Shown here piece by piece: positions 1 through 64,000 of a stretch of 64,000 nucleotides of DNA. The stretch spans positions 2,604,001 to 2,668,000 of the forward strand of contig NZ_AP022586.1 in assembly GCF_010731695.1 (NCBI RefSeq). The letters are read 5' to 3'. Source of the DNA: Mycolicibacterium litorale. GTDB taxonomy: Bacteria > Actinomycetota > Actinomycetes > Mycobacteriales > Mycobacteriaceae. Position numbers and translations under genes: made by a program. Every line of letters starts with the position of its first letter. Within the stretch, counting starts at the first letter, position 1. The notes below the pieces were generated by a model. It was not told where the DNA came from, did not search any database, and was given only the letters and a program-made list of their open reading frames with translations.

Positions 1-426
1 GATCTTGTCGATGACGGTGTCCTCGAAGTCGTTCATGATCTCGCGGATCTGCGCGTCGGTGCTCTGCGCCAGCTTGCACGCCCGCATGATCGGGTCGTTG
101 CTGGCGAACACGGCGGCGGCGTAGCCGACCATGCGCTCGGCGAAATCCGACGGGGATTCGCCGGCTTCGCGCGGCGCGAAGTCGTGGGTCAGTTTGTCGA
201 GTTCGGCCATGGCGTCGGCGACGATCACGGCCAGCACCGCGTACTTGGAGTCGAAGTAGAAATAGAACCCGGAACGGGCGACGCCGGCCCTTTCGCTGAT
301 CGTGCTCACCGACAGGTCGGCGAACGGCCGCTCCTGGAGTAGCTCGCGGACCGCGCCGACGATCGCGTCGCGTTGCCGGTCACCGCGGCTGCGGCGGATC
401 TCGGGCGTGGCCGATTCGGCGGTCAT
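1..426 (-). CDS. TetR-family transcriptional regulator, 3' end beyond window
   Basis: Amino-terminal 142 residues of a TetR-family repressor; the gene runs off the left edge, so the ligand-binding domain is incomplete. The helix-turn-helix is clear: SVSTISERAGVARSGFYFYF at about residues 40-60, followed by DSKYAVLAVIVADAM, the usual start of helix 4. It is transcribed divergently from the cyp136 gene with a 120-base gap that contains a perfect 18-bp inverted repeat, so control of cyp136 and of itself is likely. In M. tuberculosis a TetR gene (Rv3058c) sits in the same place beside cyp136 (Rv3059), from recall. The ATG at 426 is the first start after an in-frame stop; no strong ribosome site is visible. 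Confidence 0.9.
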   Translation of the reverse strand, partial: MTAESATPEIRRSRGDRQRDAIVGAVRELLQERPFADLSVSTISERAGVARSGFYFYFDSKYAVLAVIVADAMAELDKLTHDFAPREAGESPSDFAERMVGYAAAVFASNDPIMRACKLAQSTDAQIREIMNDFEDTVIDKI

Positions 427-463
427 GACATTAAACCTTGGCACCGCGGCACGCCAGAACAAA

Positions 464-481
464 ACTTGACATGCGTCAAGT
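464..481. promoter_or_regulatory. probable TetR operator overlapping the cyp136 -35 box
   Basis: Perfect inverted repeat with 7-bp arms, ACTTGAC and GTCAAGT, around a 4-base centre, in the gap between the divergent TetR and P450 genes. The left arm contains TTGACA (466-471), a near-consensus -35; CAGGAT at 490-495 is a possible -10 with an 18-base spacer. Binding there would block RNA polymerase at cyp136. Which protein binds is inferred from position only. Confidence 0.6.
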
Positions 482-545
482 GTGTTGGTCAGGATGTGCA
501 GGAGGTGACGTCCACCACAGCGTTGTGACCAGCAGGAGCGTTCAG

Positions 546-2039
546 ATGGCGACCATCAGCACCCCGGATTATCTGCTCGACCAGGCCAGGCGGCGGTTCA
601 CGCCGACGCTGAACACCATCCCCGGGATGGGAGCCGTAGAGAAGCGGTTGCGCACCAGGCTGGAGAACAACGAGTGGAAGCAGTTCGTGCTGGCCGAGCC
701 ACCGGCGGGCAGCGGACTCAAGCCGGTGATGGGTGATTCGGGTCTTCCGGTGCTCGGCCACATGATCGAGACGTTCCGCGGCGGCCCGGACTATCTGCTC
801 CAGGTGTACAAGACCTACGGTCCGCTGCACTACGCGTACTCCCCCGCTCTGCCCGCGGTCGTCGCCCTCGGGCCCGACGCCACCCAGGCCGTCTTCTCGA
901 ACAAGAACAAGGACTTCTCGCAGCGCGGCTGGCATCCGGTCATCGGCCCGTTCTTCAACCGGGGTCTGATGATGCTCGACTTCGATGAGCACATGTACCA
1001 CCGCCGGATCATGCAGGAGGCCTTCACCCGCAGCCGGCTGACCGGGTACGTCGAGCACATCGACCGCGTCGCCTCCCAGGTGATCGCCGGCGACTGGGTG
1101 GAGAACGACCCGCGGTTCCTGTTCTATCCAGCCGTCAAGGAACTGACGCTCGACATCGCCTCGGTGGTGTTCATGGGCCACGAGCCGGGGACCGACAAGG
1201 AACTCGTCACCAAGGTCAACGACGCGTTCACGATGACGACCCGGGCCGGCGGGGCCATCATCCGCACGGCACTGCCGCCGTTCAAGTGGTGGCGTGGGCT
1301 GCAGGCGCGCAAGGTCCTCGACGACTACTTCGAGGCACGGGTCAAGGAGAAGCGCGGTTCGGACGGCACCGACATGCTCACGGTGCTGTGTCACACCGCT
1401 GACGAGGACGGCAACACGTTCTCCGACCAGGACATCGTCAACCACATGATCTTCCTGATGATGGCGGCCCACGACACCTCGACCTCCACGCTGACGACGA
1501 TGGCCTACCACCTGTCGCGCAATCCGGAGTGGCAGGAGCGCTGCCGCGAGGAGTCCGAGCGTCTGGGCGACGGTCCGCTCGACATCGAGGCGCTGGAGAA
1601 GCTCGAGACCCTCGACCTGGTGATGAACGAGGCGCTGCGCCTGGTGACGCCGCTGCCGTTCAACGTGCGTCAGACCGTACGTGACACCGAGCTGCTGGGC
1701 CACTACCTGCCGGCCAACACGAACGTGGTGACCTGGCCGTCGGTGAACCATCACCTGCCGGAGTTGTGGACCGATCCCGAGAAGTTCGATCCGGCGCGCT
1801 TCGCCGAACCGCGCAACGAACACAAGCGGCACCGGTACGCGTTCGCGCCGTTCGGCGGCGGAGCGCACAAGTGCATCGGCATGGTGTTCGGCCAGCTGGA
1901 GATCAAGACCGTGATGCACCGGCTGCTGCGCCGCTACCGCCTGGAGCCGCCACGCCCCGGTTACGTCTCGAAGCTGGACTACGCGGGCATGCCGGTGCCG
2001 ATGGACGGTATGCCGATCGTGCTGCGCCCGTTGCGCTGA
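546..2039 (+). CDS. cyp136: cytochrome P450 CYP136
   Basis: Heme-thiolate monooxygenase of 497 residues. The I-helix motif AHDTST (about residue 308), the ExxR pair in NEALRL (E362, R365) and the heme loop FGGGAHKCIG with ligand Cys443 are all present. The amino-terminal stretch MATISTPDYLLDQARRRFTP and the carboxy end MPIVLRPLR closely resemble M. tuberculosis CYP136 as I remember it, and the TetR neighbour is the same. The ATG at 546 is chosen over an earlier in-frame ATG at 438 because AGGAG lies 7 bases upstream and homologues start here. The natural substrate of CYP136 is not established; the family is CYP51-like in size and may act on sterol-like lipids. Likely repressed by the divergent TetR. 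Confidence 0.92.
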   Translation: MATISTPDYLLDQARRRFTPTLNTIPGMGAVEKRLRTRLENNEWKQFVLAEPPAGSGLKPVMGDSGLPVLGHMIETFRGGPDYLLQVYKTYGPLHYAYSPALPAVVALGPDATQAVFSNKNKDFSQRGWHPVIGPFFNRGLMMLDFDEHMYHRRIMQEAFTRSRLTGYVEHIDRVASQVIAGDWVENDPRFLFYPAVKELTLDIASVVFMGHEPGTDKELVTKVNDAFTMTTRAGGAIIRTALPPFKWWRGLQARKVLDDYFEARVKEKRGSDGTDMLTVLCHTADEDGNTFSDQDIVNHMIFLMMAAHDTSTSTLTTMAYHLSRNPEWQERCREESERLGDGPLDIEALEKLETLDLVMNEALRLVTPLPFNVRQTVRDTELLGHYLPANTNVVTWPSVNHHLPELWTDPEKFDPARFAEPRNEHKRHRYAFAPFGGGAHKCIGMVFGQLEIKTVMHRLLRRYRLEPPRPGYVSKLDYAGMPVPMDGMPIVLRPLR

Positions 2040-2047
2040 CCGGCGGC

Positions 2048-2575
2048 TCAGGCGGTGAGCAGCCGGTTGGCGCAGGCGATGACCGCTCGAAGCGCCGACT
2101 GAGTGGCGTCGTCGGACCACCCCATCGCCCATTCGGTGCGCATGCCGTCGGACCCGCGGATGAAGGTCGCGGTGTGCGCGCCGGCGGGGATCTGGTGGAA
2201 GGCGACGGTCTCCACGGCGATGCCCTGGTCGTAGAGCATCGCGGTCAGCGCCGCGACCGGGCCGCACGCCGCCGCCGTCGCGGTGCTGATCCGGTCACCG
2301 AACGCGAGCGTGGCCTGATAGGTGCGCGCCTGCGGGCCCAGCCGGCCCGCGGGGCGGTCGCCGTCGGTACACGTCCACTGGCCGAGCCGCAGCGGGCCCG
2401 TCGTCGGGGCGTACTCGTCGAGGAATGCGTCCAGGGTCATCTCGTCGGCCTCCTTACGCAAACCGCGGGGCAGCGGGGCAGGCAGGACTGATGCGAACGT
2501 CGGCCGGGTGACCCCGTGCGGTGCGATCTCGCTGGCAGTGGACGTCAATGCCGGTGATGGCGAGGTGGTGATCAT
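2048..2575 (-). CDS. LeuA regulatory (dimerisation) domain-like protein
   Basis: Protein of 175 residues resembling only the carboxy-terminal leucine-binding/dimerisation domain of 2-isopropylmalate synthase: TATAAACGPVAALTAML followed by GIAVETVAFHQIPAG fits the repeated beta-alpha unit of that domain. No HMGL-like catalytic barrel is present, so it is not a synthase. It may be a regulatory partner of LeuA or an independent small-molecule sensor. The ATG at 2575 has GAGAAGA upstream; an ATG at 2617 would add 14 residues and fall inside the upstream hairpin, so is less likely. The gene has a remarkable leader (peptide plus long hairpin, 2611-2686), which agrees with control by branched-chain amino-acid supply. 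Confidence 0.7.
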   Translation of the reverse strand: MITTSPSPALTSTASEIAPHGVTRPTFASVLPAPLPRGLRKEADEMTLDAFLDEYAPTTGPLRLGQWTCTDGDRPAGRLGPQARTYQATLAFGDRISTATAAACGPVAALTAMLYDQGIAVETVAFHQIPAGAHTATFIRGSDGMRTEWAMGWSDDATQSALRAVIACANRLLTA

Positions 2576-2610
2576 GTGCCGGTCTTCTCGTGGAGGAGGT
2601 GACCGACGGT

Positions 2611-2668
2611 GTAGCAACGACCCACAGCGAGGGGTCGGTCGAGATCAGACCCCGCTGCGGGTTGCTAC
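2611..2668 (-). promoter_or_regulatory. long stem-loop, candidate attenuator of the LeuA-like gene
   Basis: Read on the minus strand, arms GTAGCAAC/GTTGCTAC, CCGCAGC/GCTGTGG (one mismatch) and GGGGTC/GACCCC form a stem of about 21 pairs with two small bulges and an 11-base loop. The 5' arm lies inside the leader-peptide frame (codon 7 to the end). No U-run follows, so it may act on translation, or through Rho, rather than as a simple intrinsic terminator. Confidence 0.6.
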
Positions 2669-2686
2669 TACGAGTCGCCTTGGCAC
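2645..2686 (-). CDS. putative leaderless leader peptide MPRRLVVATRSGV
   Basis: A 13-codon frame starting GTG and ending TGA upstream of the LeuA-like gene. It contains consecutive Leu-Val-Val codons, both valines encoded by GTA, a rare codon in mycobacteria. The GTG lies exactly 7 bases after a TANNNT -10 hexamer, so the predicted transcript starts with the start codon (leaderless). The hairpin at 2611-2668 overlaps its second half. This arrangement matches amino-acid attenuation, as described for leu/ilv genes in actinobacteria, but the peptide itself is inferred. Confidence 0.5.
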   Translation of the reverse strand: MPRRLVVATRSGV

Positions 2687-2693
2687 GCCGACG

Positions 2694-2699
2694 ATGCTA
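2694..2699 (-). promoter_or_regulatory. -10 element TAGCAT for the LeuA-like transcript
   Basis: TAGCAT on the minus strand fits the mycobacterial TANNNT -10 pattern; the GTG of the leader peptide follows after 7 bases, so the start codon would be the first transcribed base. Confidence 0.5.
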
Positions 2700-2759
2700 G
2701 ACCCCGCCGCGGGGACGGCGCAATCGCATTCTCGGCGCGGGCGGCCGCACCGTCGGCAC

Positions 2760-2765
2760 TAGTGT
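2760..2765 (+). promoter_or_regulatory. -10 element TAGTGT, leaderless start of the TauE-type gene
   Basis: TAGTGT (TANNNT) lies 7 bases before the ATG at 2773, and no ribosome-binding site is present between them, so the mRNA probably begins at the A of the start codon. Confidence 0.5.
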
Positions 2766-2772
2766 CGACGCA

Positions 2773-3525
2773 ATGCATTGGCCCGATATCGGTCTGCTGC
2801 TCGCCGCCGGCATCCTCGGCGGACTCACCGGCAGCATCGCCGGCCTGGCGTCCGTGGCCACCTATCCCGCACTGTTGCTCGCCGGGCTGCCGCCGGTGGC
2901 GGCCAACGTCACGAACACGGTGTCGCTGGTGTTCAACGGTGTCGGTTCGGTGCTTGGGTCGCGGCCGGAACTGAGAGGCCAGGCCGCGTGGCTGCTGCGC
3001 ATCGTCCCCGCCGCGGGGCTCGGCGGGGTGGCCGGCGCCGTGTTGCTGCTGTCGACGCCTGCCGAGGGGTTCGAGAAGGTCGTGCCGATCCTGCTGGGCG
3101 GTTCGGCGGTCGTGATCCTGCTGCCCCGCCGTGCCGCCCCGGCGCACCCCGGACGCCGACCCAGCGCCGGGCTGTGGGAATCCGCCGCGATCCTGGCCAT
3201 CTGTGTCTACGGCGGCTACTTCGGCGCCGCGGCCGGCGTGCTGTTGCTGGCGCTGCTCCTCACCACGGGCGGCAATACGCTCGCGCACGCCAACGCGGGC
3301 AAGAATGTCGTGCTGGGGGTCGCCAACACCGCTGCCGCACTGGTGTTCGCGGTGGCCGCGCCGGTGCACTGGCTGGCGGTCATCCCGCTGGGCGCCGGCT
3401 GCCTGCTCGGGTCCCGGCTGGGCCCGGTGGTGGTCCGTCATGCGCCCGCAGGCCCACTGCGGGTCCTCATCGGTCTGGCCGGGGTGGCGCTGGCGGTCAA
3501 ACTCGGCGTCGACACCTACCGCTGA
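2773..3525 (+). CDS. TauE/SafE-family sulfite/anion exporter
   Basis: Integral membrane protein of 250 residues with about seven to eight hydrophobic segments. The family signature is visible in the first half (GGLTGSIAGLASVATYPALL, then ANVTNTVSLVFNG) and repeated in the second (YGGYFGAAAGVLLLALLLTTGG, then AHANAGKNVVLGVANTAAALV), the two inverted half-repeats typical of TauE/SafE permeases. These export sulfite, sulfoacetate or related organic anions; the substrate here is unknown. The start appears leaderless. It is divergent from the LeuA-like gene and nearly abuts the convergent kinase-like gene downstream. Confidence 0.85.
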   Translation: MHWPDIGLLLAAGILGGLTGSIAGLASVATYPALLLAGLPPVAANVTNTVSLVFNGVGSVLGSRPELRGQAAWLLRIVPAAGLGGVAGAVLLLSTPAEGFEKVVPILLGGSAVVILLPRRAAPAHPGRRPSAGLWESAAILAICVYGGYFGAAAGVLLLALLLTTGGNTLAHANAGKNVVLGVANTAAALVFAVAAPVHWLAVIPLGAGCLLGSRLGPVVVRHAPAGPLRVLIGLAGVALAVKLGVDTYR

Positions 3526-3529
3526 GCGG

Positions 3530-4591
3530 TCACATGAAGGGGTCTTCACCTTTGGCGACGCGCATGCCGAGGTCGATCAGGTTCGTCGCCGAGCTGTGCA
3601 ATCGCTCGCCGGCCTCGCGGTTGGCCCGGCCGGCCAGGAAGCGCGACCACGTCCCCTCGATCACGACGGCGAGCTTGAAGCAGGCCATCGCCAGATACCA
3701 CGACAGCGCGGTCGTCTGCCGTCCTCCCGCCGCCGCGTAGGCGTCGAGCAATTCGCCCCTGCCGGCGAGTCCGCCGAGTGCGGCCAGCTCCTTTCCGGCG
3801 TCGATGGGGTTCGGGTCGTGCGGCCAGCAGATCAGCATCCAGCCGAGGTCCAGCAGTGGATCGCCGATCGTGCACATCTCCCAGTCGATGAATGCGGCCA
3901 GCTCGGGTGTCTCCCGGCGCAACAGCACGTTGTTCAGATGCGCGTCGCCGTGCATGATGCCCGGCTCACCGTCCGGCGGCCGGTTGCCCTCCAACCATTC
4001 GGCCAGCTCGGCGACCCCGGACAACGACTCGGGCGCATACCGCTCGTGGCGGTAGCTCTCGAGCAATCGGAGGAACTGCGGAACCTGGCGCGCCAGAAAC
4101 GATCCCGGCCGCTTGATGGCGGCGAGTTCGCTGCCCTGCCACGGCACGTTGCCCAGCTGGGCGAGGCTCGCCGCGTACGACAGGCCGACGCGGTGGCGCA
4201 TGTCGGGGTCGTGCCGATAGGCCTCGGCGACCTCGTTGCCGGGGTTGAACCCGTCGACCTCCTCCATCAGGTAGAAGACGACGCCGAGCACCTCGAGGTC
4301 CTCGCACCCGGCGATGAACCCGGGATGCGGCACGGAGCTGCCTGCGAGCGTGCGCAGGACGGCGATCTCGCGTTGCATCGTCTTGTCACTTGTCGGACGC
4401 GGATGCACCGGCGGACGACGCAGCACCATCGGCCGTCCGTCGAGGTGCAATCGCACGACGACGTTCTGGGTGCCGCCGGTCAGCGGTGCGACGTCGGTGA
4501 TCGTCTCGCCGAGGCCCTCTCGCCGTGCCCAGCGCACCAGCGCGGTCACATCGGCGTCGGTCAGGGTGGGAAGCTGCGCGGCGTCGGGCAT
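3530..4591 (-). CDS. aminoglycoside phosphotransferase-fold (APH) family protein
   Basis: Kinase-fold protein of 353 residues. The catalytic loop MHGDAHLNNVLL and the metal site IDWEMCTIGDPLLDLGW are intact, as is the nucleotide-loop region LTGGTQNVVVRL and VLRRPP near residues 38-60. This is the APH branch related to the amino-terminal domain of ACAD10/11, which phosphorylates hydroxyacyl-CoA in the mammalian proteins; M. tuberculosis Rv3168 belongs to the same fold. An antibiotic substrate is unlikely. It is followed 12 bases upstream (on its strand) by the methyltransferase gene, so the two may be co-transcribed. Confidence 0.8.
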   Translation of the reverse strand: MPDAAQLPTLTDADVTALVRWARREGLGETITDVAPLTGGTQNVVVRLHLDGRPMVLRRPPVHPRPTSDKTMQREIAVLRTLAGSSVPHPGFIAGCEDLEVLGVVFYLMEEVDGFNPGNEVAEAYRHDPDMRHRVGLSYAASLAQLGNVPWQGSELAAIKRPGSFLARQVPQFLRLLESYRHERYAPESLSGVAELAEWLEGNRPPDGEPGIMHGDAHLNNVLLRRETPELAAFIDWEMCTIGDPLLDLGWMLICWPHDPNPIDAGKELAALGGLAGRGELLDAYAAAGGRQTTALSWYLAMACFKLAVVIEGTWSRFLAGRANREAGERLHSSATNLIDLGMRVAKGEDPFM

Positions 4592-4603
4592 GCGGACATG
4601 GTG

Positions 4604-5431
4604 TCAGGCCTTGCGCGCCGTCAACAGCAGATACTCCCACTCCATTCGCGACGATCCGTCCATCAGCTCGTCACCGAGTGCGGCGATGTCGCGATCGAGC
4701 TGCGCGACCCGCTCCGCGTCGTCGGCGATATTGCGGTACGCGGCGATGGTCGGGCCGTACATGGCCTTGAAGTAGTCGCGGAATTCGGCGCCGTCGGCGA
4801 AGTGCGTCACCGGCAGGGTGCGGCGCTGCGCGGTGAGTTCGCCGACGCGGTCGCCGAAGAGCTCCCGGACGTGCTCTTCGCGTCCCCACAGCGGGGGCGG
4901 TTGCGCGCCGGGGGGCGGGGGCGGCATGTACGGCTTCATGGTGGCGAACAGCCGCCCGATGTGACCTTCGGGTGTCCAGTTGATCAGGCCGATGGTGCCG
5001 CCCGGCCGGCACACCCTCACCAGCTCGTCGGCGGCGCGCTGATGGTACGGCGCGAACATGACCCCGATACACGACATGACGATGTCGAAGTCGTTGTCCG
5101 CGAAGGGCAATGCGTGTGCGTCGGCTTCGCGCCATTCGAGGTCGACGCCCAGCTCCGCGGCGGCGGTACGGCCGTGCTCCAGCAGTTCGGGGGTGAGGTC
5201 GCTGGCCGTGACCGTGGCACCGGTGCGGGCCGCGGGGATCGCGGCGTTACCCGTTCCCGCGGCGACGTCGAGCACCCGATCGCCGGGCCCGATACCGGTG
5301 GCCTCGACCAGAACCGGTCCCAGCGGTGCGACGAGTTCCGCCGCGAGTTTCGGATAGTCTCCCGATGCCCACATGGACCGGTGCCGCGCGGCCAGTTGCC
5401 CGTCGTCGACGGTGGCGGTGTCGCTGCTCAT
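4604..5431 (-). CDS. class I SAM-dependent methyltransferase
   Basis: Methyltransferase of 275 residues. Motif I VLDVAAGTGNAAIPAA binds S-adenosylmethionine, followed by the acidic loop TASDLTPELL, motif II EADAHALPFADNDFDIVMS and post-II RVCRPGGTIGLINW, as in the UbiE/Methyltransf_11/25 families. The substrate cannot be deduced. The ATG at 5431 is preceded by AAGGAGG at good spacing, so the longer open frame upstream is not used. The gene is divergent from an HxlR-family regulator, which is therefore a candidate controller. Confidence 0.88.
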   Translation of the reverse strand: MSSDTATVDDGQLAARHRSMWASGDYPKLAAELVAPLGPVLVEATGIGPGDRVLDVAAGTGNAAIPAARTGATVTASDLTPELLEHGRTAAAELGVDLEWREADAHALPFADNDFDIVMSCIGVMFAPYHQRAADELVRVCRPGGTIGLINWTPEGHIGRLFATMKPYMPPPPPGAQPPPLWGREEHVRELFGDRVGELTAQRRTLPVTHFADGAEFRDYFKAMYGPTIAAYRNIADDAERVAQLDRDIAALGDELMDGSSRMEWEYLLLTARKA

Positions 5432-5557
5432 GATGGCGTCCTCCTTGTTCGGTGCACACATCGTCACTCCCGCACCCGCGGCGATTCCAGTTCCAGATCT
5501 GTACTGGTGACCCGATCTGCGGGACGATGGCGATGCGACCGACCAGGAGGTACGCCG

Positions 5558-6262
5558 ATGTCGGGTTACGGCCAATTCTGTCCCGTGGCCAAGGCCATGG
5601 AGCTGCTCGACGAACGGTGGACGCTTCTGGTCGTCCGCGAATTGCTGCTTGGTAGTACACATTTCAATGAGTTGCGCCGCGGCGTGCCGAAGATGTCGCC
5701 CGCCCTGCTGTCGAAACGGCTGAAGTCACTCACCCGCGCCGGGGTGGTGGAACGTAGCGAGATCGACGGGCGCACAGGCTATTCGCTCACCGCGCGTGGG
5801 CAGGAGCTCGCCGCGGTGGTCGAGGCGCTCGGCACCTGGGGGGTGCGCTGGATCGGCGAGCTCGGCGACGAGGACCTCGACCCGCACCTGCTGATGTGGG
5901 ATATGCGGAGGACGATCCCGGTCGCCGAGTGGCCGGACACCCGCACCACGCTGGCGTTCCGCCTCGAGGGGGCGGATGCGCGCGCGGCACGGTGGTGGCT
6001 GGTGGTCGCCGACGGGCAGGCCGACGTCTGCGACGTCGACCCCGGCTACGACGTGGCGGCCACCGTGCAGACCAGCCTGCGCACGCTGACCGCGGTCTGG
6101 CGCGGCGACGTCAGTTGGCAGCGCGCGATGCTCGACGGCAGCGTCGCGGTGTCGGGCGCGGCGGAAGCCCGTCGCGCGGTGCCGGCGTGGATCGGCCAGG
6201 GATCACTGGCCGCGGTGCCCCGGGCCGCCGATCGCGATTTCGGCGTGATCAGTCGCGGCTGA
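5558..6262 (+). CDS. HxlR-family transcriptional regulator
   Basis: Regulator of 234 residues. The amino-terminal winged-helix domain is typical of HxlR (FCPVAKAMELLDERWTLLVVRELLLGSTHFNELRRG...SPALLSKRLKSL), including the cysteine near residue 8 that is redox-sensitive in some members. The region after residue 110 resembles an SCP2-like/alkyl-sulfatase carboxy domain found in mycobacterial HxlR proteins. AGGAGG lies 7 bases before the ATG at 5558; a much longer open frame in this phase runs antisense over neighbouring genes and is not real. Divergent from the methyltransferase. The stop codon lies in the loop of a large palindrome. Confidence 0.88.
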   Translation: MSGYGQFCPVAKAMELLDERWTLLVVRELLLGSTHFNELRRGVPKMSPALLSKRLKSLTRAGVVERSEIDGRTGYSLTARGQELAAVVEALGTWGVRWIGELGDEDLDPHLLMWDMRRTIPVAEWPDTRTTLAFRLEGADARAARWWLVVADGQADVCDVDPGYDVAATVQTSLRTLTAVWRGDVSWQRAMLDGSVAVSGAAEARRAVPAWIGQGSLAAVPRAADRDFGVISRG

Positions 6263-6284
6263 CGCGACCGATCACGCCGAAATC
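6236..6284. repeat. palindromic intergenic repeat, family A, probable bidirectional terminator
   Basis: Perfect 15-bp arms GATTTCGGCGTGATC and GATCACGCCGAAATC enclose an inner stem GTCGCG/CGCGAC with a 5-base loop; one mismatched pair separates them. It sits between the convergent HxlR and SDR genes and includes the HxlR stop codon. A second copy with the same design is at 16697-16745. Confidence 0.8.
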
Positions 6285-6286
6285 AC

Positions 6287-7045
6287 CTACTTGGGCGCGA
6301 ACCGCTGCCCGGCGTCGAGCCGGATGCACTGTCCGTTGAGCATCGCGTTCTCAACGATCGCCACGGCGAGCTTGGCGTACTCCTCGGGGCGGCCGAGCCG
6401 CTTGGGGAACGCGGCGTCCTTGGTCAGCTGGGCGGCGAATTCGTCGGGGATGCCCTCGGTCAACCCGGTGGCGAACAGGCTGGGGGCGATCGCGAGCACC
6501 CGGATGCCCAGGCTGCCGAGGTCACGGGCCATGGTCAGGCACATCCCGGCGATGGCCGCCTTCGACGCGGTGTACGCGACCTGACCGATCTGGCCCTCGA
6601 ATGCGGCGATCGAGGAGGTGTTGATGATGACGCCGCGCTCGTCGTCCTCCGGCTCGTTCTTGCTCATGTGCTCGGCGGCGAGCCTGCTGATGTTGAAGGT
6701 GCCGACGGTGTTGAGGTCTTGCACCTGACGGAACACGTCGAGGTCGTGCGGCCCGTTCTTGCCCAGCGTCCGCATGGCCGAGCCGCCGCCGGCGGTGGTG
6801 ACCGCGACATGGAGACCCCCGAGGGCCTCGACCGCCTGGGCCAGGACCTGCTCGGTGCCCGCGAAATCCATGACGTCGACCGGGTAGAACGTCGCGCCGA
6901 GCTCGTCGGCCACCTCCTGGCCCTTGGACTGCGGCCGGTCGAGCACGGCGACGGTGGCGCCCCGCTTGGTCAGCGCCTCGGCGGTGGCACGGCCGAAACC
7001 GGAGGCACCCCCGACGATGACGGCCTTCTTGCCCTCGATCTCCAT
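6287..7045 (-). CDS. short-chain dehydrogenase, 3-hydroxyacyl-CoA dehydrogenase-like
   Basis: SDR of 252 residues. Nucleotide-binding GGASGFGRA (residues 12-20), NTSSIAAFEGQIGQVAYTASKAA with the catalytic Ser-Tyr-Lys, and APSLFATGL are intact. The sequence resembles human type-II 17-beta-HSD/3-hydroxyacyl-CoA dehydrogenase and mycobacterial homologues, so an NAD-dependent oxidation of 3-hydroxyacyl-CoA or hydroxysteroid is plausible. The gene is monocistronic between a large palindrome downstream and the divergent membrane oxidoreductase gene. ATG at 7045 lacks a strong ribosome site but GGGAA lies about 8 bases upstream. Confidence 0.88.
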   Translation of the reverse strand: MEIEGKKAVIVGGASGFGRATAEALTKRGATVAVLDRPQSKGQEVADELGATFYPVDVMDFAGTEQVLAQAVEALGGLHVAVTTAGGGSAMRTLGKNGPHDLDVFRQVQDLNTVGTFNISRLAAEHMSKNEPEDDERGVIINTSSIAAFEGQIGQVAYTASKAAIAGMCLTMARDLGSLGIRVLAIAPSLFATGLTEGIPDEFAAQLTKDAAFPKRLGRPEEYAKLAVAIVENAMLNGQCIRLDAGQRFAPK

Positions 7046-7132
7046 CTAGTTCCCTTTCCACTTTGCGGTCGGACTGTAAAGGAACCTAGCCGACGTCAGC
7101 GTTCGGTAAGGCTTTCGGGTGCGCGAACTGAC

Positions 7133-7138
7133 TACCTT
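7133..7138 (+). promoter_or_regulatory. -10 element TACCTT for leaderless oxidoreductase mRNA
   Basis: TACCTT (TANNNT) ends 7 bases before the ATG at 7146. The same spacing is seen at 2694 and 2760. This argues for translation from 7146 rather than the in-frame GTG at 7119. Confidence 0.5.
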
Positions 7139-7145
7139 GGCGACC

Positions 7146-8690
7146 ATGGCCGGCCTCCCGCGTCCCACCCGCGCCTGGTGCGGAATCGCCGCCGCTGCCG
7201 TCGCGGTGGGTGTCACCGAGTTGGTGGCGGTGCCGTTCGGCCCGCAGGCCGATGCCCGCACCGCCGTCGGCTCCGCGGTCATCGACGCGACCCCGGGTCC
7301 GGTCAAGGAGTGGGCGATCACGACCTTCGGGATGGCCGACAAACTGGTGCTGTCCGTACTGGTGCTGGCGGTGATCGCGGTGCTCGCCGCGGCGGGCGCC
7401 GCCCTGCAGACCCGGAAGTTGCCGGTGGGCAGCGTCGTGATCGTGGCAGGCGGCCTCCTGGGCTGCGCGGCCGTCCTGTCCCGCGCCGGCGCTCATGCGG
7501 CCGATGTCATCCCGGCGCTCGCCGGCACCGTGTGCGGGGTGGCGGTGCTGCAGTTCCTGCTGTCCGGACGGATCACCGACGCACCCGAGACGGCCGGCGG
7601 GGACGTCGACCGCGGGCGGCGGCTGTCGCTGGCCGCGTTGGGGGTGCTCGCGGCAGGCGGTGTCGCGGGGGCGACCGGGGCGGCGCTGTCGCGGCGGGCC
7701 GCCTCGGTGTCGAACGACCGCACCGCGTTCACGCTGCCGCGCGTCGACGTGGCCGCGCCTCCGATCCCGCCGGCGGTCCAGCCCAGCGGCGGCGGGCTGC
7801 CGTCGTTCGTCACGCCGACGGCCGACTTCTACCGCATCGACACGGCGCTGAGCGTGCCGCAGGTCGCCCGCGACCAGTGGCGGTTGCGCATACACGGCAT
7901 GGTCGACCGCGAGATCACCTACGGCTTCGACGATCTGGAGCGCTTCGAGGCGGTCGAGAAGGTCGTCACGTTGACGTGTGTGTCCAACCCGGTGGGCGGG
8001 AACCTCATCTCCAACGCCACATGGACGGGCTACCGAGTGCGAGACCTGTTGGCGCAAGCGGGCATTCACTCCGACGCCGATATGGTGCTGTCGACCTCCC
8101 ACGACGGTTTCACCGCGGGTACGCCCGTCGAGGCGCTGACCGATTCCCGCGATGCGCTGCTGGCGGTCGGGATGAACGGCGAGCCACTGCCCACCGAACA
8201 CGGCTACCCGGCCCGGCTGGTGGTGCCCGGCCTCTACGGCTACGTGTCGGCCACCAAGTGGGTCGTCGACCTGGAGCTGACCCGGTTCGACCGCGCACAG
8301 GCGTACTGGACGAAGCTGGGGTGGTCGGAGCGCGGGCCGATCAAGACCGAATCACGGATCGACGTCCCGCGCAGCGGCGGCGAGGTCACAGCCGGACCGG
8401 TCACCTTCGGCGGGGTGGCGTGGGCGCAGAACCGCGGTGTGCGCGCCGTCGAGGTACGCATCGACCCACCCGGCGGTCAAGGCGACTGGCAGCCCGCCGA
8501 ACTGGGCGCGAGCTACTCGAACGACACCTGGCGGCTGTGGAGCATCGACTGGCAGGCCCGCGAGCCGGGTCTGCACACGATCACCGTGCGCGCCACCGAC
8601 AACACCGGCACCGTGCAGACGCCCGACCGCGCCGACCCGGTGCCCGACGGCGCGACGGGCTGGCACAGCATCGTCTTCAACGTCACCTAG
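7146..8690 (+). CDS. membrane-anchored molybdopterin oxidoreductase, sulfite-oxidase fold
   Basis: Protein of 514 residues. The first ~185 residues hold about five hydrophobic segments, then a catalytic domain of the sulfite oxidase/YedY type: [19 protein letters not shown] carries the molybdenum-ligating cysteine, [25 protein letters not shown] is the conserved Moco-binding stretch, and an immunoglobulin-like Mo-co dimerisation domain follows ([22 protein letters not shown]). M. tuberculosis has a similar membrane protein (Rv0218, from recall). The catalytic domain is probably outside the membrane. The physiological substrate is unknown. Divergent from the SDR gene; start appears leaderless. 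Confidence 0.85.
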
Positions 8691-8787
8691 TCTCCGCGAC
8701 GGTGCGTGTCTGCACCCGGCGCGCCGCGCCGACACCGGTAGTTTGCGCACGCTCGCACCCGTCGCCGCCGCATGCCATTCTCGACGT

Positions 8788-10320
8788 GTGCTGCTCGTCG
8801 ATGTCGCCACCGCCTCAGCTGATGTCGGCGCGACGTCGTCCCGGCTGGCCAAGACCGCCCGCATCGCCGAACTGCTGAGCCGCGCGGGCGCCGAGCAGGA
8901 CGCCCGCCAGATCGCGGTGACCGTGGCGTGGCTGTCCGGTGAGCTGCCCCAGCGCCAGATCGGTGTGGGGTGGGCGGCGCTGCGTTCCCTTCCCGCGCCG
9001 GGCGACACACCGACGCTGACGGTGCCCGCGGTCGACGCGGCGTTCTCGGAGATCGGCGCCGTCTCCGGGAAAGGGTCCCAGCTCCGCCGGGCGAACCTGA
9101 TCGCCCAGTTGTTCGCCGCGGCCACGGCGGTCGAGCAGACCTTCCTGCGCCGCCTGCTGACCGGAGAGCTGCGCCAGGGCGCGCTGATCGGGGTGATGGC
9201 CGACGCGGTCGCCAAGGCGGCCGGTGTGCCTGCCACCGGGGTGCGGCGTGCGGCGATGCTCGCCGGCGACCTGCCCGCGGTCGCGGCCGCCGCGCTCACC
9301 GCCGGCGATGCGGGACTCGCGCAGTTCACGCTGCGGGCGGGCCGACCGGTCGGACCGATGCTCGCCCAGACCGCGACCGGTGTCGCCGACGCACTGGAAC
9401 GGCTGGGCGGGTCGGCGGTGTTCGAGGCCAAACTCGACGGCGCCCGCGTCCAGATCCACCGCACCGGGTCGGACGTCTCGGTGTACACCCGCTCGCTGGA
9501 CGACGTCACCGAACGCCTACCCGAGGTCGTCGAGGCGGCGCTCGCCCTGCCGGTCACCGACCTCATCGCCGACGCCGAGGCGATCGCGCTGCGCCCCGAC
9601 GGGCGTCCGCACCGCTTCCAGGTCACCGCCTCGCGGTTCGGGCGCGCCGCCTCCCGTGCCACCCAGCCGCTGTCGGTGTTCGTGTTCGACCTGCTACACG
9701 TCGACGGCACCGACCTGCTCGACCTGCCGACCCTCGAACGTGTCCGGGTGCTCGACGACCTGGTCCCCGCCGCGCACCGCGTCGACCGGCTCGTCACCGG
9801 CGACGGCGCCGCCGCACAGCACTTCCTCGACGCGACGCTGGCCGCGGGCCACGAAGGGGTGATGGCCAAGTCGCCCACGGCGCCCTACGAGGCCGGCCGC
9901 CGCGGGGCGGGGTGGTTGAAGGTCAAACCGGTCCACACCCTCGATCTCGTCGTCCTGGCCGTGGAGTGGGGCAACGGCAGGCGCACCGGCAAACTCTCCA
10001 ACATCCACCTCGGCGCGCGCGACCCCGCGACCGGGGGTTTCGTCATGCTCGGCAAGACGTTCAAGGGGATGACCGACGCGATGCTCGACTGGCAGACCAC
10101 CCGATTCCTCGAGCTGGCCGACGGTCCGACGGACGGGTACGTGGTCAGGGTGCGCCCCGAGCAGGTGGTCGAGATCGCGTTCGACGGGGTGCAGGGCTCG
10201 ACACGCTACCCCGGGGGAATGGCTCTGCGGTTCGCGCGCGTCCTTCGTTATCGTGACGACAAGTCGCCGGCCGAGGCCGACACCGTCGACAGCGTGCGCG
10301 AGTTCTACGAACGCGCCTGA
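8788..10320 (+). CDS. ligB: ATP-dependent DNA ligase LigB
   Basis: DNA ligase of 510 residues closely resembling M. tuberculosis LigB (Rv3062). An amino-terminal DNA-binding domain (to about residue 190) is followed by the adenylation domain with motif [14 protein letters not shown], whose Lys215 takes the AMP, and by motifs [18 protein letters not shown] and WLKVKP. The OB-fold domain ends with [20 protein letters not shown]. It seals nicks using ATP; LigB is dispensable in mycobacteria, where LigA is the replicative ligase. The GTG at 8788 aligns with the Mtb start; CATTCT 6 bases before it may be a weak -10 of a leaderless transcript. cstA follows, as in Mtb. Confidence 0.95.
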
Positions 10321-10413
10321 CCCACGAAAGCAGGGATTCGACGCATCGCCGATCATGTCGGTGCAAGGATCACCACAGGCATCTGACACTGTCGCGCCAT
10401 CGAGGGAGAGACC

Positions 10414-12708
10414 GTGGCCACACCCACCGCCGCACCATCCGAGCGCTTCGAGGAGACGGACGGCGACGTCACCTATATCCGCACGGATCGAGATCTGCCG
10501 CCGGTGGCGATCATCGACCGGTCCCCGATCACGACCAGACACAAGGTCGTCTTCGGGCTCATCGCACTGATCGGTGCGATCGCCTGGGCGGTGATCGCCT
10601 TCTTCCGCGGTGAGACGGTGAACGCCGTCTGGTTCGTGATCGCCGCCATCTGCACCTACGTGGTGGCGTTTCGCTTCTACGCGCGGCTGATCGAGATGAA
10701 GATCGTCAAACCCCGCGACGACAACGCCACGCCCGCCGAGCTTTTCGAGAACGCCACGGATTACGTGCCGACCGACCGCCGGGTACTGTTCGGCCACCAC
10801 TTCGCCGCCATCGCCGGTGCCGGCCCGCTGGTCGGTCCGGTTCTCGCCATGCAGATGGGATTCCTGCCCGGCACCATCTGGATCATCATCGGCGCGGTCT
10901 TCGCCGGCTGTGTGCAGGACTACCTGGTCCTGTCCATCTCGACGCGCCGCCGGGGCCGCTCGCTGGGCCAGATGGCCCGCGACGAACTGGGCGCCGTCGG
11001 TGGCGCCGCCGCGATCGTCGGCGTGCTGGTCATCATGGTCATCCTGCTGGCCGTGCTGGCCCTGGTGGTCGTCCAAGCACTGGCGCAGAGCCCGTGGGGC
11101 GTGTTCTCCATCGCGATGACGATTCCGATCGCGATCTTCATGGGCGTCTACCTGCGCTTCCTGCGCCCGGGACGGGTGTCCGAGGTGTCGGTGATCGGCG
11201 TGGCGCTGCTGCTGCTGGCCGTCGCCTCGGGCAACTGGGTGTCCCACACCTCATGGGGCGCATCGTGGTTCGACCTGTCGCCGGTGGCGTTGAGCTGGTG
11301 CATCATCGCCTACGGGTTGGCCGCGTCGGTCCTGCCGGTGTGGTTCCTGCTCGCCCCGCGCGACTACCTGTCGACGTTCATGAAGGTCGGCACGATCGCG
11401 CTGCTGGCGATCGGCATCCTCATCGCCCGCCCGGTGATGGAGGCGCCCGCCATCTCCCAGTTCGCCACCAGCGGCACGGGTCCGGTCTTCGCGGGGTCGC
11501 TGTTCCCGTTCCTGTTCATCACGATCGCGTGCGGCGCGCTGTCGGGCTTCCATTCGCTGATCTCCTCGGGCACCACGCCGAAGCTGCTGGAGAAGGAAAG
11601 CCAGATGCGGCTGATCGGCTACGGCGGCATGCTGACCGAGTCGTTCGTGGCGATCATGGCCCTCATCACCGCGGCGATCCTCAACCAGCACCTGTACTTC
11701 ACGCTCAACGCCCCCGCCGCACAGACCGGTGGTACGGCAGCGACCGCGGCGGAATACGTCAACGGGCTGGGCCTTTCCGGCGCGCCGATCACCCCGGAGG
11801 AGATCGACCAGGCCGCGGCGAGCGTCGGCGAGCAGTCCATCGTCTCGCGGACCGGTGGGGCGCCCACGCTGGCGTTCGGGATGTCCGAGGTGCTGAGCAG
11901 TGTCTTCGGCGGCGATACGCTCAAGGCCTTCTGGTACCACTTCGCGATCATGTTCGAGGCGCTGTTCATCCTCACCACCGTCGACGCCGGCACCCGGGTG
12001 GCGCGGTTCATGCTGTCGGACGGGCTGTCGAATCTCGGTGGGCCGCTGCGCAAGCTGAAGGATCCGAGCTGGCGCATCGGCGCCTGGGCCTGCAGCCTGA
12101 TCGTGGTGGCCGCGTGGGGCAGCATCCTGCTGATGGGCGTCACCGACCCGCTCGGCGGCATCAACACACTCTTCCCGCTGTTCGGCATCGCCAACCAGCT
12201 GCTCGCCGCGATCGCGCTGACCGTCGTCACCGTGGTCGTGCTGAAGAAGGGCCTCGTGCAATGGGCGTGGGTGCCGGGCATCCCGCTGCTGTGGGATCTG
12301 GTCATCACGTTGACCGCCTCATGGCAGAAGATCTTCTCCGGCGACCCGAAGGTCGGCTACTGGACGCAGCACTTCCAGTACAAATCGGCGCTGGCGCAGG
12401 GCAAGGAGGCGTTCGGCGCGGCCAAGAACCCCGACCAGATGAACGACGTCATTCGCAACACGTTCATCCAGGGCACGCTGTCCATCGTGTTCGCCGTGCT
12501 GGTGGTGATCGTCTTCGCGGCGGGAGTGATCATGGCGGTGCGCGCACTGCGCGGCACCGCGCCGCCGACCACCGAGGACGAGCCGCTGCCGTCACGCATC
12601 TTCGGGCCCTCCGGGCTGCACACCACCGCGCGGGAGAAGGAGGTGCAGAAGCAATGGGACGCGTTGTCGCCGTCGCACACCAGATCCGTTGGTACGTCGG
12701 CTCATTGA
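10414..12708 (+). CDS. cstA: carbon starvation protein A, peptide/pyruvate transporter family
   Basis: Integral membrane protein of 764 residues with about 16-18 hydrophobic segments. Family hallmarks are present: FGHHFAAIAGAGPLVGPVLAMQMGF, GAVFAGCVQDYLVL, SGFHSLISSGTTPKLL and TTVDAGTRVARFML. CstA proteins import peptides or pyruvate during carbon limitation. The GTG at 10414 follows GAGGGAGAG. An 85-residue-shorter product is unlikely because the family begins well before the first membrane helix. It overlaps the ybdD-like gene by 55 bases, and ligB is upstream, the same order as in M. tuberculosis (Rv3062-Rv3063). Confidence 0.93.
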   Translation: MATPTAAPSERFEETDGDVTYIRTDRDLPPVAIIDRSPITTRHKVVFGLIALIGAIAWAVIAFFRGETVNAVWFVIAAICTYVVAFRFYARLIEMKIVKPRDDNATPAELFENATDYVPTDRRVLFGHHFAAIAGAGPLVGPVLAMQMGFLPGTIWIIIGAVFAGCVQDYLVLSISTRRRGRSLGQMARDELGAVGGAAAIVGVLVIMVILLAVLALVVVQALAQSPWGVFSIAMTIPIAIFMGVYLRFLRPGRVSEVSVIGVALLLLAVASGNWVSHTSWGASWFDLSPVALSWCIIAYGLAASVLPVWFLLAPRDYLSTFMKVGTIALLAIGILIARPVMEAPAISQFATSGTGPVFAGSLFPFLFITIACGALSGFHSLISSGTTPKLLEKESQMRLIGYGGMLTESFVAIMALITAAILNQHLYFTLNAPAAQTGGTAATAAEYVNGLGLSGAPITPEEIDQAAASVGEQSIVSRTGGAPTLAFGMSEVLSSVFGGDTLKAFWYHFAIMFEALFILTTVDAGTRVARFMLSDGLSNLGGPLRKLKDPSWRIGAWACSLIVVAAWGSILLMGVTDPLGGINTLFPLFGIANQLLAAIALTVVTVVVLKKGLVQWAWVPGIPLLWDLVITLTASWQKIFSGDPKVGYWTQHFQYKSALAQGKEAFGAAKNPDQMNDVIRNTFIQGTLSIVFAVLVVIVFAAGVIMAVRALRGTAPPTTEDEPLPSRIFGPSGLHTTAREKEVQKQWDALSPSHTRSVGTSAH

Positions 12709-12845
12709 TGGGTGACAACCACTACGCCCGCTACGTCGAGCACCGGCGGCGCACCCATCCGGGCGAGCCGGTGCTCAGCGAGCGGGAGTACTGGCGGATG
12801 AGGCATGCGGCGGCCGACGCCAACCCGGGCGCGCGCTGCTGCTGA
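12654..12845 (+). CDS. YbdD/YjiX-family small protein (DUF466)
   Basis: Small protein of 63 residues beginning inside the 3' end of cstA, in another frame. The family pattern is clear: IRWYVGSLMGDNHYARYVEHRRRTHPGEPVLSEREYWRMRH, ending in the typical RCC. In enterobacteria YbdD/YjiX accompanies CstA/BtsT-type transporters and is needed for full uptake, so this is the expected partner of the overlapping cstA. GGAGG lies about 10 bases upstream of the ATG, within the cstA coding sequence, and the 55-base overlap implies translational coupling. Role in mycobacteria is inferred from this pairing. Confidence 0.85.
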   Translation: MGRVVAVAHQIRWYVGSLMGDNHYARYVEHRRRTHPGEPVLSEREYWRMRHAAADANPGARCC

Positions 12846-12846
12846 T

Positions 12847-14082
12847 TCAGGACAGGATGTATCGGATCGGCAGGTGCTTCAGCCCGCCGACGAATGTGGT
12901 CGCCACGTGTTCTGGCCGGCCGGCGAGTTCGACCGACCGCAGCCGCGGGATCAACTCGGTGAAGAAGCTGGTGACCTCCATGCGGGCCAGTGCCGCACCG
13001 AGGCAGAAGTGCACGCCGTGGCCGAACGCGATGTGCCTGTTGGGATCACGACCGACGTCGAAGGTGAACGGTTCGTCGAAGACGTCCTCGTCCCGGTTGG
13101 CCGACGGGTAGGACAGCAGCACCGACTCCCCCGCCTTGACGCGAATTCCGCGGACCTCGGTGTCGGCCTGCGCGGTGCGCATGAACTCCTTGACCGGGGT
13201 GACCCAGCGGATCATCTCCTCGGTGGCCGTCGCCATGAGTCCCGGATCGTCACGTAGCCGCTGCAGTTGGTCCGGATGCTCGATCAGGGCGTGCAGTCCA
13301 CCGGAGATGGTGGCGCTGGTGGTGTCGTGCCCGGCGGTCGCGACGATCACGTAGTAGGACACCGTGTCGATGTCGGACAGCGGCTCGCCGTCGACAGCGG
13401 CGTTGGCGATGGCCGACGCGAGGTCGGTGGTGGGCTCGGCGCGGCGGGCCGCGGTCAGTTCGTTGAAGTATCCGAACATGTCGAGCAGCACGCCGAGCTG
13501 CTCCTCTTTGGTGGCGCCATGGCTGAATTCGTCGTCGTCGTTGCCGAACAGCTCCTGGGTGTAGCGCAGCATGCGGGGAAAGTCGGACTCGGGCACGCCG
13601 AGCAGCGACATGATCACGTAGAGCGGGAAGTTGACGGCGACCTCCTGGACGAAGTCGCACTCCGGTCCGATGGCCAGCATGTGGTCGACGTACCGCTTCG
13701 CCAGTTCGTCGACGCGGATCTTCATCTCGCGCATGGCCTTCGGGCGGAACCAGTCGGCGCCGATGGCCCGCACCACGCGGTGCCGCGGATCGTCGAGGTG
13801 GATCAGTGTGCTGATCCCCGCGCCCGCCTGCAGCTCATCGGACTCCGCCGTCATCAGCACGGGTCGTGGGCAGTTGGTGAACAGGTTGTTCGCGCGTTCG
13901 ACGGCCATGATGTCGGCGTGCTTGGTGACCGCCCAGAACGGCCGGTAGCCGTCGACGTCGACCCACGACACCGGCGCGTGGGCACGAAGGTGGGTCAGCG
14001 CGGCGTGCAGTGCGGTTTCGTCGGTGTAGGCCGAGGGCGTGGCGAAAACCCTCGCGGCCTCGTCGATGATCGGGGTGCTCAC
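12847..14082 (-). CDS. cytochrome P450
   Basis: P450 of 411 residues. The I-helix AGHDTTSATISGG, the ExxR in TEEMIRW and the heme loop FGHGVHFCLGAALARME with Cys360 are intact. The length and the AGHDTT/FGHGVHFCLG combination are those of soluble bacterial class I P450s of the CYP108/CYP268-like branch, which act on terpenes and branched lipids, but I do not assign a family number. The GTG at 14082 overlaps the upstream LLM stop codon (GTGA), so the two are translationally coupled; AGGAG lies just upstream. Ferredoxin and reductase genes are not nearby. It converges on ybdD with a single-base gap. Confidence 0.88.
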   Translation of the reverse strand: MSTPIIDEAARVFATPSAYTDETALHAALTHLRAHAPVSWVDVDGYRPFWAVTKHADIMAVERANNLFTNCPRPVLMTAESDELQAGAGISTLIHLDDPRHRVVRAIGADWFRPKAMREMKIRVDELAKRYVDHMLAIGPECDFVQEVAVNFPLYVIMSLLGVPESDFPRMLRYTQELFGNDDDEFSHGATKEEQLGVLLDMFGYFNELTAARRAEPTTDLASAIANAAVDGEPLSDIDTVSYYVIVATAGHDTTSATISGGLHALIEHPDQLQRLRDDPGLMATATEEMIRWVTPVKEFMRTAQADTEVRGIRVKAGESVLLSYPSANRDEDVFDEPFTFDVGRDPNRHIAFGHGVHFCLGAALARMEVTSFFTELIPRLRSVELAGRPEHVATTFVGGLKHLPIRYILS

Positions 14083-15137
14083 GGGTGGCTCCTCTCGGCG
14101 GCGGTCAGGTCGCGCAGTTCGCGCAGGACCGTGGCGACGGCGTCGTCGGCAACGGCGGCCGGGAAGGCGGGCAGCACGCGGTCGATCACGCCGTCGCAGC
14201 GGTCGCGCAGCCTCTGCGCGACGGTCGCCAGGGGCGCGACGACGGCGAAGGCGGCCAGGACGTCGTCGTCGATCAGCGTTCCCATCGCGTCCCATTCGCC
14301 GTGCCGGGACAACCGGTGCAGTTCGGTGTGCAGATCGCCCCAGCCGTGCAGCTCGAGGACCGCGCGGTAGGCGGGTGTCGACCCGTAGAACGCCAGCTGT
14401 TTGCGCGTGGCGACCGCGGCCGCCTCGATGTCCTCGGCGGTCTCCCCCGTGACCACCAAGACCGGACAGGAAACCTGGAAGTCTCTGCGACTGCGGACAT
14501 TTCGGGTCAAGCCGTCGAGCAGTGCCGGTGTGGTGACCTCGTCGAGATAGCGCTTGGTGGTGAACGCGTGCGCCAGCAGCCCGTCGGCGATTTCACCGCA
14601 CATCCGGGTCATCGCCTCACCGACCGCGGCGATGAAGATCCTGGGGACGCCGTGAGGGTGCGGTTCGGGTGTGAACATCGGGGTCATGATCTTGTGGGTG
14701 TAGAAATCCCCTTCGAACCGCAGCGGTGTGCCCTCGTGCCAGCACGACCAGATCTCGTGCAGTGCGGTGACGAACTCCCGCATTTGCCGCACCGGGTGAC
14801 CCCAGGGCATGGAGAAGCGCTTCTCGATGTGTGGCTGGACCTGGGTGCCCAGGCCGAGGATGAACCGACCGCGGGAGTACGCCTGCAGATCCCACCCGAT
14901 GTTGGCCACGGTCATCGGGTTTCGCGCGAACGCCACCGCGATGCTCGTGCCGATCTCCAGCCGCGTCGTGTGTTCGGCGGCCAGCAGCAGCGGCAGGAAC
15001 GGGTCGTGGTTGATCTCCCCGGTCCAGCATCCGTCGTAACCCTGGCCTTCTACGGCGGCGGCGGCCTCGGGCACTCGAGCGAGTTCGCTGGGGATGCCCC
15101 GGTCGATCCTGAGGCCGGGCGTCACACCGTCACCCAT
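14079..15137 (-). CDS. F420-dependent LLM-class oxidoreductase
   Basis: Luciferase-like monooxygenase-fold protein of 352 residues. GYDGCWTGEINHDPFLPLLLAAEHT, LEIGTSIAVAFARNPMTVANIGWDLQAYSRGRFILGLGTQVQPHIE and PRIFIAAVGEAMTRMCGEIADGLLAH are typical of mycobacterial F420-dependent enzymes; I recall TIGR03617 (named for M. smegmatis MSMEG_2256) as the closest model. It would oxidise or reduce a substrate with coenzyme F420. The ATG at 15137 is close behind two possible -10 hexamers (TACTGT and TAGCGT), so the mRNA leader is absent or very short. First gene of a two-gene operon with the P450; its promoter overlaps an operator copy. Confidence 0.87.
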   Translation of the reverse strand: MGDGVTPGLRIDRGIPSELARVPEAAAAVEGQGYDGCWTGEINHDPFLPLLLAAEHTTRLEIGTSIAVAFARNPMTVANIGWDLQAYSRGRFILGLGTQVQPHIEKRFSMPWGHPVRQMREFVTALHEIWSCWHEGTPLRFEGDFYTHKIMTPMFTPEPHPHGVPRIFIAAVGEAMTRMCGEIADGLLAHAFTTKRYLDEVTTPALLDGLTRNVRSRRDFQVSCPVLVVTGETAEDIEAAAVATRKQLAFYGSTPAYRAVLELHGWGDLHTELHRLSRHGEWDAMGTLIDDDVLAAFAVVAPLATVAQRLRDRCDGVIDRVLPAFPAAVADDAVATVLRELRDLTAAERSHP

Positions 15138-15149
15138 GGGCGATGACGC

Positions 15150-15168
15150 TACAGTAAGCAATTCAGTA
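15150..15168. promoter_or_regulatory. 19-bp operator, copy 1 (degenerate)
   Basis: TACAGTAA-GCA-ATTCAGTA matches the island operator TACTGTAA-N3-TTACAGTA at 13 of 16 arm positions. It lies between the divergent LLM/P450 operon and the carboxyltransferase gene. On the minus strand it contains TACTGT, a TANNNT -10 for the LLM gene; TAAGGT (15167-15172) is a possible -10 for the carboxyltransferase gene. Confidence 0.55.
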
Positions 15169-15198
15169 AGGTCAACGACCGCGAGTGAGGACCGCCCC

Positions 15199-16695
15199 AT
15201 GACGGACGCCCAGGATTGGCAGGAGACGCTCGAGGATCTCGACCGTCGCCGCTCGCACGCGCACGGTATGGGCGGGCCCGAGCGGGTGGCCAGACACCAC
15301 GGCAAGGGCAGACTCGATGCCCGAGCGCGCATCGCCCGCCTGCTCGACCCGGACACGTTCTGTGAATTCGGCACCCTGGTCGGCGGCGACATCGCGGCCG
15401 ACGGGATCGTGGCGGGGTCGGGCCGCATCGGCGGCACACCGGTGATGGTCGGTGCCGAGGACTTCACGACGCTCGCGGGCAGTATCGGGCCGGGAGGCAA
15501 CGCGAAGCGGTACCGGCTCGCGGAATTGGCGCTGCGCAACAAGGTTCCGATGGTCATGCTGCTGGAAGGAGCGGGGTTCCGGCCCAGTGGCGAACACTAC
15601 GGGCGCACGCCGACCGACCTCATCGTGCAGGCGCAGTGCTCCGGGAAGGTGCCGACGGTGTCGGCGGTGCTGGGGCCGTCCGCCGGCCACGGTGCGCTGG
15701 TCGCGCCGGTGTGCGACTTCACCATCATGAGTGCCGGTGGCGCGATCTTCACCGCCGGCCCTCCCGTGGTCAAAGAGTCCACCGGAGAGGAGATCTCGAA
15801 GGAGAATCTGGGCGGTCCCGGGGTGGCGCTGGCCAGCGGGGTAATCCACAACGACGCCGAGGACGACGAGACCGTGATCGACGACATCCGCCGGTACCTG
15901 TCGTACTTCCCGTCGAGCGCGTGGTCGTATCCGCCCACCCGGCTCGCCGACGGCACCGCCGACCCGCGCCCCACGCCCGAACTCCTCGGAATCGTCTCGC
16001 GCGACAACCGCCACATCTACGACATGCGAACGGTGCTCGACGTCGTCTTCGACCGGCCGGACTGGTTCGAGGTGCAACCTCGGTTCGGTCGGGCGATCAT
16101 CTGCGCGCTGGCACATCTGGGCGGTTTCCCGGTCGCGGTGGTGGCGAACCAGCCGCAGGTGATGGCGGGTTCCATCGACTCCGATGCCGCGGACAAGGCC
16201 GCGCACTTCATCATGGTCGCCGACTCGTTCCACCTGCCCATCGTGTTCCTGGCCGACAATCCCGGGATGTTGCCGGGCAGCCGGTCCGAGCGCAGCGGGG
16301 TGCTGCGCAGCGGCGCCCGGATGTTCGCCGCCCAGACCGCCGCCTCGACCCTCAAGCTGCATGTGACGCTGCGCAAGGCATTCGGGTTCGGTTCGATGGC
16401 CATGTCCCTGTTGGGTTTCGACAATCAGGTGGCCACGTTCGCCTATCCCGGCGCCACCATGGGTGCGATGAGCGCCGCGGCGATGAGCCGGGCGACCCAC
16501 GCGGGAGAGGACTACGCCGAGGTCCTCAAGACCATGGAGCTGGAGGCCAGCTACCGCTCGGCCGGGCACCTCGGATTCGACGAACTCATCTCACCGGTCG
16601 AGACCCGTGACCGGTTGCTCGTGGCGCTACAGCACGGCGTCTTCAGCAGGCAGGCCGTCGCCGAACCGGTCAGCCGCACCTTCATCATGCCGTAG
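15199..16695 (+). CDS. acyl-CoA carboxylase carboxyltransferase (AccD-type) subunit
   Basis: Carboxyltransferase of 498 residues with two crotonase-like halves. The amino half has RLDARARIARLLDPDTFCEFG and LLEGAGFRPSGEHYGR; the carboxy half has FPVAVVANQPQVMAGSIDSDAADKAAHFIMVAD, IVFLADNPGMLPG and KAFGFGSMAMSLLG, the glycine-rich oxyanion stretches that bind acyl-CoA and carboxybiotin. No biotin carboxylase/BCCP gene is adjacent, so it must borrow an AccA-type subunit encoded elsewhere, or may be a decarboxylase-like relative. The ATG at 15199 follows GTGAGG; operator copy 1 lies 31 bases upstream. Confidence 0.85.
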   Translation: MTDAQDWQETLEDLDRRRSHAHGMGGPERVARHHGKGRLDARARIARLLDPDTFCEFGTLVGGDIAADGIVAGSGRIGGTPVMVGAEDFTTLAGSIGPGGNAKRYRLAELALRNKVPMVMLLEGAGFRPSGEHYGRTPTDLIVQAQCSGKVPTVSAVLGPSAGHGALVAPVCDFTIMSAGGAIFTAGPPVVKESTGEEISKENLGGPGVALASGVIHNDAEDDETVIDDIRRYLSYFPSSAWSYPPTRLADGTADPRPTPELLGIVSRDNRHIYDMRTVLDVVFDRPDWFEVQPRFGRAIICALAHLGGFPVAVVANQPQVMAGSIDSDAADKAAHFIMVADSFHLPIVFLADNPGMLPGSRSERSGVLRSGARMFAAQTAASTLKLHVTLRKAFGFGSMAMSLLGFDNQVATFAYPGATMGAMSAAAMSRATHAGEDYAEVLKTMELEASYRSAGHLGFDELISPVETRDRLLVALQHGVFSRQAVAEPVSRTFIMP

Positions 16696-16696
16696 T

Positions 16697-16745
16697 GATT
16701 TCGGCGTGCTCAGTCGCGCTGGGCGCGACCACGCACGCCGAAATC
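16697..16745. repeat. palindromic intergenic repeat, family A, second copy
   Basis: Arms GATTTCGGCGTGC and GCACGCCGAAATC (13 bp, perfect), inner stem GTCGCG/CGCGAC and a 5-base loop. It has the same architecture and much the same sequence as 6236-6284, and again lies exactly between the ends of two convergent genes. Confidence 0.8.
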
Positions 16746-16747
16746 GC

Positions 16748-17788
16748 TCATGAGCGGCGGTAGGCCTCGACGATCGGCGCGAGTTCGTCGGGTGTCGCCC
16801 CGTGCATGATCAGCGCATCGGCGCCGTAGTCGAACTCCTTGCGGATCCGCTCGACGCACTGCTGGGCCGACCCGGTCGCCGCCGGGGCCAGCCATTCGCC
16901 GGGGATCAGCGTCGCGATGTGTTCGATCTGCTGGGGTGTGGCTTTGTGGTCGATCCCGCCGGGAATGGAGGTCACCACCTCGTCCTCCCGAAACCGTTGC
17001 AGCACTGCGGGATCCCAGTCGTTGGTCTTGACCAGCAGGTCGCCGTAGCCCTGCAGGTAAGTGGCGAGCCGGGCGACGGTCTTCTTCAGCCGCAACTCCT
17101 CGGGCAGGTGATCGCCGACCGTGGCGAAGCACGACCACACCCGCACGTTGGCCGGATCGCGCCCCGCCCGCTCCGCGGCGTCCTTCACGGTCTTCACGCA
17201 CCGCTGCAGCGTCTCGGGGGTGAAGTAGGTGTGCAGGATGACGTCGTCGAAGGCACGCCCGCCGAGCGCGAGTGTCTGCGGCCCGAAGGCGACCAGGGCC
17301 AGCCTGATGTCCTCTTTGAAGTCCGGGTCGAGGAACAGCACCGGGTACTTGCCGAGCGGCCCGTCGTGGTTGAAGATCAGCTCACCCTGCCACAGGCGGC
17401 GCATCACCTGCGCGAAGTCCTCCATCTGCGCGGTCGTGACGGCCGGGATGCCGAAGGCGCCGTAGATGGCGCCGATGCCGCGGCCGATGCCGAGGGTGAA
17501 CCGCCCGCCGGACAGCCGGTGCATGGTCGTCGCCCACGATCCGGTGATCAACGGGTGACGGGTGTTGTGATTGGTTGCCGCGGTGGCGATCTGCATCCGC
17601 TCGGTCACCGCGCACGCGGCACCGACCAGCGACGACGCCTCCTTGACGTTCCAGCGTTCGGAGATGAACGCCGTCCCGAAGCCGAGCTGCTCGCCGCGCC
17701 GCGCCTCGTCCATCAGGGTGGCGGGTCCGTCGCCGCCCGCCCCGGCCAGCAGGTAGTAGCCGAGCTCGTCGAGTGTGCCCTCAGTCAA
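16748..17788 (-). CDS. F420-dependent LLM-class oxidoreductase
   Basis: LLM-fold protein of 346 residues: LGFGTAFISERWNVKEASSLVGAACAVTERMQIATAATNHNTRHPLITG and LSGGRFTLGIGRGIGAIYGAFGIP are characteristic. I recall TIGR03857 (named for MSMEG_2249) as the matching model. It would transfer hydride between F420 and an unknown substrate of the island. The start is TTG at 17788, overlapping the stop of the upstream NTF2-like gene as TTGA, a coupled but weak start. Last gene of a five-gene minus-strand operon starting at 21936. Confidence 0.87.
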   Translation of the reverse strand: MTEGTLDELGYYLLAGAGGDGPATLMDEARRGEQLGFGTAFISERWNVKEASSLVGAACAVTERMQIATAATNHNTRHPLITGSWATTMHRLSGGRFTLGIGRGIGAIYGAFGIPAVTTAQMEDFAQVMRRLWQGELIFNHDGPLGKYPVLFLDPDFKEDIRLALVAFGPQTLALGGRAFDDVILHTYFTPETLQRCVKTVKDAAERAGRDPANVRVWSCFATVGDHLPEELRLKKTVARLATYLQGYGDLLVKTNDWDPAVLQRFREDEVVTSIPGGIDHKATPQQIEHIATLIPGEWLAPAATGSAQQCVERIRKEFDYGADALIMHGATPDELAPIVEAYRRS

Positions 17789-18159
17789 TGCCAGACCCCT
17801 TGTTTGTAGCCACAGTTCCAGACCTCGGTGATCCTGCCGTCGACGACGCGGAACACCTCCATGCTGCCGATCGTCGTCTGCGTCCCGTCCTTCAGGGTCA
17901 TCGGCGACTGGTAGACGATCGCGACGTGTTCACCGTCGTCGCCGGCGACCACGAGGTTGAGCTCGAACCGCACGGTGTCGAACATCTCCCAGTGGTCGAC
18001 GATCCGCCGCACCGCCTGCTCGTGGGTGAGTGTCGTCGCCTCCCCCACACCGTGCCGAATCACGGTGCGGCCCAGCAGTTCGTCGGCGAGCGCGAAGTCA
18101 CGCTTGTTCCACACCGTCAGGTTATAGAGCTCGACGACGTGGCGGGCGGTCCGCGTCAT
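17785..18159 (-). CDS. SnoaL/NTF2-like domain protein
   Basis: Protein of 124 residues with an NTF2-like cone fold: NLTVWNKRDFALADELLGRTVIRHG at the start, and MEVFRVVDGRITEVWNCGYKQG at the end. Members are small isomerases, hydratases or ligand-binding proteins (ketosteroid isomerase, SnoaL cyclase, limonene epoxide hydrolase). The exact reaction is not readable. It is coupled at both ends: its ATG overlaps the hydrolase stop (ATGA) and its TGA overlaps the TTG of the LLM gene. GGGAGGTGAC precedes the ATG at 18159 and provides a good ribosome site. Confidence 0.82.
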   Translation of the reverse strand: MTRTARHVVELYNLTVWNKRDFALADELLGRTVIRHGVGEATTLTHEQAVRRIVDHWEMFDTVRFELNLVVAGDDGEHVAIVYQSPMTLKDGTQTTIGSMEVFRVVDGRITEVWNCGYKQGVWH

Positions 18160-19268
18160 GTCACCTCCCGGGACACCCGACGGAGGAAGCGTTCGGAAAC
18201 CCGCTGCACCCGGCCGGAGAGGATGTGGCCGACATGGCTGCCGTCGTGCCAGTACAGTTCGCCGCCCCACCGCTGGTGCAGTTCCTCGGCCGGTGCGCGC
18301 ATCGCCATGCGATCGTGCCAGGCGCCGACGATGAGCCGGCGTTCGGGCGGCGGCGCGGGCTGGACCGCCAGCAGATCCACCACCGACGACATCGCGGCCA
18401 CGGGGCCGGAGGTCAAGACCTCCGCGGTGGCGTCCGCGGAAGGTCCCCACCGGCTCAGGTGGTGGGCGATCATCGCGTTGAGGCCGAAGATCGGCGTGAA
18501 CACCGCGACGGCGTCGACCGTTCTCTCGAAGTGCGAGACCAGCGCGGCGACCGGACTGCCCATCGAGACACCGGACACGGCAAGAACAGTGGACTGCGGC
18601 ACCAGCCACCGCACGAGGGCCCGCACCTCGGAGACGGCGCGCATCATGCCTGCGACGTTGCCCAGTGGGTCCATGTTCGGGTACGGCGGCCACTGGGATC
18701 TGCGCGCTCCGTGGCCCGGCTGGATGGGGAGGGCGATGTTGTACCCGAGGTCGCGCTGCACCCGCGCGGCTCGGGAGAGCACCAGGTCCAACGGTTGGCC
18801 TTGGCCGGCGCCGTGAATCCACACCAGCCACGGCCGCGGTTCGTCGCCGTCGCGGATCAGGTGCACCGCGGCGGTGGCCGTACCGGCGAGCCCGGCATCG
18901 ACGAGGGTCGGTGGCAGCGCCGGGTCGTGGTCGAAACTGATCCGCTCGTAGCGCAGCCGGCCGAACCGCCGGCGCGACGACGAACGCACCCGCAGCGGGG
19001 TTGGTTCCGCATGCGCACGTTCGATGCCGAGTGCCGCCAGTTCCTCCGCTGCCGCCCCGCACGCGTCCGTCGATCTCACGAGGGCCGGTCCGGGGCCGGT
19101 GAGCGTCATCCCGGTCAGCGCCATCTCGTCGAGAGCCACCTCCCCCAGTCGCCGTATCCCGTTCGGAGAGAACACCGCACGGCCCGACCTCGCCACTTCG
19201 CGGTGGGCGCGCGGCAGCACCCCGGCGACATCGGCGACCGTCCGCCGAACGCGGTCGAGGGAGCTCAT
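18156..19268 (-). CDS. alpha/beta hydrolase
   Basis: Alpha/beta-hydrolase-fold protein of 370 residues. The oxyanion segment VWIHGAGQG, the nucleophile elbow GVSMGSPVAALV (catalytic Ser) and the late DGSHVGHIL (catalytic His) support an active esterase or lactonase. The first ~110 residues are an amino-terminal extension without a recognised motif. Directly downstream of a Baeyer-Villiger-like monooxygenase in the same operon, it could open the ester or lactone that such an enzyme makes; this is inference. ATG at 19268 overlaps the monooxygenase stop as ATGA. Confidence 0.82.
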   Translation of the reverse strand: MSSLDRVRRTVADVAGVLPRAHREVARSGRAVFSPNGIRRLGEVALDEMALTGMTLTGPGPALVRSTDACGAAAEELAALGIERAHAEPTPLRVRSSSRRRFGRLRYERISFDHDPALPPTLVDAGLAGTATAAVHLIRDGDEPRPWLVWIHGAGQGQPLDLVLSRAARVQRDLGYNIALPIQPGHGARRSQWPPYPNMDPLGNVAGMMRAVSEVRALVRWLVPQSTVLAVSGVSMGSPVAALVSHFERTVDAVAVFTPIFGLNAMIAHHLSRWGPSADATAEVLTSGPVAAMSSVVDLLAVQPAPPPERRLIVGAWHDRMAMRAPAEELHQRWGGELYWHDGSHVGHILSGRVQRVSERFLRRVSREVT

Positions 19269-20884
19269 CCCAGCGTGAATCCGGAATATCCCGCGGCGGC
19301 GATCTCGTCGCAGCGCCGGCGGTACTCGGGTAGTCCGGCGGTGTAGCCCATGTACATCCGTTTCTTGCCGGGGACGTTCCCGCCGTTGTACCAGGAGTTG
19401 CACGACGGATGCACCAGCACGGTCGGCGCCACCAGGGCGGTGGTGTGTTCGATCCACTGGGTCTGCGCATCGGGCAGTGCCTCGATCGTGCGGTGACCGT
19501 GAGCGCGCATATAGGTCAGGCAGTCCACGATCCAGTCCACGTGCTGTTCGAGCGCGGCCACGAAGTTGGTTGCCGCGCTGGGACTTCCGGGCCCCTGGAC
19601 GGTGAACAGGTTGGGGAAGCCGGCGACCTGCAACCCGAGGTAGGACACCGGCCCTTCGGCGGCCCACACGTCGCGCAACAGCACCCCGTCGCGCCCGCGG
19701 ACGTCGATGCGGCTCAGGGCACCGGTCATGGCGTCGAATCCTGTCGCGTACACGATGACGTCGAGGCCGTAGTGGCCCTGCTCGGTGTCGATGCCCGAGG
19801 GTGTCACGGAACGGATCGCGCCTCGGCGCAGGTCGACCAGCGTGACGTTGTCCCGGTTGAACGTCTCGTAATAGCCCTGGTCGATGATCGGCCGCTTGCA
19901 CGCGAACGGGTGGGTGGGCACCAGGGCGGCCGCCGTCTGCCGATCACGCACGATGCGGGCCACCGCCTCACCGTAGAGTTCGGCGGCCATCCGGTTGGCC
20001 TCGATGTCGAAGAAGACATCGCCCCAGTTCAGCGCGCCCATGACGCCGTGCTCGTCGACCGCCCGGCGCCGCTCCTCGGCCGAGGCGCTCTTCAGCGGCG
20101 GGCGGACCAGCATGTCGAGCAGCACCGAGAAGGCACTGAGCCGGGCCGCTCCCACCGGGTGTGCGCGCTGGGCCGCACGGATCTCGCCGTAGCGGGATTT
20201 GAGCTCGGCCAGCTCGCCGGGTGCGAATGGGCGGACCTGCCAGGGCAGCGTGTACGCCGGCGACCGTTGGAACACCACCAACTCGTCGGCTTCGCGTGCC
20301 ACGACGGGAATCATCTGCACCCCGGTGGACCCGGTGCCGATCACCCCGATCCGCTTCCCGCGCAGGTCGGCACCGTCGCGGGGCCAGCGGCCGGTGAACA
20401 GTGAGGTGCCGCCGAACGTGTCCATGCCCGCGATGTCGGGTTCGAGGGGTACGGACAGGATGCCGGTCGCGGCGACGACGAACGGCGCGACGTAGCGGGC
20501 GCCTGCCGCCGTCTCCAGCGTCCATTCGGCGGTGTCCTGGTCGAACGTCATCGACACGATCTCTGTGTCGAACTCGATGTCGCGACGCAAATCGAGGCGG
20601 TCGGCCACGAAGTTCAGATACGCCTCGATCTCGGGTTGGGCCGGCATGGTCTCGGTCCACTCCCACTCCTGCTCGATCTCCGCGGAGAAGCTGTAGGAGT
20701 ACTCGATGCTCTCGATGTCGCACCGCGCCCCGGGGTAGCGGTTCACCAACCAGGTGCCCCCGACGCCGTCCGCCCGCTCCACCACCAGGGTCCGCACGCC
20801 CAGTTCACGCAACCGGTGCAGGGCACAGAGACCGGAGAACCCGGCGCCCACGACCAGCACCTCGACGCGCGAGGCCTCGGTCAC
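19265..20884 (-). CDS. flavin-containing (Baeyer-Villiger type) monooxygenase
   Basis: Flavoprotein of 539 residues with two Rossmann motifs: VVGAGFSGLCAL near the amino end (FAD) and IGVIGTGSTGVQMIP near residue 175 (NADPH). The class-I fingerprint region reads FGGTSLFTGRWP (residues 157-168); the normally conserved histidine is Phe163, so activity may be atypical. Other conserved parts (RYPGARCDIES, GVGGTW, ATGFDA) are present. It would insert oxygen next to a ketone using FAD and NADPH. GTG at 20884 overlaps the SDR stop as GTGA. Part of the operon 21936-16748 with an ester hydrolase immediately downstream. Confidence 0.87.
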   Translation of the reverse strand: MTEASRVEVLVVGAGFSGLCALHRLRELGVRTLVVERADGVGGTWLVNRYPGARCDIESIEYSYSFSAEIEQEWEWTETMPAQPEIEAYLNFVADRLDLRRDIEFDTEIVSMTFDQDTAEWTLETAAGARYVAPFVVAATGILSVPLEPDIAGMDTFGGTSLFTGRWPRDGADLRGKRIGVIGTGSTGVQMIPVVAREADELVVFQRSPAYTLPWQVRPFAPGELAELKSRYGEIRAAQRAHPVGAARLSAFSVLLDMLVRPPLKSASAEERRRAVDEHGVMGALNWGDVFFDIEANRMAAELYGEAVARIVRDRQTAAALVPTHPFACKRPIIDQGYYETFNRDNVTLVDLRRGAIRSVTPSGIDTEQGHYGLDVIVYATGFDAMTGALSRIDVRGRDGVLLRDVWAAEGPVSYLGLQVAGFPNLFTVQGPGSPSAATNFVAALEQHVDWIVDCLTYMRAHGHRTIEALPDAQTQWIEHTTALVAPTVLVHPSCNSWYNGGNVPGKKRMYMGYTAGLPEYRRRCDEIAAAGYSGFTLG

Positions 20885-21936
20885 AGGGCGATCACCTGCT
20901 CGTTGCGGTCGCGGCGCTCGACGTAGAATCGCGCCGCGCGGCGGATCGCCTCCGCGGTGGGGCCGGGCCGCCAGCCGAGGTCCCTGGTCGCCTTGCCGTG
21001 GTCGGCGGGTGAGGTCAGCGCGATCAACCGGGCGGAGGCGGGGTTGACCGGGAAGTCGGTGCGCAACAGCCGGTTCGACGCACCCGCGATCGCCGCCGCG
21101 AGATGGACGAGCGCCATCGGCACACCGAACCGGGGTGGCTTCGCACCCACCGCCTCGGCCGCGATCGTGAACATCTCGCGCTGGGTCATGAAGCGCTCGG
21201 AGACGATGTACCGCTCACCGGTCCGGCCGCGGTCGGCGGCCAGCACGAGGGCCTGGGCGGCGTCGTCGATGTCCACCACTTCGGCCCCGACGCCGCGGAT
21301 GTAGCAGGGCATCTTGCCGAACGCGACCAGCGCGACCAGGGCGCCCTGCCTGGGTTGCCAATCCGGCGGGCCGTACGGGTTCGACACGCACATCGCCACC
21401 GCCGGCAGACCACGCTCACGCGCGTAGCGCAGTACGAGGTCCTCCGCCTGGCGCCGGGACTCGATGTACGGGCCGCCCTTGCCGCTCCAGTTGAACGGTG
21501 TGTCCTCGTCGACCGTCTCGCCGTTCACGCCGACGGCGACGGTCCCGATGGTGCTCAGGAACACGAAGCGTCGCAGCTCCGCCCGCACCGCGATCTCCAG
21601 AACGCCACGCAGACCCTCGACGTTGGTCGCGAACAGTGGTGCCGGGTCTGCCAGGTGCGCCCTGGTGTCGACGACGCAGTAGAAGACCACGTCCCGGTCG
21701 TCCATTGCCGCCTCGACCGCCTCGGTGTCGAAGATGTCGCCGTACCGCCGTTCCACGTCGAGCCCGTCGATGCCTCGGGTGGAACTGCTGCGGCGCAACA
21801 GGACCCGGACGTCATCACCCTCGGCCACCAGCCGCCGCACCACCGCGGCACCCACATTTCCGCTCGCGCCGAGCACCAGTGCCCGCCGGCGCGCCGGTGT
21901 GCCGTCCATCCGCGGGTCCCATCTGTCGAAGCGCAT
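20881..21936 (-). CDS. extended SDR, NAD-dependent epimerase/3-beta-HSD-like
   Basis: Extended short-chain dehydrogenase of 351 residues: LVLGASGNVGAAVVRRL (NAD binding, residues 19-35), FVFLSTIGTVA, and the active-site region GPYIESRRQAEDLVLRYA. The catalytic pair is Tyr157 and Arg161 where Lys is normal, an unusual change. It resembles 3-beta-hydroxysteroid dehydrogenases and nucleoside-sugar epimerases. First gene of a five-gene operon; its promoter overlaps operator copy 2, whose minus-strand TACTGT would start the mRNA about 28 bases before the ATG. A second in-frame ATG at 21909 is possible. Confidence 0.82.
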   Translation of the reverse strand: MRFDRWDPRMDGTPARRRALVLGASGNVGAAVVRRLVAEGDDVRVLLRRSSSTRGIDGLDVERRYGDIFDTEAVEAAMDDRDVVFYCVVDTRAHLADPAPLFATNVEGLRGVLEIAVRAELRRFVFLSTIGTVAVGVNGETVDEDTPFNWSGKGGPYIESRRQAEDLVLRYARERGLPAVAMCVSNPYGPPDWQPRQGALVALVAFGKMPCYIRGVGAEVVDIDDAAQALVLAADRGRTGERYIVSERFMTQREMFTIAAEAVGAKPPRFGVPMALVHLAAAIAGASNRLLRTDFPVNPASARLIALTSPADHGKATRDLGWRPGPTAEAIRRAARFYVERRDRNEQVIAL

Positions 21937-21957
21937 TCGCGTGATCGGCGGGGATGT

Positions 21958-21976
21958 TACTGTAACTCTTACAGTA
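21958..21976. promoter_or_regulatory. 19-bp operator, copy 2 (perfect)
   Basis: TACTGTAA-CTC-TTACAGTA, a perfect inverted repeat with 8-bp arms. TACTGT occurs on both strands as a -10 (TANNNT), so one repressor dimer would cover both divergent promoters: the SDR operon on the left and the Rieske remnant plus ligase on the right. Confidence 0.8.
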
Positions 21977-21977
21977 G

Positions 21978-22364
21978 TTGACCGAAACGCAGAAACTCCG
22001 ATCGGATGGGTGCGGTATGTTGATCCACAGCCACTTCTCCGGGCTCGGCTTCGCGGTCAGCGTCTTCGAGGGCTCCTCGAACCATCGACTGATCTTCGCC
22101 TGCACCCCTGTCGACGACGAAGTGTCCGACATGTTCTATTCGATCTGGTGGCCGAAGGTCGCCGGGGACTCCTCCGACGCCCCGCCCGAGGACGTGCGCG
22201 CGCGGGTGGAGAAACAGTTCCTGCGCACCGTTTGGGACGATCTGGACATCTGGCGGTATCAGCGCTACGTGGAGCGCCCCGCGCTGGCGAAGATCGACGC
22301 GAAACCCTATATGGCGATGCGCGAGTGGGCCAAGCAGTTCTACGACGTGCCCGCCTCGGTATGA
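21978..22364 (+). pseudogene. carboxy-terminal remnant of a Rieske-type oxygenase
   Basis: A frame of up to 128 residues resembling only the end of Rieske non-heme-iron oxygenase alpha subunits: FEGSSNHRLIFACTPVDDE, SIWWPKVAG and DDLDIWRYQRYVERPALAKIDAKPYM. The [2Fe-2S] Rieske domain and most of the catalytic domain, including the iron ligands, are missing. The homology starts right after operator copy 2, as if a 5' deletion brought the remnant next to a promoter. Possible starts are TTG 21978 and ATG 22017, neither with a good ribosome site. Probably not enzymatically active; it may persist only as leader of the ligase mRNA. Confidence 0.6.
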
Positions 22365-22399
22365 GGGTCCGCCTCGCGGAGTTGGATGCAGGAGGTTCG

Positions 22400-24049
22400 A
22401 TGCAATTCACCGTGCCCGAGGTCGCCGACGTGGTGGCCGCGGCGCTACCCGACCGCGAATACGTGGTGCAGGGCGCGCGACGCCTCACCTTCGCCGACAC
22501 CGTCGCGCGGTCGAATCGTCTGGCGTCGTTCCTGCACGGCGCCGGATTGGGTTGCCACACCGAACGATCGGAGCTGCGCGGCCACGAGACCGGACAGGAT
22601 CTGCTCGGCATCTACGCCCACAACGGCAGCGCATACGTGGAGGGGCTCCTCGGCGCCTTCCGCGCGCGTGTGGCCCCCTTCAACGTCAACTACCGCTACG
22701 TCCGTGACGAGCTGCGATACCTACTCGACGATGCCGGCGCCACCGCGTTGCTCTATCACGCGACATTCGCGCCGCGCCTCGCCGAGGTGCTGCCGGATCT
22801 GCCTCGCTTGCGCACCCTGATCCAGATCGCCGACGGCTCCGGTCACGAACTGCTGCCGGGCGCAGTCGATTACGAGTCGATCGCCGAAGATGGCCCCTCG
22901 GCGCCGCCGCCGGTCCACCCCTCCCCCGACGATCTCTACGTCCTCTACACCGGAGGTACCACCGGGATGCCCAAGGGGGTATTGTGGCGCCAGCACGACA
23001 TCTTCATGACCGCATTCGGCGGCCGCTCGCTCTACGGCGGTGACACGGTCTCCTCACTCGACGGCATCGCCGAGCGTGCGGCGGCCAACCCGGGCACCAC
23101 ACTGCTGATCCTGCCGCCGCTGATGCACGGGGCTGCCCAGTGGGCGGTGATGACCGCGCTGACCACCGGCCAGACGGTGGTGTTCACCCCAGTTGCCGAC
23201 CGGCTGGACCCGCAGGACGTCCTGCGCACGATCGAGCGGGAGAAGGCGGCGGTGGTGACGGTCGTGGGCGACGCGATGGTCCGGCCGCTGGCCGATGCCC
23301 TCGAGAAATCCCTCGCGCGTGGCGAAACCGACGTGTCGTCGCTGGCGGTCATCGCCAACGGGGGTGCGTTCCTCACCCCGACGACCAAACAACGCGTCAT
23401 CGGTCTGCTGCCGAATGTGATGATCGTCGATGGTGTGGGGTCATCGGAGACCGGTGCGCAGATGACCCACCTGTCGATGAGCGGCACGGTCGCGACCGGG
23501 ACGTTCAACGCGGGCCCCGACACGTGCGTGCTCGCCGAGGATTTCAGCACCGTGCTGCCGTCCGGCCACGACGGGCTCGGCTGGCTGGCCCAGCGCGGCT
23601 ATGTTCCGTTGGGGTACAAGGGAGACGCCGCCAAGACCGCCACGACCTTCCCCGTCGTCGATGGCGTCCGGTACGCGGTGCCGGGCGATCTGGCCCGCCA
23701 CCTCGAGGGCGGTGTGATCGAACTGCTGGGCCGCGATTCGGTGACCATCAACTCCGGGGGCGAGAAGATCTTCGCCGAGGAGGTCGAGATCGCCCTGGCC
23801 TCCCATCCGGCAGTCGAGGATGTCCTGGTCGCCGGGCGGCCCGACGACCGCTGGGGCCAGCAGGTTGTGGCGGTGGTCGCCCTCGCCGAGGGCGCCCGGG
23901 TCGGCGCGAAGGAGTTGATCGAGCACGCGGCCGCCACCATCGCGCGCTACAAACTGCCCAAGGCGGTGGTGTTCCGCAAGACCATCCAGCGCAGTCCGGC
24001 AGGCAAGGCCGACTACCGGTGGGCCCGCGAACAGGCGGTCAACGGCTAG
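22400..24049 (+). CDS. acyl-CoA synthetase (FadD19-like AMP-dependent ligase)
   Basis: Adenylate-forming ligase of 549 residues: LYTGGTTGMPKGVLWR (P-loop, about residues 190-205), GVGSSETGAQ, INSGGEKIFAEEVE and the carboxy-terminal catalytic lysine in RSPAGKADYRW. The TGGTTG...LWR form is that of FadD19-type ligases that activate steroid side chains and other bulky acids. Around residues 50-70 it has an insertion (CHTERSELRGHETGQD) shared with the ligase at 31376. GGAGG lies before the ATG at 22400. It is transcribed from operator copy 2 behind the Rieske remnant and converges on the P450 with a 4-base overlap. Confidence 0.9.
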   Translation: MQFTVPEVADVVAAALPDREYVVQGARRLTFADTVARSNRLASFLHGAGLGCHTERSELRGHETGQDLLGIYAHNGSAYVEGLLGAFRARVAPFNVNYRYVRDELRYLLDDAGATALLYHATFAPRLAEVLPDLPRLRTLIQIADGSGHELLPGAVDYESIAEDGPSAPPPVHPSPDDLYVLYTGGTTGMPKGVLWRQHDIFMTAFGGRSLYGGDTVSSLDGIAERAAANPGTTLLILPPLMHGAAQWAVMTALTTGQTVVFTPVADRLDPQDVLRTIEREKAAVVTVVGDAMVRPLADALEKSLARGETDVSSLAVIANGGAFLTPTTKQRVIGLLPNVMIVDGVGSSETGAQMTHLSMSGTVATGTFNAGPDTCVLAEDFSTVLPSGHDGLGWLAQRGYVPLGYKGDAAKTATTFPVVDGVRYAVPGDLARHLEGGVIELLGRDSVTINSGGEKIFAEEVEIALASHPAVEDVLVAGRPDDRWGQQVVAVVALAEGARVGAKELIEHAAATIARYKLPKAVVFRKTIQRSPAGKADYRWAREQAVNG

Positions 24050-25251
24050 GGCAGCACGCGCACCGGGACGTGCTGCCAGCCGGCGACGTTCTGCATGTTG
24101 ACCCGTCGGCACCGCTGGAAGGAGACCTCGTACCGCGGCATGAAGTCGGCCATCTTCTCCAGTGCGACGGCGCTTTCCATCCGCGCCAGTGCCGCGCCCA
24201 GACAGCTGTGGATGCCGTAGCCGAAGCCGAGGTTCTGCGCCTGTGTGCGGTCACGGTCGATGTCGAAGGTGTCCGGATCGGTCCACGCCTCGGCATCGCG
24301 GTTGGCCGACCCACCGATCAGGAAGACCGGCTTGCCCGCCGGAATCGTCACCCCGTGCAGGGTGACGTCCGTGCGCGAACAGCGGACGTTGTACTGCGCC
24401 GGAGCTTCGTAGCGCAGTAGCTCCTCGACCGCGGCGGGGATCTTGCTGCGGTCGTCGAGCAGCGTGCGCCACTGTTCCGGGTTGCGCGCGAAGACCACTG
24501 CGGCGTTGCCGATCAGCTTGGTCACGGTCTCCGCACCTGCGCCGCCCAGCAGCATGGCGAACTGGGTGATCTCGATGTTGTCCAGCGGGCCGTGTTCACC
24601 GTTCTCGCGCTCGATCTCGGCGGTGATGAGCCTGCTCAGCAGGTCGTTCCCGAGGTCGCGCCGCCGTTCCTTGGTCAAGCGGTAGAGGAAGACCGCCATC
24701 TCGGTGCCGGCCTGGATGCCCCGTTCGCCCATCTCGACCTCACCGGGTTCACGATGCAGGAAATCGTCGACCCACATCCGCATCTGCTGACGGTGCTCGG
24801 CGGGCACCCCGATCATTCGGCTGATGATCTCGATCGGGAACAAGGCCGAGAAGTCCTGCACCAGGTCGAATCCCCCGGGATCGACCGCGGACAGGCAGTC
24901 GTCGATCACCTCCTCGACCATCGGTCGCAGCGACTGAACGGCTCGGGGGGTGAACACCTTGTTGAGCAGGCTGCGCATGTGCCGGTGTTCCGGTGGGTCC
25001 ATCATGATGATCGACTTGTGCGGCGGCGGAGACTCGTTGCGCACCATGGCAAGATCGACTCCGCGGGCCGACGAGTAGGTCGCGAAGTCCTTGAAGGCGG
25101 CGGCCACGTCGGCGTGGCGGCTCAGCGCGTAGAAGTCGTATTCGTCGCTGTAGTACACCGGGGCTTCTTCCCGCATCCGCCGGTACGTCTCGTACGGCCC
25201 GTTGAAGAACTCTTCGGAGAACGGATCGAAAACCACTGTGGACAGGGTCAT
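24046..25251 (-). CDS. cytochrome P450
   Basis: P450 of 401 residues. Motifs: LLGGAGAETVTKLIGNAA in the I helix, with GAET in place of the usual acid-Thr pair AGxD/ET, VEELLRYEAP (ExxR) and FGYGIHSCLGAALARME with Cys350. The start MTLSTVVFDPFSEEFFNGPYETYRRMREEAPVYY is typical of soluble mycobacterial P450s. Its ATG overlaps the stop of the aldehyde dehydrogenase remnant (ATGA), so it was once the second gene of a dehydrogenase-P450 operon. It is now probably driven from the operator-bearing promoter at 25719. Substrate unknown. Confidence 0.88.
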   Translation of the reverse strand: MTLSTVVFDPFSEEFFNGPYETYRRMREEAPVYYSDEYDFYALSRHADVAAAFKDFATYSSARGVDLAMVRNESPPPHKSIIMMDPPEHRHMRSLLNKVFTPRAVQSLRPMVEEVIDDCLSAVDPGGFDLVQDFSALFPIEIISRMIGVPAEHRQQMRMWVDDFLHREPGEVEMGERGIQAGTEMAVFLYRLTKERRRDLGNDLLSRLITAEIERENGEHGPLDNIEITQFAMLLGGAGAETVTKLIGNAAVVFARNPEQWRTLLDDRSKIPAAVEELLRYEAPAQYNVRCSRTDVTLHGVTIPAGKPVFLIGGSANRDAEAWTDPDTFDIDRDRTQAQNLGFGYGIHSCLGAALARMESAVALEKMADFMPRYEVSFQRCRRVNMQNVAGWQHVPVRVLP

Positions 25252-25682
25252 GTCAACCTCTTCGGTGTTCGGCCGAGCCGGTGGCGGGTGCGGGAACGGG
25301 CCCGGCGCAGCGCGAGGTCGGCACCCAGGCGCATGGGCCCGGTGAACGGCATCGCCGCGCGTCCGGTGATGCTGAACGGCAGGTCGCTGCCGACCACCGA
25401 TCGGTGATGGCTGAACGTGTCGAAACCCGCCTTGCCGTGGTAGGCGCCCATCCCGCTGCGCCCGACGCCGCCGAACGGCGCGGCGGACGGGATCATCTGC
25501 GCGGCGAAGTCGTTGCGCGCGACCCCGCCACTGCGGGTGGTGCGCACGAAGGTGCGGAACTGCGTGTCGTCGGGTCCGTACCAGTACGCCACCAGCGGTG
25601 GGGGCCGCCGGTTGATGTGGTCCACCGCCTCGGCCGGCCGGCGGTATCCGCGGACCACGAGCACCGGACCGAAGACCTCCTT
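25248..25682 (-). pseudogene. carboxy-terminal remnant of an aldehyde dehydrogenase
   Basis: In-frame sequence of about 145 codons matching only the end of coniferyl-aldehyde-type aldehyde dehydrogenases: KEVFGPVLVVRGYRRP, ALYW-like VAYWYG, SGGVARNDF and PFGGVGRSGMGAYHGKAGFDTFSH. The catalytic cysteine and NAD-binding domain are absent. Homology begins at the Lys codon 25682, directly preceded by an in-frame TGA, and 37 bases from operator copy 3. A GTG at 25664 could start a 138-residue fragment because AAGGAGG, part of the old KEV codons, lies upstream. Translation could still help the coupled P450 downstream. Confidence 0.75.
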
Positions 25683-25718
25683 TCACCGGACCTCCTATAT
25701 GATCGCAAGCGTGCGGGC

Positions 25719-25737
25719 AACTGTAACTATTACAGTA
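25719..25737. promoter_or_regulatory. 19-bp operator, copy 3 (near perfect)
   Basis: AACTGTAA-CTA-TTACAGTA, one outer base from a perfect copy of the consensus. TACAGT on either strand can serve as -10: rightward for the CoA-transferase operon (start codon 25788), leftward for the dehydrogenase remnant and P450. Confidence 0.75.
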
Positions 25738-25787
25738 TCGCAACTCGGAGCCGCCGTCCCCGCCGTCGAGCAAGTGAGGAGCACTCG

Positions 25788-27014
25788 GTGATCAAGGTGA
25801 TGGAGGGCGTGCGCGTCCTGGAGGTCGCACAGTTCACCTTCGTTCCCGCCGCGGGCGCCATCCTCGCCGACTGGGGCGCCGACGTCATCAAGGTGGAGCA
25901 CCCCGTGCGCGGCGACACCCAGCGCGGCTTCATCAACATGGGCGGATTCCAACTCGACCCCGCCCGGCATCCGCTGATCGAACACCCCAACCGCGGTAAG
26001 CGCAGCGTCGGCATCGACGTCTCGAAGCCGGAGGGACAGGAAGTCCTCTACGAGCTCGCCAAGACCGCCGATGTCTTCCTCACCAATTACCTGCCGGCTC
26101 AACGGCAGAAGAACAAGTTCGACCTCCAACACATCCGTGCGGTCAGCCCCGACATCATCTACGCCCGCGGCAGCGCCTACGGCGACAAGGGGCCCGAGCG
26201 TGACGTCGGCGGTTTCGACGGCACCGCCTTCTGGACGCGCAGCGGAGTGGGACATGCTTTGACGCCCGAGGAGATCGGCGGCGCGCTGTGCCAGGGCATT
26301 CCGGCGTTCGGCGACTCGATCGGCGGGATGAACATCGCGGGCGGGATCTCGGCCGCACTGTTTCACCGGGAGCGCACCGGTGAGGCGGTCGAACTCGACG
26401 TGTCGCTGCTGAGCACGGCCTGGTGGGCAGGTGGGGCGAGCATGACACAAGGCATGGAAACCGGCGAGGCGATGCGATCGCTGATGCCGGATGCCGCGGG
26501 TCCGAGCGTGAACCCGTTCATGGCCAACTATCTGACGTCGGACGGCGGGACGATCAACCTGTGCATCGTCAGCCCGACCGGCTACATCCGCGACGCGTTC
26601 GAGCACCTCGGGCTTCCGGAGTTGGCCGATGACCCGCGGTTCTGCGATGTGATGCCGCTGATCGAGAACGCGGCGGCCGCCGTCGAACTCATCAGAGACT
26701 CGATTCGCAGCAAGCCGTTCGAGTATTGGCGCCAGCACCTGAAGACGATGAAGGGCCAGTGGGCGCCGTTCCAGGGATTCCTGGACCTTGCCACTGACGA
26801 GCAGGCCGTCGCCAACGACATGATCGTCGAGGTCGAGGCCGCCGATGGCGGTAAGCCGTTCAGGGTGGTTCGCGGTCCCGTGCAGTTCAACCACGAACCG
26901 CTTGAGACCACGCGTGCGCCGCAGGCGGGCGAACACACCGAGCTGGTGCTGATGGAGATCGGCATGGACTGGGACCGCATCGAAGAGCTCAAGGACGCCG
27001 GCGCCATCGCCTAG
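25788..27014 (+). CDS. family III (CaiB/BaiF) CoA transferase
   Basis: CoA transferase of 408 residues. Family III hallmarks: EGVRVLEVAQFTFVPAAGAILADWGADVIKVEHP at the start, ANRGKRS-like PNRGKRSVGIDV, and the central GGMNIAGGISAALFHRERTGEAVELDVSL. These move CoA between acyl groups through an aspartyl-CoA thioester. Here it would activate or release an acid intermediate of the island pathway without ATP. The GTG at 25788 follows GTGAGGAGC; ATG 25800 is an alternative. Leads a two-gene operon with the thiolase-like gene 22 bases downstream. Confidence 0.9.
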   Translation: MIKVMEGVRVLEVAQFTFVPAAGAILADWGADVIKVEHPVRGDTQRGFINMGGFQLDPARHPLIEHPNRGKRSVGIDVSKPEGQEVLYELAKTADVFLTNYLPAQRQKNKFDLQHIRAVSPDIIYARGSAYGDKGPERDVGGFDGTAFWTRSGVGHALTPEEIGGALCQGIPAFGDSIGGMNIAGGISAALFHRERTGEAVELDVSLLSTAWWAGGASMTQGMETGEAMRSLMPDAAGPSVNPFMANYLTSDGGTINLCIVSPTGYIRDAFEHLGLPELADDPRFCDVMPLIENAAAAVELIRDSIRSKPFEYWRQHLKTMKGQWAPFQGFLDLATDEQAVANDMIVEVEAADGGKPFRVVRGPVQFNHEPLETTRAPQAGEHTELVLMEIGMDWDRIEELKDAGAIA

Positions 27015-27036
27015 GCGGGATCACGGAGGATGCACG

Positions 27037-28182
27037 ATGAATGACGTCGCCATCATCGGCGTTGGCCTGCACCCGTTCGGCCGGTTCGAGGGCAAGTCCG
27101 CGATGCAGATGGGCGTCGACGCCATCTTCGCCGCCGTCGCGGACGCCGGTGTCGAGTGGCGCGACATCCAGTTCGCCACCGGAGGCAGCTGGACCGTCGC
27201 CAACCCGGACGCGATCGTCGCCATGGTGGGCCTGTCGGGGATTCCGTTCACCAACGTGTTCAACGCGTGCGCCACCGCGGCGAGCGCACTCAAGACGTGC
27301 GCGGATGGAATCCGCCTGGGCGACTACGACATCGGCATCGCCATCGGGCTCGACAAACATCCGCGCGGTGCGTTCACCGAGGATCCGGCACTGGTCGGGA
27401 TGCCGTCCTGGTACGCCGAGAACGGCCAGTACCTGACCACGCAGTTCTTCGGAATGAAGGCCAACCGGTACCTGCACGACCACCAGATCTCACCGGCGAC
27501 GCTGGCGAAGGTGGCCGCCAAGAACTTCCGCAACGGCGCCATGAATCCGAACGCGTTCCGGCGCACCCCGATGTCCGAGGAGCAGATCCTCGGTTCGGCG
27601 ATGCTGAACTATCCGCTGACGCAGTACATGTTCTGCGCGCCCGACGAGGGCGCCGCCGCGGTGGTGATGTGCAACGCCGACATCGCTCACCGCTACACCA
27701 CCAAGCCGGTGTATGTGCGGGCGGTGGAGGTGCGTACCCGGCGTTACGGCGCCTACGAGGTCAATACGACTTTCGCACCCGTCGAGGAGGACGTGGCGCC
27801 CACCGTGTACGCCGCCAGGGCGGCGTTCGAGAAGGCCGGCATCGCTCCCGATGACGTCGACGTCGTCCAGTTGCAGGACACCGACGCCGGCGCTGAGCTC
27901 ATCCACATGGCCGAATGCGGGTTCTGCGCGCACGGTGAGCAGGAGAAGATGCTGGCCGACGGCGACACCGAGATCGGGGGCCGGTTGCCGGTCAACACCG
28001 ACGGCGGATTGATCGCCAACGGTGAGCCGATCGGCGCGTCGGGGCTGCGTCAGATCCACGAGCTGGTGCGGCAGTTGCGGGGGGAAGCGGGTGACCGGCA
28101 GGTGTCGGGGACGCCCCGTGTCGGGTTCGCCCAGCTCTACGGCGCCCCGGGCACCGCGGCGGCGACGGTGGTGACGCGGTGA
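27037..28182 (+). CDS. thiolase-fold protein (SCP2/lipid-transfer-type acetyltransferase)
   Basis: Thiolase-family protein of 381 residues: MNDVAIIGVGLHPFGRF, NVFNACATAASALKTCADGIRLGDYDIGIAIGLDKH with the nucleophile-position cysteine, and carboxy-terminal GGLIANGEPIGASGLRQIHELVRQLRG. It belongs to the Ltp/SCP2-thiolase-like branch, some members of which (Ltp2-type) are retro-aldolases in sterol side-chain loss and usually pair with a DUF35 or MaoC protein. No DUF35 gene is adjacent, so thiolysis or aldol cleavage cannot be decided. Follows the CoA transferase in one operon. Confidence 0.88.
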   Translation: MNDVAIIGVGLHPFGRFEGKSAMQMGVDAIFAAVADAGVEWRDIQFATGGSWTVANPDAIVAMVGLSGIPFTNVFNACATAASALKTCADGIRLGDYDIGIAIGLDKHPRGAFTEDPALVGMPSWYAENGQYLTTQFFGMKANRYLHDHQISPATLAKVAAKNFRNGAMNPNAFRRTPMSEEQILGSAMLNYPLTQYMFCAPDEGAAAVVMCNADIAHRYTTKPVYVRAVEVRTRRYGAYEVNTTFAPVEEDVAPTVYAARAAFEKAGIAPDDVDVVQLQDTDAGAELIHMAECGFCAHGEQEKMLADGDTEIGGRLPVNTDGGLIANGEPIGASGLRQIHELVRQLRGEAGDRQVSGTPRVGFAQLYGAPGTAAATVVTR

Positions 28183-28218
28183 CGCGGTGACGGCAAGGTG
28201 CGCCATGCCGAGCGCCCG

Positions 28219-28274
28219 CGAGACTACGGTTCCTGACGGATTTCACGCGAATTCGGTCAACAACCGTAGTCTCG
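28219..28274. repeat. palindromic intergenic repeat, family C
   Basis: Perfect 13-bp arms CGAGACTACGGTT and AACCGTAGTCTCG with a 30-base centre that can form a smaller TGAC/GTCA stem. It lies between the ends of the convergent thiolase-like and acyl-CoA dehydrogenase genes and is the only notable feature of that gap. Its position suggests a bidirectional terminator or a dispersed mycobacterial repeat. Confidence 0.75.
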
Positions 28275-28296
28275 GCGCACACGGCCGTGGAAACCG

Positions 28297-29490
28297 TCAG
28301 GACGCCTTCTTGACCGGCGGCGAGTAATTCGGCTTGCCCAGCCCGAGTGCGTACTGGGCGATCATGTTGCGGAACACCTCCAGGGTGCCGCCGTAGATGC
28401 CCACCAGCGGCGCGAAGCGGTACACGTATTCCGTGCCACCGTCGTCGGCCGCGCCGTCGGTGCCGACCGGCAGCGACGAGGCCACCCCGAGGATGTCCAT
28501 CAGGTCCGGCGAGATGTCGCGCATCGTCTGCGCGATGGCCACGCGCCCGAAGATGCTCGGGGCGCTCAGCGCGGCCTCCATACGGGCGGCGCTGCGTCCC
28601 AACCGATAGGCGACCGACCGGTCGTCCAACAGCCTGCGGCCGTCGGGACCCGATTCGCCGACCCTGCCGGCCACGCGGTCCAGCGCGTCGGCCATGAACC
28701 CGGCCTGGTGCATCATGATCGAGACGTCGGCCAGACCGTCATCGGCGGCGGCGACCGCGCCGTGTTCGGCGTTGAGCGGTTCGCGCAGCACCGTCCAGCC
28801 ACCGTTGACCTCGCCGAGGCGGTAGCGGTCGTCGACCCGCACGTCGCTGTAGTAGACGATGTTGGTGCGGTCGCCGTCGACGGTACGGATGCCCTGAATC
28901 TCGATCCCTGGCGTGTCGAGCGGGACCAGGAACATCGTCAGGCTCTGGTGTTTGGGCGCGGTCGGGTCGGTGTTGGTGATCAGGAAAACGTACTGGCAGT
29001 TGTGCGCCCCGGTCGTGAACATCTTGGCGCCGTTGATGATCCACTGATCCCCGTCGCGCACCGCCCGTGTCTTGCACGTCGCGATGTCCGATCCGCCTTC
29101 GGGTTCGGTGTAGCCGAGGCAGAGCCGGACGTGTCCGCTGAACACCCGCGGCAGCACCTCGTCGCGCACCTCAGCAGTGGCGAACTTGTCCACCGACCGC
29201 GCCACCATCGCCGTCGTCCCCCACGTCACCCACGGCACGTGGAATCGGCGCTTCTCCTGCTCCCAGATGCGTCGCCGGACCCGGCTGAATCCGCCGTCGG
29301 CTTCGGCCTTCCACTCGCGTTCGAGGTATCCGGCCGCCCCGAGGGCAAGATGGACGCCCTCGTCGAAGTTGTCGCCGGTTTCGCGGTCGCGCCGTTTGAC
29401 CTCTTCGGTCACGAGGTCACCCAGCAGCGCCCGGACCTCGTCGTGGAACCGCCGGTCCTCGTCGGACAGTTCGATGCGGGAGAAATCCAT
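28297..29490 (-). CDS. acyl-CoA dehydrogenase, probable alpha subunit of a heteromer
   Basis: Acyl-CoA dehydrogenase of 397 residues: LCLGYTEPEGGSDIATCKTRAVRDGDQWIINGAKMFTTGAHNCQYV carries the FAD/substrate loop, and the end reads LVGIYGGTLEVFRNMIAQYALGLGKP. The usual YEGT glutamate is YGGT, so the catalytic base is either elsewhere or in the partner. Immediately upstream is a second, shorter dehydrogenase gene (TAG directly followed by this ATG). Adjacent unequal pairs of this kind form alpha2-beta2 enzymes in mycobacterial steroid catabolism (for example FadE28-FadE29). Last gene of the operon starting at 35009. Confidence 0.87.
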   Translation of the reverse strand: MDFSRIELSDEDRRFHDEVRALLGDLVTEEVKRRDRETGDNFDEGVHLALGAAGYLEREWKAEADGGFSRVRRRIWEQEKRRFHVPWVTWGTTAMVARSVDKFATAEVRDEVLPRVFSGHVRLCLGYTEPEGGSDIATCKTRAVRDGDQWIINGAKMFTTGAHNCQYVFLITNTDPTAPKHQSLTMFLVPLDTPGIEIQGIRTVDGDRTNIVYYSDVRVDDRYRLGEVNGGWTVLREPLNAEHGAVAAADDGLADVSIMMHQAGFMADALDRVAGRVGESGPDGRRLLDDRSVAYRLGRSAARMEAALSAPSIFGRVAIAQTMRDISPDLMDILGVASSLPVGTDGAADDGGTEYVYRFAPLVGIYGGTLEVFRNMIAQYALGLGKPNYSPPVKKAS

Positions 29491-30543
29491 CTAGCTGCTC
29501 CGTCCCGCGCGGCTCTCGCGATCGGCGACGATCGCCGCGATGCGCTGCGCGGCAAGGCCCGGGTCACCGCCGGCCAGCGGCCAGCCCCGCGCCCGCACGA
29601 GATACGCCGTCGCGGCGGCTTCCGCGGACACTCCGAGACCACCCTGAACGTGCACGGCCATGGTGGCGGCCTTCGCGGCCTCCTCGGCCATGAACACGAA
29701 CGCCGACGGCGCCAGCTCCGGCCGCTCCTCGGGTTCGTTGTCGAGGAACCACGCGGCTCGCCGCACGAGGTTGCGGCCGCCCTGCACGACGATCGCGATG
29801 TTGGCCAGCGGGTGCGAAATTCCCTGCAGCGTGGAGATCGGCACCCCGAGCGTGTAGCGGGTCTTGGCGAACTCGGCGGCGATGGTCATCGTCTCCTCGA
29901 CCAGTCCGACCAGTGCGGCAGCGGTGAGCAGCCGCCACTCTGTCAGCGCGCGGTCATAGGCGGCCGCCGCCTCCGCGCCCGCGCCCAGCACGGTGCGACT
30001 GTCGGCCGCGGCCGGATCCACCCACGCCATCGGCAGCTTGCCGATGTTGTCCACGCGCGCGGGCCGGGTGCCGAAACCCAAGCGCACCACCTTGTCTTCC
30101 TCGCGCACGAGGAGGTGATCGGCGATCGATCCACCGGCGATGAGCCGTACGCCCGGGGCGGCGTCGAGCCGCAGATCGAGTGCCGCGATCTGCTCCCCGC
30201 CGACAATCCCGGAGTCCAGCCCGCCGAGCGCGGCGAGCAGGCGTGCGGCCACCACGTGCTCGATCCACGGAACCGGGGCGAGGCTGCGGCCGATCTCCTC
30301 GGCCACCAGCGTGAGGTCGACCAGCGTCGCCCCGTCGCCGCCCGCCGACTCGGGCAACGCCATGGTGGTCGCACCCATCGCGCACAGGCGTTCCCACAGG
30401 CTCTTGTCGAACCCGGATGCTTCTGCGGCGCGGACGGTTTCGATCGGGCAGTGGGTCTTGAAGAACTGCCGGTAGGCGGTCTGCAGGTCGACGTGGTCCT
30501 CGGAGAGGCTGTAGTCGAGCCTGCGCAGTTCGTAGCGGTCCAT
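29491..30543 (-). CDS. acyl-CoA dehydrogenase, probable beta subunit of a heteromer
   Basis: Short acyl-CoA dehydrogenase-like protein of 350 residues: LCAMGATTMALPESAGGDGATLVDLTLVAEEIGRSLAPVPW at the start, FAKTRYTLGVPISTLQGISHPLANIAIVVQGGRNLVRRAAWF in the middle (FAD/dimer region) and VHVQGGLGVSAEAAATAYLVRA at the end. The middle beta domain is reduced, as in the non-canonical subunits of alpha2-beta2 dehydrogenases. Start ATG 30543 overlaps the amidohydrolase stop by one base (TGATG). Expected to assemble with the product of the next gene. Confidence 0.83.
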   Translation of the reverse strand: MDRYELRRLDYSLSEDHVDLQTAYRQFFKTHCPIETVRAAEASGFDKSLWERLCAMGATTMALPESAGGDGATLVDLTLVAEEIGRSLAPVPWIEHVVAARLLAALGGLDSGIVGGEQIAALDLRLDAAPGVRLIAGGSIADHLLVREEDKVVRLGFGTRPARVDNIGKLPMAWVDPAAADSRTVLGAGAEAAAAYDRALTEWRLLTAAALVGLVEETMTIAAEFAKTRYTLGVPISTLQGISHPLANIAIVVQGGRNLVRRAAWFLDNEPEERPELAPSAFVFMAEEAAKAATMAVHVQGGLGVSAEAAATAYLVRARGWPLAGGDPGLAAQRIAAIVADRESRAGRSS

Positions 30544-31379
30544 CACAGCTCCTGTCCGGAGAAGAAGAACTCCTGGGCGTTGGTGCGCAGGTACTTCTCG
30601 AGCACCCCGGCCGGCAGGTCCAGGGCGGCCGCTTCGGGCACCACCCGGCGCATGCGTAACACCGGCCAGTCCGAGCCGAAGATGACCTTGTCCGGCCCGC
30701 GCGTACGCATGTAGTGCAACAGGCTGTCCGGCAACCGTTTCGGCGACCAGGCCGATGTCATCAATCGCAGGTTGCGGTACTTCATTAGCAATCGGATCGC
30801 GACATCCCACCACGGGTCGGCGCCGTGGATCATGCACAGTTTGAGTTCCGGGAACCGCACGCAGACCCGGTCGAGGTGGATCGGGTTCTGCACCTCCCCC
30901 GGGATGGGTGGGCCCGGCAGGCCGGTGTTGACACACAGGGGCAGACCGAGTTCGGCGCACTTGGTGTAGAGCGGGTAGTAGACGGCATCGCTGGGCGGGT
31001 ACTGTCCGTCGCCCCAGAAACTCGGCCCCACCACGGCGTAGACGACCGGCAGATCGCGGGCGACGGCCGCCAGGTCCCGCAAGGCGGGAATCGGTCGCAG
31101 CAGGTCGACCCCACCCATTGCCAACGCGAACCGGTCGGGGCGGGCGTCGACGAATTTGCGTGCGGTGACCGACGGTCTGGTGAGGTTGTCCATCAGGATC
31201 GCCGTGGCCACGCCCTGTTCGTCCATCTCGTCGAGCAGTTCGGACAGGTCGACCGGCGCGAACATGGACTGCGGTCCCTTGAAGTAGTCGTCGCGCACTT
31301 TCAGCATCCACGACGGCTGCTGCTCGGTCTCGCCGAAATGGACGTTGACCAGACAGTCGATGGTCCCGGTGGGTGTCAC
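30543..31379 (-). CDS. amidohydrolase-2 family protein
   Basis: TIM-barrel amidohydrolase of 278 residues. PELKLCMIHGADPWWDVAIRLL and the terminal metal motif KVIFGSDWPVLRM are present, but the amino-terminal metal site reads DCLVNVHFG with only one histidine where ACMSD-type enzymes have HxH. Relatives are decarboxylases or C-C hydrolases for ring-derived acids. GTG at 31379 overlaps the ligase stop (GTGA). It sits between two ligase/dehydrogenase genes of the operon, with a second amidohydrolase gene further upstream; the two may form one enzyme. Confidence 0.78.
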   Translation of the reverse strand: MTPTGTIDCLVNVHFGETEQQPSWMLKVRDDYFKGPQSMFAPVDLSELLDEMDEQGVATAILMDNLTRPSVTARKFVDARPDRFALAMGGVDLLRPIPALRDLAAVARDLPVVYAVVGPSFWGDGQYPPSDAVYYPLYTKCAELGLPLCVNTGLPGPPIPGEVQNPIHLDRVCVRFPELKLCMIHGADPWWDVAIRLLMKYRNLRLMTSAWSPKRLPDSLLHYMRTRGPDKVIFGSDWPVLRMRRVVPEAAALDLPAGVLEKYLRTNAQEFFFSGQEL

Positions 31380-32992
31380 GCCGGCGTCACCTCCCGCCGT
31401 GCCGCGCGTTTGGCCCAACGGTAGTCGGCCTTGCCGTTGCCCAGCCGCCGCACCTGATCTACCACGACGAACTCCTTGGGAACCTTGAATCCCGCCAGAC
31501 GCCCGGCGCAGTGTGCGTGCAGACGCTCGTCGGCGACGCCGGTTGCGGTGTCGGCGAATGCGATCAGCGCGACGACCTCTTCGCCCCAACGCTGGCTCGG
31601 ACGGCCCACGACCAGCGCATCGGCCACGCCGGGGTAGGCGCGCACGACCTCTTCGACCTCCTCGACGAACACTTTCTCCCCGCCGGTGTTCACCACCAGC
31701 GAGTCACGACCGAACAGCCGCAGTGTCCCGTCGTCTGCCAGGGCGCCGCGGTCCCCGGAGATCACCACTCGCCTGCCGTCCACGTCCGGGAAGGTCCTGC
31801 GTGTGCCTTCCGGATCGTCGAAGTAGCCCAACGGAATCCGCCCGGTGCGGGCGACCCAGCCGAGTTCCTGCTCCCCCGGGTGCAGGAATCGGCTGTAGTC
31901 CTCGGCGAGCACGAGCGCCCCGTCACGCAGTTCGAAAGTGTCCTTGGTGTCGCCGCGCCGGCTGCGGCCGAATCCGACGTTGCCGGTCTCCGACGATCCG
32001 TACCCGTTGACCAGGGTGATGCCCGGGAGCATGTCCAGCAACGCCTGCTGATGGCGCGGATTGGTCGCCGCACCCCCGGTCGCGACGGCGAACAGCGACG
32101 AGAGATCGTAGGAGTTGCGATGCAGTTCCGCGACGAGCGGGCCGGCGTAGGCGTCGCCGACCATGGTCATCAGCCCGACCTTCTCCCGTTCGACAGTCTC
32201 CCACACCGTCTTCGGATCGAACGCGGTCCGGTTGTCGTAGAGCACCACGGTCTGCCCGCTGAGCACTCCGGCGAACGCGGTCCACATGCCCGCCGCGTGC
32301 ATCAGCGGGGACACCGCGAACCAGGGCGGACCGGCATGGCGGACCTTCTCCGCGATCTTGGTGGCGTCGGAGTGGTCCGCACCGTTCATCGATACGACGT
32401 AGGTGTCGCACTGCCGCCACAACACACCTTTGGGGCGGCCGGTGGTCCCGCCGGTGCACATCATCACCAGGTCGTCGGGAGACGGCGCGATGGTCTGTGG
32501 GACCACGCTTTCCGACAGGGCATCTGCCAGTGTGACCGCCGAGGGCAGTTCGGGGACCGCGCTGCTGTCGTCGACCGAGAGCCAGAGCGCGTCGGCAGGC
32601 AACACGTCGGCGAACTTCGCTCCCAGTGAGCGGTGGTAGATGACCGCCGCCGGTTTCACGTACTCGAGGAGGTCGAGCACTTCCCGCGGCGTGTAGTGGA
32701 AGTTCACGTTCACCGGCACCGTGCGGGCTTTCAGGCAGCCGATCACCATGTCGGGATAGAGATCGTTGTGCATGATCAGCGCTACGCGGTCCTGGCCGCA
32801 TTCCCAGTTGGCCAGGGCGTGGCGCTCGCGGTGGGCGCCGAGGCCTCGCCCGGCGAGGAAGTGGGCCAGCCGGCGGCTGCGGTCGGCGGTGTCGGCGAAG
32901 GTGCTTCGGCGCTGCCCGCACACCGTCATCAGGCGATCGGGGACGGCCTCGGCGATGGCGTCGAGCACTGCGCCGATGGTCCACTCGCTCAT
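31376..32992 (-). CDS. acyl-CoA synthetase (AMP-dependent ligase)
   Basis: Ligase of 538 residues with MCTGGTTGRPKGVLWRQ, NGYGSSETGNVGFG, VNTGGEKVFVEEVEE and the catalytic lysine in RLGNGKADYRW. It is of the same subtype as the ligase at 22400 and shares the insertion near residue 50 (AHRERHALANWECGQD), so the two may be duplicates with different substrates. It would make an acyl-CoA from a free acid with ATP. ATG at 32992 overlaps the upstream amidohydrolase stop by one base. Part of the six-gene operon 35009-28297. Confidence 0.88.
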   Translation of the reverse strand: MSEWTIGAVLDAIAEAVPDRLMTVCGQRRSTFADTADRSRRLAHFLAGRGLGAHRERHALANWECGQDRVALIMHNDLYPDMVIGCLKARTVPVNVNFHYTPREVLDLLEYVKPAAVIYHRSLGAKFADVLPADALWLSVDDSSAVPELPSAVTLADALSESVVPQTIAPSPDDLVMMCTGGTTGRPKGVLWRQCDTYVVSMNGADHSDATKIAEKVRHAGPPWFAVSPLMHAAGMWTAFAGVLSGQTVVLYDNRTAFDPKTVWETVEREKVGLMTMVGDAYAGPLVAELHRNSYDLSSLFAVATGGAATNPRHQQALLDMLPGITLVNGYGSSETGNVGFGRSRRGDTKDTFELRDGALVLAEDYSRFLHPGEQELGWVARTGRIPLGYFDDPEGTRRTFPDVDGRRVVISGDRGALADDGTLRLFGRDSLVVNTGGEKVFVEEVEEVVRAYPGVADALVVGRPSQRWGEEVVALIAFADTATGVADERLHAHCAGRLAGFKVPKEFVVVDQVRRLGNGKADYRWAKRAARREVTPA

Positions 32993-34197
32993 CAGCGCGC
33001 CGCGACGTTGACGCCGATCAGGTCCAGTGCGTTGTCCCGCATCACTTTCCGGGTGTCCTCGGCACTGAATTCCGGGAACTGCGGGATGTCCGCGGTGAAG
33101 GCCATCGGGTCGGCCAGCCCCTCGCCGTGCGGCCAGTCCGAGCCGAACAGGATCCGGTCCACCCCGATGGTCTCGGCGAGCAGTTTCACGTCGTCCTCGT
33201 AATAGGGCGCGATCCAGACGTTGTTCTTGAGCTGCTCGACCGGGTCTTCCGTGTAGTGGTACGGCGCGGTGTTGGCGGACTTCTTCAACCGCTTGATCAG
33301 CCGATAGACGAAGTAGGAGCCGTTCTCGATGCTGGCCACCTTCAGCTTCGGGTGCCTGGTGAACACCTGGTGGACGATCATCGACGCCATCGCATCGTGA
33401 ATGGCGCGGTCGTCCAGCAGCACCTGCTCGAGCGGATCCTTCTTGCCGAACCCCTCGAACGTCGCCTTGCCGCCCCACAGCGCCGCGATCGCGAGGTATC
33501 CGCTGTCGGACAGGTGGAAGATCACCGGCACACCGGCTTCGGCCAGGCGGGCCCACACCGGATCGTGTGCGGGGTCCCCGAGCGACCGCGGTTTGACCAG
33601 CCCGGGCACCGGTGCCGGCCGCACGCAGACGATCTTGGCGCCGCGCGCGAGCACGAACTCGACCTCGTCGATCGCCTTGGCGGGGTCGGCCAGCGAGATG
33701 ATCGGCGCGGACAGGAACCTGTGGTCGGGGCGGTCGAAACCCCAGTCCTCGTCGAGCCACAGATTGAACGCGTGCACCGAGGCCATGGTCGCCTCGATGT
33801 CGTGTTTGAGCGCCTCCTCGACGCCGCAGGCAAAGGTCGGGAGCATGAACACGGTCTCGAGGTTCTGCTTGTCGAGGATCTTCACCCGGGCGTCGCGGTG
33901 CTGATACTCCGGGTGATCGCTGAGCCGGTCGACTTTCATCAACGACGCCGGGTCGACGCCCTCGGGGATCTCGCCGCGGAACAGCAGATCCAGGCAGCCC
34001 GGCTCGATGATCGGATCGAACGTCGGGTTGGGGATGAAGTGGTTGACGACCCCACCCATCACCGCGAGCGTGCGCTTACCGTCTTGGACCATCTGGACCC
34101 CACGGCGTTTGAACTCCTTGGGCAGGTGGCGCGTGAACGCGTCGAGCGGTTCGTAGTAGTGGTTGTCGACGTCGATCGCCATGTAGTCGAGCGTCAT
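32992..34197 (-). CDS. amidohydrolase-2 family protein
   Basis: Amidohydrolase of 401 residues. The start MTLDYMAIDVDNHYYEPLDAFTRHL has the D-H-x-x-E-P form common in actinobacterial members; AGVPVIFHLSDSG, HPKLKVASIENGSYFVYRLIKR and the metal-binding DRILFGSDWPHGEGLADP are intact. Likely a metal-dependent decarboxylase or hydrolase acting on a carboxylated or diketo intermediate. The longer upstream frame is not used: ATG at 34197 overlaps the crotonase stop (ATGA) and GGAGGAACTCCG precedes it. Confidence 0.85.
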   Translation of the reverse strand: MTLDYMAIDVDNHYYEPLDAFTRHLPKEFKRRGVQMVQDGKRTLAVMGGVVNHFIPNPTFDPIIEPGCLDLLFRGEIPEGVDPASLMKVDRLSDHPEYQHRDARVKILDKQNLETVFMLPTFACGVEEALKHDIEATMASVHAFNLWLDEDWGFDRPDHRFLSAPIISLADPAKAIDEVEFVLARGAKIVCVRPAPVPGLVKPRSLGDPAHDPVWARLAEAGVPVIFHLSDSGYLAIAALWGGKATFEGFGKKDPLEQVLLDDRAIHDAMASMIVHQVFTRHPKLKVASIENGSYFVYRLIKRLKKSANTAPYHYTEDPVEQLKNNVWIAPYYEDDVKLLAETIGVDRILFGSDWPHGEGLADPMAFTADIPQFPEFSAEDTRKVMRDNALDLIGVNVAAR

Positions 34198-35009
34198 CGG
34201 AGTTCCTCCTGCAATACCGGGAAGTTCGGCGGCCGTTTCTCGAGGAAGCTCACGATTCCCTCGACGACGTCGGGACGCAGCAGCGATTCGCCCATCAGTT
34301 TCTCCGCTCTGGCGCTGGCGTCGACGACGTCGCGTTCGGCGTCGCCGTAGGTCTGTGCCTTGATGATCGCCAGTGAGGCCGGCGAGCAGTGCGCGGCGAT
34401 GTCTTCGGCGTATTCCATGGCGCGGGCCATGAGCAGATCCGGCGCGACGACGTCCTTGACCAGCCCGAGGTGCGCCGCCTCGTCGGCGTAGAACGTCCGC
34501 CCGGTCAGCAGCAGATCCATGGCGGCGCCGAACCCGACGAGCCGCGGCAGGATCCACGAGATCCCGTACTCGGCGATCAGGCCGCGCCGCGCGAAGGCGG
34601 TCGCGAACTTCGCGCCGTCGGCGGCGAACCGGACGTCGCACATGAGTGCGTGAGTGAGGCCGATCCCGACACAGGCGCCGTTGATCGCCGCGATGACCGG
34701 CTTGCGCAGCGCCGTCAGGAAGTGCGGATGCCGCTCCCCGACGATCTTGCTGACGTCCGGCGCCTCTCCGTCCCCGTTACCCAGCGAGTCGCCGATGCCC
34801 GACATCGAACCCAGGTGTGCGCCTGCGCAGAACGCCCGGCCGCTGCCGGTGAGCACGATCGCGCGCACCGCGGGGTCCGTTTCGGCACGGTCCATCGCCG
34901 CGTAGAACCCCGACGAGATGTCACCACCCCAGGCGTTGAGCCGTTCGGGACGGTTCAACGTGACCACGGCGACGCCCGCCGGGGTGACCTCGTAGAGGAC
35001 GGCCTCCAC
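34194..35009 (-). CDS. enoyl-CoA hydratase/isomerase family protein
   Basis: Crotonase of 271 residues: FCAGAHLGSMSG (oxyanion), INGACVGIGLTHALMCDVRFAADGAKFATAFARRGLIAEYGISWILPRLVG with a glutamate in the catalytic position. Probably hydrates an enoyl-CoA formed by the dehydrogenase pair encoded downstream. GTG at 35009 is about 10 bases after GAGGAG. First gene of the operon; TACAGT on the minus strand at 35060-35055, inside operator copy 4, predicts a 38-base leader. Confidence 0.86.
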   Translation of the reverse strand: MEAVLYEVTPAGVAVVTLNRPERLNAWGGDISSGFYAAMDRAETDPAVRAIVLTGSGRAFCAGAHLGSMSGIGDSLGNGDGEAPDVSKIVGERHPHFLTALRKPVIAAINGACVGIGLTHALMCDVRFAADGAKFATAFARRGLIAEYGISWILPRLVGFGAAMDLLLTGRTFYADEAAHLGLVKDVVAPDLLMARAMEYAEDIAAHCSPASLAIIKAQTYGDAERDVVDASARAEKLMGESLLRPDVVEGIVSFLEKRPPNFPVLQEELR

Positions 35010-35053
35010 CGCATCAGCTCCTCGTCAGCACGAATCCCGCCAGCAGGTACTCA

Positions 35054-35072
35054 TACTGTATAACTATCGGTA
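35054..35072. promoter_or_regulatory. 19-bp operator, copy 4 (degenerate)
   Basis: TACTGTAT-AAC-TATCGGTA; the left arm matches 7 of 8 and the right arm 5 of 8 consensus positions. It overlaps the predicted -10 of the crotonase-amidohydrolase-ligase-dehydrogenase operon. The rest of the 119-base gap downstream of the SDR gene shows nothing else. Confidence 0.5.
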
Positions 35073-35128
35073 GCGGCTTCCGCAATACCCGGAGCGCGGC
35101 TGTTTGCGCAGGCGAAAGCGGTTGCTGC

Positions 35129-35926
35129 TCAGGTGAAGTCGCTGCCGCCGTCGACGTTGATGTTCGCCCCCGTCATGTACGAGTTGCGCCGGGAGGCAAG
35201 GAACGCCGCGACGGGGCCGATCTCCGACGGCAGACCGGCCCGCGGCAGGTGCGCGGGATGCCCGAAGTGTTCGGTGATGGCGTCCATCAGCCGGTACGGA
35301 TCGCTGCCGTCCACGCCGATCGCCTCCGCCCATCCGGTGAGCGCTTCCGAGGCGATGCTGCCCGGCGACACGACGTTGACCAGGATCTCGTCGGCGGCCA
35401 GCGACAGCGACAGGTTCTTCGACACACTGGTGACCATCGCCTTCGCCGCCGTGTAGGCGGGCAATGTGGCGCTCTGGCGCTGCGTCGACTGGGCGGAGAA
35501 GTTGACGATGCGGGCCCACGATGCGTTGCGCAACAACGGGAGTGCCGATCGCACGCACCGCACCATGCCCAGCACACCGTCTTCGACCGCGGTTCGCCAT
35601 TGGTCGTCGGTGAGTGACTCGAAATCCCCGCGGACGTCCGGTCCAACGGTGTTGACCAGGACGTTCAGCGCGTCCCCCCACCGCTGCGCCAGCTCGGCGA
35701 ACGCGCTGTCCACCTGCTCACCGTCGCGCACGTCGGCGACGATGCCGATGGCGTCAGGACTTCCGCAGCCGGTGAGTTCGGCCGCGGCGCGGGACAGCGC
35801 CTCCGCCGTGCGGCCCACCACCGCCACCTTCGCGCCGTCCTCGGCGAGGCACCGGGCGGTGGCCAGACCCATCCCGCGGCCTCCGCCGACCACCACCGCG
35901 GTCGCGCCGGCCAGTCCGAGGTCCAC
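35129..35926 (-). CDS. short-chain dehydrogenase/reductase
   Basis: Classical SDR of 265 residues: VVVGGGRGMGLATARCLAEDGAKVAVVGR (NAD(P) site), NTVGPDV in the place of NNAG, IVNFSAQSTQRQSATLPAYTAAKAMVTS with Ser-Tyr-Lys, and VVSPGSIASEAL. The NTVG variant of the NNAG motif is slightly unusual. Likely a hydroxyacyl-CoA or alcohol dehydrogenase of the island. Start is taken as GTG 35926, four bases after the stop of the upstream crotonase; further in-frame starts lie inside that gene. Co-transcribed with the crotonase from 36692. Confidence 0.82.
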   Translation of the reverse strand: MDLGLAGATAVVVGGGRGMGLATARCLAEDGAKVAVVGRTAEALSRAAAELTGCGSPDAIGIVADVRDGEQVDSAFAELAQRWGDALNVLVNTVGPDVRGDFESLTDDQWRTAVEDGVLGMVRCVRSALPLLRNASWARIVNFSAQSTQRQSATLPAYTAAKAMVTSVSKNLSLSLAADEILVNVVSPGSIASEALTGWAEAIGVDGSDPYRLMDAITEHFGHPAHLPRAGLPSEIGPVAAFLASRRNSYMTGANINVDGGSDFT

Positions 35927-35930
35927 CGGG

Positions 35931-36692
35931 TCAGGTACCGGTCCAATTCGGTGCCCGCTTCTCCGCGAACGCGATGGCACCCTCTTTCGCGTCGTTCGAC
36001 GAGAACACCGGGATGATGAGTTCCATTTGCCGCGACCACATCTCGGATTCGCTCCACTCCGCGGAGCGGACCAGGATCTCCTTGGTCACGGCCACGGCCA
36101 GCGGACCGTTCGCGGTGATGCGTTCGGCGAGTTCGATGGCGCCGGCCAGCGCCTGCCCCGGTTCGGTCACCTTGTTGACGAAACCCCACGCCGCACCCTG
36201 TTCGGCGGAGAAGCTCTCACCGGTAAGGGCCAGTTCGAGCGCCTTCTGGTACGGGATGCGCCGCGGCAGCCGCAGGAGGCCCCCGCCCGCGGCGACCAGT
36301 CCGCGCTTGACCTCCGGAATGCCGAACTTCGCCGCACTCGACGCCACCACGAGGTCGGTGGCCAGCACGACCTCGGTGCCGCCCGCGAGTGCATACCCTT
36401 CGACCGCGGAGATCAGCGGCTTGCGCGGCGGCTTCTCGGTGAATCCGATTCCGCGCCCCGGGATGTCGACCCGCTCGCCCGCCGCGAACGCCTTGAGGTC
36501 CATCCCCGCGCAGAAGTTGCCGCCCGCTCCGGTCAGCACGGCAACGGAAAGGCTTGTGTCGCTGTCGAGTTCGTCGACCGCGTCCGCCAGCCCCTTGCTG
36601 ACCGCGAAGTTGACCGCGTTGCGGGCCTCCGGCCGGTTGATGGTGATGATCAGTGTGCGCCCCTGGCGCTCCACGAGAACCTCGTCTGCCAC
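35931..36692 (-). CDS. enoyl-CoA hydratase
   Basis: Crotonase of 253 residues: INRPEARNAVNFAV, FCAGMDLKAFAAGE, EGYALAGGTEVVLATDLVVASSAAKFGIPEVKRGLVAAGGGLLRLPRRI with both catalytic-position glutamates (GGTE and IPEV). A conventional active hydratase in sequence. GTG at 36692 is preceded by AAAGGCGAACGG. TATAGT on the minus strand at 36738-36733, inside operator copy 5, is a good -10 giving a 33-base leader. Leads a two-gene operon with the SDR; divergent from the TetR gene. Confidence 0.87.
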   Translation of the reverse strand: MADEVLVERQGRTLIITINRPEARNAVNFAVSKGLADAVDELDSDTSLSVAVLTGAGGNFCAGMDLKAFAAGERVDIPGRGIGFTEKPPRKPLISAVEGYALAGGTEVVLATDLVVASSAAKFGIPEVKRGLVAAGGGLLRLPRRIPYQKALELALTGESFSAEQGAAWGFVNKVTEPGQALAGAIELAERITANGPLAVAVTKEILVRSAEWSESEMWSRQMELIIPVFSSNDAKEGAIAFAEKRAPNWTGT

Positions 36693-36731
36693 CCGTTCGC
36701 CTTTCGCTGCCCGACTATCGCCAGAAAAGCG

Positions 36732-36750
36732 TACTATATGGCTTACTGTT
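36732..36750. promoter_or_regulatory. 19-bp operator, copy 5 (degenerate)
   Basis: TACTATAT-GGC-TTACTGTT, 12 of 16 arm positions match the consensus. It lies in the gap between the crotonase operon and the divergent TetR gene, overlapping TATAGT (leftward) and TACTGT (rightward) -10 candidates, as expected for autoregulation. Confidence 0.55.
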
Positions 36751-36917
36751 GAGGGGCGGTGCGTGCCGATGATGCTTCTGCCAACGCTCGATGGCGAGCC
36801 GGCCGGTAGGGTCGACGGCAACGGTCGGCCCGAGGCCCCGGTGTGGAGCCGCAGATCACACTGCCACGGCCGGTAAATTCCCACACTCGGTGTCGAACGT
36901 CGATGGAGGTGCCCGCT

Positions 36918-37670
36918 GTGGCCAAACAAGCGACCGCGCAGAAGCGGCCGCGCCGTGAGCGCGGGTCGATCAATCCCGAGGACATCATCAAAGGCGCGTT
37001 CGAACTCGCCGAAGAGGTGTCGATCGACAACCTCAGCATGCCGTTGCTCGGCAAGCATCTCGGCGTCGGCGTCACGAGCATCTACTGGTATTTCCGCAAG
37101 AAGGACGACCTCCTCAACGCGATGACGGATCGGGCGTTGCGGCAGATCGTGTTCGAGTCACCCTATGTCGACGCCGCGAACTGGCGGGAGTCGCTGCACA
37201 GCCACGCGCACAACATGCGCAAGACCTTCATGACCAGCCCCATTCTGTGTGATCTCGTGCTGATCCGCGGAGCGCTGTCCGCCAAGGCGTTGCGGCTGGG
37301 TCTCGAGCAGATGGAGGCCGCGGTGGCCGGGCTCGTCGAAGCGGGCCTGTCCCCCGAGGACGCATTCGACACTTACTCCGCGGTGTCCGTGCACGTCCGG
37401 GGGTCGGTGGTGCTCGCGCGCCTGTACGAGAAGACCCGATCGCTCGACGGCCCGGACTTCAGCGCCGGGGAAGCAGCCACCATCGACTCCGAGACCATGC
37501 CGCTCATGGCGGCCCTGAGCGCCAAGGGTCATCACATCGGGGTGCCCAACACGATGAACTTCGAATACGGGCTCAACTGCATCCTCGACCACGCCGCCCG
37601 CCTCATCGACGAGGGCAGGCCGGCGAAGAAGGCGTCCGCACGACGGAAGACCTCGGCTACACCTCGATGA
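36918..37670 (+). CDS. TetR-family regulator, candidate master repressor of the island
   Basis: TetR protein of 250 residues. The DNA-binding part reads IIKGAFELAEEVSIDNLSMPLLGKHLGVGVTSIYWYFRKKDDLLNAMTD; the rest is an alpha-helical ligand domain with a TetR_C-like pattern. GGAGGT lies 7 bases before GTG 36918, which is preferred to ATG 36903 (that ATG is part of the ribosome site). It is the only TetR gene inside the island and stands beside an operator copy shared with the divergent crotonase operon, so it is the best candidate to bind TACTGTAA-N3-TTACAGTA, with an acyl-CoA or pathway intermediate as inducer. Its 3' end overlaps the convergent thiolase gene by 14 bases. Confidence 0.87.
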   Translation: MAKQATAQKRPRRERGSINPEDIIKGAFELAEEVSIDNLSMPLLGKHLGVGVTSIYWYFRKKDDLLNAMTDRALRQIVFESPYVDAANWRESLHSHAHNMRKTFMTSPILCDLVLIRGALSAKALRLGLEQMEAAVAGLVEAGLSPEDAFDTYSAVSVHVRGSVVLARLYEKTRSLDGPDFSAGEAATIDSETMPLMAALSAKGHHIGVPNTMNFEYGLNCILDHAARLIDEGRPAKKASARRKTSATPR

Positions 37671-38832
37671 CGACCGCGCCGCCCTGGCCGCCACCGGCGC
37701 ACATCGCGGCGACACCGATGCCGCCACCCCGCCGCTGCAGTTCGTAGACCAGCGTGGTGACCATGCGAGCGCCGGACGCCGCGATGGGATGGCCCAGACT
37801 GCAACCACTTCCGGAGAAGTTGACCTTCTCCTCGTCCAGGCCGTACTCACGGCACGCCGCGATGGGCACCGACGCGAACGCCTCGTTGATCTCCCACAGC
37901 GCGACGTCGCCCGGGGTGAGCCCGGCCCGGTCCAGCACCTTGCCGATGACCTTGACCGCGCCGAGCCCGGTGTCGCGCGGCGCCACGCCCGCCGACGCCC
38001 ACGCACGCACCTTCGCCAGCACCGACAGGCCCTCGGCCTCGGCGTACCCACGCTCGACGAGCACGGTGGCCGCCGCCGCGTCGTTGGTTCCGCTGCTGTT
38101 GCCCGCCGTGATCGAGAAACCCTCGATCTCGGGATGGAGCACCTTGAGGCCGGCCAGCTTCTCCGCGGTGGTGTCCCGGCGCGGATGCTCGTCGACGCTG
38201 AAGTCGACCACCGTGCCGTCGGGCTGTTCGACCTTCAGCGGGACGATCTCGTCGACGAACTTCCCCGCGTCCATCGCGGCGATCGCGCGCTGATGCGACC
38301 GCGCCGCCCATGCGTCCATCTCCTCTCGGGTGATGCCCGCGGCCTGCGCGGTATTCCACCCGACGGTGATCGACATGTCACGGGTCGGCGCGTCCGGGGT
38401 CTCGACGTGGGTGGGTGGCATCCAGCGCTCCTCGAACTTCAGTTCGGGACCGGGGATGCGCCAGTTCACCAGCGGCGTCATCGACAGCGACTGCACGCCT
38501 CCGGCCACCAGCACGCGCTCCATACCGGACCCGATCTGCGCCGCGGCGTTGCCGATCGCGGTGAGGCTGCCCGCGCAGTGCCGGTTGACCGACTGACCGG
38601 GAACATGCTGGAGACCCGTGGCGTCCGCCGCGTAGCGCGCGAGATCGCCTCCGCCGTAGTGGGATTCGGCGAAGATGATGTCGTCGATCGCGTTGGGGTC
38701 CACCCCGGAGCGCCGGATGACCTCGGGCAGCACCGTGGTGATCAGCGTTTCCGGCGGAGTGTTCACCAGCGTGCCCTTGAAGGACCGTCCGATGGCTGTG
38801 CGAACGGCGCCGACGATGACGGGTGTGGACAT
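37657..38832 (-). CDS. acetyl-CoA acetyltransferase (thiolase)
   Basis: Thiolase of 391 residues with Cys86 in VNRHCAGSLTAIGNAA, GNSSGTNDAAAATVL, NEAFASVPIA, GCSLGHPIAASGARM and the terminal CAGGGQGGAVVIE motif containing the second cysteine. All catalytic parts of a degradative beta-ketothiolase are present. It would release acetyl-CoA or propionyl-CoA in the last step of a beta-oxidation round. Single gene; TACCGT on the minus strand inside operator copy 6 gives a -10 with about 56 bases of leader. Confidence 0.92.
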   Translation of the reverse strand: MSTPVIVGAVRTAIGRSFKGTLVNTPPETLITTVLPEVIRRSGVDPNAIDDIIFAESHYGGGDLARYAADATGLQHVPGQSVNRHCAGSLTAIGNAAAQIGSGMERVLVAGGVQSLSMTPLVNWRIPGPELKFEERWMPPTHVETPDAPTRDMSITVGWNTAQAAGITREEMDAWAARSHQRAIAAMDAGKFVDEIVPLKVEQPDGTVVDFSVDEHPRRDTTAEKLAGLKVLHPEIEGFSITAGNSSGTNDAAAATVLVERGYAEAEGLSVLAKVRAWASAGVAPRDTGLGAVKVIGKVLDRAGLTPGDVALWEINEAFASVPIAACREYGLDEEKVNFSGSGCSLGHPIAASGARMVTTLVYELQRRGGGIGVAAMCAGGGQGGAVVIEV

Positions 38833-38888
38833 GTTCTCGACCTCGGTGTGTCAGGCCGTCACGGCGGCGGGTGCAAACTGGCGGTGTT

Positions 38889-38907
38889 TACAGAAACGGT
38901 ATCAGTT
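38889..38907. promoter_or_regulatory. 19-bp operator, copy 6 (degenerate)
   Basis: TACAGAAA-CGG-TATCAGTT, 11 of 16 arm positions match. It overlaps the predicted thiolase -10 (TACCGT, minus strand) in the short gap between the thiolase and the crotonase gene that ends at 38935. Confidence 0.45.
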
Positions 38908-38934
38908 GTAAGGCGACCGCACTACCGCCAGGGG

Positions 38935-39822
38935 TCACTCGACGTCGGGTTCGGGCACGTGGAAGTGCTCGTCACGCAGCCGGAACGCCTCTCTCGTTCC
39001 GTGCTGGGCACGGGTCTTGACGAAGTTGAACTCACCGGGGGCGAACTGCAGGTTGGTCCCGTAGGCGTGGAACAGGTAGCCGGCCACCTCCTCGCCCTGA
39101 TAGGCCTGGCTCTGCTCGACCAGGCGGAACGCCTCTTTGGCGATCACGACGCCGTCGGCAGGCATCTTCGCGGCCTTCTCTGCCCAGTAGCGCGCGCGGG
39201 CGGGTACGGCGGAGGCGGCACAGGTTTCGGTGAACACCCCGAGGTGCTCGACAGCGCCTGCCTCGATGATGTCGCCGGTCAACAGCAGTCGGCGGGCCAG
39301 CACCGGACCGAGCCGATGGAAGAACATGTGCAGGCTGCCGAGCGCGGGTCCGAGGAAGCGGGTCGCGGGCATGCCGATCCTGGTGTCACGGCCGATCACC
39401 GAGATGTCGGTCATCAGTGCCATCTCGAAACCGCCGCCGAGTGCGAAGCCGCTGATCTCGCCGACCGTCACCTTCGGGAAACCCAGCAGATCGTGGTAGA
39501 AGCCGAACGACTTGCGGTCCACGGCGAGCCGCCTGCGCTGGCTCGGCCGGGTCCTGGCAGGTGCCTCACCGTGCTCTTGTCCGCCATACCAGCCGTACGC
39601 GTTGTTCATGTCGGCGCCGGTGCTGAACACCCCTTCGGCGCCGCGCAACAGCACGACGGTCAGATCGTCGTCCTCGGCGACGGTGTCGAGGTGGCTCGCG
39701 AGCGTCTCGCGCATCGCCGCGTCATAGGAGTTGCGTTGCGCGGGGTTGTTGAGCGTGATCGTCGCGATCCGCTTCTCGCGGTCGACGTCGAGGAGCACAC
39801 GGTCATCGGAGATCGCCGTCAT
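38935..39822 (-). CDS. enoyl-CoA hydratase/isomerase family protein
   Basis: Crotonase of 295 residues, longer than usual because of a segment after the oxyanion motif: FSTGADMNNAYGWYGGQEHGEAPARTRPSQRRRLAVD. The core ISGFALGGGFEMALMTDISVIGRDTRIGMPATRFLGPALGSLHMFFHRLG has Glu in the first catalytic position and lacks a clear second one. Isomerase or hydrolase activity is as likely as hydration. ATG at 39822 overlaps the thioesterase stop (ATGA). Second gene of a two-gene operon. Confidence 0.83.
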   Translation of the reverse strand: MTAISDDRVLLDVDREKRIATITLNNPAQRNSYDAAMRETLASHLDTVAEDDDLTVVLLRGAEGVFSTGADMNNAYGWYGGQEHGEAPARTRPSQRRRLAVDRKSFGFYHDLLGFPKVTVGEISGFALGGGFEMALMTDISVIGRDTRIGMPATRFLGPALGSLHMFFHRLGPVLARRLLLTGDIIEAGAVEHLGVFTETCAASAVPARARYWAEKAAKMPADGVVIAKEAFRLVEQSQAYQGEEVAGYLFHAYGTNLQFAPGEFNFVKTRAQHGTREAFRLRDEHFHVPEPDVE

Positions 39823-40502
39823 GGCGCTGGTTCCTTCCCTGTGGCCGGTCGGCTCTGCGGCCGCCGCGCCCCGAACCGCGCCCCGACGAGCCGCTCGGGC
39901 GGCAGCGCCACCGTGGTGGCCTCCCCCGTGCACAGCAGCTCGTCCTCGAGGCGTAGGTGTGCAATGGACGTGATCCCGCGTTCGGCGGTGGTCCTCTCGA
40001 TCTCGAACCGCAGCTCCGTCAGTAACGGCGTGGGCCTGCGGTAGGTCAGGTTCAGTGACCGGGTTTTACCGGAAAGCCCGGTTGCGCAGTTGTGGTGCTG
40101 GATGACGCAGTCGAAGAACACCGCCAGGAAACCGCCGTGGACCAGCCCCGGTGGACCCTCGTAGGGCAGCGGGAAGCTCACCCGGCCCGCTGCTGCGGTC
40201 CCGTCGATGTGGTCGAGGCGGTAGGCCGGGAAGCAGGGGTTGAACGCCCCGCAGTCGTAGGCGTGATCGAGATACACCCGACGCTCGTCACCGAGGTCGT
40301 CGCCGACGCGGGGTGCGGCGTCGGCCGGCGCGACCGCGCTCAGTTCGCGTTCCCACGTGGCCAGCCGGGCGGTCATCTCGTCGACGGCGGGGTGCGGGTG
40401 CTCGAGCGCCAGCAGCACACCGGTCACGCGCCGGAGTGCAGCGGCTGCGGCGACCGTCTGGGCCAGCGGCTGTTCACCGAACCGGACTACGGGCTGGTCC
40501 AT
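39819..40502 (-). CDS. hotdog-fold acyl-CoA thioesterase (PaaI-like)
   Basis: Protein of 227 residues. The hotdog domain is in the carboxy half: FPLPYEGPPGLVHGGFLAVFFDCVIQHHN, with HGG and the Asp typical of PaaI/4HBT thioesterases, then GLSGKTRSLNLTYRRPTPLLTELRFEIERT. The first ~80 residues are extra and of unknown role. It may release CoA from dead-end thioesters of the pathway. ATG 40502 has GAGAGG upstream; ATG 40544 is an in-frame alternative. Divergent from the crotonase operon at 40625 across operator copy 7. Confidence 0.8.
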   Translation of the reverse strand: MDQPVVRFGEQPLAQTVAAAAALRRVTGVLLALEHPHPAVDEMTARLATWERELSAVAPADAAPRVGDDLGDERRVYLDHAYDCGAFNPCFPAYRLDHIDGTAAAGRVSFPLPYEGPPGLVHGGFLAVFFDCVIQHHNCATGLSGKTRSLNLTYRRPTPLLTELRFEIERTTAERGITSIAHLRLEDELLCTGEATTVALPPERLVGARFGARRPQSRPATGKEPAP

Positions 40503-40581
40503 CCGCCGCCTCTCGTCGGTCCGATCCGTTCCGCGCACCGGCATTACTTGCTAACTTGTACAGGATATCAATCGAATTGCC

Positions 40582-40600
40582 TACTGTATGGCCAACCGTA
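40582..40600. promoter_or_regulatory. 19-bp operator, copy 7 (degenerate)
   Basis: TACTGTAT-GGC-CAACCGTA, 12 of 16 arm positions match. TACTGT (40582-40587) is a -10 for the plus-strand crotonase-ligase operon, predicting a 30-base leader before GTG 40625. Confidence 0.55.
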
Positions 40601-40624
40601 ATCCGAGAGAGAGACGACCGAACG

Positions 40625-41425
40625 GTGAGCGACGACGGCTCGGTACGCACCCACCGCGAGGGTGCGGTGCTGCACCTCACCCTCGACCGTCCCGGACGGC
40701 GAAATGCGTTGACGCACAGTATGACCTACGCGCTCATCGAGGCTCTGACCGCAGCCGCCACCGATGACACGCTGCGCGCGCTGCACATCACGGGGGTCGG
40801 CGACGATTTCTGCGCCGGCGCCGACTGGCTGGCCACCAACGCGGGCACACACGAGCGCCCGCGCACGGCCGATCTGGTGCGCCGCATCCCGCACACGTCG
40901 CACCGCGTCGTCGAACTCGTCCATCACATCCATCTGCCTGTGGTGTGCAGTGTCCGCGGCTGGGCGGTGGGCCTCGGCTGCAATCTGGCGCTGGTCGCCG
41001 ACTTCGCGGTGGCCGCCGAGGACGCGGTCTTCTGGGAGCCGTTCACCTGTCGCGGCTTCAGCCCGGATTCCGGGGCTTCGTGGTTGCTCCCCCGGTTGAT
41101 CGGCGTCGCGCGCGCCAAGCGGATGCTGCTGCTCGGCGAGAAGGTCGGCGCCGCCGTCGCCGCCGACTGGGGCCTGATCCACCAGGCGGTGCCACGAGAC
41201 GAGCTCGACGCGATGGTGAACGGGCTGCTGGCCCAGCTGGCGGCCGGCCCCACGGTGGCGCTGGGCCTGGCCAAACAGGCCATTCACCACGGACAGCACA
41301 CCACCTTGGAGCAGACCATGACCCAGGAGCTGTTCAATCTCGAACTTTCCTGCCGCACCTCCGATTTCAAGGAAGGGCTGGCAGCGTTCCGGGAGCGCCG
41401 CACACCCGATTTCCACGGCCGGTGA
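40625..41425 (+). CDS. enoyl-CoA hydratase/isomerase family protein
   Basis: Crotonase of 266 residues: LTLDRPGRRNALTHSM, FCAGADWLATNAG, VRGWAVGLGCNLALVADFAVAAEDAVFWEPFTCRGFSPDSGASWLLPRLIG. The first glutamate position is Cys-Asn (GLGCN) while the second region has WEPF, so the chemistry may differ from simple hydration. GTG at 40625 follows a weak GAGAGAG. First of six plus-strand genes (three crotonases, three ligases) with 8-10 base gaps or overlaps. Confidence 0.85.
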   Translation: MSDDGSVRTHREGAVLHLTLDRPGRRNALTHSMTYALIEALTAAATDDTLRALHITGVGDDFCAGADWLATNAGTHERPRTADLVRRIPHTSHRVVELVHHIHLPVVCSVRGWAVGLGCNLALVADFAVAAEDAVFWEPFTCRGFSPDSGASWLLPRLIGVARAKRMLLLGEKVGAAVAADWGLIHQAVPRDELDAMVNGLLAQLAAGPTVALGLAKQAIHHGQHTTLEQTMTQELFNLELSCRTSDFKEGLAAFRERRTPDFHGR

Positions 41426-41435
41426 AGGGAAGACG

Positions 41436-42248
41436 ATGTCAGCCATGTCGTTCGACACGATCAAGTACGAGGCCGACGGCCACAAGGCCACGATCACACT
41501 GAACCGGCCCGAAGCACTCAACGCGCTCAGCCCGCACATGATCACCGAACTGCGCACGGCCTACGAGGCCGCGGAGAACGACGACGACGTCTGGCTGCTC
41601 ATCGTCACCGGCACCGGACGCGCCTTCTGTACCGGCGCCGACGTCAAGGAGATCCCCGGTGACGGCAAGGTGCTCTACGATCGCCCGTACCTGTCGACCT
41701 ACGACCAGTGGGAGGCACCCCAGGAGGGCACTCCCCCGTTCCGCCGCATGGCCAAACCCGTGATCGCGGCGATCAACGGGTTGTGCTGCGGCGCCGGACT
41801 GGACTGGGTCACCACCTGCGACATCGTCATCGCGTCGGACCGCGCGCAGTTCTTCGACCCGCACGTGAGCATCGGCCTGGTCGCCGCACGCGAGATGGTA
41901 CGTCTGGCAAGGGTTCTCCCGCGGACCGTGGCCCTGCGAATGGCCCTGACCGGCAGACACGAACGGATGAGCCCGCAGCGCGCCTACGAGCTGGGCATGG
42001 TCACCGAGGTCGTCCCTCACGACCGCCTGCTCGAACGCGCCCACGAGATCGCCGACATCGTCAACTCCAACGCGCCCCTGGCCGTCCGTGGCACCCGGTT
42101 GGCCATCCACAAGACCCTCGACCTCCCGCTGCACGAAGCGGAGATCCTGGCCGAGGCGTTCCGGGAGCGGGTGGTCCGCACCGAGGACGCGCTCGAGGGA
42201 CCGAGGGCGTTCGTCGAGAAGCGCGCCCCCGACTGGCAGTGTCGATAG
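41436..42248 (+). CDS. enoyl-CoA hydratase/isomerase family protein
   Basis: Crotonase of 270 residues: LNRPEALNALSPHM, FCTGADVKEIPGDGK, INGLCCGAGLDWVTTCDIVIASDRAQFFDPHVSIGLVAAREMVRLARVLP. Instead of the usual catalytic GGxE it has AGLD. The FFDPHVSIGLV segment is shared with the next gene, so the pair is probably an old tandem duplication, and both have unusual active-site residues. GAAGGGAAG precedes the ATG at 41436; a second ATG follows 12 bases later. Confidence 0.84.
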   Translation: MSAMSFDTIKYEADGHKATITLNRPEALNALSPHMITELRTAYEAAENDDDVWLLIVTGTGRAFCTGADVKEIPGDGKVLYDRPYLSTYDQWEAPQEGTPPFRRMAKPVIAAINGLCCGAGLDWVTTCDIVIASDRAQFFDPHVSIGLVAAREMVRLARVLPRTVALRMALTGRHERMSPQRAYELGMVTEVVPHDRLLERAHEIADIVNSNAPLAVRGTRLAIHKTLDLPLHEAEILAEAFRERVVRTEDALEGPRAFVEKRAPDWQCR

Positions 42249-42256
42249 GACGGCCG

Positions 42257-43039
42257 ATGACCTTCGAGACCATCCTGTTCGACGTCGACGACACCGCCCA
42301 TGTCGCCACCATCACGCTCAACCGCCCCGAGCGGCTCAACGCGTTCAACCGCACGATGTGCGAGGAGATGCAGCGGGCCTGGCGCCTGGTGAAGCACCGC
42401 GAGTCGGTGCACGCCGTCGTGCTGCGGGCCGCCGGCGACCGGGCGTTCAGCGCCGGGCTGGACGTCACCTCTTCCTACGGGCAGCCCGACAACGTCTGGA
42501 ACCACGAGGATCCCGGTGAACTGCTCAGTCCGAAGTGGCAGAAGATGTGGAAGCCGGTGGTGTGCGCCGTCCAGGGCATGTGCACCGCGGGCGCGTTCTA
42601 CTTCGTCAACGAGGCCGACGTGGTGGTCTGTTCCGACGATGCGACGTTCTTCGACTCCCACGTCAGCGCCGGTCTGGTCTGCGCGCTGGAACCGGTCGGG
42701 CTGATGCGGCGCGTCGGCCTCGGTGAGACGTTGCGAATCGCGTTGCTCGGCAACGATGAACGCGTGGGGGCGGGGACGGCGCTGCGGATCGGTCTGGTCA
42801 CCGAGGTGGTGGCGCGCGACGAACTGTGGGCGCGCGCCCACGAGATCGCGGCGACGATCGCCGCCAAGCCGCCGTCGGCCACCCAGGGCACCGTCAAGGC
42901 GATCTGGGAGTCGTTGGACCGACCGTACCGCGCCGCCATGGAACAGGGCCTGATCTACACCCGGCTGGGCAACCCCCTCGGGCAGGCCGAACTCGCCGCG
43001 GGCGCAGCCATTCCGAAGGCCGACCCGAGGATCCGCTGA
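42257..43039 (+). CDS. enoyl-CoA hydratase/isomerase family protein
   Basis: Crotonase of 260 residues: LNRPERLNAFNRTMCEEMQRAWR, FSAGLDVTSSYG, VQGMCTAGAFYFVNEADVVVCSDDATFFDSHVSAGLVCALEPVGLMRRVG. The region corresponding to GGxE reads AGAF, so a classical hydratase glutamate is missing; a hydrolase or lyase role is possible. It shares FFDxHVSxGLV with the preceding gene. Its stop overlaps the ligase start by one base (TGATG). Third gene of the 40625 operon. Confidence 0.84.
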   Translation: MTFETILFDVDDTAHVATITLNRPERLNAFNRTMCEEMQRAWRLVKHRESVHAVVLRAAGDRAFSAGLDVTSSYGQPDNVWNHEDPGELLSPKWQKMWKPVVCAVQGMCTAGAFYFVNEADVVVCSDDATFFDSHVSAGLVCALEPVGLMRRVGLGETLRIALLGNDERVGAGTALRIGLVTEVVARDELWARAHEIAATIAAKPPSATQGTVKAIWESLDRPYRAAMEQGLIYTRLGNPLGQAELAAGAAIPKADPRIR

Positions 43040-44514
43040 TGTACCCGCTGTCCCGGCGCATCACCGACGTGCTGTCGCTGCAACCCGAGGCCCAGGCGCT
43101 GGAATACGAGGACCGCTGGCACAGCTGGGGGCAACTGGGCACCCTGGCCGCCCTGATCGGCGACGTGGCCGGCGAACGCCGCGAGGACGGACCACCGCAG
43201 ATCGGGGTCATGCTGCGCAACAGCCCCGTTCACGTCGGCGCACTGCTGGGGGTGCTGGCCGCCGGCGCGACCGTGGTGGTGATCAACCCGGCACGCGGCG
43301 ATGCCCGTATCCGGACCGACATCTCCACGCTCGGATTACCGCTCCTCGTCGGGACGCCCGAGGACCTCGCCGCGCTCGTCGACCCCGATGTCCACGGCAC
43401 CCGCGTGGAGATCACCACTCTCGACTCCGCGCCGCGAGTGGTCCGCACCGGCGCGATCCCCGACCCCGGCAGCCGACCGGGTGTGGCGGTGCGCATGCTG
43501 ACCAGTGGCACCACCGGACCACCCAAACGTGTGGACCTCACCTACGACATGCTCGCCCGCAGCGTCATCGGCCCGGACCCTGACGAGGCGATCGCGCCGG
43601 CGTCGCCTCGCCGGGGTGTCGCGATCGTCAACTCGCCGCTCGTCCACATCGGCGGGGTGTTCCGCGTCCTGCTGTGCATCGCGGAGGCCCGCCCGTTCGT
43701 GCTGCTGGAACGGTTCGAGCTCACCCGGTGGGCCCGCGCCGTGCGCACCCACCGGCCCAAGGCGGTGTCGCTGGTGCCCGCGGCGCTTCGGACGGTGCTC
43801 GACTCCGATCTGCGGCGCGACGATCTGGCCGGCCTGCAGGCCGTCACCTCCGGCACCGCCCCGCTGTCCGCCGACGACGCCGACGCGTTCACCGAGCGGT
43901 TCGGCGTACCGGTGCTCACCTCGTATGCCGCAACGGAATTCGGGGGTGGCGTCGCAGGGTGGACGTTGGCGGACCACCGGCGCCACTGGCGGGACAAGCG
44001 CGGCAGTGTGGGCCGGGCCAACCCGGGCGCCCAGCTGCGGGTCGTCGCCGAGGACGGCGCCGTACTCGGACCCGATCAGCCCGGTCTGCTCGAGGTGAAA
44101 CCGGCCCAGCTCGGCCCCGGCACCGAGTGGATCCGCACCACCGACCTCGCGCGCATCGACGCCGACGGCTTCCTGTGGATCCTCGGGCGGGCCGATCAGG
44201 CCATCATCCGCGGCGGGTTCAAGGTCATGCCCGACGACGTGCGGACCGCGCTCGAGGGCCATCCCGCCGTACAGGGCGCCGCGGTGGTCGGCAGGCCCGA
44301 CGTCCGCCTCGGTGAGACCCCGGTGGCGATGGTCGAACTCCGGGCACCCGCCGACACCGGCGAGCTGACCGAGTACCTGCGCGACCGGTTGTCCGGATAC
44401 GAGATCCCTACCGAGATCGCCGTCGTCGACGCCATCCCCCGCACTGCGTCCGGCAAGGCCGACCTGCAGGCGGTACGGCGCCACTTCAGCGGTCAGGCAG
44501 AGCGTGTCGGCTGA
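43039..44514 (+). CDS. AMP-dependent acyl-CoA ligase
   Basis: Ligase of 491 residues: LTSGTTGPPKRVDLTY (P-loop, about residue 155), TSYAATEFGGG in the adenine region, IRTTDLARIDADGFLWILGRADQAIIRGGFKV and the catalytic lysine in RTASGKADLQ. Short for the family because the amino-terminal domain lacks some loops. Substrate unknown. Start overlaps the crotonase stop; the next ligase begins 11 bases before its end. First of three consecutive ligase genes. Confidence 0.88.
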   Translation: MYPLSRRITDVLSLQPEAQALEYEDRWHSWGQLGTLAALIGDVAGERREDGPPQIGVMLRNSPVHVGALLGVLAAGATVVVINPARGDARIRTDISTLGLPLLVGTPEDLAALVDPDVHGTRVEITTLDSAPRVVRTGAIPDPGSRPGVAVRMLTSGTTGPPKRVDLTYDMLARSVIGPDPDEAIAPASPRRGVAIVNSPLVHIGGVFRVLLCIAEARPFVLLERFELTRWARAVRTHRPKAVSLVPAALRTVLDSDLRRDDLAGLQAVTSGTAPLSADDADAFTERFGVPVLTSYAATEFGGGVAGWTLADHRRHWRDKRGSVGRANPGAQLRVVAEDGAVLGPDQPGLLEVKPAQLGPGTEWIRTTDLARIDADGFLWILGRADQAIIRGGFKVMPDDVRTALEGHPAVQGAAVVGRPDVRLGETPVAMVELRAPADTGELTEYLRDRLSGYEIPTEIAVVDAIPRTASGKADLQAVRRHFSGQAERVG

Positions 44515-46054
44515 CCCGACAACTGTGCCCGCGCTGCTGGGGCAGCAGGCGCAGGCCCGCGCAGACCATCCCCTCCTCGTCTGTGACGATGAACGACTGG
44601 GCTACGCCGCTGCCGACCGCCGGTCGGCGCAGCTGGCCCGGCGCCTGGTGGCGCTGGGCGCCGGCAAGGGCAGCCATGTCGGTGTGCTGTACCCCAACGG
44701 CGCCCGATTCGTGGTGGCCACGCTGGCGGTTGCACGCATCGGTGCGGTGGTGGTGCCGTTCCCGACGATGGCGACCACGGCCGAACTGCACGCCCAACTC
44801 CGCGACAGCGACGTCGAGATCCTGCTCACCGCGGTCTCCTACCGGTCGCACGACTACGTCCGGCAGTTGTCGCAGATCCTCGGCGCCGAACCGCCCACCG
44901 GCCGGCGGCTGTTCAGCGCCGCGGTACCGCAGCTGCGTCATGTGCTGATCGACGCCGACGGTGCCGGGGCCGGCGAGTCCGACCTCGGCCCGCTCGAGGA
45001 CGACGTCGACGGTGCGGATGTGCTGGCGATCGTCTACACCTCGGGCTCCACCGGTGCGCCCAAAGGTGCGATCCACACGCACGCCGCCATGCTCACCCAT
45101 CAGCGCAACCTCAATGCGATCCGCCACCTCGACGCCACCGACACACTGTTCTGCAACTCCCCGTTCTTCTGGATCGGCGGATTCGCGTTCGGGCTGCTCG
45201 CCACCATGACCGCCGGCGCCACGCTGGTCTGCTCGAACGCGACGGACGCCGCGCGGACCCTCGACCTGATCGAAACCGAACGGCCCACTGTCACCAACGG
45301 ATTCGCCGCCGGAATCGCGCATCTCACCCGCGACCCGACCTTCGTGGGCCGCGACCTGTCGACCCTGCGGCGCGGCAACCTCTATCCGATCATGGCGCCG
45401 GACACCCGCCCGGCCGATCCCGAGCTGCGGCACAACATGCTGGGCCTCACCGAGGCGGGCAGCGTCGTTCTGCTCAGCGGTGACTTGAGCGATCAACCCG
45501 AACACCGCAGAGGTTCCTTCGGTAAGCCCGCACCGGGGTTCGGCATCCGCATCGTCGACCCGGAGAGCGGTGCGCCGGTGCCGATCGTAACGGTGGGCGA
45601 ATTGTGCTTGGGTGGGCGGTATCTCATGCTGCGCTACCACCGGCGCTCCCGCGAGGAATGCTTCGACGCCGACGGCTGGTTCCACACCGGCGACCTGGCG
45701 CGCACCGATGGGGATGGGTACGTGTACTTCGTCGGACGCCGCGATTCGATGATCAAGACCGCGGGCGCCCACGTGGCGGCCGCCGAAGTCGAAGCCGCCC
45801 TGGCTCGGGTCACGGGCGGCACCGCCCATGTGATGGGGCTGCCCGACGCGGAGCGGGGGCGGATCGTGGCGGCGGTGGTCGTGCTCGACGACGGCGCGAC
45901 GTTCGACGAGGCGGCGGTGCGCGAGCGGCTCCGCACCGAACTGTCACCGTACAAGGTGCCCAGGAGGTTCGCCGTGCTGCGGCGGTGTGAGGTGCCGCTG
46001 CGCTCCAGCGGCAAGGTGGACCTGGCGGCGCTCGCCGAGGTCTTCGATGACTGA
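44504..46054 (+). CDS. AMP-dependent acyl-CoA ligase
   Basis: Ligase of 516 residues: VYTSGSTGAPKGAIHTH, LFCNSPFFWIGGFAFGLLATMTAGATLVC, LGLTEAGSV, FHTGDLARTDGDGYVYFVGRRDSMIKTAGAHVAAAEVE and SSGKVDL with the catalytic lysine. The PFFWIGGF segment is shared with the next ligase (PFFWVGGF), so the second and third ligases look like tandem duplicates. GTG at 44504 lies 11 bases inside the preceding gene, consistent with coupling. Confidence 0.88.
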   Translation: MSADPTTVPALLGQQAQARADHPLLVCDDERLGYAAADRRSAQLARRLVALGAGKGSHVGVLYPNGARFVVATLAVARIGAVVVPFPTMATTAELHAQLRDSDVEILLTAVSYRSHDYVRQLSQILGAEPPTGRRLFSAAVPQLRHVLIDADGAGAGESDLGPLEDDVDGADVLAIVYTSGSTGAPKGAIHTHAAMLTHQRNLNAIRHLDATDTLFCNSPFFWIGGFAFGLLATMTAGATLVCSNATDAARTLDLIETERPTVTNGFAAGIAHLTRDPTFVGRDLSTLRRGNLYPIMAPDTRPADPELRHNMLGLTEAGSVVLLSGDLSDQPEHRRGSFGKPAPGFGIRIVDPESGAPVPIVTVGELCLGGRYLMLRYHRRSREECFDADGWFHTGDLARTDGDGYVYFVGRRDSMIKTAGAHVAAAEVEAALARVTGGTAHVMGLPDAERGRIVAAVVVLDDGATFDEAAVRERLRTELSPYKVPRRFAVLRRCEVPLRSSGKVDLAALAEVFDD

Positions 46055-47588
46055 CCCCGTCCGGTGTGGCACCGACACCGTGGACCGCCTGGTACGGCTG
46101 CGCGCCGAACGCGATCCCACCTCCGTCGCCGTGATCGACCCGCACGCTCGTATCACCTACGGTCAACTCCACGTCACCACAATCGATCTCGCGGCGGCGT
46201 TCATCGAGGCCGGCGTCGGCAAGGGCACCCGGGTGGGGTTGATCATGCCCAACAGCGTGCGATGGGTGCAGATCGCCGTGGCGCTCACCCGGATCGGGGC
46301 CGTCCTCGTGCCGCTCAGCACACTGCTCGCCCCGCCCGAATTGGCCGCACAACTGCGCACCGCATCGGTACGGGTGCTGATCAGCGTGCCGGAGTTCCGG
46401 GGCCGTCGCTACCTCGACGACCTGGAAGCGCACCGCGCCGCGCTGCCCGCGCTGCGAGCGGTGTGGACCGCCGAACAGGCCGTGACCGCACCGGTTTCCG
46501 AGCGCGCCACCCGCATCGTCGACGCGCTCACCGACGCGGTCACTCCCAGCGACCTGTTCGTCGTCATGTTCACCTCCGGCAGCAGTGGACCGCCAAAAGG
46601 GGTCATGCACTCCCACGGCAACGCACTGGCGGCGGTGCGTTCCGGGCTGGACGCTCGGTGCATCACGGCGGAGACCCGGCTGTATCTGCCGATGCCGTTC
46701 TTCTGGGTGGGTGGGTTCGGCAGCGGTGTGCTCTCGGCGCTGCTGGCCGGCGCGACGCTGGTGACCGAAGAGATCCCGCAGGCCGACACCACGCTTCGCC
46801 TGCTCGAGCGGGAGCGGGTGACCCTGTTCCGCGGGTGGCCAGATCAGGCCGAAGCGCTTGCGCGTCATCCGGCTTCGGTCAGCGCGGACCTGTCGTCGCT
46901 GCGGCCGGGCAGTCTGGAGGCACTGCTACCGCCGCAGGACCGCAGTGACCCGGGCGCGCGGGCCACGCTGTTCGGGATGACCGAGGCGTTCGGACCGTAC
47001 TGTGGCTACCGCGCCGACACCGACATGCCGCGCTCGGCGTGGGGTAGCTGTGGCCGCCCCTTCGCGGGGATGCAGGTCCGCATCACCGACACCGAATCAG
47101 GTGCGCCGGTGAGTGGCGGCGTCATCGGCGAGATCCAGCTGCGCGGCCCGCATGTCATGCGCGGAGTCTGCCGGCGTGGCCGCGAAGAGGTGTTCACCGC
47201 CGACGGCTGGTACCCGACCGGCGACCTCGGCCGCCTCGACGATGACGGATTCCTTTTCTACCACGGCCGTTCCGACGACATGTTCAAGGTCAGCGGCGCC
47301 ACCGTCTATCCCAGCGAGGTCGAGAAGGCGCTGCGGACCATCGACGGGGTGGCGGGTGCCTTCGTCACGGACGTGTCCAACGCCGTCGGCGCGATGGTGG
47401 TCTCGCGGCGTCCGGTCGACCAGCTGCGCGCCGAGGCCCGCGCGCGGCTGAGCGCGTTCAAGGTACCGACGGTGTGGCTGGTGGTCGACGACGACGCGGC
47501 AGTCCCCCGCAGGGCCACCGGCAAGGTGGACGTCCGGGCGCTGCGTGAGCTGCTCACCGCGGCTACTGGACCACGCCGCGTGCCCTGA
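46047..47588 (+). CDS. AMP-dependent acyl-CoA ligase
   Basis: Ligase of 513 residues: MFTSGSSGPPKGVMHSH, YLPMPFFWVGGFGSGVLSALLAGATLVT, LFGMTEAFGPYCGY, YPTGDLGRLDDDGFLFYHGRSDDMFKVSGATVYPSEVE and RATGKVDV. Closely related to the preceding gene. ATG at 46047 lies 8 bases before the previous stop. The 3' end overlaps the convergent GntR gene by 26 bases, so transcripts from the two operons meet here without a visible terminator. Confidence 0.88.
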   Translation: MTDPVRCGTDTVDRLVRLRAERDPTSVAVIDPHARITYGQLHVTTIDLAAAFIEAGVGKGTRVGLIMPNSVRWVQIAVALTRIGAVLVPLSTLLAPPELAAQLRTASVRVLISVPEFRGRRYLDDLEAHRAALPALRAVWTAEQAVTAPVSERATRIVDALTDAVTPSDLFVVMFTSGSSGPPKGVMHSHGNALAAVRSGLDARCITAETRLYLPMPFFWVGGFGSGVLSALLAGATLVTEEIPQADTTLRLLERERVTLFRGWPDQAEALARHPASVSADLSSLRPGSLEALLPPQDRSDPGARATLFGMTEAFGPYCGYRADTDMPRSAWGSCGRPFAGMQVRITDTESGAPVSGGVIGEIQLRGPHVMRGVCRRGREEVFTADGWYPTGDLGRLDDDGFLFYHGRSDDMFKVSGATVYPSEVEKALRTIDGVAGAFVTDVSNAVGAMVVSRRPVDQLRAEARARLSAFKVPTVWLVVDDDAAVPRRATGKVDVRALRELLTAATGPRRVP

Positions 47589-48231
47589 GGTGGTCGATGA
47601 GCGGTGCCGCGCCCGCCGCAAGGTGCTCCGACATCGCGGCGCGCGCCAGGTCCGCATCGTGGTTCTCCAGCGCGGCGAGCAGTTGCCGGTGGTGGCGCAC
47701 CGACTCCTGCGGCCATTCCTCGATGGTCGGGAACACCGACTCCGGTGCGTACCGGGTGATCAACGACATCATCTGGGCCAGCTTCGGGGAGTCCGCCGCG
47801 ACGTTGATCGCCCGGTGGAACTCGTGATTGAGCCGGACCGCCGCTTCCCCGTCGTGGCGCGTGTACGCCTCTTCGAGCGCGTCCTGGATGGCGGTGAGGT
47901 CCCGCACCTGATCGGCGGTGATGTGTAGCGCCGCGCGCGCGGCCAGCTCGCCGCCGACGTACGCCTGCACGTTCGACACATCGGCGATATCGCGGCCGGT
48001 GACCGGCAGCACCACGAACCCCCGCCGGGGTTGTTGCGCCAGAAGGCCTTCGGCGCGCAGCTCGAACAGTGCCTCACGCACCGGTGTGACGCTGACGCCG
48101 AGTTCACCGGCCAGTTGCTCGAGCCGGATGTACCCGCCTGCCGGATAGGTGCCGTCGAAGATCCGCCGTCGGACGAACCGGGCGATGTCCTCGGACAGTT
48201 GGGGCCGGGCCGCGAAATCGGGTGCGGTCAT
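47563..48231 (-). CDS. GntR-family regulator, FCD (FadR) subfamily
   Basis: Regulator of 222 residues. The winged helix is typical (IRLEQLAGELGVSVTPVREALFELRAEGLLAQQPRRGFVV), followed by an all-helical FCD domain with metal-ligand candidates LNHEFHRAI and RHHRQLLAALE. FCD regulators sense carboxylates or acyl-CoAs. It is the last gene of the fabG-thiolase-dehydrogenase operon (one base after the dehydrogenase stop). The palindrome at 51429-51447 in front of that operon has the AT-rich GTATA core usual for GntR sites, so autoregulation of the operon is likely. Confidence 0.88.
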   Translation of the reverse strand: MTAPDFAARPQLSEDIARFVRRRIFDGTYPAGGYIRLEQLAGELGVSVTPVREALFELRAEGLLAQQPRRGFVVLPVTGRDIADVSNVQAYVGGELAARAALHITADQVRDLTAIQDALEEAYTRHDGEAAVRLNHEFHRAINVAADSPKLAQMMSLITRYAPESVFPTIEEWPQESVRHHRQLLAALENHDADLARAAMSEHLAAGAAPLIDHLRARGVVQ

Positions 48232-48232
48232 G

Positions 48233-49426
48233 TCAGATCCGGTAGTCGGCGAGCAGACGCTTGCTGATGATGTTCTTCTGGATCTCGCTGGTGCCCTCGC
48301 CGATCAGCAGGAACGGCGCATCGCGCATGAGCCGCTCGATCTCGTACTCCTTCGAGTAGCCGTAGCCGCCGTGGATGCGGAAGCTCTGCTGGGTCACCTC
48401 GGCGCAGAATTCGCTGGCAAGGTATTTGGCCATGCCGGCGGCGACGTCGTTGCGCTCGCCGGAGTCCTTGAGCCGGGCGGCGTTGACCATCATCAGATGT
48501 GCGGCTTCGACTTTCGTCGCCATCTCGGCCAGCTGGAAGGCGATCGCCTGGTGCTCGGCGATCGGTTTGCCGAACGTCTCGCGCTGCTGGGCGTAGCGCA
48601 CCGCGAGTTCGAACGCCCTCAGCCCCACTCCGCAGGCCCGCGCCGACACGTTGACCCTGCCGACCTCAACGCCGTCCATCATCTGGACGAAGCCTTGACC
48701 GGGCTTCTCACCGAGCACGTCCTCGGCGCTCGCACGGTAGCCGTCGAAAATCAGCTCGGTGGTGTCGATTCCCTTGTACCCCAGCTTGTCCAGCTTGCCG
48801 GGAATCGTCAGGCCGGGCGCGACCTCCCCGAACCCCGTCGGCTTCTCGACGAGGAACGCCGTCAGGTTGCGGTGCGGTTTGTCGGCGCCCTCGTCGGTGC
48901 GGACCAGCGCGGCGACCAGCGTCGAGCTGCCGCCGTTGGTCAGCCACATCTTCTGGCCGTCGATGACATAACCGCCCGAGTCGTCGCGCCGTGCCCGCGT
49001 ACGGATTGCCGCGACGTCGGAGCCCAGTTCGGGTTCCGACATCGAGAACGCGCCCCTGGTCTCACCGGTGGCCATCCGCGGCAGGAAGCGCTGCTTCTGC
49101 GCATCGGTGCCGTGCTGGCGGATCATGTAGGCGACGATGAAGTGGGTGTTGATCACGCCGGAGACGCTCATCCAGCCACGGGCCAGTTCCTCCACGCACA
49201 GCGCGTAGGTGAGCAGCGACTCGCCCAGTCCCCCGTACTCCTCGGGGATCATCAGGCCGAACAGACCCATGTCTTTCATCGCGTCGACGATGGCCTGCGG
49301 GTACGTGTCGGCGTGTTCGAGTTCCTGCGCGTTCGGGATGATCTCCTTGTCCACGAATTGCCGGACCGTGGAGATGATCTCGGTCTGGAACTCGGTCAGA
49401 CCCAGGGTCTGGGCGAGGCGCGTCAC
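48233..49426 (-). CDS. acyl-CoA dehydrogenase
   Basis: Canonical acyl-CoA dehydrogenase of 397 residues: GLMIPEEYGGLGESLLTYALCVEELARGW, GAFSMSEPELGSDVAAIRTRARRDDSGGYVIDGQKMWLTNGGSS, RETFGKPIAEHQAIAFQLAEMATKVEAA, and IHGGYGYSKEYEIERLMRDAPFLLIGEGTSEIQKNII with the catalytic-loop glutamate (GEGT). Introduces the alpha-beta double bond into acyl-CoA with FAD, passing electrons to ETF. GTG at 49426 overlaps the thiolase stop (GTGA). Confidence 0.92.
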   Translation of the reverse strand: MTRLAQTLGLTEFQTEIISTVRQFVDKEIIPNAQELEHADTYPQAIVDAMKDMGLFGLMIPEEYGGLGESLLTYALCVEELARGWMSVSGVINTHFIVAYMIRQHGTDAQKQRFLPRMATGETRGAFSMSEPELGSDVAAIRTRARRDDSGGYVIDGQKMWLTNGGSSTLVAALVRTDEGADKPHRNLTAFLVEKPTGFGEVAPGLTIPGKLDKLGYKGIDTTELIFDGYRASAEDVLGEKPGQGFVQMMDGVEVGRVNVSARACGVGLRAFELAVRYAQQRETFGKPIAEHQAIAFQLAEMATKVEAAHLMMVNAARLKDSGERNDVAAGMAKYLASEFCAEVTQQSFRIHGGYGYSKEYEIERLMRDAPFLLIGEGTSEIQKNIISKRLLADYRI

Positions 49427-50637
49427 GAGGCCACCCGCTCGAAGATCGCGGCCAGACCCTGTCCGCCGCCGATGCACATCGTCTCCAGCCCATAGCGGGC
49501 CTGGCGCCGGGTCAGCTCGCGGGCCAGCGTGGCGAGCATCCGCCCACCGGTGGCGCCCACCGGATGTCCCAGCGAGATGCCCGAACCGTGCACGTTGGTG
49601 CGCTCCATGTCGCGGTCGGTCAACTTCCACTCGCGCATGACGGCGAGCGCCTGCGCGGCGAACGCCTCGTTGAGTTCGATGAGGTCGATGTCCGACAACT
49701 CGAGGTCCGCCCTCGCCAGCGCGACCTCGGTGGCGGGCACCGGTCCGATCCCCATCACATGCGGCGCCACCCCGGCCAGGCCCCACGACACCAACCTGAC
49801 CAGTGGCGTGAGCCCGAGCTCCGCGGCCTTCTCGGGTGTGGTGACCAGACACATCGACGCGGCGTCGTTCTGCCCGCTGGCATTGCCCGCGGTGACCGTC
49901 GCCTCCGGATCCTGTTTCGCCAGAATCGGTGTGAGCCGGGCGAGGCTCTCCGTGGACGTGTCCGCGCGCGGATGTTCGTCGGTGTCGATGACGTCGTCGC
50001 CACGCCGCGTGCGCACGGTCACCGGAATGATCTCCTCGGCGAAGACGCCGTTCTTCTGCGCGGCGACCGCCCGCTGGTGCGAGGCGACCGCCAGTTCGTC
50101 CTGCTCGGCCCGGCCGATGCCGTACTCGCGGCGCAGGTTCTCGGCGGTCTCCAGCATGCCGCCCGGGACGGGGTGGCGCCGCCCACCGGCGGTGGTCCTG
50201 CCGCGAGCGAGGGCGTCGTGGACGGCCACGCCGCCACGGGCGCCGCCCCACCGCATATCAGTCGAGTAGAAGGCGACATTGCTCATGCTCTCCGCGCCAC
50301 CGGCGATCACCACGTCGTTCGCGCCGCTGCCGACCTGCAGGCAGGCCTGGATCACCGATTGCAGACCCGAACCGCACCGACGGTCGATCTGCATACCCGG
50401 CACGGTCACGGGCAGACCGGCGTCGAGCGCCACCACCCGCCCGATGGCCGGCGCCTCGCTGCTGGGATAGCAGTGCCCGAGGATCACGTCGTCGACCGCC
50501 GCCGGCTCGATGCCTGTACGGTCGAGCAGACCGGACAGCGCCGCCACCGCGAGGTCGACCGCGGTGAGGTCCTTGAACATGCCTCCGTAGCGCCCGATCG
50601 GCGTGCGGACGGGTTCGCAGATGACGGTCTCACGCAT
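49423..50637 (-). CDS. acetyl-CoA acetyltransferase (thiolase)
   Basis: Thiolase of 404 residues. Cys88 in IDRRCGSGLQSVIQACLQVGSG, AGNASGQNDAAS, NEAFAAQALAVMREW, GISLGHPVGATGGRM and MCIGGGQGLAAIFERV complete the catalytic set. It resembles FadA-type degradative thiolases. Its ATG overlaps the stop of the FabG-like gene by one base (TGATG). With the SDR upstream and dehydrogenase downstream it forms a compact beta-oxidation operon lacking only the hydratase. Confidence 0.92.
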   Translation of the reverse strand: MRETVICEPVRTPIGRYGGMFKDLTAVDLAVAALSGLLDRTGIEPAAVDDVILGHCYPSSEAPAIGRVVALDAGLPVTVPGMQIDRRCGSGLQSVIQACLQVGSGANDVVIAGGAESMSNVAFYSTDMRWGGARGGVAVHDALARGRTTAGGRRHPVPGGMLETAENLRREYGIGRAEQDELAVASHQRAVAAQKNGVFAEEIIPVTVRTRRGDDVIDTDEHPRADTSTESLARLTPILAKQDPEATVTAGNASGQNDAASMCLVTTPEKAAELGLTPLVRLVSWGLAGVAPHVMGIGPVPATEVALARADLELSDIDLIELNEAFAAQALAVMREWKLTDRDMERTNVHGSGISLGHPVGATGGRMLATLARELTRRQARYGLETMCIGGGQGLAAIFERVAS

Positions 50638-51398
50638 CAGATGTGCCGTCCGCCGGTGACTTCCAGCACGATGCCGGTCATGTAGGACGACAGGTCCGAG
50701 GCCAGGAAAAGCGCCACCTTCGCAACCTCGTCGGGTTCACCGGCACGGCCCATCGGCACCTCGGCGAGCTTCTGATCCCAGATGTGTTGTGGCATCGCCT
50801 CGGTCATCGCAGACCGGATGAGACCGGGTTGGATCGCGTTGACCCGCACACCGAGGTGGGCGAGTTCCTTCGCCGCGGCCTTCGTCATCCCGACGATGCC
50901 GGCCTTGGCCGCGGAGTAGTTGGTCTGCCCGACGAGCCCGACCTTGCCGGAGATCGACGACATGTTGACGATCGCACCGCGCTTGTTCTCGCGCATGATC
51001 GCGGCGGCCGACTTGAGCCCGTTCCAGGTGCCCTTGAGGTGCACGGCGATCACCTGGTCGAACTGCTCCTCGGTCATCTTGCGCAGGGTGGCGTCGCGCG
51101 TGATACCGGCGTTGTTGACCATGACGTCGAGACCGCCGAAGCGTTCCACCGCGGCCCTGACGAGCGCATCCACCTCGTCGGCCCGGGTGACGTCACACCG
51201 CACCGCGGTGGCCACCTCGGCACCGCCGAGGCGTTCGGCCGCGGCCTCGGTGGCCTCGAGGTCCAGGTCGCCGAGCACCACCCGCGCGCCTTCGGCGACG
51301 AAGCGCTGGGCGATCGCGAAGCCCAACCCCTGGGCCCCGCCTGTCACAACCGCGGTCTGTCCGGTCAGCAACGACACTCGATCACCTACCTGACTCAT
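50637..51398 (-). CDS. FabG-like SDR, 3-oxoacyl reductase/hydroxyacyl-CoA dehydrogenase
   Basis: SDR of 253 residues: [120 protein letters not shown]. Complete Asn-Ser-Tyr-Lys tetrad and very FabG-like. In this setting it more likely oxidises 3-hydroxyacyl-CoA than reduces 3-oxoacyl-ACP. GGAGG lies 5 bases before the ATG at 51398. First gene of the operon ending in gntR; divergent from the next acyl-CoA dehydrogenase. Confidence 0.9.
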
Positions 51399-51428
51399 CG
51401 GGGCCTCCGAGGGGCCCGGTCGGCACGA

Positions 51429-51447
51429 ATCATATTTCATATACGAT
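51429..51447. promoter_or_regulatory. 19-bp AT-rich palindrome, probable GntR operator
   Basis: ATCATATT-TCA-TATACGAT, arms matching at 6 of 8 positions. It lies between the divergent FabG-like operon and the acyl-CoA dehydrogenase gene, in an AT-rich patch of an otherwise GC-rich gap. The half ATCGTATA (minus strand) resembles known FCD-GntR sites of the ATnGTATAC type. It differs from the TACTGTAA operator. Confidence 0.55.
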
Positions 51448-51497
51448 ATTGGCGGCCAGCCACCCCGGGGGCCGCCCCACCCGACTGGAGGTCGTCG

Positions 51498-52682
51498 ATG
51501 AGCGAAGTCAGTGACGAGGATTTCCGCGAAATTCTCGCGCAGACAAGGCATTTCGTCAGGACCGCGGTGGTTCCGCGGGAGTCCGAGATCCTGGCCGAGG
51601 ACAAGGTCCCCGACGACCTGCGTGAGCAAGCGAAGAAGATGGGGCTGTTCGGCTACGCGATCCCGCAGGAATGGGGTGGTCTCGGGCTGGACCTGACGCA
51701 GGACGTCGAGCTGGCCATGGAGTTCGGCTACACGTCGCTGGCGCTGCGCTCCATGTTCGGCACCAACAACGGCATCGCGGGGCAGGTGCTGGTGGGCTTC
51801 GGCACCGACGAGCAGAAGCAGCGGTGGCTGGAGGGCATCGCCTCCGGTGACGTCGTCGCCTCGTTCGCGCTGACCGAACCGGGCGCCGGGTCCAACCCCG
51901 CCGGACTGCGCACCAAGGCCGTACGCGACGGCTCCGATGACGAGGCCGGGTGGGTGATCAACGGACAGAAGCGTTTCATCACCAACGCCCCGACCGCGAA
52001 CCTGTTCGTCGTCTTCGCTCGCACCCGGCCCGCCGACGACCAGGGCGCCGGTATCGCGGTGTTCCTCGTGCCCGCCGACGCCGACGGTGTCGAGGTCGGC
52101 GTCAAGGACGCCAAGATGGGACAGGAAGGCGCGTGGACGGCCGACGTGAACTTCACCGACGTCCGCGTTCCGGCTTCCGCGCTCGTGGGCGGCAGCGAGG
52201 ACATCGGATACCGGGCGGCGTTGACGTCATTGGCGCGGGGGCGCGTGCACATCGCCGCACTGGCCGTCGGCGCGGCGCAGCGCGCGCTCGACGAATCCGT
52301 CGCCTACGCCGCCACCGCGACCCAGGGTGGGCAACCCATCGGGAACTTCCAACTGGTGCAGGCGATGCTGGCCGATCAACAGACCGGGGTGATGGCCGGC
52401 CGCGCCCTGGTACGCGACGCCGCTCGCCAGTGGGTGACCGGAGAGGACCGCCGCATCGCCCCGTCGGCGGCGAAGGTGTTCTGCACCGAGATGGCCGGCC
52501 AGGTCGCCGATCTGGCGGTTCAGATCCACGGAGGAAGTGGCTACATGCGCGAGGTTCCGGTCGAGCGGATATACCGTGACGTCCGATTGCTACGGCTGTA
52601 CGAGGGCACCAGTGAGATCCAGCGTCTCATCATCGGCGGCGGGCTCGTGAAGGCGGCGCAGCGGGCGGGAGCGAACTCATGA
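51498..52682 (+). CDS. acyl-CoA dehydrogenase
   Basis: Acyl-CoA dehydrogenase of 394 residues: [88 protein letters not shown] and the catalytic loop [14 protein letters not shown] with Glu. Complete and canonical. GGAGGT precedes the ATG at 51498. It overlaps the mycofactocin-type SDR gene (ATGA), and both are probably controlled from the palindrome at 51429. Confidence 0.92.
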
Positions 52683-53500
52683 CCGGGCGACTCACCGGGA
52701 AGGTCGCCTTCATCACCGGCGCGGCCCGCGGCCAGGGGCGCGCGCACGCGGTCCGGATGGCGACCGAGGGTGCCGACATCATCGCCGTCGATATCGCGGA
52801 CAAGCTTCCGCCCTGTGTCCCTTACGATCCCGCCACGCCCGACGACCTCGCCGAAACGGTGCGCCTCGTCGAGGAGACCGGCCGCCGGATCATCTCTTCG
52901 GTCGCCGACGTCCGCGACGTCGACGCGCTCAACGAGGTCGTCGACGCCGGCTTCGCAGAGTTCGGCCGACTCGACGTGATCGTCGCCAACGCGGGCGTGT
53001 CCGCACCACAGGTGTGGGACGCCATCACCCCCGAGGACTTCCGAGACGTCATCGACATCAACGTGACCGGCACCTGGAACACCGTGATGGCCGGCGCACA
53101 CAAGATCATCGACGGTGGCCGCGGCGGCAGCATCATCCTGATCAGTTCGGCTGCGGGACTGAAGATGCAGCCGTTCATGATTCACTACACCGCCAGCAAG
53201 CATGCCGTGACGGGGATGGCGCGGGCGTTCGCCGCCGAACTGGGCAAGCACAAGATCAGGGTCAACAGCCTTCATCCCGGCGCGGTGAACACCCCGATGG
53301 GCACCGGTGACATGGTGTCTGCGCTGGAAACGGCGTACGCGACGAACCCGCCGCTGCAGTCGATGGTGACGCCGTTCTTGCCGGACTACATCGCCCAGCC
53401 CGAGGACATCGCGGACGCCGCCTGCTGGCTGGCGAGCGACGAATCCCGTTATGTCACGGCCGCGTCGATCGCCGTGGACCTGGGCTCGACGCAGTTCTGA
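52679..53500 (+). CDS. mycofactocin-coupled SDR family oxidoreductase
   Basis: SDR of 273 residues of the TIGR03971 type: GAARGQGRAHAVRMATEGADIIAVDI, then the family-specific insertion before the VADVRD motif (the PPCVPYDPATPDDLAETVRLVEETGRRI segment), VANAGVSAPQ, LISSAAGLKMQPFMIHYTASKHAVTGMAR and NSLHPGAVNTPMGTG. Members bind NAD without releasing it and pass electrons to mycofactocin, so a mycofactocin system is expected elsewhere in the genome. Likely substrate: a secondary alcohol of the pathway. Coupled to the upstream dehydrogenase by a 4-base overlap. Confidence 0.9.
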   Translation: MTGRLTGKVAFITGAARGQGRAHAVRMATEGADIIAVDIADKLPPCVPYDPATPDDLAETVRLVEETGRRIISSVADVRDVDALNEVVDAGFAEFGRLDVIVANAGVSAPQVWDAITPEDFRDVIDINVTGTWNTVMAGAHKIIDGGRGGSIILISSAAGLKMQPFMIHYTASKHAVTGMARAFAAELGKHKIRVNSLHPGAVNTPMGTGDMVSALETAYATNPPLQSMVTPFLPDYIAQPEDIADAACWLASDESRYVTAASIAVDLGSTQF

Positions 53501-53589
53501 GGCGACGACGGCAGCGCCGCCCGCCCGGCCCCGCCGCCACCCGGATCACGTGGATGCGGCTGCGCGGGGAGGCCCCGGTGCCAGGATGG

Positions 53590-54042
53590 TCAGCCGAGAA
53601 AGCGGACGATCGACTCGGCGACGGCGGCCGGCTTCTCGGCTCCCTCGATCTCCACGGTGATCGTGGTGGTCGCCTGGACGGCGCCGTCGAGGCGGTCCAC
53701 CTTGGTGATCTCCCCGCGCGCCCGCAGCCTGGCCCCCACCCTGACGGGGTTGATGAAGCGAACCTTGTTGTAGCCGTAGTTGATCGCCATCTTGATGTTG
53801 TCGACCGTGTAGAGCTGGTGGCTGAAGTGGGGCAGCAGGGACAACGTCAGCAATCCATGGGCGATGGTGCCGCCGAACGGCCCGTTGGCCGCCTTCTCCG
53901 GATCGACGTGTATCCACTGATGATCATCGGTGGCGTCGGCGAACAGGTTCACCCGGTCCTGCGTGATCTCCAGCCATTCGGTGGGCCCCAGCTCGGCGCC
54001 CTCGGCCGCCGCGAACTCGTCGAGTCCATTGAAGGTCTTCAC
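53590..54042 (-). CDS. MaoC-like (R)-specific enoyl-CoA hydratase
   Basis: Hotdog-fold hydratase of 150 residues: ITQDRVNLFADATDDHQWIHVDPEKAANGPFGGTIAHGLLTLSLLPHF carries the Asp-His dyad (D in FADATDDHQW, H in the same segment) of MaoC dehydratases, then INYGYNKVRFINPVRVGARLRARGEI. It resembles M. tuberculosis HtdZ (Rv0130) along its length, from recall. Hydrates 2-enoyl-CoA to (R)-3-hydroxyacyl-CoA. GTG at 54042 has GAGAGGAG upstream. Single gene at the right edge of the catabolic island, convergent with the SDR. Confidence 0.9.
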   Translation of the reverse strand: MKTFNGLDEFAAAEGAELGPTEWLEITQDRVNLFADATDDHQWIHVDPEKAANGPFGGTIAHGLLTLSLLPHFSHQLYTVDNIKMAINYGYNKVRFINPVRVGARLRARGEITKVDRLDGAVQATTTITVEIEGAEKPAAVAESIVRFLG

Positions 54043-55216
54043 GGGTGCTCCTCTCCGGCGCCGGCGCGCCACACGTCGCACCCTACGGTTCGCCCGCGCC
54101 TCACACGACGCTGGGCACACCGGCGCGCCGGGATCCGCCCGGATAAGGCGAGTACCAAGTTTGCCAGAATGGCCCGATATTCGACCTATTCACGTGGGCC
54201 CGCCAATTCTTCGCCCGCTGCATTTGCGCGTTCGTGATAGAGGCGCACATCGCGCGTCGGGGCGTTCGCATCGGATCCGGTACGAATGCGCTGCGGCGAC
54301 ACCGGGCGCGCATTTCACCGCGACCGAGGTGGCACGGGCTTTCCGCCGACTTCCTCAGGAATAGGCCGAGCAAGCTCGAAGTATTACCCTGCGCAACTAT
54401 CCCGCGATATTGACGGCTAGGACGCGGCCCGGCCCGGGTCGGTCGGCGACGCCCGAAACGCCCGCGAATCGCACGCAGCACCACCGACGACCACGCACCG
54501 GGGCCGAATCGCCGAGCAACCAGGATCGCGGCGATGGCCGCACCCGTGTCGCTGTCGACGCATGTCGGTCACGACGTGAAAACACGGCTCGGCATGGCCT
54601 GCGCGCGCACCGGGGACGCGAGAGCGCGCCACGGACAGCCACTCCTGGCAAAGTCGTCGGGTCGCCAGGGAGGGAGCGCCCGATCGCCGAGCCCGAACCG
54701 TTGTCAGCGGAGTCCGCGACGACGTTTCACGCCGCACCCGACCAGTGCGCGAACACCTCCGATCGCCGTCACACCGGGGGCTTTCTCCGGCCGCCGCGAG
54801 GGGTGCGACGAGTCCGGCGGTGCGCGGCCGGCACCACGATCCCACAGACGGCAAACCGGCATGGTGACGACCGTCACAACCTCGACACACCGGCAAACAG
54901 CCCGAAACCGTCCACGGACCCCTCATGCCGGCGAAATCGGGGTCGGTGCAATCGCAAAGTTCGCCGGATACGAGCTACGGACAAACAACCTGCGAAGACA
55001 GGCTATTGACCGATTGCCATAACTGAAGTCGCGTGCACAATCCGAGATCCTGGGTATGTACCCATAACGCAATACTGGACAAGATTTTCTCGCTAGCTGG
55101 AATAGAACCCACCTTGGGCGGGATACTCAAGTCCGCGTATTCGCAACACCGCGTGACGCGCACCACGACCAGCCGTCCCCAACCCCCTACGGCGGCTGCC
55201 CGAAGGACGGACACCT
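54043..55216. other. 1.2-kb stretch without a supported gene
   Basis: Open frames here are arginine/proline-rich and antisense-like, without recognisable domains or good starts, and I accept none. The stretch 54140-54400 is somewhat richer in A/T than its surroundings. TGGGTA-TG-TACCCA at 55051-55064 is a perfect 14-bp palindrome 150 bases before the next operon. AAGGA precedes the ATG at 55217. The rest shows nothing I can name; it may be decayed coding sequence or a long promoter region. Confidence 0.5.
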
Positions 55217-55966
55217 ATGACTGCTCCCCAGCTAGACACCCTCGCTCCCCGGCTCTTCGAACTGGAACGAAGCCCCAGCTGGTGGGATGCCGCGAGCCAG
55301 TGCACGATCGTGGTGGCCCACCCCTCGACCGAGCCCGAACTGTGGGCCGATTATGTTCGCGGCGCACAGCTCAGCTACCAGAAGCACGGAGTGGAGCGGG
55401 CGCTGGACACGACGGCCCTCGAGCGTGGGGACGACACCGCGCTGTTCTGCGCCGGCATCAACGAGGCGGGAGAGGTCGTCGGCGGTCTTCGCGCCAAGGG
55501 CCCGTACACGGCGGTCGACCAGTGCCACGCAGTGGTCGAGTGGAGCGGTCAGCCCGGGCTGGACGCCGTGCGCAAAATGGTGGGCGATCGTCTTGCGTTC
55601 GGCGTGGTGGAAATGAAATCGGCGTGGGTGAGTGACGACCCTGAACAGAGCCGGGCACTCACCGACGTCCTGGCCCGTATGCCGCTGCATTCCATGGTCT
55701 TGCTCGACGCGCAATTCGCCGTCGCGACGGCCGCCGCTTATGTGCTTAATCGCTGGTTATCCTCCGGTGGCGTCCTGGCCGCCAAGATTCCCGCCACGCC
55801 ATATCCGGACGCGCGTTATCAGACGAAGATGATGTGGTGGGACCGGCGTACATTCGCCAATCACGCCGATGCCAAGCAGGTTTCGACGTTCTTCGCGGAG
55901 ACGCGGCAGGTGACGGCTCAGCTGAACGGGGTGGGTGAGCTCGCGGCCGCGGCTGCGTCGGTCTGA
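55217..55966 (+). CDS. uncharacterised protein, possible GNAT-fold acyltransferase
   Basis: Protein of 249 residues that I do not recognise with certainty. The pattern YVRGAQLSYQKHGVERALDTT...DDTALFCAGINEAGEVVGGLRAKGPY resembles the beginning of LuxI/N-acyl-amino-acid-synthase-type GNAT proteins (Tyr-x3-Tyr-x3-Gly, then VxGxxR). The rest has MVLLDAQFAVATAAAYVLNRWLSSGG and a tryptophan-rich MMWWDRRTFANHAD without known motifs. It starts a three-gene operon and overlaps the E1/nitroreductase gene by one base (TGATG). By position it may correspond to M. tuberculosis Rv1356c, from recall. No signal peptide or membrane segment is seen. Confidence 0.7.
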   Translation: MTAPQLDTLAPRLFELERSPSWWDAASQCTIVVAHPSTEPELWADYVRGAQLSYQKHGVERALDTTALERGDDTALFCAGINEAGEVVGGLRAKGPYTAVDQCHAVVEWSGQPGLDAVRKMVGDRLAFGVVEMKSAWVSDDPEQSRALTDVLARMPLHSMVLLDAQFAVATAAAYVLNRWLSSGGVLAAKIPATPYPDARYQTKMMWWDRRTFANHADAKQVSTFFAETRQVTAQLNGVGELAAAAASV

Positions 55967-58095
55967 TGACACTGTCCCCCGCTGATCAGAACCACTACAC
56001 CGCCACGCTGCTCACCGACGAGGCCGACCACGACACGCTCGCAGCGCTGCGGGCCGATTCTCGAGTCGAATTCGTCGACCGGGCTGTGGAACTGCGCGCG
56101 GCCCTTGCCGAACTGCGGCCACCCGTGGGCGCCGAGCTGACCGACGAGCCGTTGCGGTGGGCGTATTTCCCGTGGCGTCGAACGGTTGTCGGCGTCCTCG
56201 GTCCCCGCGCGCACCGCAGGCTGCGACTCGATCGCAACCGGAACCTGATCACCGACGACGAACAGCAGCGGCTCAGCCGGCTGCGCGTGGGTGTCATCGG
56301 CCTGAGCGTCGGTCACGCGGTGGCACATACCCTTGCCGCACAAGGTGTTTGCGGGGAACTGCGGCTCGCCGACTTCGACGAGCTCGACGTGTCCAATCTC
56401 AACCGGGTACCCGCCGGCCTGTTGGACGTCGGCGTCAACAAGGCCGTGGTGGCGGCCCGGCGCATCGCCGAGCTCGATCCGTACCTACCGGTGCAGGTGG
56501 TGTCCGAGGGCATCACGCCGACCACCGTCGAGACGTTCCTCGACGGCCTCGACGTCGTGGTCGAGGAGTGCGATTCCCTCGACGTGAAGGTGCTGGTGCG
56601 TGAACACGCGCGGGCCCGTCGCCTCCCGGTTCTGATGGCCACCAGCGACCGCGGGCTGCTGGACATCGAACGGTTCGACCTCGATCCATCGCGTCCACTG
56701 CTGCACGGGTTGCTCGGGGACATCGATTCCGCGGCGCTCGAGGGATTGACCAGCAAGGACAAGGTTCCCTACGTGCTGCGCATCCTCGACGCCGCGGCGC
56801 TGTCCCCCCGGATGGCCGCGTCGCTGGTCGAGGTGGGGACGAGCCTCACGACCTGGCCACAGCTCGCCGGTGAGGTCGCGCTCGGTGCCACCGCGGTCAC
56901 CGAAGCCGTCCGCCGGATAGGACTCGGTGAGCCGCTGCCGTCCGGCCGGGTGCGCATGGACGCCGCGGCGCTCCTCGACCTCGTCGAGGATCCGCTGGCC
57001 ACCCCCCCGACGGTCGACCCGGTCGACGATCCGATGCCCGACGTCGAAGCGGATTCGGTTCCCGAGAAGGTCGCCGCAGCCGCCGTGCGCGCGCCGTCCG
57101 GCGGCAACTCGCAGCCGTGGCACATCGAAACGCGGCGCGACGCCGTGCACCTGTGGGTGGCGCCCGAAGCCACCACCGCGATGGATGTCGCATACCGCGG
57201 CAGTGCCGTCGCCCTGGGTGCCGCCGTCTTCAACGCCCGGGTCGCCGCCGCCGCGCACCGTCGCCTCGGCGAGGTGGAGCTCGAGCGCGGCGACGAGCGC
57301 ACACCGTTGCGGGCCGTCGTGCACCTGCACCACGGTGAGGACTCCGAGCTCGCTCGCCTCTACCCCGCGATGATGCGGCGTGAGACCAACCGGCACCACG
57401 GTTCCGGCACCCCGATCGACGCAGCGCAGCTCGACGCGTTGGCCGCGGCGGCGGAGGCCGAAGGCGGCCGCCTGACAATGCTCACCGAGCCTCGGGACAT
57501 GGCCCGCGCCGCCGAGATCCTCGCCGCCACGGACCGCATCCGGTACCTGACCCCCCACCTGCATTCGGAGATGTTCTCCGAGCTGCGGTGGCCCGGCGAT
57601 CCGGCGCCCGACACCGGCATCGACGTCCGCATGCTGGAGTTGGGGCCGACGGACCTGGTCAAACTCGACATCCTGCGGCGCGGCGAGGTGATGGCGAACC
57701 TGGCCCGGTGGCAGGCGGGCTCGGCACTGGGCGACGACACCTACGAGCGGCTGACCTCGAGTGCGGCGCTCGGCGTCGTCACGTTCCGAGGCCGCACTCT
57801 CACCGATTATCTGCGGGGCGGTTGCGCGACCGAAGCCGTGTGGACCGCCGCCGAGCAGCACGGGGTGGGCACCCATCCGGTGTCGCCGGTGTTCCTCTAT
57901 GCGCACGACGAGCGCGAACTCCGCGAGCTCTCCCCCGCATACGCCGAGGAACTCGGCGACCTGCAGCGCCGTTTCCGTGCGTTGACCGGCACCGGTGCCG
58001 ACGAGTCCGAGGCGCTGGTTCTACGCTTCTCCATCGCGCCGCGACCCGCGATGCGTAGTAGACGCCGAGCACTGAGCAATGCAGCACCGGCATGA
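55966..58095 (+). CDS. moeY: E1-like (ThiF/MoeB) and nitroreductase fusion protein, MoeY-like
   Basis: Fusion of 709 residues. After an ~100-residue amino extension comes a ThiF-type adenylation domain (about 106-260): RVGVIGLSVGHAVAHTLA, LADFDELDVSNLNRVPAG, DVGVNKAVVAARRIAELDP and VVEECDSLDVKVLVRE, with the ATP/Mg residues retained but a divergent glycine loop and no zinc cysteines. From about residue 365 follows an FMN nitroreductase domain of the Acg type: AAVRAPSGGNSQPWHIE, MMRRETNRH, RGRTLTDYLRGGCATEAVWTAAEQHGVGTHPVSPV. It resembles M. tuberculosis Rv1355c (moeY), but a molybdopterin role is not supported by the sequence. Coupled at both ends to its neighbours. Confidence 0.85.
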   Translation: MTLSPADQNHYTATLLTDEADHDTLAALRADSRVEFVDRAVELRAALAELRPPVGAELTDEPLRWAYFPWRRTVVGVLGPRAHRRLRLDRNRNLITDDEQQRLSRLRVGVIGLSVGHAVAHTLAAQGVCGELRLADFDELDVSNLNRVPAGLLDVGVNKAVVAARRIAELDPYLPVQVVSEGITPTTVETFLDGLDVVVEECDSLDVKVLVREHARARRLPVLMATSDRGLLDIERFDLDPSRPLLHGLLGDIDSAALEGLTSKDKVPYVLRILDAAALSPRMAASLVEVGTSLTTWPQLAGEVALGATAVTEAVRRIGLGEPLPSGRVRMDAAALLDLVEDPLATPPTVDPVDDPMPDVEADSVPEKVAAAAVRAPSGGNSQPWHIETRRDAVHLWVAPEATTAMDVAYRGSAVALGAAVFNARVAAAAHRRLGEVELERGDERTPLRAVVHLHHGEDSELARLYPAMMRRETNRHHGSGTPIDAAQLDALAAAAEAEGGRLTMLTEPRDMARAAEILAATDRIRYLTPHLHSEMFSELRWPGDPAPDTGIDVRMLELGPTDLVKLDILRRGEVMANLARWQAGSALGDDTYERLTSSAALGVVTFRGRTLTDYLRGGCATEAVWTAAEQHGVGTHPVSPVFLYAHDERELRELSPAYAEELGDLQRRFRALTGTGADESEALVLRFSIAPRPAMRSRRRALSNAAPA

Positions 58096-59912
58096 CACCG
58101 GAAACGGAGACAACCGTGCCGAGAAACCTCGAGGTCCTCGTGACGTCGGTGGCAACAGACCTGATGGCCGTCACGGCGGCGACCTCGGCGCAGGTCAGCG
58201 AGCGGGTACTCGGCGACCTGGTCACCTACTTCGACGTCGACGTGAGCTTCCTTCGGCATCACGATCACCGCATTCACGCTTCGGAACTCGTGGCCGAGTG
58301 GCCGCCACGCCCGGATTCCGCCGGGCCGGACCCACTGAAGATCGTGTACTTCGCCGACAGCGACTCGGTGTTCGCAGAGACCGAACGTCTTTGTGAGCCC
58401 ACAATTCTCCGGTCGGAGGCTGTCGCCCGCCCAGGGTCCGCCACTGTCGCCGAGGTGCCGCTGCGCTCCGGTGATGTCACCACCGGTGTGCTCGGATTCG
58501 TCAAGTTCGGCGAACGGGAGTGGCTGGGTAAAGAGCTCAATGCGCTCAAGGCGATCGCATCGCTGTTCGCGCAGGTACAGGCGCGAATCGCCGCCGAGGA
58601 ACGCCTCCGCTACCTGGCCGATCACGACGACCTGACAGGTCTGTACAACCGCCGCGCGCTCCTCGGCCATCTCGACAGCCGCCTGGCGGCAGGCCGGCCG
58701 GGGCCGGTGGCGGTCCTGTTCTTCGACCTCGACCGGCTCAAGGCGATCAACGACTACCTCGGCCACGTCGCCGGTGACTGGTTCATCCGAATTCTGGCCG
58801 AACGGCTGCAGGAGGGCGACGAGGAGAGGTTCGTCGCACGCCTCGGCGGTGACGAGTTCGTCGTCGTACCGTCCATACCGATGACCACCGACGCCGCCGA
58901 AACCCTTGCTCATCGCCTCCAAAGCGTTCTGCGCGAACGGGTTTCGATCGACGGCGAGATGCTGACCCGGACGATCAGCATCGGCGTCGCCGTCGGGACA
59001 CCCGGCCACGACACGACGTCGGACCTACTCAGCCGGGCCGACCAGGCGGTGCTGAGCGCCAAAAATGCCGGTGGCAACAGCATTTCGGTCTTCAGCGACC
59101 GGATGTCGCAGGAAATCGCCCTGCGCAACGACATCGAGTTGCACCTGCAGAACGTCATCGACGGCGGAGCCCTCGTGCTGCACTATTTGCCGGAGGTCGA
59201 CATCCGCACCGGCGACATCCTCGCCACCGAGGCGCTCGTGCGCTGGCAGCATCCGACCCGGGGTCTGCTCTCCCCCGATCGGTTCATCGGCGTGGCGGAG
59301 TCCATCAACCTCGCCGGTGAGCTCGGGCGCTGGGTGCTGCGCAACGCGTGCGCGGAGTTCGCTCGCTGGCGATCGACCGGCGTCGGTGCGCAGATCGTGT
59401 TGCGCGTCAACGTTTCCCCGGTGCAGTTGGTGACCGAGGGTTTCGTCGACTCGGTTGCCGAGGCGATGGCCGAGTTCGGCCTGGAGCGCGGATCGGTCTG
59501 CCTGGAGATCACCGAGAGCGTCGTCGTCCAGGACATCGACACCACCCGCGTCACCCTCGCTGGCCTCAAGGAGGCCGGGGTCCAGGTCGCCATCGACGAC
59601 TTCGGTACGGGTTACAGCGTGCTGTCACTGCTGAAGACGCTGCCGGTTGACACCCTCAAGATCGACAAGAGCTTTGTGCAGGATCTCGGAACCAACGCGG
59701 GCGATCTGGCGATCGTCCGCGCGATCATCGCGCTCGCGGAGGCGTTCCGCCTCGAGCTGGTGGCCGAGGGCGTGGAAACCGACATCGCCGTGCGGACGCT
59801 GCTGCACCACGGCTGCCACCGGGCGCAGGGTTTCCTGCTGTCCCGTCCGGTGCCGGGTCCCGAGATGGAGCGATTACTGGCCGAAGGGCGGGTGCCCGTT
59901 CACTTCCCGTGA
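58092..59912 (+). CDS. dcpA: GAF-GGDEF-EAL c-di-GMP synthase/phosphodiesterase
   Basis: Bifunctional c-di-GMP enzyme of 606 residues. A GAF-like sensor (about 10-165) is followed by a diguanylate cyclase domain with DDLTGLYNRRALL and an intact GGDEF at 252-256, and an EAL domain with EALVRW (E380), NVSPVQL, EITESVV, DDFGTGYS, KIDKSF and EGVET, the full set for phosphodiesterase activity. This is the order of M. smegmatis DcpA (MSMEG_2196) and M. tuberculosis Rv1354c, which both make and degrade c-di-GMP. No membrane segment. ATG at 58092 overlaps the moeY stop (ATGA). The 3' end overlaps the convergent gene by 39 bases. Confidence 0.93.
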   Translation: MTPETETTVPRNLEVLVTSVATDLMAVTAATSAQVSERVLGDLVTYFDVDVSFLRHHDHRIHASELVAEWPPRPDSAGPDPLKIVYFADSDSVFAETERLCEPTILRSEAVARPGSATVAEVPLRSGDVTTGVLGFVKFGEREWLGKELNALKAIASLFAQVQARIAAEERLRYLADHDDLTGLYNRRALLGHLDSRLAAGRPGPVAVLFFDLDRLKAINDYLGHVAGDWFIRILAERLQEGDEERFVARLGGDEFVVVPSIPMTTDAAETLAHRLQSVLRERVSIDGEMLTRTISIGVAVGTPGHDTTSDLLSRADQAVLSAKNAGGNSISVFSDRMSQEIALRNDIELHLQNVIDGGALVLHYLPEVDIRTGDILATEALVRWQHPTRGLLSPDRFIGVAESINLAGELGRWVLRNACAEFARWRSTGVGAQIVLRVNVSPVQLVTEGFVDSVAEAMAEFGLERGSVCLEITESVVVQDIDTTRVTLAGLKEAGVQVAIDDFGTGYSVLSLLKTLPVDTLKIDKSFVQDLGTNAGDLAIVRAIIALAEAFRLELVAEGVETDIAVRTLLHHGCHRAQGFLLSRPVPGPEMERLLAEGRVPVHFP

Positions 59913-60755
59913 GCGCCGCGTCTCGGAGCGGTTGCGGCGCGATTCGCGCAGCGTCTTGGGCAACCGCCGATTACTGCTCGAACACGTCGCCGGAGGAATG
60001 GCCGCGGGCGGAGGAGCGGCCGCGAGCAGTTCGACTCGCGCGAACCGGCTGCCGATCTCACTGACCAGCGCCACCTCGGCCTCGTCCTCGCCGCGTACGT
60101 AGTCCGCGGCGGCGGTGTGCGCGACGTGCGGTGCGAGCGTGATCCCGTGCCTGGCCCGGACCGCGTAGAGGCCGTCGGCGGTGTCGAAGACCGCACCGAC
60201 GACCACCCCTTCCTCGAACACGATCCGCTGCAGGCGCGCGTCGCCCCTCATGTCGATGTCGCGCATGCGGGCCTCGCCGTTCAGCCACGTCGCCAACGGC
60301 ACCGCACCGCCCCCGGCGGGCAACGTGACCCTGCCCACCACCTTGACCTGAACCGGGCGGTCGTCGAGCGTGCGCATGGTGGTGGTGCGCCAGTCGGACA
60401 CCCTGGTGTGCAGCAGTCCGTACGGCGAGAGCAGGCACTGCTCCGTCCACTTCCGCAGCCGGCCGCCGTAGAAGGGGGCGACCTTGCGGTCGCGGCGTTC
60501 GGCCGCGGTCAGCGGCCGGACCGGGCGCACCGGGACGTCATCCGTAGGCAGTGGCTCGGTGGGCAGGCCGTCCGTCAGCGCGGCGAAATACTCGAGGGTC
60601 TCCTCGTCGGTCACCCGCCCGGCCGGCCAAGCACGCTCGTCGTCGTCCGATACGGCGACAAGCACGTCGACGCCTTCGTCAGCGGCCACCACCGCACTGG
60701 CGAGTGCACCCACCAGCCCGCCCACGCAGAGGACGTCGACTTCGTGATCCCACAT
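59874..60755 (-). CDS. degenerate FAD-binding-like protein
   Basis: Protein of 293 residues. The start EVDVLCVGGLVGALASAVVAADEGVDVLVAV looks like a Rossmann beta-alpha-beta unit of FAD-dependent dehydrogenases (3-ketosteroid dehydrogenase/fumarate reductase type), but GGLVGALAS replaces GxGxxG and the E after strand 2 is absent. Later motifs such as FYGGRLRKWTEQCLLSPYGLLHTRV and FEEGVVVGAVFDTADGLYAVRARHGITLAPHVAH resemble the FAD-domain return of that family. It is half the usual length and may no longer bind FAD. The carboxy end is rich in Arg/Pro. ATG at 60755 lacks a strong ribosome site. Confidence 0.65.
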   Translation of the reverse strand: MWDHEVDVLCVGGLVGALASAVVAADEGVDVLVAVSDDDERAWPAGRVTDEETLEYFAALTDGLPTEPLPTDDVPVRPVRPLTAAERRDRKVAPFYGGRLRKWTEQCLLSPYGLLHTRVSDWRTTTMRTLDDRPVQVKVVGRVTLPAGGGAVPLATWLNGEARMRDIDMRGDARLQRIVFEEGVVVGAVFDTADGLYAVRARHGITLAPHVAHTAAADYVRGEDEAEVALVSEIGSRFARVELLAAAPPPAAIPPATCSSSNRRLPKTLRESRRNRSETRRSREVNGHPPFGQ

Positions 60756-60931
60756 ATTCGTTAAACACCTCGCCGTTGCTCGGTTCGCGCCTGTCGGTTC
60801 ATCGATCGGCGGGTCGATACACGCCGCTGTCGTGATGGTTCTGCCCGTTTTATGGCCACATCCAGGGCGGCACCGTTGAGCACGTGCACCCGGCCACGAC
60901 CTGACGGATGCGTCGCGGGGATGGGAAGGTG

Positions 60932-61041
60932 GGTCGCCACGGCCTGTGCAGGGATTCGAGGGGGTTTGCCAGAACAGGCCGTGGCAACCGGATGAAGGTA
61001 CCATCGCAACCGGCGGAGCGAAAGCGGGGCCGAATGGTGCC
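60932..61041. ncRNA. candidate structured RNA in the 480-base gap
   Basis: Two consecutive hairpins in plus-strand sense. Hairpin 1: GCCACGGCCTGT (60936-60947) pairs perfectly with ACAGGCCGTGGC (60974-60985), extended by GGT/ACC across one mismatch. Hairpin 2: GGTACCAT (60997-61004) pairs with ATGGTGCC (61034-61041), with CGGC/GCCG and a GC-GAAA-GC tetraloop nested inside (61011-61032). No known riboswitch consensus was matched. The gap 60756-61238 carries no supported gene. Confidence 0.35.
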
Positions 61042-61059
61042 CGCCGACGCGCCCGCTCC

Positions 61060-61080
61060 GGCATATGCAGCGCATATGCC
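61060..61080. promoter_or_regulatory. perfect 21-bp palindrome, probable regulator operator
   Basis: Arms GGCATATGC and GCATATGCC around a 3-base centre, between the divergent flavoprotein-like gene and the first of two tandem TetR genes. Length and symmetry suit a TetR dimer; autoregulation by the gene at 61239 is the simplest reading. Confidence 0.55.
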
Positions 61081-61119
61081 CGGCAAACGAGATACTCGAA
61101 GTCATCACCCGTCGCACTT

Positions 61120-61169
61120 TACATACTTTTTGGATGATTCGCACGACGGGCGGTAACCTGAAGTATGTA
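61120..61169. promoter_or_regulatory. spaced inverted repeat at the TetR promoter
   Basis: Perfect 9-bp arms TACATACTT (61120-61128) and AAGTATGTA (61161-61169). ACATAC half-sites are reminiscent of the autoregulatory elements bound by gamma-butyrolactone receptors. TAACCT (61154-61159) just before the right arm is a possible -10 for the TetR gene at 61239. Confidence 0.45.
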
Positions 61170-61238
61170 CTGGCCACGGGGGCGTCCGCGGCCCCGACCA
61201 CCCGCCGACACGCGCGGGCGAGCAAACCGAGGACGTGA

Positions 61239-61916
61239 GTGGCCGAGCAGGTCGACCGGAGAACCGACGCGACGCGTCAGCAGATCCTCCGGGCTGCGGC
61301 GAAACAGTTCGCCGTCAAGCCCTACGGTCTGGTGAACCTCGACGACATCCTGCTCGACGCCGCCGTCACCAAAGGGGCGATGTACCACCATTTCCGGTCC
61401 AAGTACGCGCTTGCCTCGGCGATCGTCGACCAGTGGCTCGAGTCGAATCGCCGCATCATCGACGACACCGTGGCGTTGCGACACTCCGGCATGGAAACGC
61501 TCGTCGACATCGTCTTCGCGATCGCGCTGAGAGACATCGGGGATCCCGCCACCCGGGCGGGCCTGAATCTGTTGGAGTCCGTCGGCCGCACGGACGGACT
61601 CCGCCGGCGCGCCTTTGACGCCTCGCGAAAAGCGTTGACCCCGCTCGCGCTGCGCGCAATCGAGAACGGTGACGCCGCGGCAGACAGGACGCCCGAGGAC
61701 ATCGCGCGCGTACTGGTCTACCTCTATCTGGGCGTGCGGCAGGCCAACGACCCTGGGGACGCCGCCGCCTTCCTCGGCGACCTGCACAGCGCGTGGACGC
61801 TGGTGCTCCCCGGGCTGGCGGCGAGCGACCGGCTCGGGTACCTGACCACCTTCGTTCGTCGGCGCAGCGCTTTGGCGATCAAGAAAGCCGCGCCGCTATC
61901 CACCGATACGCTATGA
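61239..61916 (+). CDS. TetR-family regulator, gamma-butyrolactone-receptor type
   Basis: TetR protein of 225 residues: DATRQQILRAAAKQFAVKPYGLVNLDDILLDAAVTKGAMYHHFRSKYALASAIVDQWLESNRR. The TKGAMYHHFRSKYALA helix is typical of the ScbR/ArpA/BarA group that binds autoregulator lactones in Streptomyces, although mycobacterial members have no known ligand. The carboxy half (IAARVLVYLYLGVRQ-like segment IARVLVYLYLGVRQAND) is a normal ligand domain. GTG at 61239 follows GAGGACGTGA. The tandem gene at 61971 is a paralogue of the same group. Confidence 0.86.
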   Translation: MAEQVDRRTDATRQQILRAAAKQFAVKPYGLVNLDDILLDAAVTKGAMYHHFRSKYALASAIVDQWLESNRRIIDDTVALRHSGMETLVDIVFAIALRDIGDPATRAGLNLLESVGRTDGLRRRAFDASRKALTPLALRAIENGDAAADRTPEDIARVLVYLYLGVRQANDPGDAAAFLGDLHSAWTLVLPGLAASDRLGYLTTFVRRRSALAIKKAAPLSTDTL

Positions 61917-61970
61917 CCGCGGGCCGACGCCCCGTGGCATCGACCGTCGTCCGGAGGTGGACAGCGAGAC

Positions 61971-62621
61971 ATGATTCGCCAGGCACGTTCTGAGGCGACC
62001 AGGCGCAGGATCATCGAGGCGGCGGTCGACCTGTTCAGCGAACGCGGTTTTCCCGGAACGGGACTCGGCGACATCATCGAGCGTGCCGAGATGACCAAAG
62101 GTGCGCTCTACTACCACTTCGACTCCAAAGAAGCTCTCGCCGCCGAGATCGTCAGAGAGGGCAGCGCCCGGCTGATGAGCACGTTCGACGCGATCAGCGA
62201 ATCGTCTTCACCCGCCCTCGAGAGCATCATCCACGGCACGTTCCTCGTCGTCGACCAACTCAGCACGGACAAGGTGGCCCGTGTCGGGATCGTGCTGATG
62301 AGGGTGTTCGCCGGATTCAGCGACTCCGCGGGCGGCACCTACAACGGCTGGTTGTCGGCCATGGAAGCCGACGTGGCCCGAGCCCGCGACGAAGGCGACG
62401 TTCGCGAGGATGTGGATGTCACGGCGGTCGCCGAGACCTTCGTCGGCGCGTTCGTCGGGGGGAGCCTGCTGTCCGACGCCGCATCGAGGGGCGCGGACCT
62501 GCGCGAGCGCGTCACACGACTGTTCGGCCTCGTCCTGCCGGCCATCGTCACCGACGAATCACGGGACTACTTCGCCGAATTCCTGGCACGCGAGGCCCGA
62601 CAGCGACCACCGCGGGACTGA
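61971..62621 (+). CDS. TetR-family regulator, gamma-butyrolactone-receptor type
   Basis: TetR protein of 216 residues: MIRQARSEATRRRIIEAAVDLFSERGFPGTGLGDIIERAEMTKGALYYHFDSKEALAAEIVREGS is very close to the receptor-type consensus of Streptomyces ScbR/BarA. The core VAETFVGAFVGGSLLSDAASRGADLRERVTRLFGLVLPAIV forms the ligand domain. The ATG at 61971 has GGTGGACAGCGAGAC upstream, a weak site. It lies 54 bases after the first TetR gene and is probably co-transcribed. Neither gene stands next to an afsA-like synthase. Confidence 0.87.
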   Translation: MIRQARSEATRRRIIEAAVDLFSERGFPGTGLGDIIERAEMTKGALYYHFDSKEALAAEIVREGSARLMSTFDAISESSSPALESIIHGTFLVVDQLSTDKVARVGIVLMRVFAGFSDSAGGTYNGWLSAMEADVARARDEGDVREDVDVTAVAETFVGAFVGGSLLSDAASRGADLRERVTRLFGLVLPAIVTDESRDYFAEFLAREARQRPPRD

Positions 62622-62626
62622 GTGGC

Positions 62627-63028
62627 TCAGACCTCCTCCGACCACAGACGCTCGGTGAGGTCGGTGAACATCGCCAGTGCCACCGGATCGTCGCCGCGCA
62701 ACAACGCCGACTTGCTCATCCGCGCCCGCACCGTGGAACCGTCCCGATGCACGAGCTCCACGACGAGGTCCGCGTGGGCGCGCACCACCATCACCGCGGA
62801 GTCGTCGGCCGGCAGCCGGTGAAAGATCTGGGAGAACCGCGACGCCGTCACTTCGTCGGGGGTGTACCCCACCATGTCGCCGAACGCCGCATTGGCGAAG
62901 AGGATCTGCCCGTCCTCCGCGATCGCAAGGACCGGCACCGGGAAGCGTTCGAGCAAAACCAGTGCCGGCATGTCCCGCAGCAGCGACATCGGCGATCGGT
63001 CGTCGTTGTCGTTTCGCCGCCGCTCCAT
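62627..63028 (-). CDS. small PAS-domain protein
   Basis: Protein of 133 residues consisting almost wholly of one PAS domain: LLERFPVPVLAIAEDGQILFANAAFGDMVGYTPDEVTASRFSQIFH, then VVELVHRDGSTVRARMSKSALLRGDDPVALAMFTDLTERLW. It has no output domain, so it must act by binding a partner, for example a kinase or a cyclase such as the nearby DcpA. ATG 63028 is used; ATG at codon 14 is possible. Convergent with the second TetR gene, five bases apart. Confidence 0.82.
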   Translation of the reverse strand: MERRRNDNDDRSPMSLLRDMPALVLLERFPVPVLAIAEDGQILFANAAFGDMVGYTPDEVTASRFSQIFHRLPADDSAVMVVRAHADLVVELVHRDGSTVRARMSKSALLRGDDPVALAMFTDLTERLWSEEV

Positions 63029-63137
63029 CGAACGATTATCGCCGAACGCCGGTACGTGCGGAGGGCGGGGCGGTTGACCGTCACTTGACTAACTAGGTTT
63101 ACTCTGTGAGGACGCACACCGAAGACGGGGGTGACCC

Positions 63138-64000
63138 ATGGACTTGACCTGGTCGGATCGCGACTTGGCGTTCCGCGACGAAGTGCGCACGTTCCTCGCG
63201 GAGAAACTCACACCGGAGATTCAGCGCGCCGGACGGCTGATGACCAGCGTCTACGCCGACCATGAAGCGAGCATGGCGTGGCAGGCGATCCTGCACGAAC
63301 GGGGCTGGGCGGCGCCCGCGTGGCCGGTGGAGTACGGCGGCTGCGACTGGAGCCTCACCCAGCACTACATCTTCAGTCGCGAATCCACACTGGCCGGCGC
63401 GCCCTCGTTGTCGCCCATGGGCATTCGCATGGTCGCGCACGCGATCATCAAGTTCGGCACAGCCGCACAGAAGGATTATTTCCTCCCCCGCATCCTCACC
63501 GGTGAGGTGTTCTTCTGCCAGGGCTACTCCGAACCGGAGGCCGGGTCCGACCTCGCCGCGCTGACCATGGCGGCCGTCGACGACGGTGACGACCTGGTGT
63601 GTACGGGCAGCAAGATCTGGACGACCCACGCCGCGGAAGCGAACTGGATGTTCGCCCTGGTGCGGACCACCCGCGCACCGAAGAAGCAGCAGGGCATCAC
63701 CTTCGTCCTGATCGACATGACCACGCCGGGCATCGAGATTCGGCCGCTGGTCATGACCTCGGGCGAGGAAGTCCAGAACCAGGTCTTCTTCGACGAGGTC
63801 CGTGTTCCCAAATCGAACGTCCTCGGCGAAATCGACGACGGCTGGACCGTCGCGAAGTACCTGCTGGAGTTCGAACGCGGAGGCGGCTCATCGGCGCCGG
63901 CGCTGCAGGTGCTGGCCGAGGAGATCGCCACGGTGGCCGCGGATCAGCCGGGTCCCGACGGCGGCCGCCTCATCGACGATGCCGCTTTCTCGCGTCGGCT
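63138..64000 (+). CDS. acyl-CoA dehydrogenase, 3' end beyond window
   Basis: First 287 residues of an acyl-CoA dehydrogenase: MDLTWSDRDLAFRDEVRTFLAEKL, HERGWAAPAWPVEYGGCDWSLTQHYIFSRE, FFCQGYSEPEAGSDLAALTMAAVDDGDDLVCTGSKIWTTHAAEANWMF and VRVPKSNVLGEIDDGWTVAKYLLEFERGG. This is the long-amino-terminus subtype (FadE17/FadE26-like) often found beside a second dehydrogenase. GGGGGTGACC precedes the ATG at 63138. The catalytic loop lies outside the window. Confidence 0.9.
   Translation, partial: MDLTWSDRDLAFRDEVRTFLAEKLTPEIQRAGRLMTSVYADHEASMAWQAILHERGWAAPAWPVEYGGCDWSLTQHYIFSRESTLAGAPSLSPMGIRMVAHAIIKFGTAAQKDYFLPRILTGEVFFCQGYSEPEAGSDLAALTMAAVDDGDDLVCTGSKIWTTHAAEANWMFALVRTTRAPKKQQGITFVLIDMTTPGIEIRPLVMTSGEEVQNQVFFDEVRVPKSNVLGEIDDGWTVAKYLLEFERGGGSSAPALQVLAEEIATVAADQPGPDGGRLIDDAAFSRR

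Follow-up and report, generated by a model that had tools for sequence, protein, structure and literature searches.

In Mycolicibacterium litorale, a 19-bp palindrome, TACTGTAA-N3-TTACAGTA, recurs in front of the genes of a catabolic cluster, and we think it probable that it is the operator of the TetR-family protein encoded at 36918-37670 and of that protein's close subfamily, blocking the promoters of the cluster until a ligand releases the repressor. The sites, their conservation, their promoter-proximal position and their association with the TetR subfamily were obtained directly. All coordinates are those of the window, the whole stretch of 64,000 nucleotides that was analysed.

Copies of the palindrome in the window

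The initial annotation had listed seven copies, and their positions and sequences were exactly reproduced, all seven being intergenic and upstream of a called gene start (Table 1). It had also described every copy as overlapping a TANNNT -10 hexamer. Six copies do so in the expected register, in both orientations at 21958, 25719 and 36732 and in one at 15150, 35054 and 40582, while 38889 has no such hexamer on either strand. The latter copy fails the other tests as well: a model built from the sites of relatives does not recover it in the window up to E 10, and a site with at most four mismatches was present in only 6 of the 33 upstream regions read. On the sequence evidence, six promoters rather than seven can be regarded as secure.

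Table 1. Putative operator copies, the TetR gene and the neighbouring genes. Model E values refer to the model from relatives' sites.
Feature	Position	Strand	Remarks
Operator copy, 3 mismatches, TACAGTAAGCAATTCAGTA	15150..15168	.	Between divergent 14079-15137 (-) and 15199-16695 (+); model weak, E 5-8
Operator copy, perfect palindrome	21958..21976	.	Between 20881-21909 (-) and KshA stub 22017-22364 (+)
Operator copy, 1 mismatch	25719..25737	.	Between ALDH stub 25248-25664 (-) and CoA-transferase 25788-27014 (+)
Operator copy, 4 mismatches, TACTGTATAACTATCGGTA	35054..35072	.	Upstream of minus-strand operon 28297-35009; model weak, E 5
Operator copy, 4 mismatches, TACTATATGGCTTACTGTT	36732..36750	.	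Between 35931-36674 (-) and TetR gene (+); model weak, E 6
Claimed operator copy, 5 mismatches, unsupported, TACAGAAACGGTATCAGTT	38889..38907	.	Missed by model; no TANNNT
Operator copy, 4 mismatches, TACTGTATGGCCAACCGTA	40582..40600	.	Between 39819-40502 (-) and operon from about 40625 (+); model E 0.6
TetR-family repressor (TetR_N + TetR_C_1), proposed operator binder	36918..37670	+	Pfam; predicted structure, modest confidence
Probable operon: P450 (closest solved P450terp/CYP108), luciferase-like monooxygenase	12847..15137	-	
Carboxyl transferase, biotin-dependent carboxylase type	15199..16695	+	
Probable operon: epimerase/3b-HSD-type SDR, Baeyer-Villiger-type flavin monooxygenase, no-Pfam protein, SnoaL-like, luciferase-like	16748..21909	-	
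Stub, C-terminal part of KshA-like Rieske oxygenase	22017..22364	+	Full length in relatives
Acyl-CoA ligase	22400..24049	+	
P450, C-terminal stub of aldehyde dehydrogenase	24046..25664	-	Stub 25248-25664
CoA-transferase family III, lipid-transfer-type thiolase	25788..28182	+	
Probable operon: enoyl-CoA hydratase, amidohydrolase, acyl-CoA ligase, amidohydrolase, two acyl-CoA dehydrogenase-type proteins	28297..35009	-	
SDR, enoyl-CoA hydratase	35129..36674	-	Divergent from TetR
Thiolase	37657..38832	-	
Enoyl-CoA hydratase, no-Pfam protein	38935..40502	-	
Probable operon: three enoyl-CoA hydratases, three AMP-binding ligases	40625..47588	+	Start set by eye; gene finder's start 40721

Association with the TetR gene

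The protein encoded at 36918-37670 scores above the gathering thresholds of both PF00440 and PF02909 (46.4 and 40.9 bits versus 24 and 21), and its predicted structure, a model of modest confidence, has the all-helical TetR fold, with TetR classes as the nearest solved folds. The suggestion that it is the best candidate repressor is supported by conservation both within the genus and beyond it. Among the 148 mycobacterial genomes examined, 118 have a hit to this protein, and the motif with at most two mismatches was found in 104 of these versus 5 of the 30 genomes without a hit (Fisher p 9e-14), where absence means that none of the candidates scored, no more than 18 per genome, reached E<=1e-20, and ten of the TetR-less genomes were assigned by elimination. 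The motif places numbered 363 versus 54 for the reversed control in genomes with a hit, and 6 versus 6 in genomes without one. This co-occurrence within the genus is confounded by linkage, since the amidohydrolase of the cluster is present in 107 of 146 genomes and every one of these has a TetR hit.

Outside the genus, a site with up to three mismatches (C/T allowed at position 4) lies within 1.5 kb of the TetR gene in 11 of 16 loci from other genera of the family; no such site was seen at that distance in the remaining 5 or in any of the 5 class-level loci. Taking all 21 loci together, 15 matches were obtained versus 2 for the reversed control. The Rhodococcus plasmid pYLL1, whose TetR is 43% identical, carries one site with three mismatches and four with four, adjoining its TetR, hydratase, thiolase and dehydrogenase genes (gene positions are those of the sequence record, the gene finder having called few genes there). 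The aligned orthologues, the second TetR found in relatives' clusters and the Rhodococcus protein share the recognition helix VGVTSIYWYF. Two genomes (G050 and G088) encode a TetR that is about 45% identical and has this helix, yet they have no site in 20 kb; in a third (G421), which also has the helix, none lies within 1.5 kb.

Conceivably, the operator is real and is bound by another regulator, be it a TetR encoded elsewhere, the second TetR of relatives' clusters or a GntR/FCD protein, with 36918-37670 a mere neighbour that has a site of its own; we judge this improbable, though it is the strongest of the alternatives. In relatives the cluster does encode a second TetR (50-60% identity), GntR/FCD genes are present at 47563-48231 and in one relative's cluster, and a distal site upstream of a P450 gene persists in two genomes that lack a hit to the protein. 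Against this, the TetR at 36918-37670 is the only one of its kind in the window genome at E<=1e-20 (18 of 43 candidates scored) and the sites remain, and the motif follows its subfamily into other genera and onto the Rhodococcus plasmid. The DNA-reading helix of the second TetR is, moreover, nearly the same, and both cluster TetRs may therefore share the operator.

The distal site, C1:574823, is a candidate further member 2 Mb off, so that the regulon, which had been described as local, is mostly but perhaps not entirely so. With two mismatches it is kept in G054 and G067, both without a TetR hit. At up to three mismatches it was present in 12 of the 44 TetR-bearing genomes compared and in 2 of the 5 lacking a hit, a comparison that covers 50 of the 116 genomes having that P450, namely, the best 30 loci and 20 picked by hand, three of the latter for a missing or only distant TetR. 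The distal P450 gave no support when taken as an independent check on the TetR assignment: the site does not track with the TetR, and the pairing of repressor and site may thus not be exclusive. A TetR gene is found near the distal P450 in the stretches of G000, G012, G054 and, weakly, G067, its place not being constant, and none was found in the stretch read of G014.

Conservation and promoter-proximal position

The sites are kept in relatives within the genus and also in other genera, and they are not equally frequent in coding DNA. Eleven clusters, those of ten relatives and that of the window, hold 79 sites with at most four mismatches, of which 77 are intergenic in DNA that is about 93% coding. 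None of the 79 is more than 400 bp from a gene start, and the median distance from site centre to nearest start is 47 bp. The 19-mer at 15150 is identical in one relative (G081), between the orthologous genes; perfect or near-perfect sites lie upstream of genes orthologous to those at 21958 in several relatives, and sites orthologous to 25719 are likewise present in several. The orthologues of 35054, 36732 and 40582 show a footprint of 19 bp, which was present in 66, 78 and 67 of the 80 named loci, respectively, with 1.90, 1.70 and 1.77 bits per position versus 0.52, 0.46 and 0.78 in the flanks, values that favour the site because each was measured at the best match of the locus. Matches with exactly four mismatches across the 80 named loci hardly exceed the reversed control (93 versus 76), and the weak copies therefore rest on orthologous position and not on number.

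That the element is mainly a conserved -10 promoter for a common sigma factor or activator, and no repressor operator, seems to us very unlikely. Both TACTGT and TACAGT fit TANNNT, and in degenerate sites (three to five mismatches) the hexamer is kept in 47 of 98 gene-facing halves and 3 of 22 other halves, a count that leaves out sites within called genes and ignores shared ancestry; no clear signal for a -35 element was seen around the sites. A promoter alone would not require a 19-bp dyad, however, and both half-sites are preserved in 16 perfect copies. A degenerate pattern, designed with knowledge of the sites, also speaks against a common promoter: it has 12 genomic places, of which 6 fall within this 25-kb stretch, versus 13 in all for its reversed control.

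At up to three mismatches, the window holds 3 matches versus none in 100 shuffles. In first-order Markov simulations of 64 kb the mean number of matches was 0, 0.04 and 0.55 at up to three, four and five mismatches, versus 3, 6 and 9 in the real window, two of the nine (16986 and 59601) falling inside called genes. The whole genome has four places with at most three mismatches, three in the window and C1:574823, and the reversed control has one. A model built without the window sites places 21958 and 25719 as the top two of the whole genome. A model from relatives' sites recovers the same six copies in the window; it was made from 41 of 57 listed places, each in both orientations, 16 weaker, overlapping or incidental ones having been left out by hand, and it was held out by genome and not by kind, including orthologues of the window sites and one relative's site with the same 19 letters as 21958. 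Chance matches with over-reading of degenerate copies account for 38889 and the coding matches at 16986 and 59601, and the model scores of 15150, 35054 and 36732 (E 5-8) are by themselves level with a coding match at 59604, but as a general explanation chance has hardly any probability and is unlikely for six of the seven copies, being opposed by the shuffles for the three best and by orthologous recurrence and footprints for the others.

Comparison with known regulators

The tetracycline repressors TetR(B/D) share the fold and the C-terminal family with the present protein, and their palindromic operator tetO has a geometry similar to that of the 19-bp motif. In contrast, sequence identity is only about 20%, and the protein scores well below the cut-off for tetracycline resistance repressors (NF010319, 70.3 bits versus 265); no tetracycline efflux gene was seen among its neighbours.

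As had been claimed, the KstR and KstR2 sites differ from the motif. The KstR operator reads TNNAACNNGTTNNA, and this pattern has no exact match in the window; the likeness lies in TetR-family control, there of sterol catabolism. The KstR operator is reported to be a 14-bp palindrome, and KstR2 to be a TetR-family regulator with a palindromic operator between divergent genes near start codons, a site at its own gene and one catabolic cluster of CoA-dependent enzymes (PMC3068626), much as we observe here. The 14-bp KstR2 operator given there, AnCAAGnnCTTGnT, serves 3 sites and a 15-gene regulon (PMC3068626), whereas here we find 19 bp, six secure sites and about 30 genes; it has no exact match in the window.

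The Rv0767c/"motif X" system (PMC6593523, PMC4482099) likewise combines a TetR-family protein with a palindrome, located at P450, ALDH and SDR operons in a mycobacterium grown on phytosterol. It is not the same system: the palindrome upstream of the Rv0768 orthologue of this genome is TGGACACATGTCCA (nine loci compared, three of them read on the gene's wrong side), and the best match to the 19-bp motif in the Rv0767c-Rv0768 intergenic region has six mismatches. The published logo is an image, and that TGGACACATGTCCA equals motif X is what we infer. A description of the motif was not found among the matches listed from the open-access literature, where motif logos are images.

Proposed mechanism and implications

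Binding, repression, inducer and substrate are our inferences from the arrangement described. A TetR dimer would bind the two 8-bp half-sites. An intact half-site would double as a -10 hexamer (TACAGT/TACTGT), and binding might thus cover the promoters on one or both sides and block RNA polymerase. The copy at 36732 is proposed to be the autoregulation site of the TetR gene. Release by a pathway compound, perhaps a CoA thioester, would switch on the cluster, and with it the oxidative, CoA-dependent degradation of an alicyclic skeleton resembling that of a terpenoid or steroid. About 30 genes had been proposed to be under control, and gene order gives about 32 when 38889 is counted, two of them stubs (22017-22364 and 25248-25664), which mark a partial decay of the regulon in this strain. 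Judging from gene order, the thiolase gene at 37657-38832 may owe its transcription to read-through from the promoter at 40582 and not to 38889.

In kind, the circuit would be an ordinary KstR-like catabolic repressor regulon, apparently an undescribed one. More tentatively, and as a possibility to which we would not commit ourselves, it may join KstR and KstR2 as a third large catabolic regulon of mycobacteria, present in most of the genus genomes examined, in which operator and two divergent -10 elements form one 19-bp palindrome read by the VGVTSIYWYF TetR subfamily, with two paralogues per cluster in some species (two ligand sensors, one operator) and changed letters, TACCGTAA, on the Rhodococcus plasmid. 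The KstR2 effector is HIP-CoA, a pathway intermediate (PMC6593523), and the ligand of the TetR at 36918-37670 could therefore point to the substrate. If our reading is true, a 30-gene oxidative pathway that most of the examined mycobacteria carry would gain an operator, a candidate repressor and a list of its genes, and the sites would lend themselves to promoter-reporter use.

RESULTS

All seven 19-mers were found where the initial annotation had placed them. A Markov simulation predicts 0.04 matches with up to four mismatches and 0.55 with up to five, compared with 6 and 9 seen in the window, and the three copies with up to three mismatches have no counterpart in 100 shuffles. The whole genome (G000, a single contig of 5.58 Mb) holds four places with up to three mismatches, three of them inside the window (C1:2604001-2668000), against one for the reversed motif used as a background control. 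A sequence model of 41 relatives' sites, each taken in both orientations, lists only three places genome-wide at E ≤10: copies 21958 and 25719, and C1:574823. When the search is limited to the window, the top places are 21958, 25719, and 40582 (E 0.6), followed by 35054, 36732, and 15150 at E 5 to 8, the same level as a coding hit at 59604. Because copy 38889 is missing from this list and only 6 of the 33 regions read upstream of the thiolase behind it contain a match with up to four mismatches, we dropped it as the proposed seventh promoter; this thiolase may be served by the promoter at 40582.

Fifty-eight genes were called in the window with a codon-usage gene finder, and those searched mostly encode enzymes of CoA-dependent catabolism.

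Features of the window discussed in the text
Feature	Position	Remark
KshA-like oxygenase stub	22017-22364	Full length in relatives
Aldehyde dehydrogenase stub	25248-25664	Full length in relatives
TetR gene	36918-37670 (+)	Domains TetR_N and TetR_C_1
Stretch without called gene	54043-55216	1.2 kb; ORFs present nonetheless
TetR-type protein	61971-62621	171 bits (NCBIfam cut-off, 150) for ScbR-family autoregulator-binding factors; unexpected for a mycobacterium

With up to two mismatches, the motif occurs in 109 of 148 genomes of the genus (at most 8 times in one genome) and at 369 places in total, whereas the reversed control has 60, spread over 41 genomes. Copies 35054, 36732, and 40582 each recur at the orthologous position, with their own letters, among the 80 named loci surrounding TetR orthologues. 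Number alone is no argument for the weak copies, since at exactly four mismatches these loci hold 93 matches against 76 for the control. Conservation at these three sites is, however, limited to the 19 bp, with 1.90 (66/80 loci), 1.70 (78/80), and 1.77 (67/80) bits per position, respectively, versus 0.52, 0.46, and 0.78 in the 40-bp flanks; the best match was taken per locus, which favors the site, and several missing loci end short. Relative G081 has a 19-mer identical to 15150 between orthologous genes. In the clusters of ten relatives and the window, 77 of 79 sites (up to four mismatches) are intergenic, the other two lying at gene starts in G028; all are within 400 bp of a gene start (median, 47 bp), and divergent starts flank 53. 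In the clusters and loci covered, the intergenic placement and the conservation expected of the motif were both borne out.

DISCUSSION

We consider it likely, from comparative evidence, that the palindrome is the operator of the TetR and its close subfamily; the weak model scores of three copies and the four-mismatch counts near control level keep us from a firmer statement. The earlier choice of this protein as best candidate repressor is favored by a conserved site before its own gene and by the motif accompanying its homologues in other genera. Its predicted structure (modest confidence) has TetR classes as nearest solved folds, and the closest named TetR (91%) is from Mycolicibacterium baixiangningiae. 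Within the genus, 118 genomes have a TetR hit, and 104 of them carry the motif (up to two mismatches); of the 30 lacking a hit, 5 carry it, matching the reversed control (6 places each). This co-occurrence is weakened by linkage, as a cluster enzyme is distributed alike (107 of 146 genomes, every one with a TetR hit). More than one TetR hit is found in 33 of the 118 genomes, some outside the cluster.

Other genera provide stronger evidence for the pairing. On the Rhodococcus plasmid pYLL1, a TetR (43%) in a different gene order is accompanied by one site of three mismatches and four of four, tending to TACCGTAA-N3-TTACGGTA. A site lies within 1.5 kb at 11 of 16 family-level and 0 of 5 class-level TetR loci, and these 21 loci together give 15 hits against 2 for the reversed control. 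The recognition helix is identical or one residue off in site-bearing members with a readable helix; against the pairing, it is also present in G050, G088, and G421, where a nearby site was not found. The cluster of some species encodes a further TetR. In relatives' clusters L167, L172, and L178, this second protein shares about 50% identity and nearly the same DNA-reading helix, and its gene follows a P450 gene and a perfect palindrome. Might two TetR sensors use one operator in such clusters?

The two-mismatch site at C1:574823, which precedes a P450 gene (C1:573567-574769), may answer to another protein. Among 50 of 116 P450-bearing genomes read, a P450 site with up to three mismatches occurs in 12 of the 44 that have the TetR and in 2 of the 5 that lack it; this runs against the pairing, and the site was not counted. 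A second catabolic cluster with one motif copy, not tied to the TetR, was noted at C1:556000-595999 (L237 and L238), with P450, small ferredoxin-like, Rieske-type, and amidohydrolase-like genes (names assigned by eye).

For the proposed operator of the TetR, repression is the most likely mode of action, as half-sites would double as TANNNT hexamers kept on the gene side in degenerate copies. An intact half-site is such a hexamer in itself. The overlap claimed for every copy holds for six of the seven, with the hexamer facing a gene, and fails for the seventh. Degenerate copies keep TANNNT in 47 of 98 gene-side halves versus 3 of 22 others (p 0.004, uncorrected for ancestry).

No description of the motif was found in the literature among the matches listed. 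Upstream of Rv0768 orthologues (L145, L146, L148, L149, and L153), the Rv0767c palindrome TGGACACATGTCCA is conserved; it probably corresponds to "motif X," the nearest published lead. We rate the proposed TetR regulon as a new instance of an already known type of system. Its inducer and substrate might be approached through the enzyme likenesses of the cluster: a P450 is closest to P450terp and a flavin monooxygenase to pentalenolactone D synthase, yet far below that family's cut-off. A further clue is that relative G004 has a full KshA-like Rieske oxygenase, aldehyde dehydrogenase, and molybdopterin oxidoreductase. Both stubs of the window are gene ends only, each adjoining one of the two best palindromes, and the regulon is therefore partly decayed in this genome, its operators persisting.
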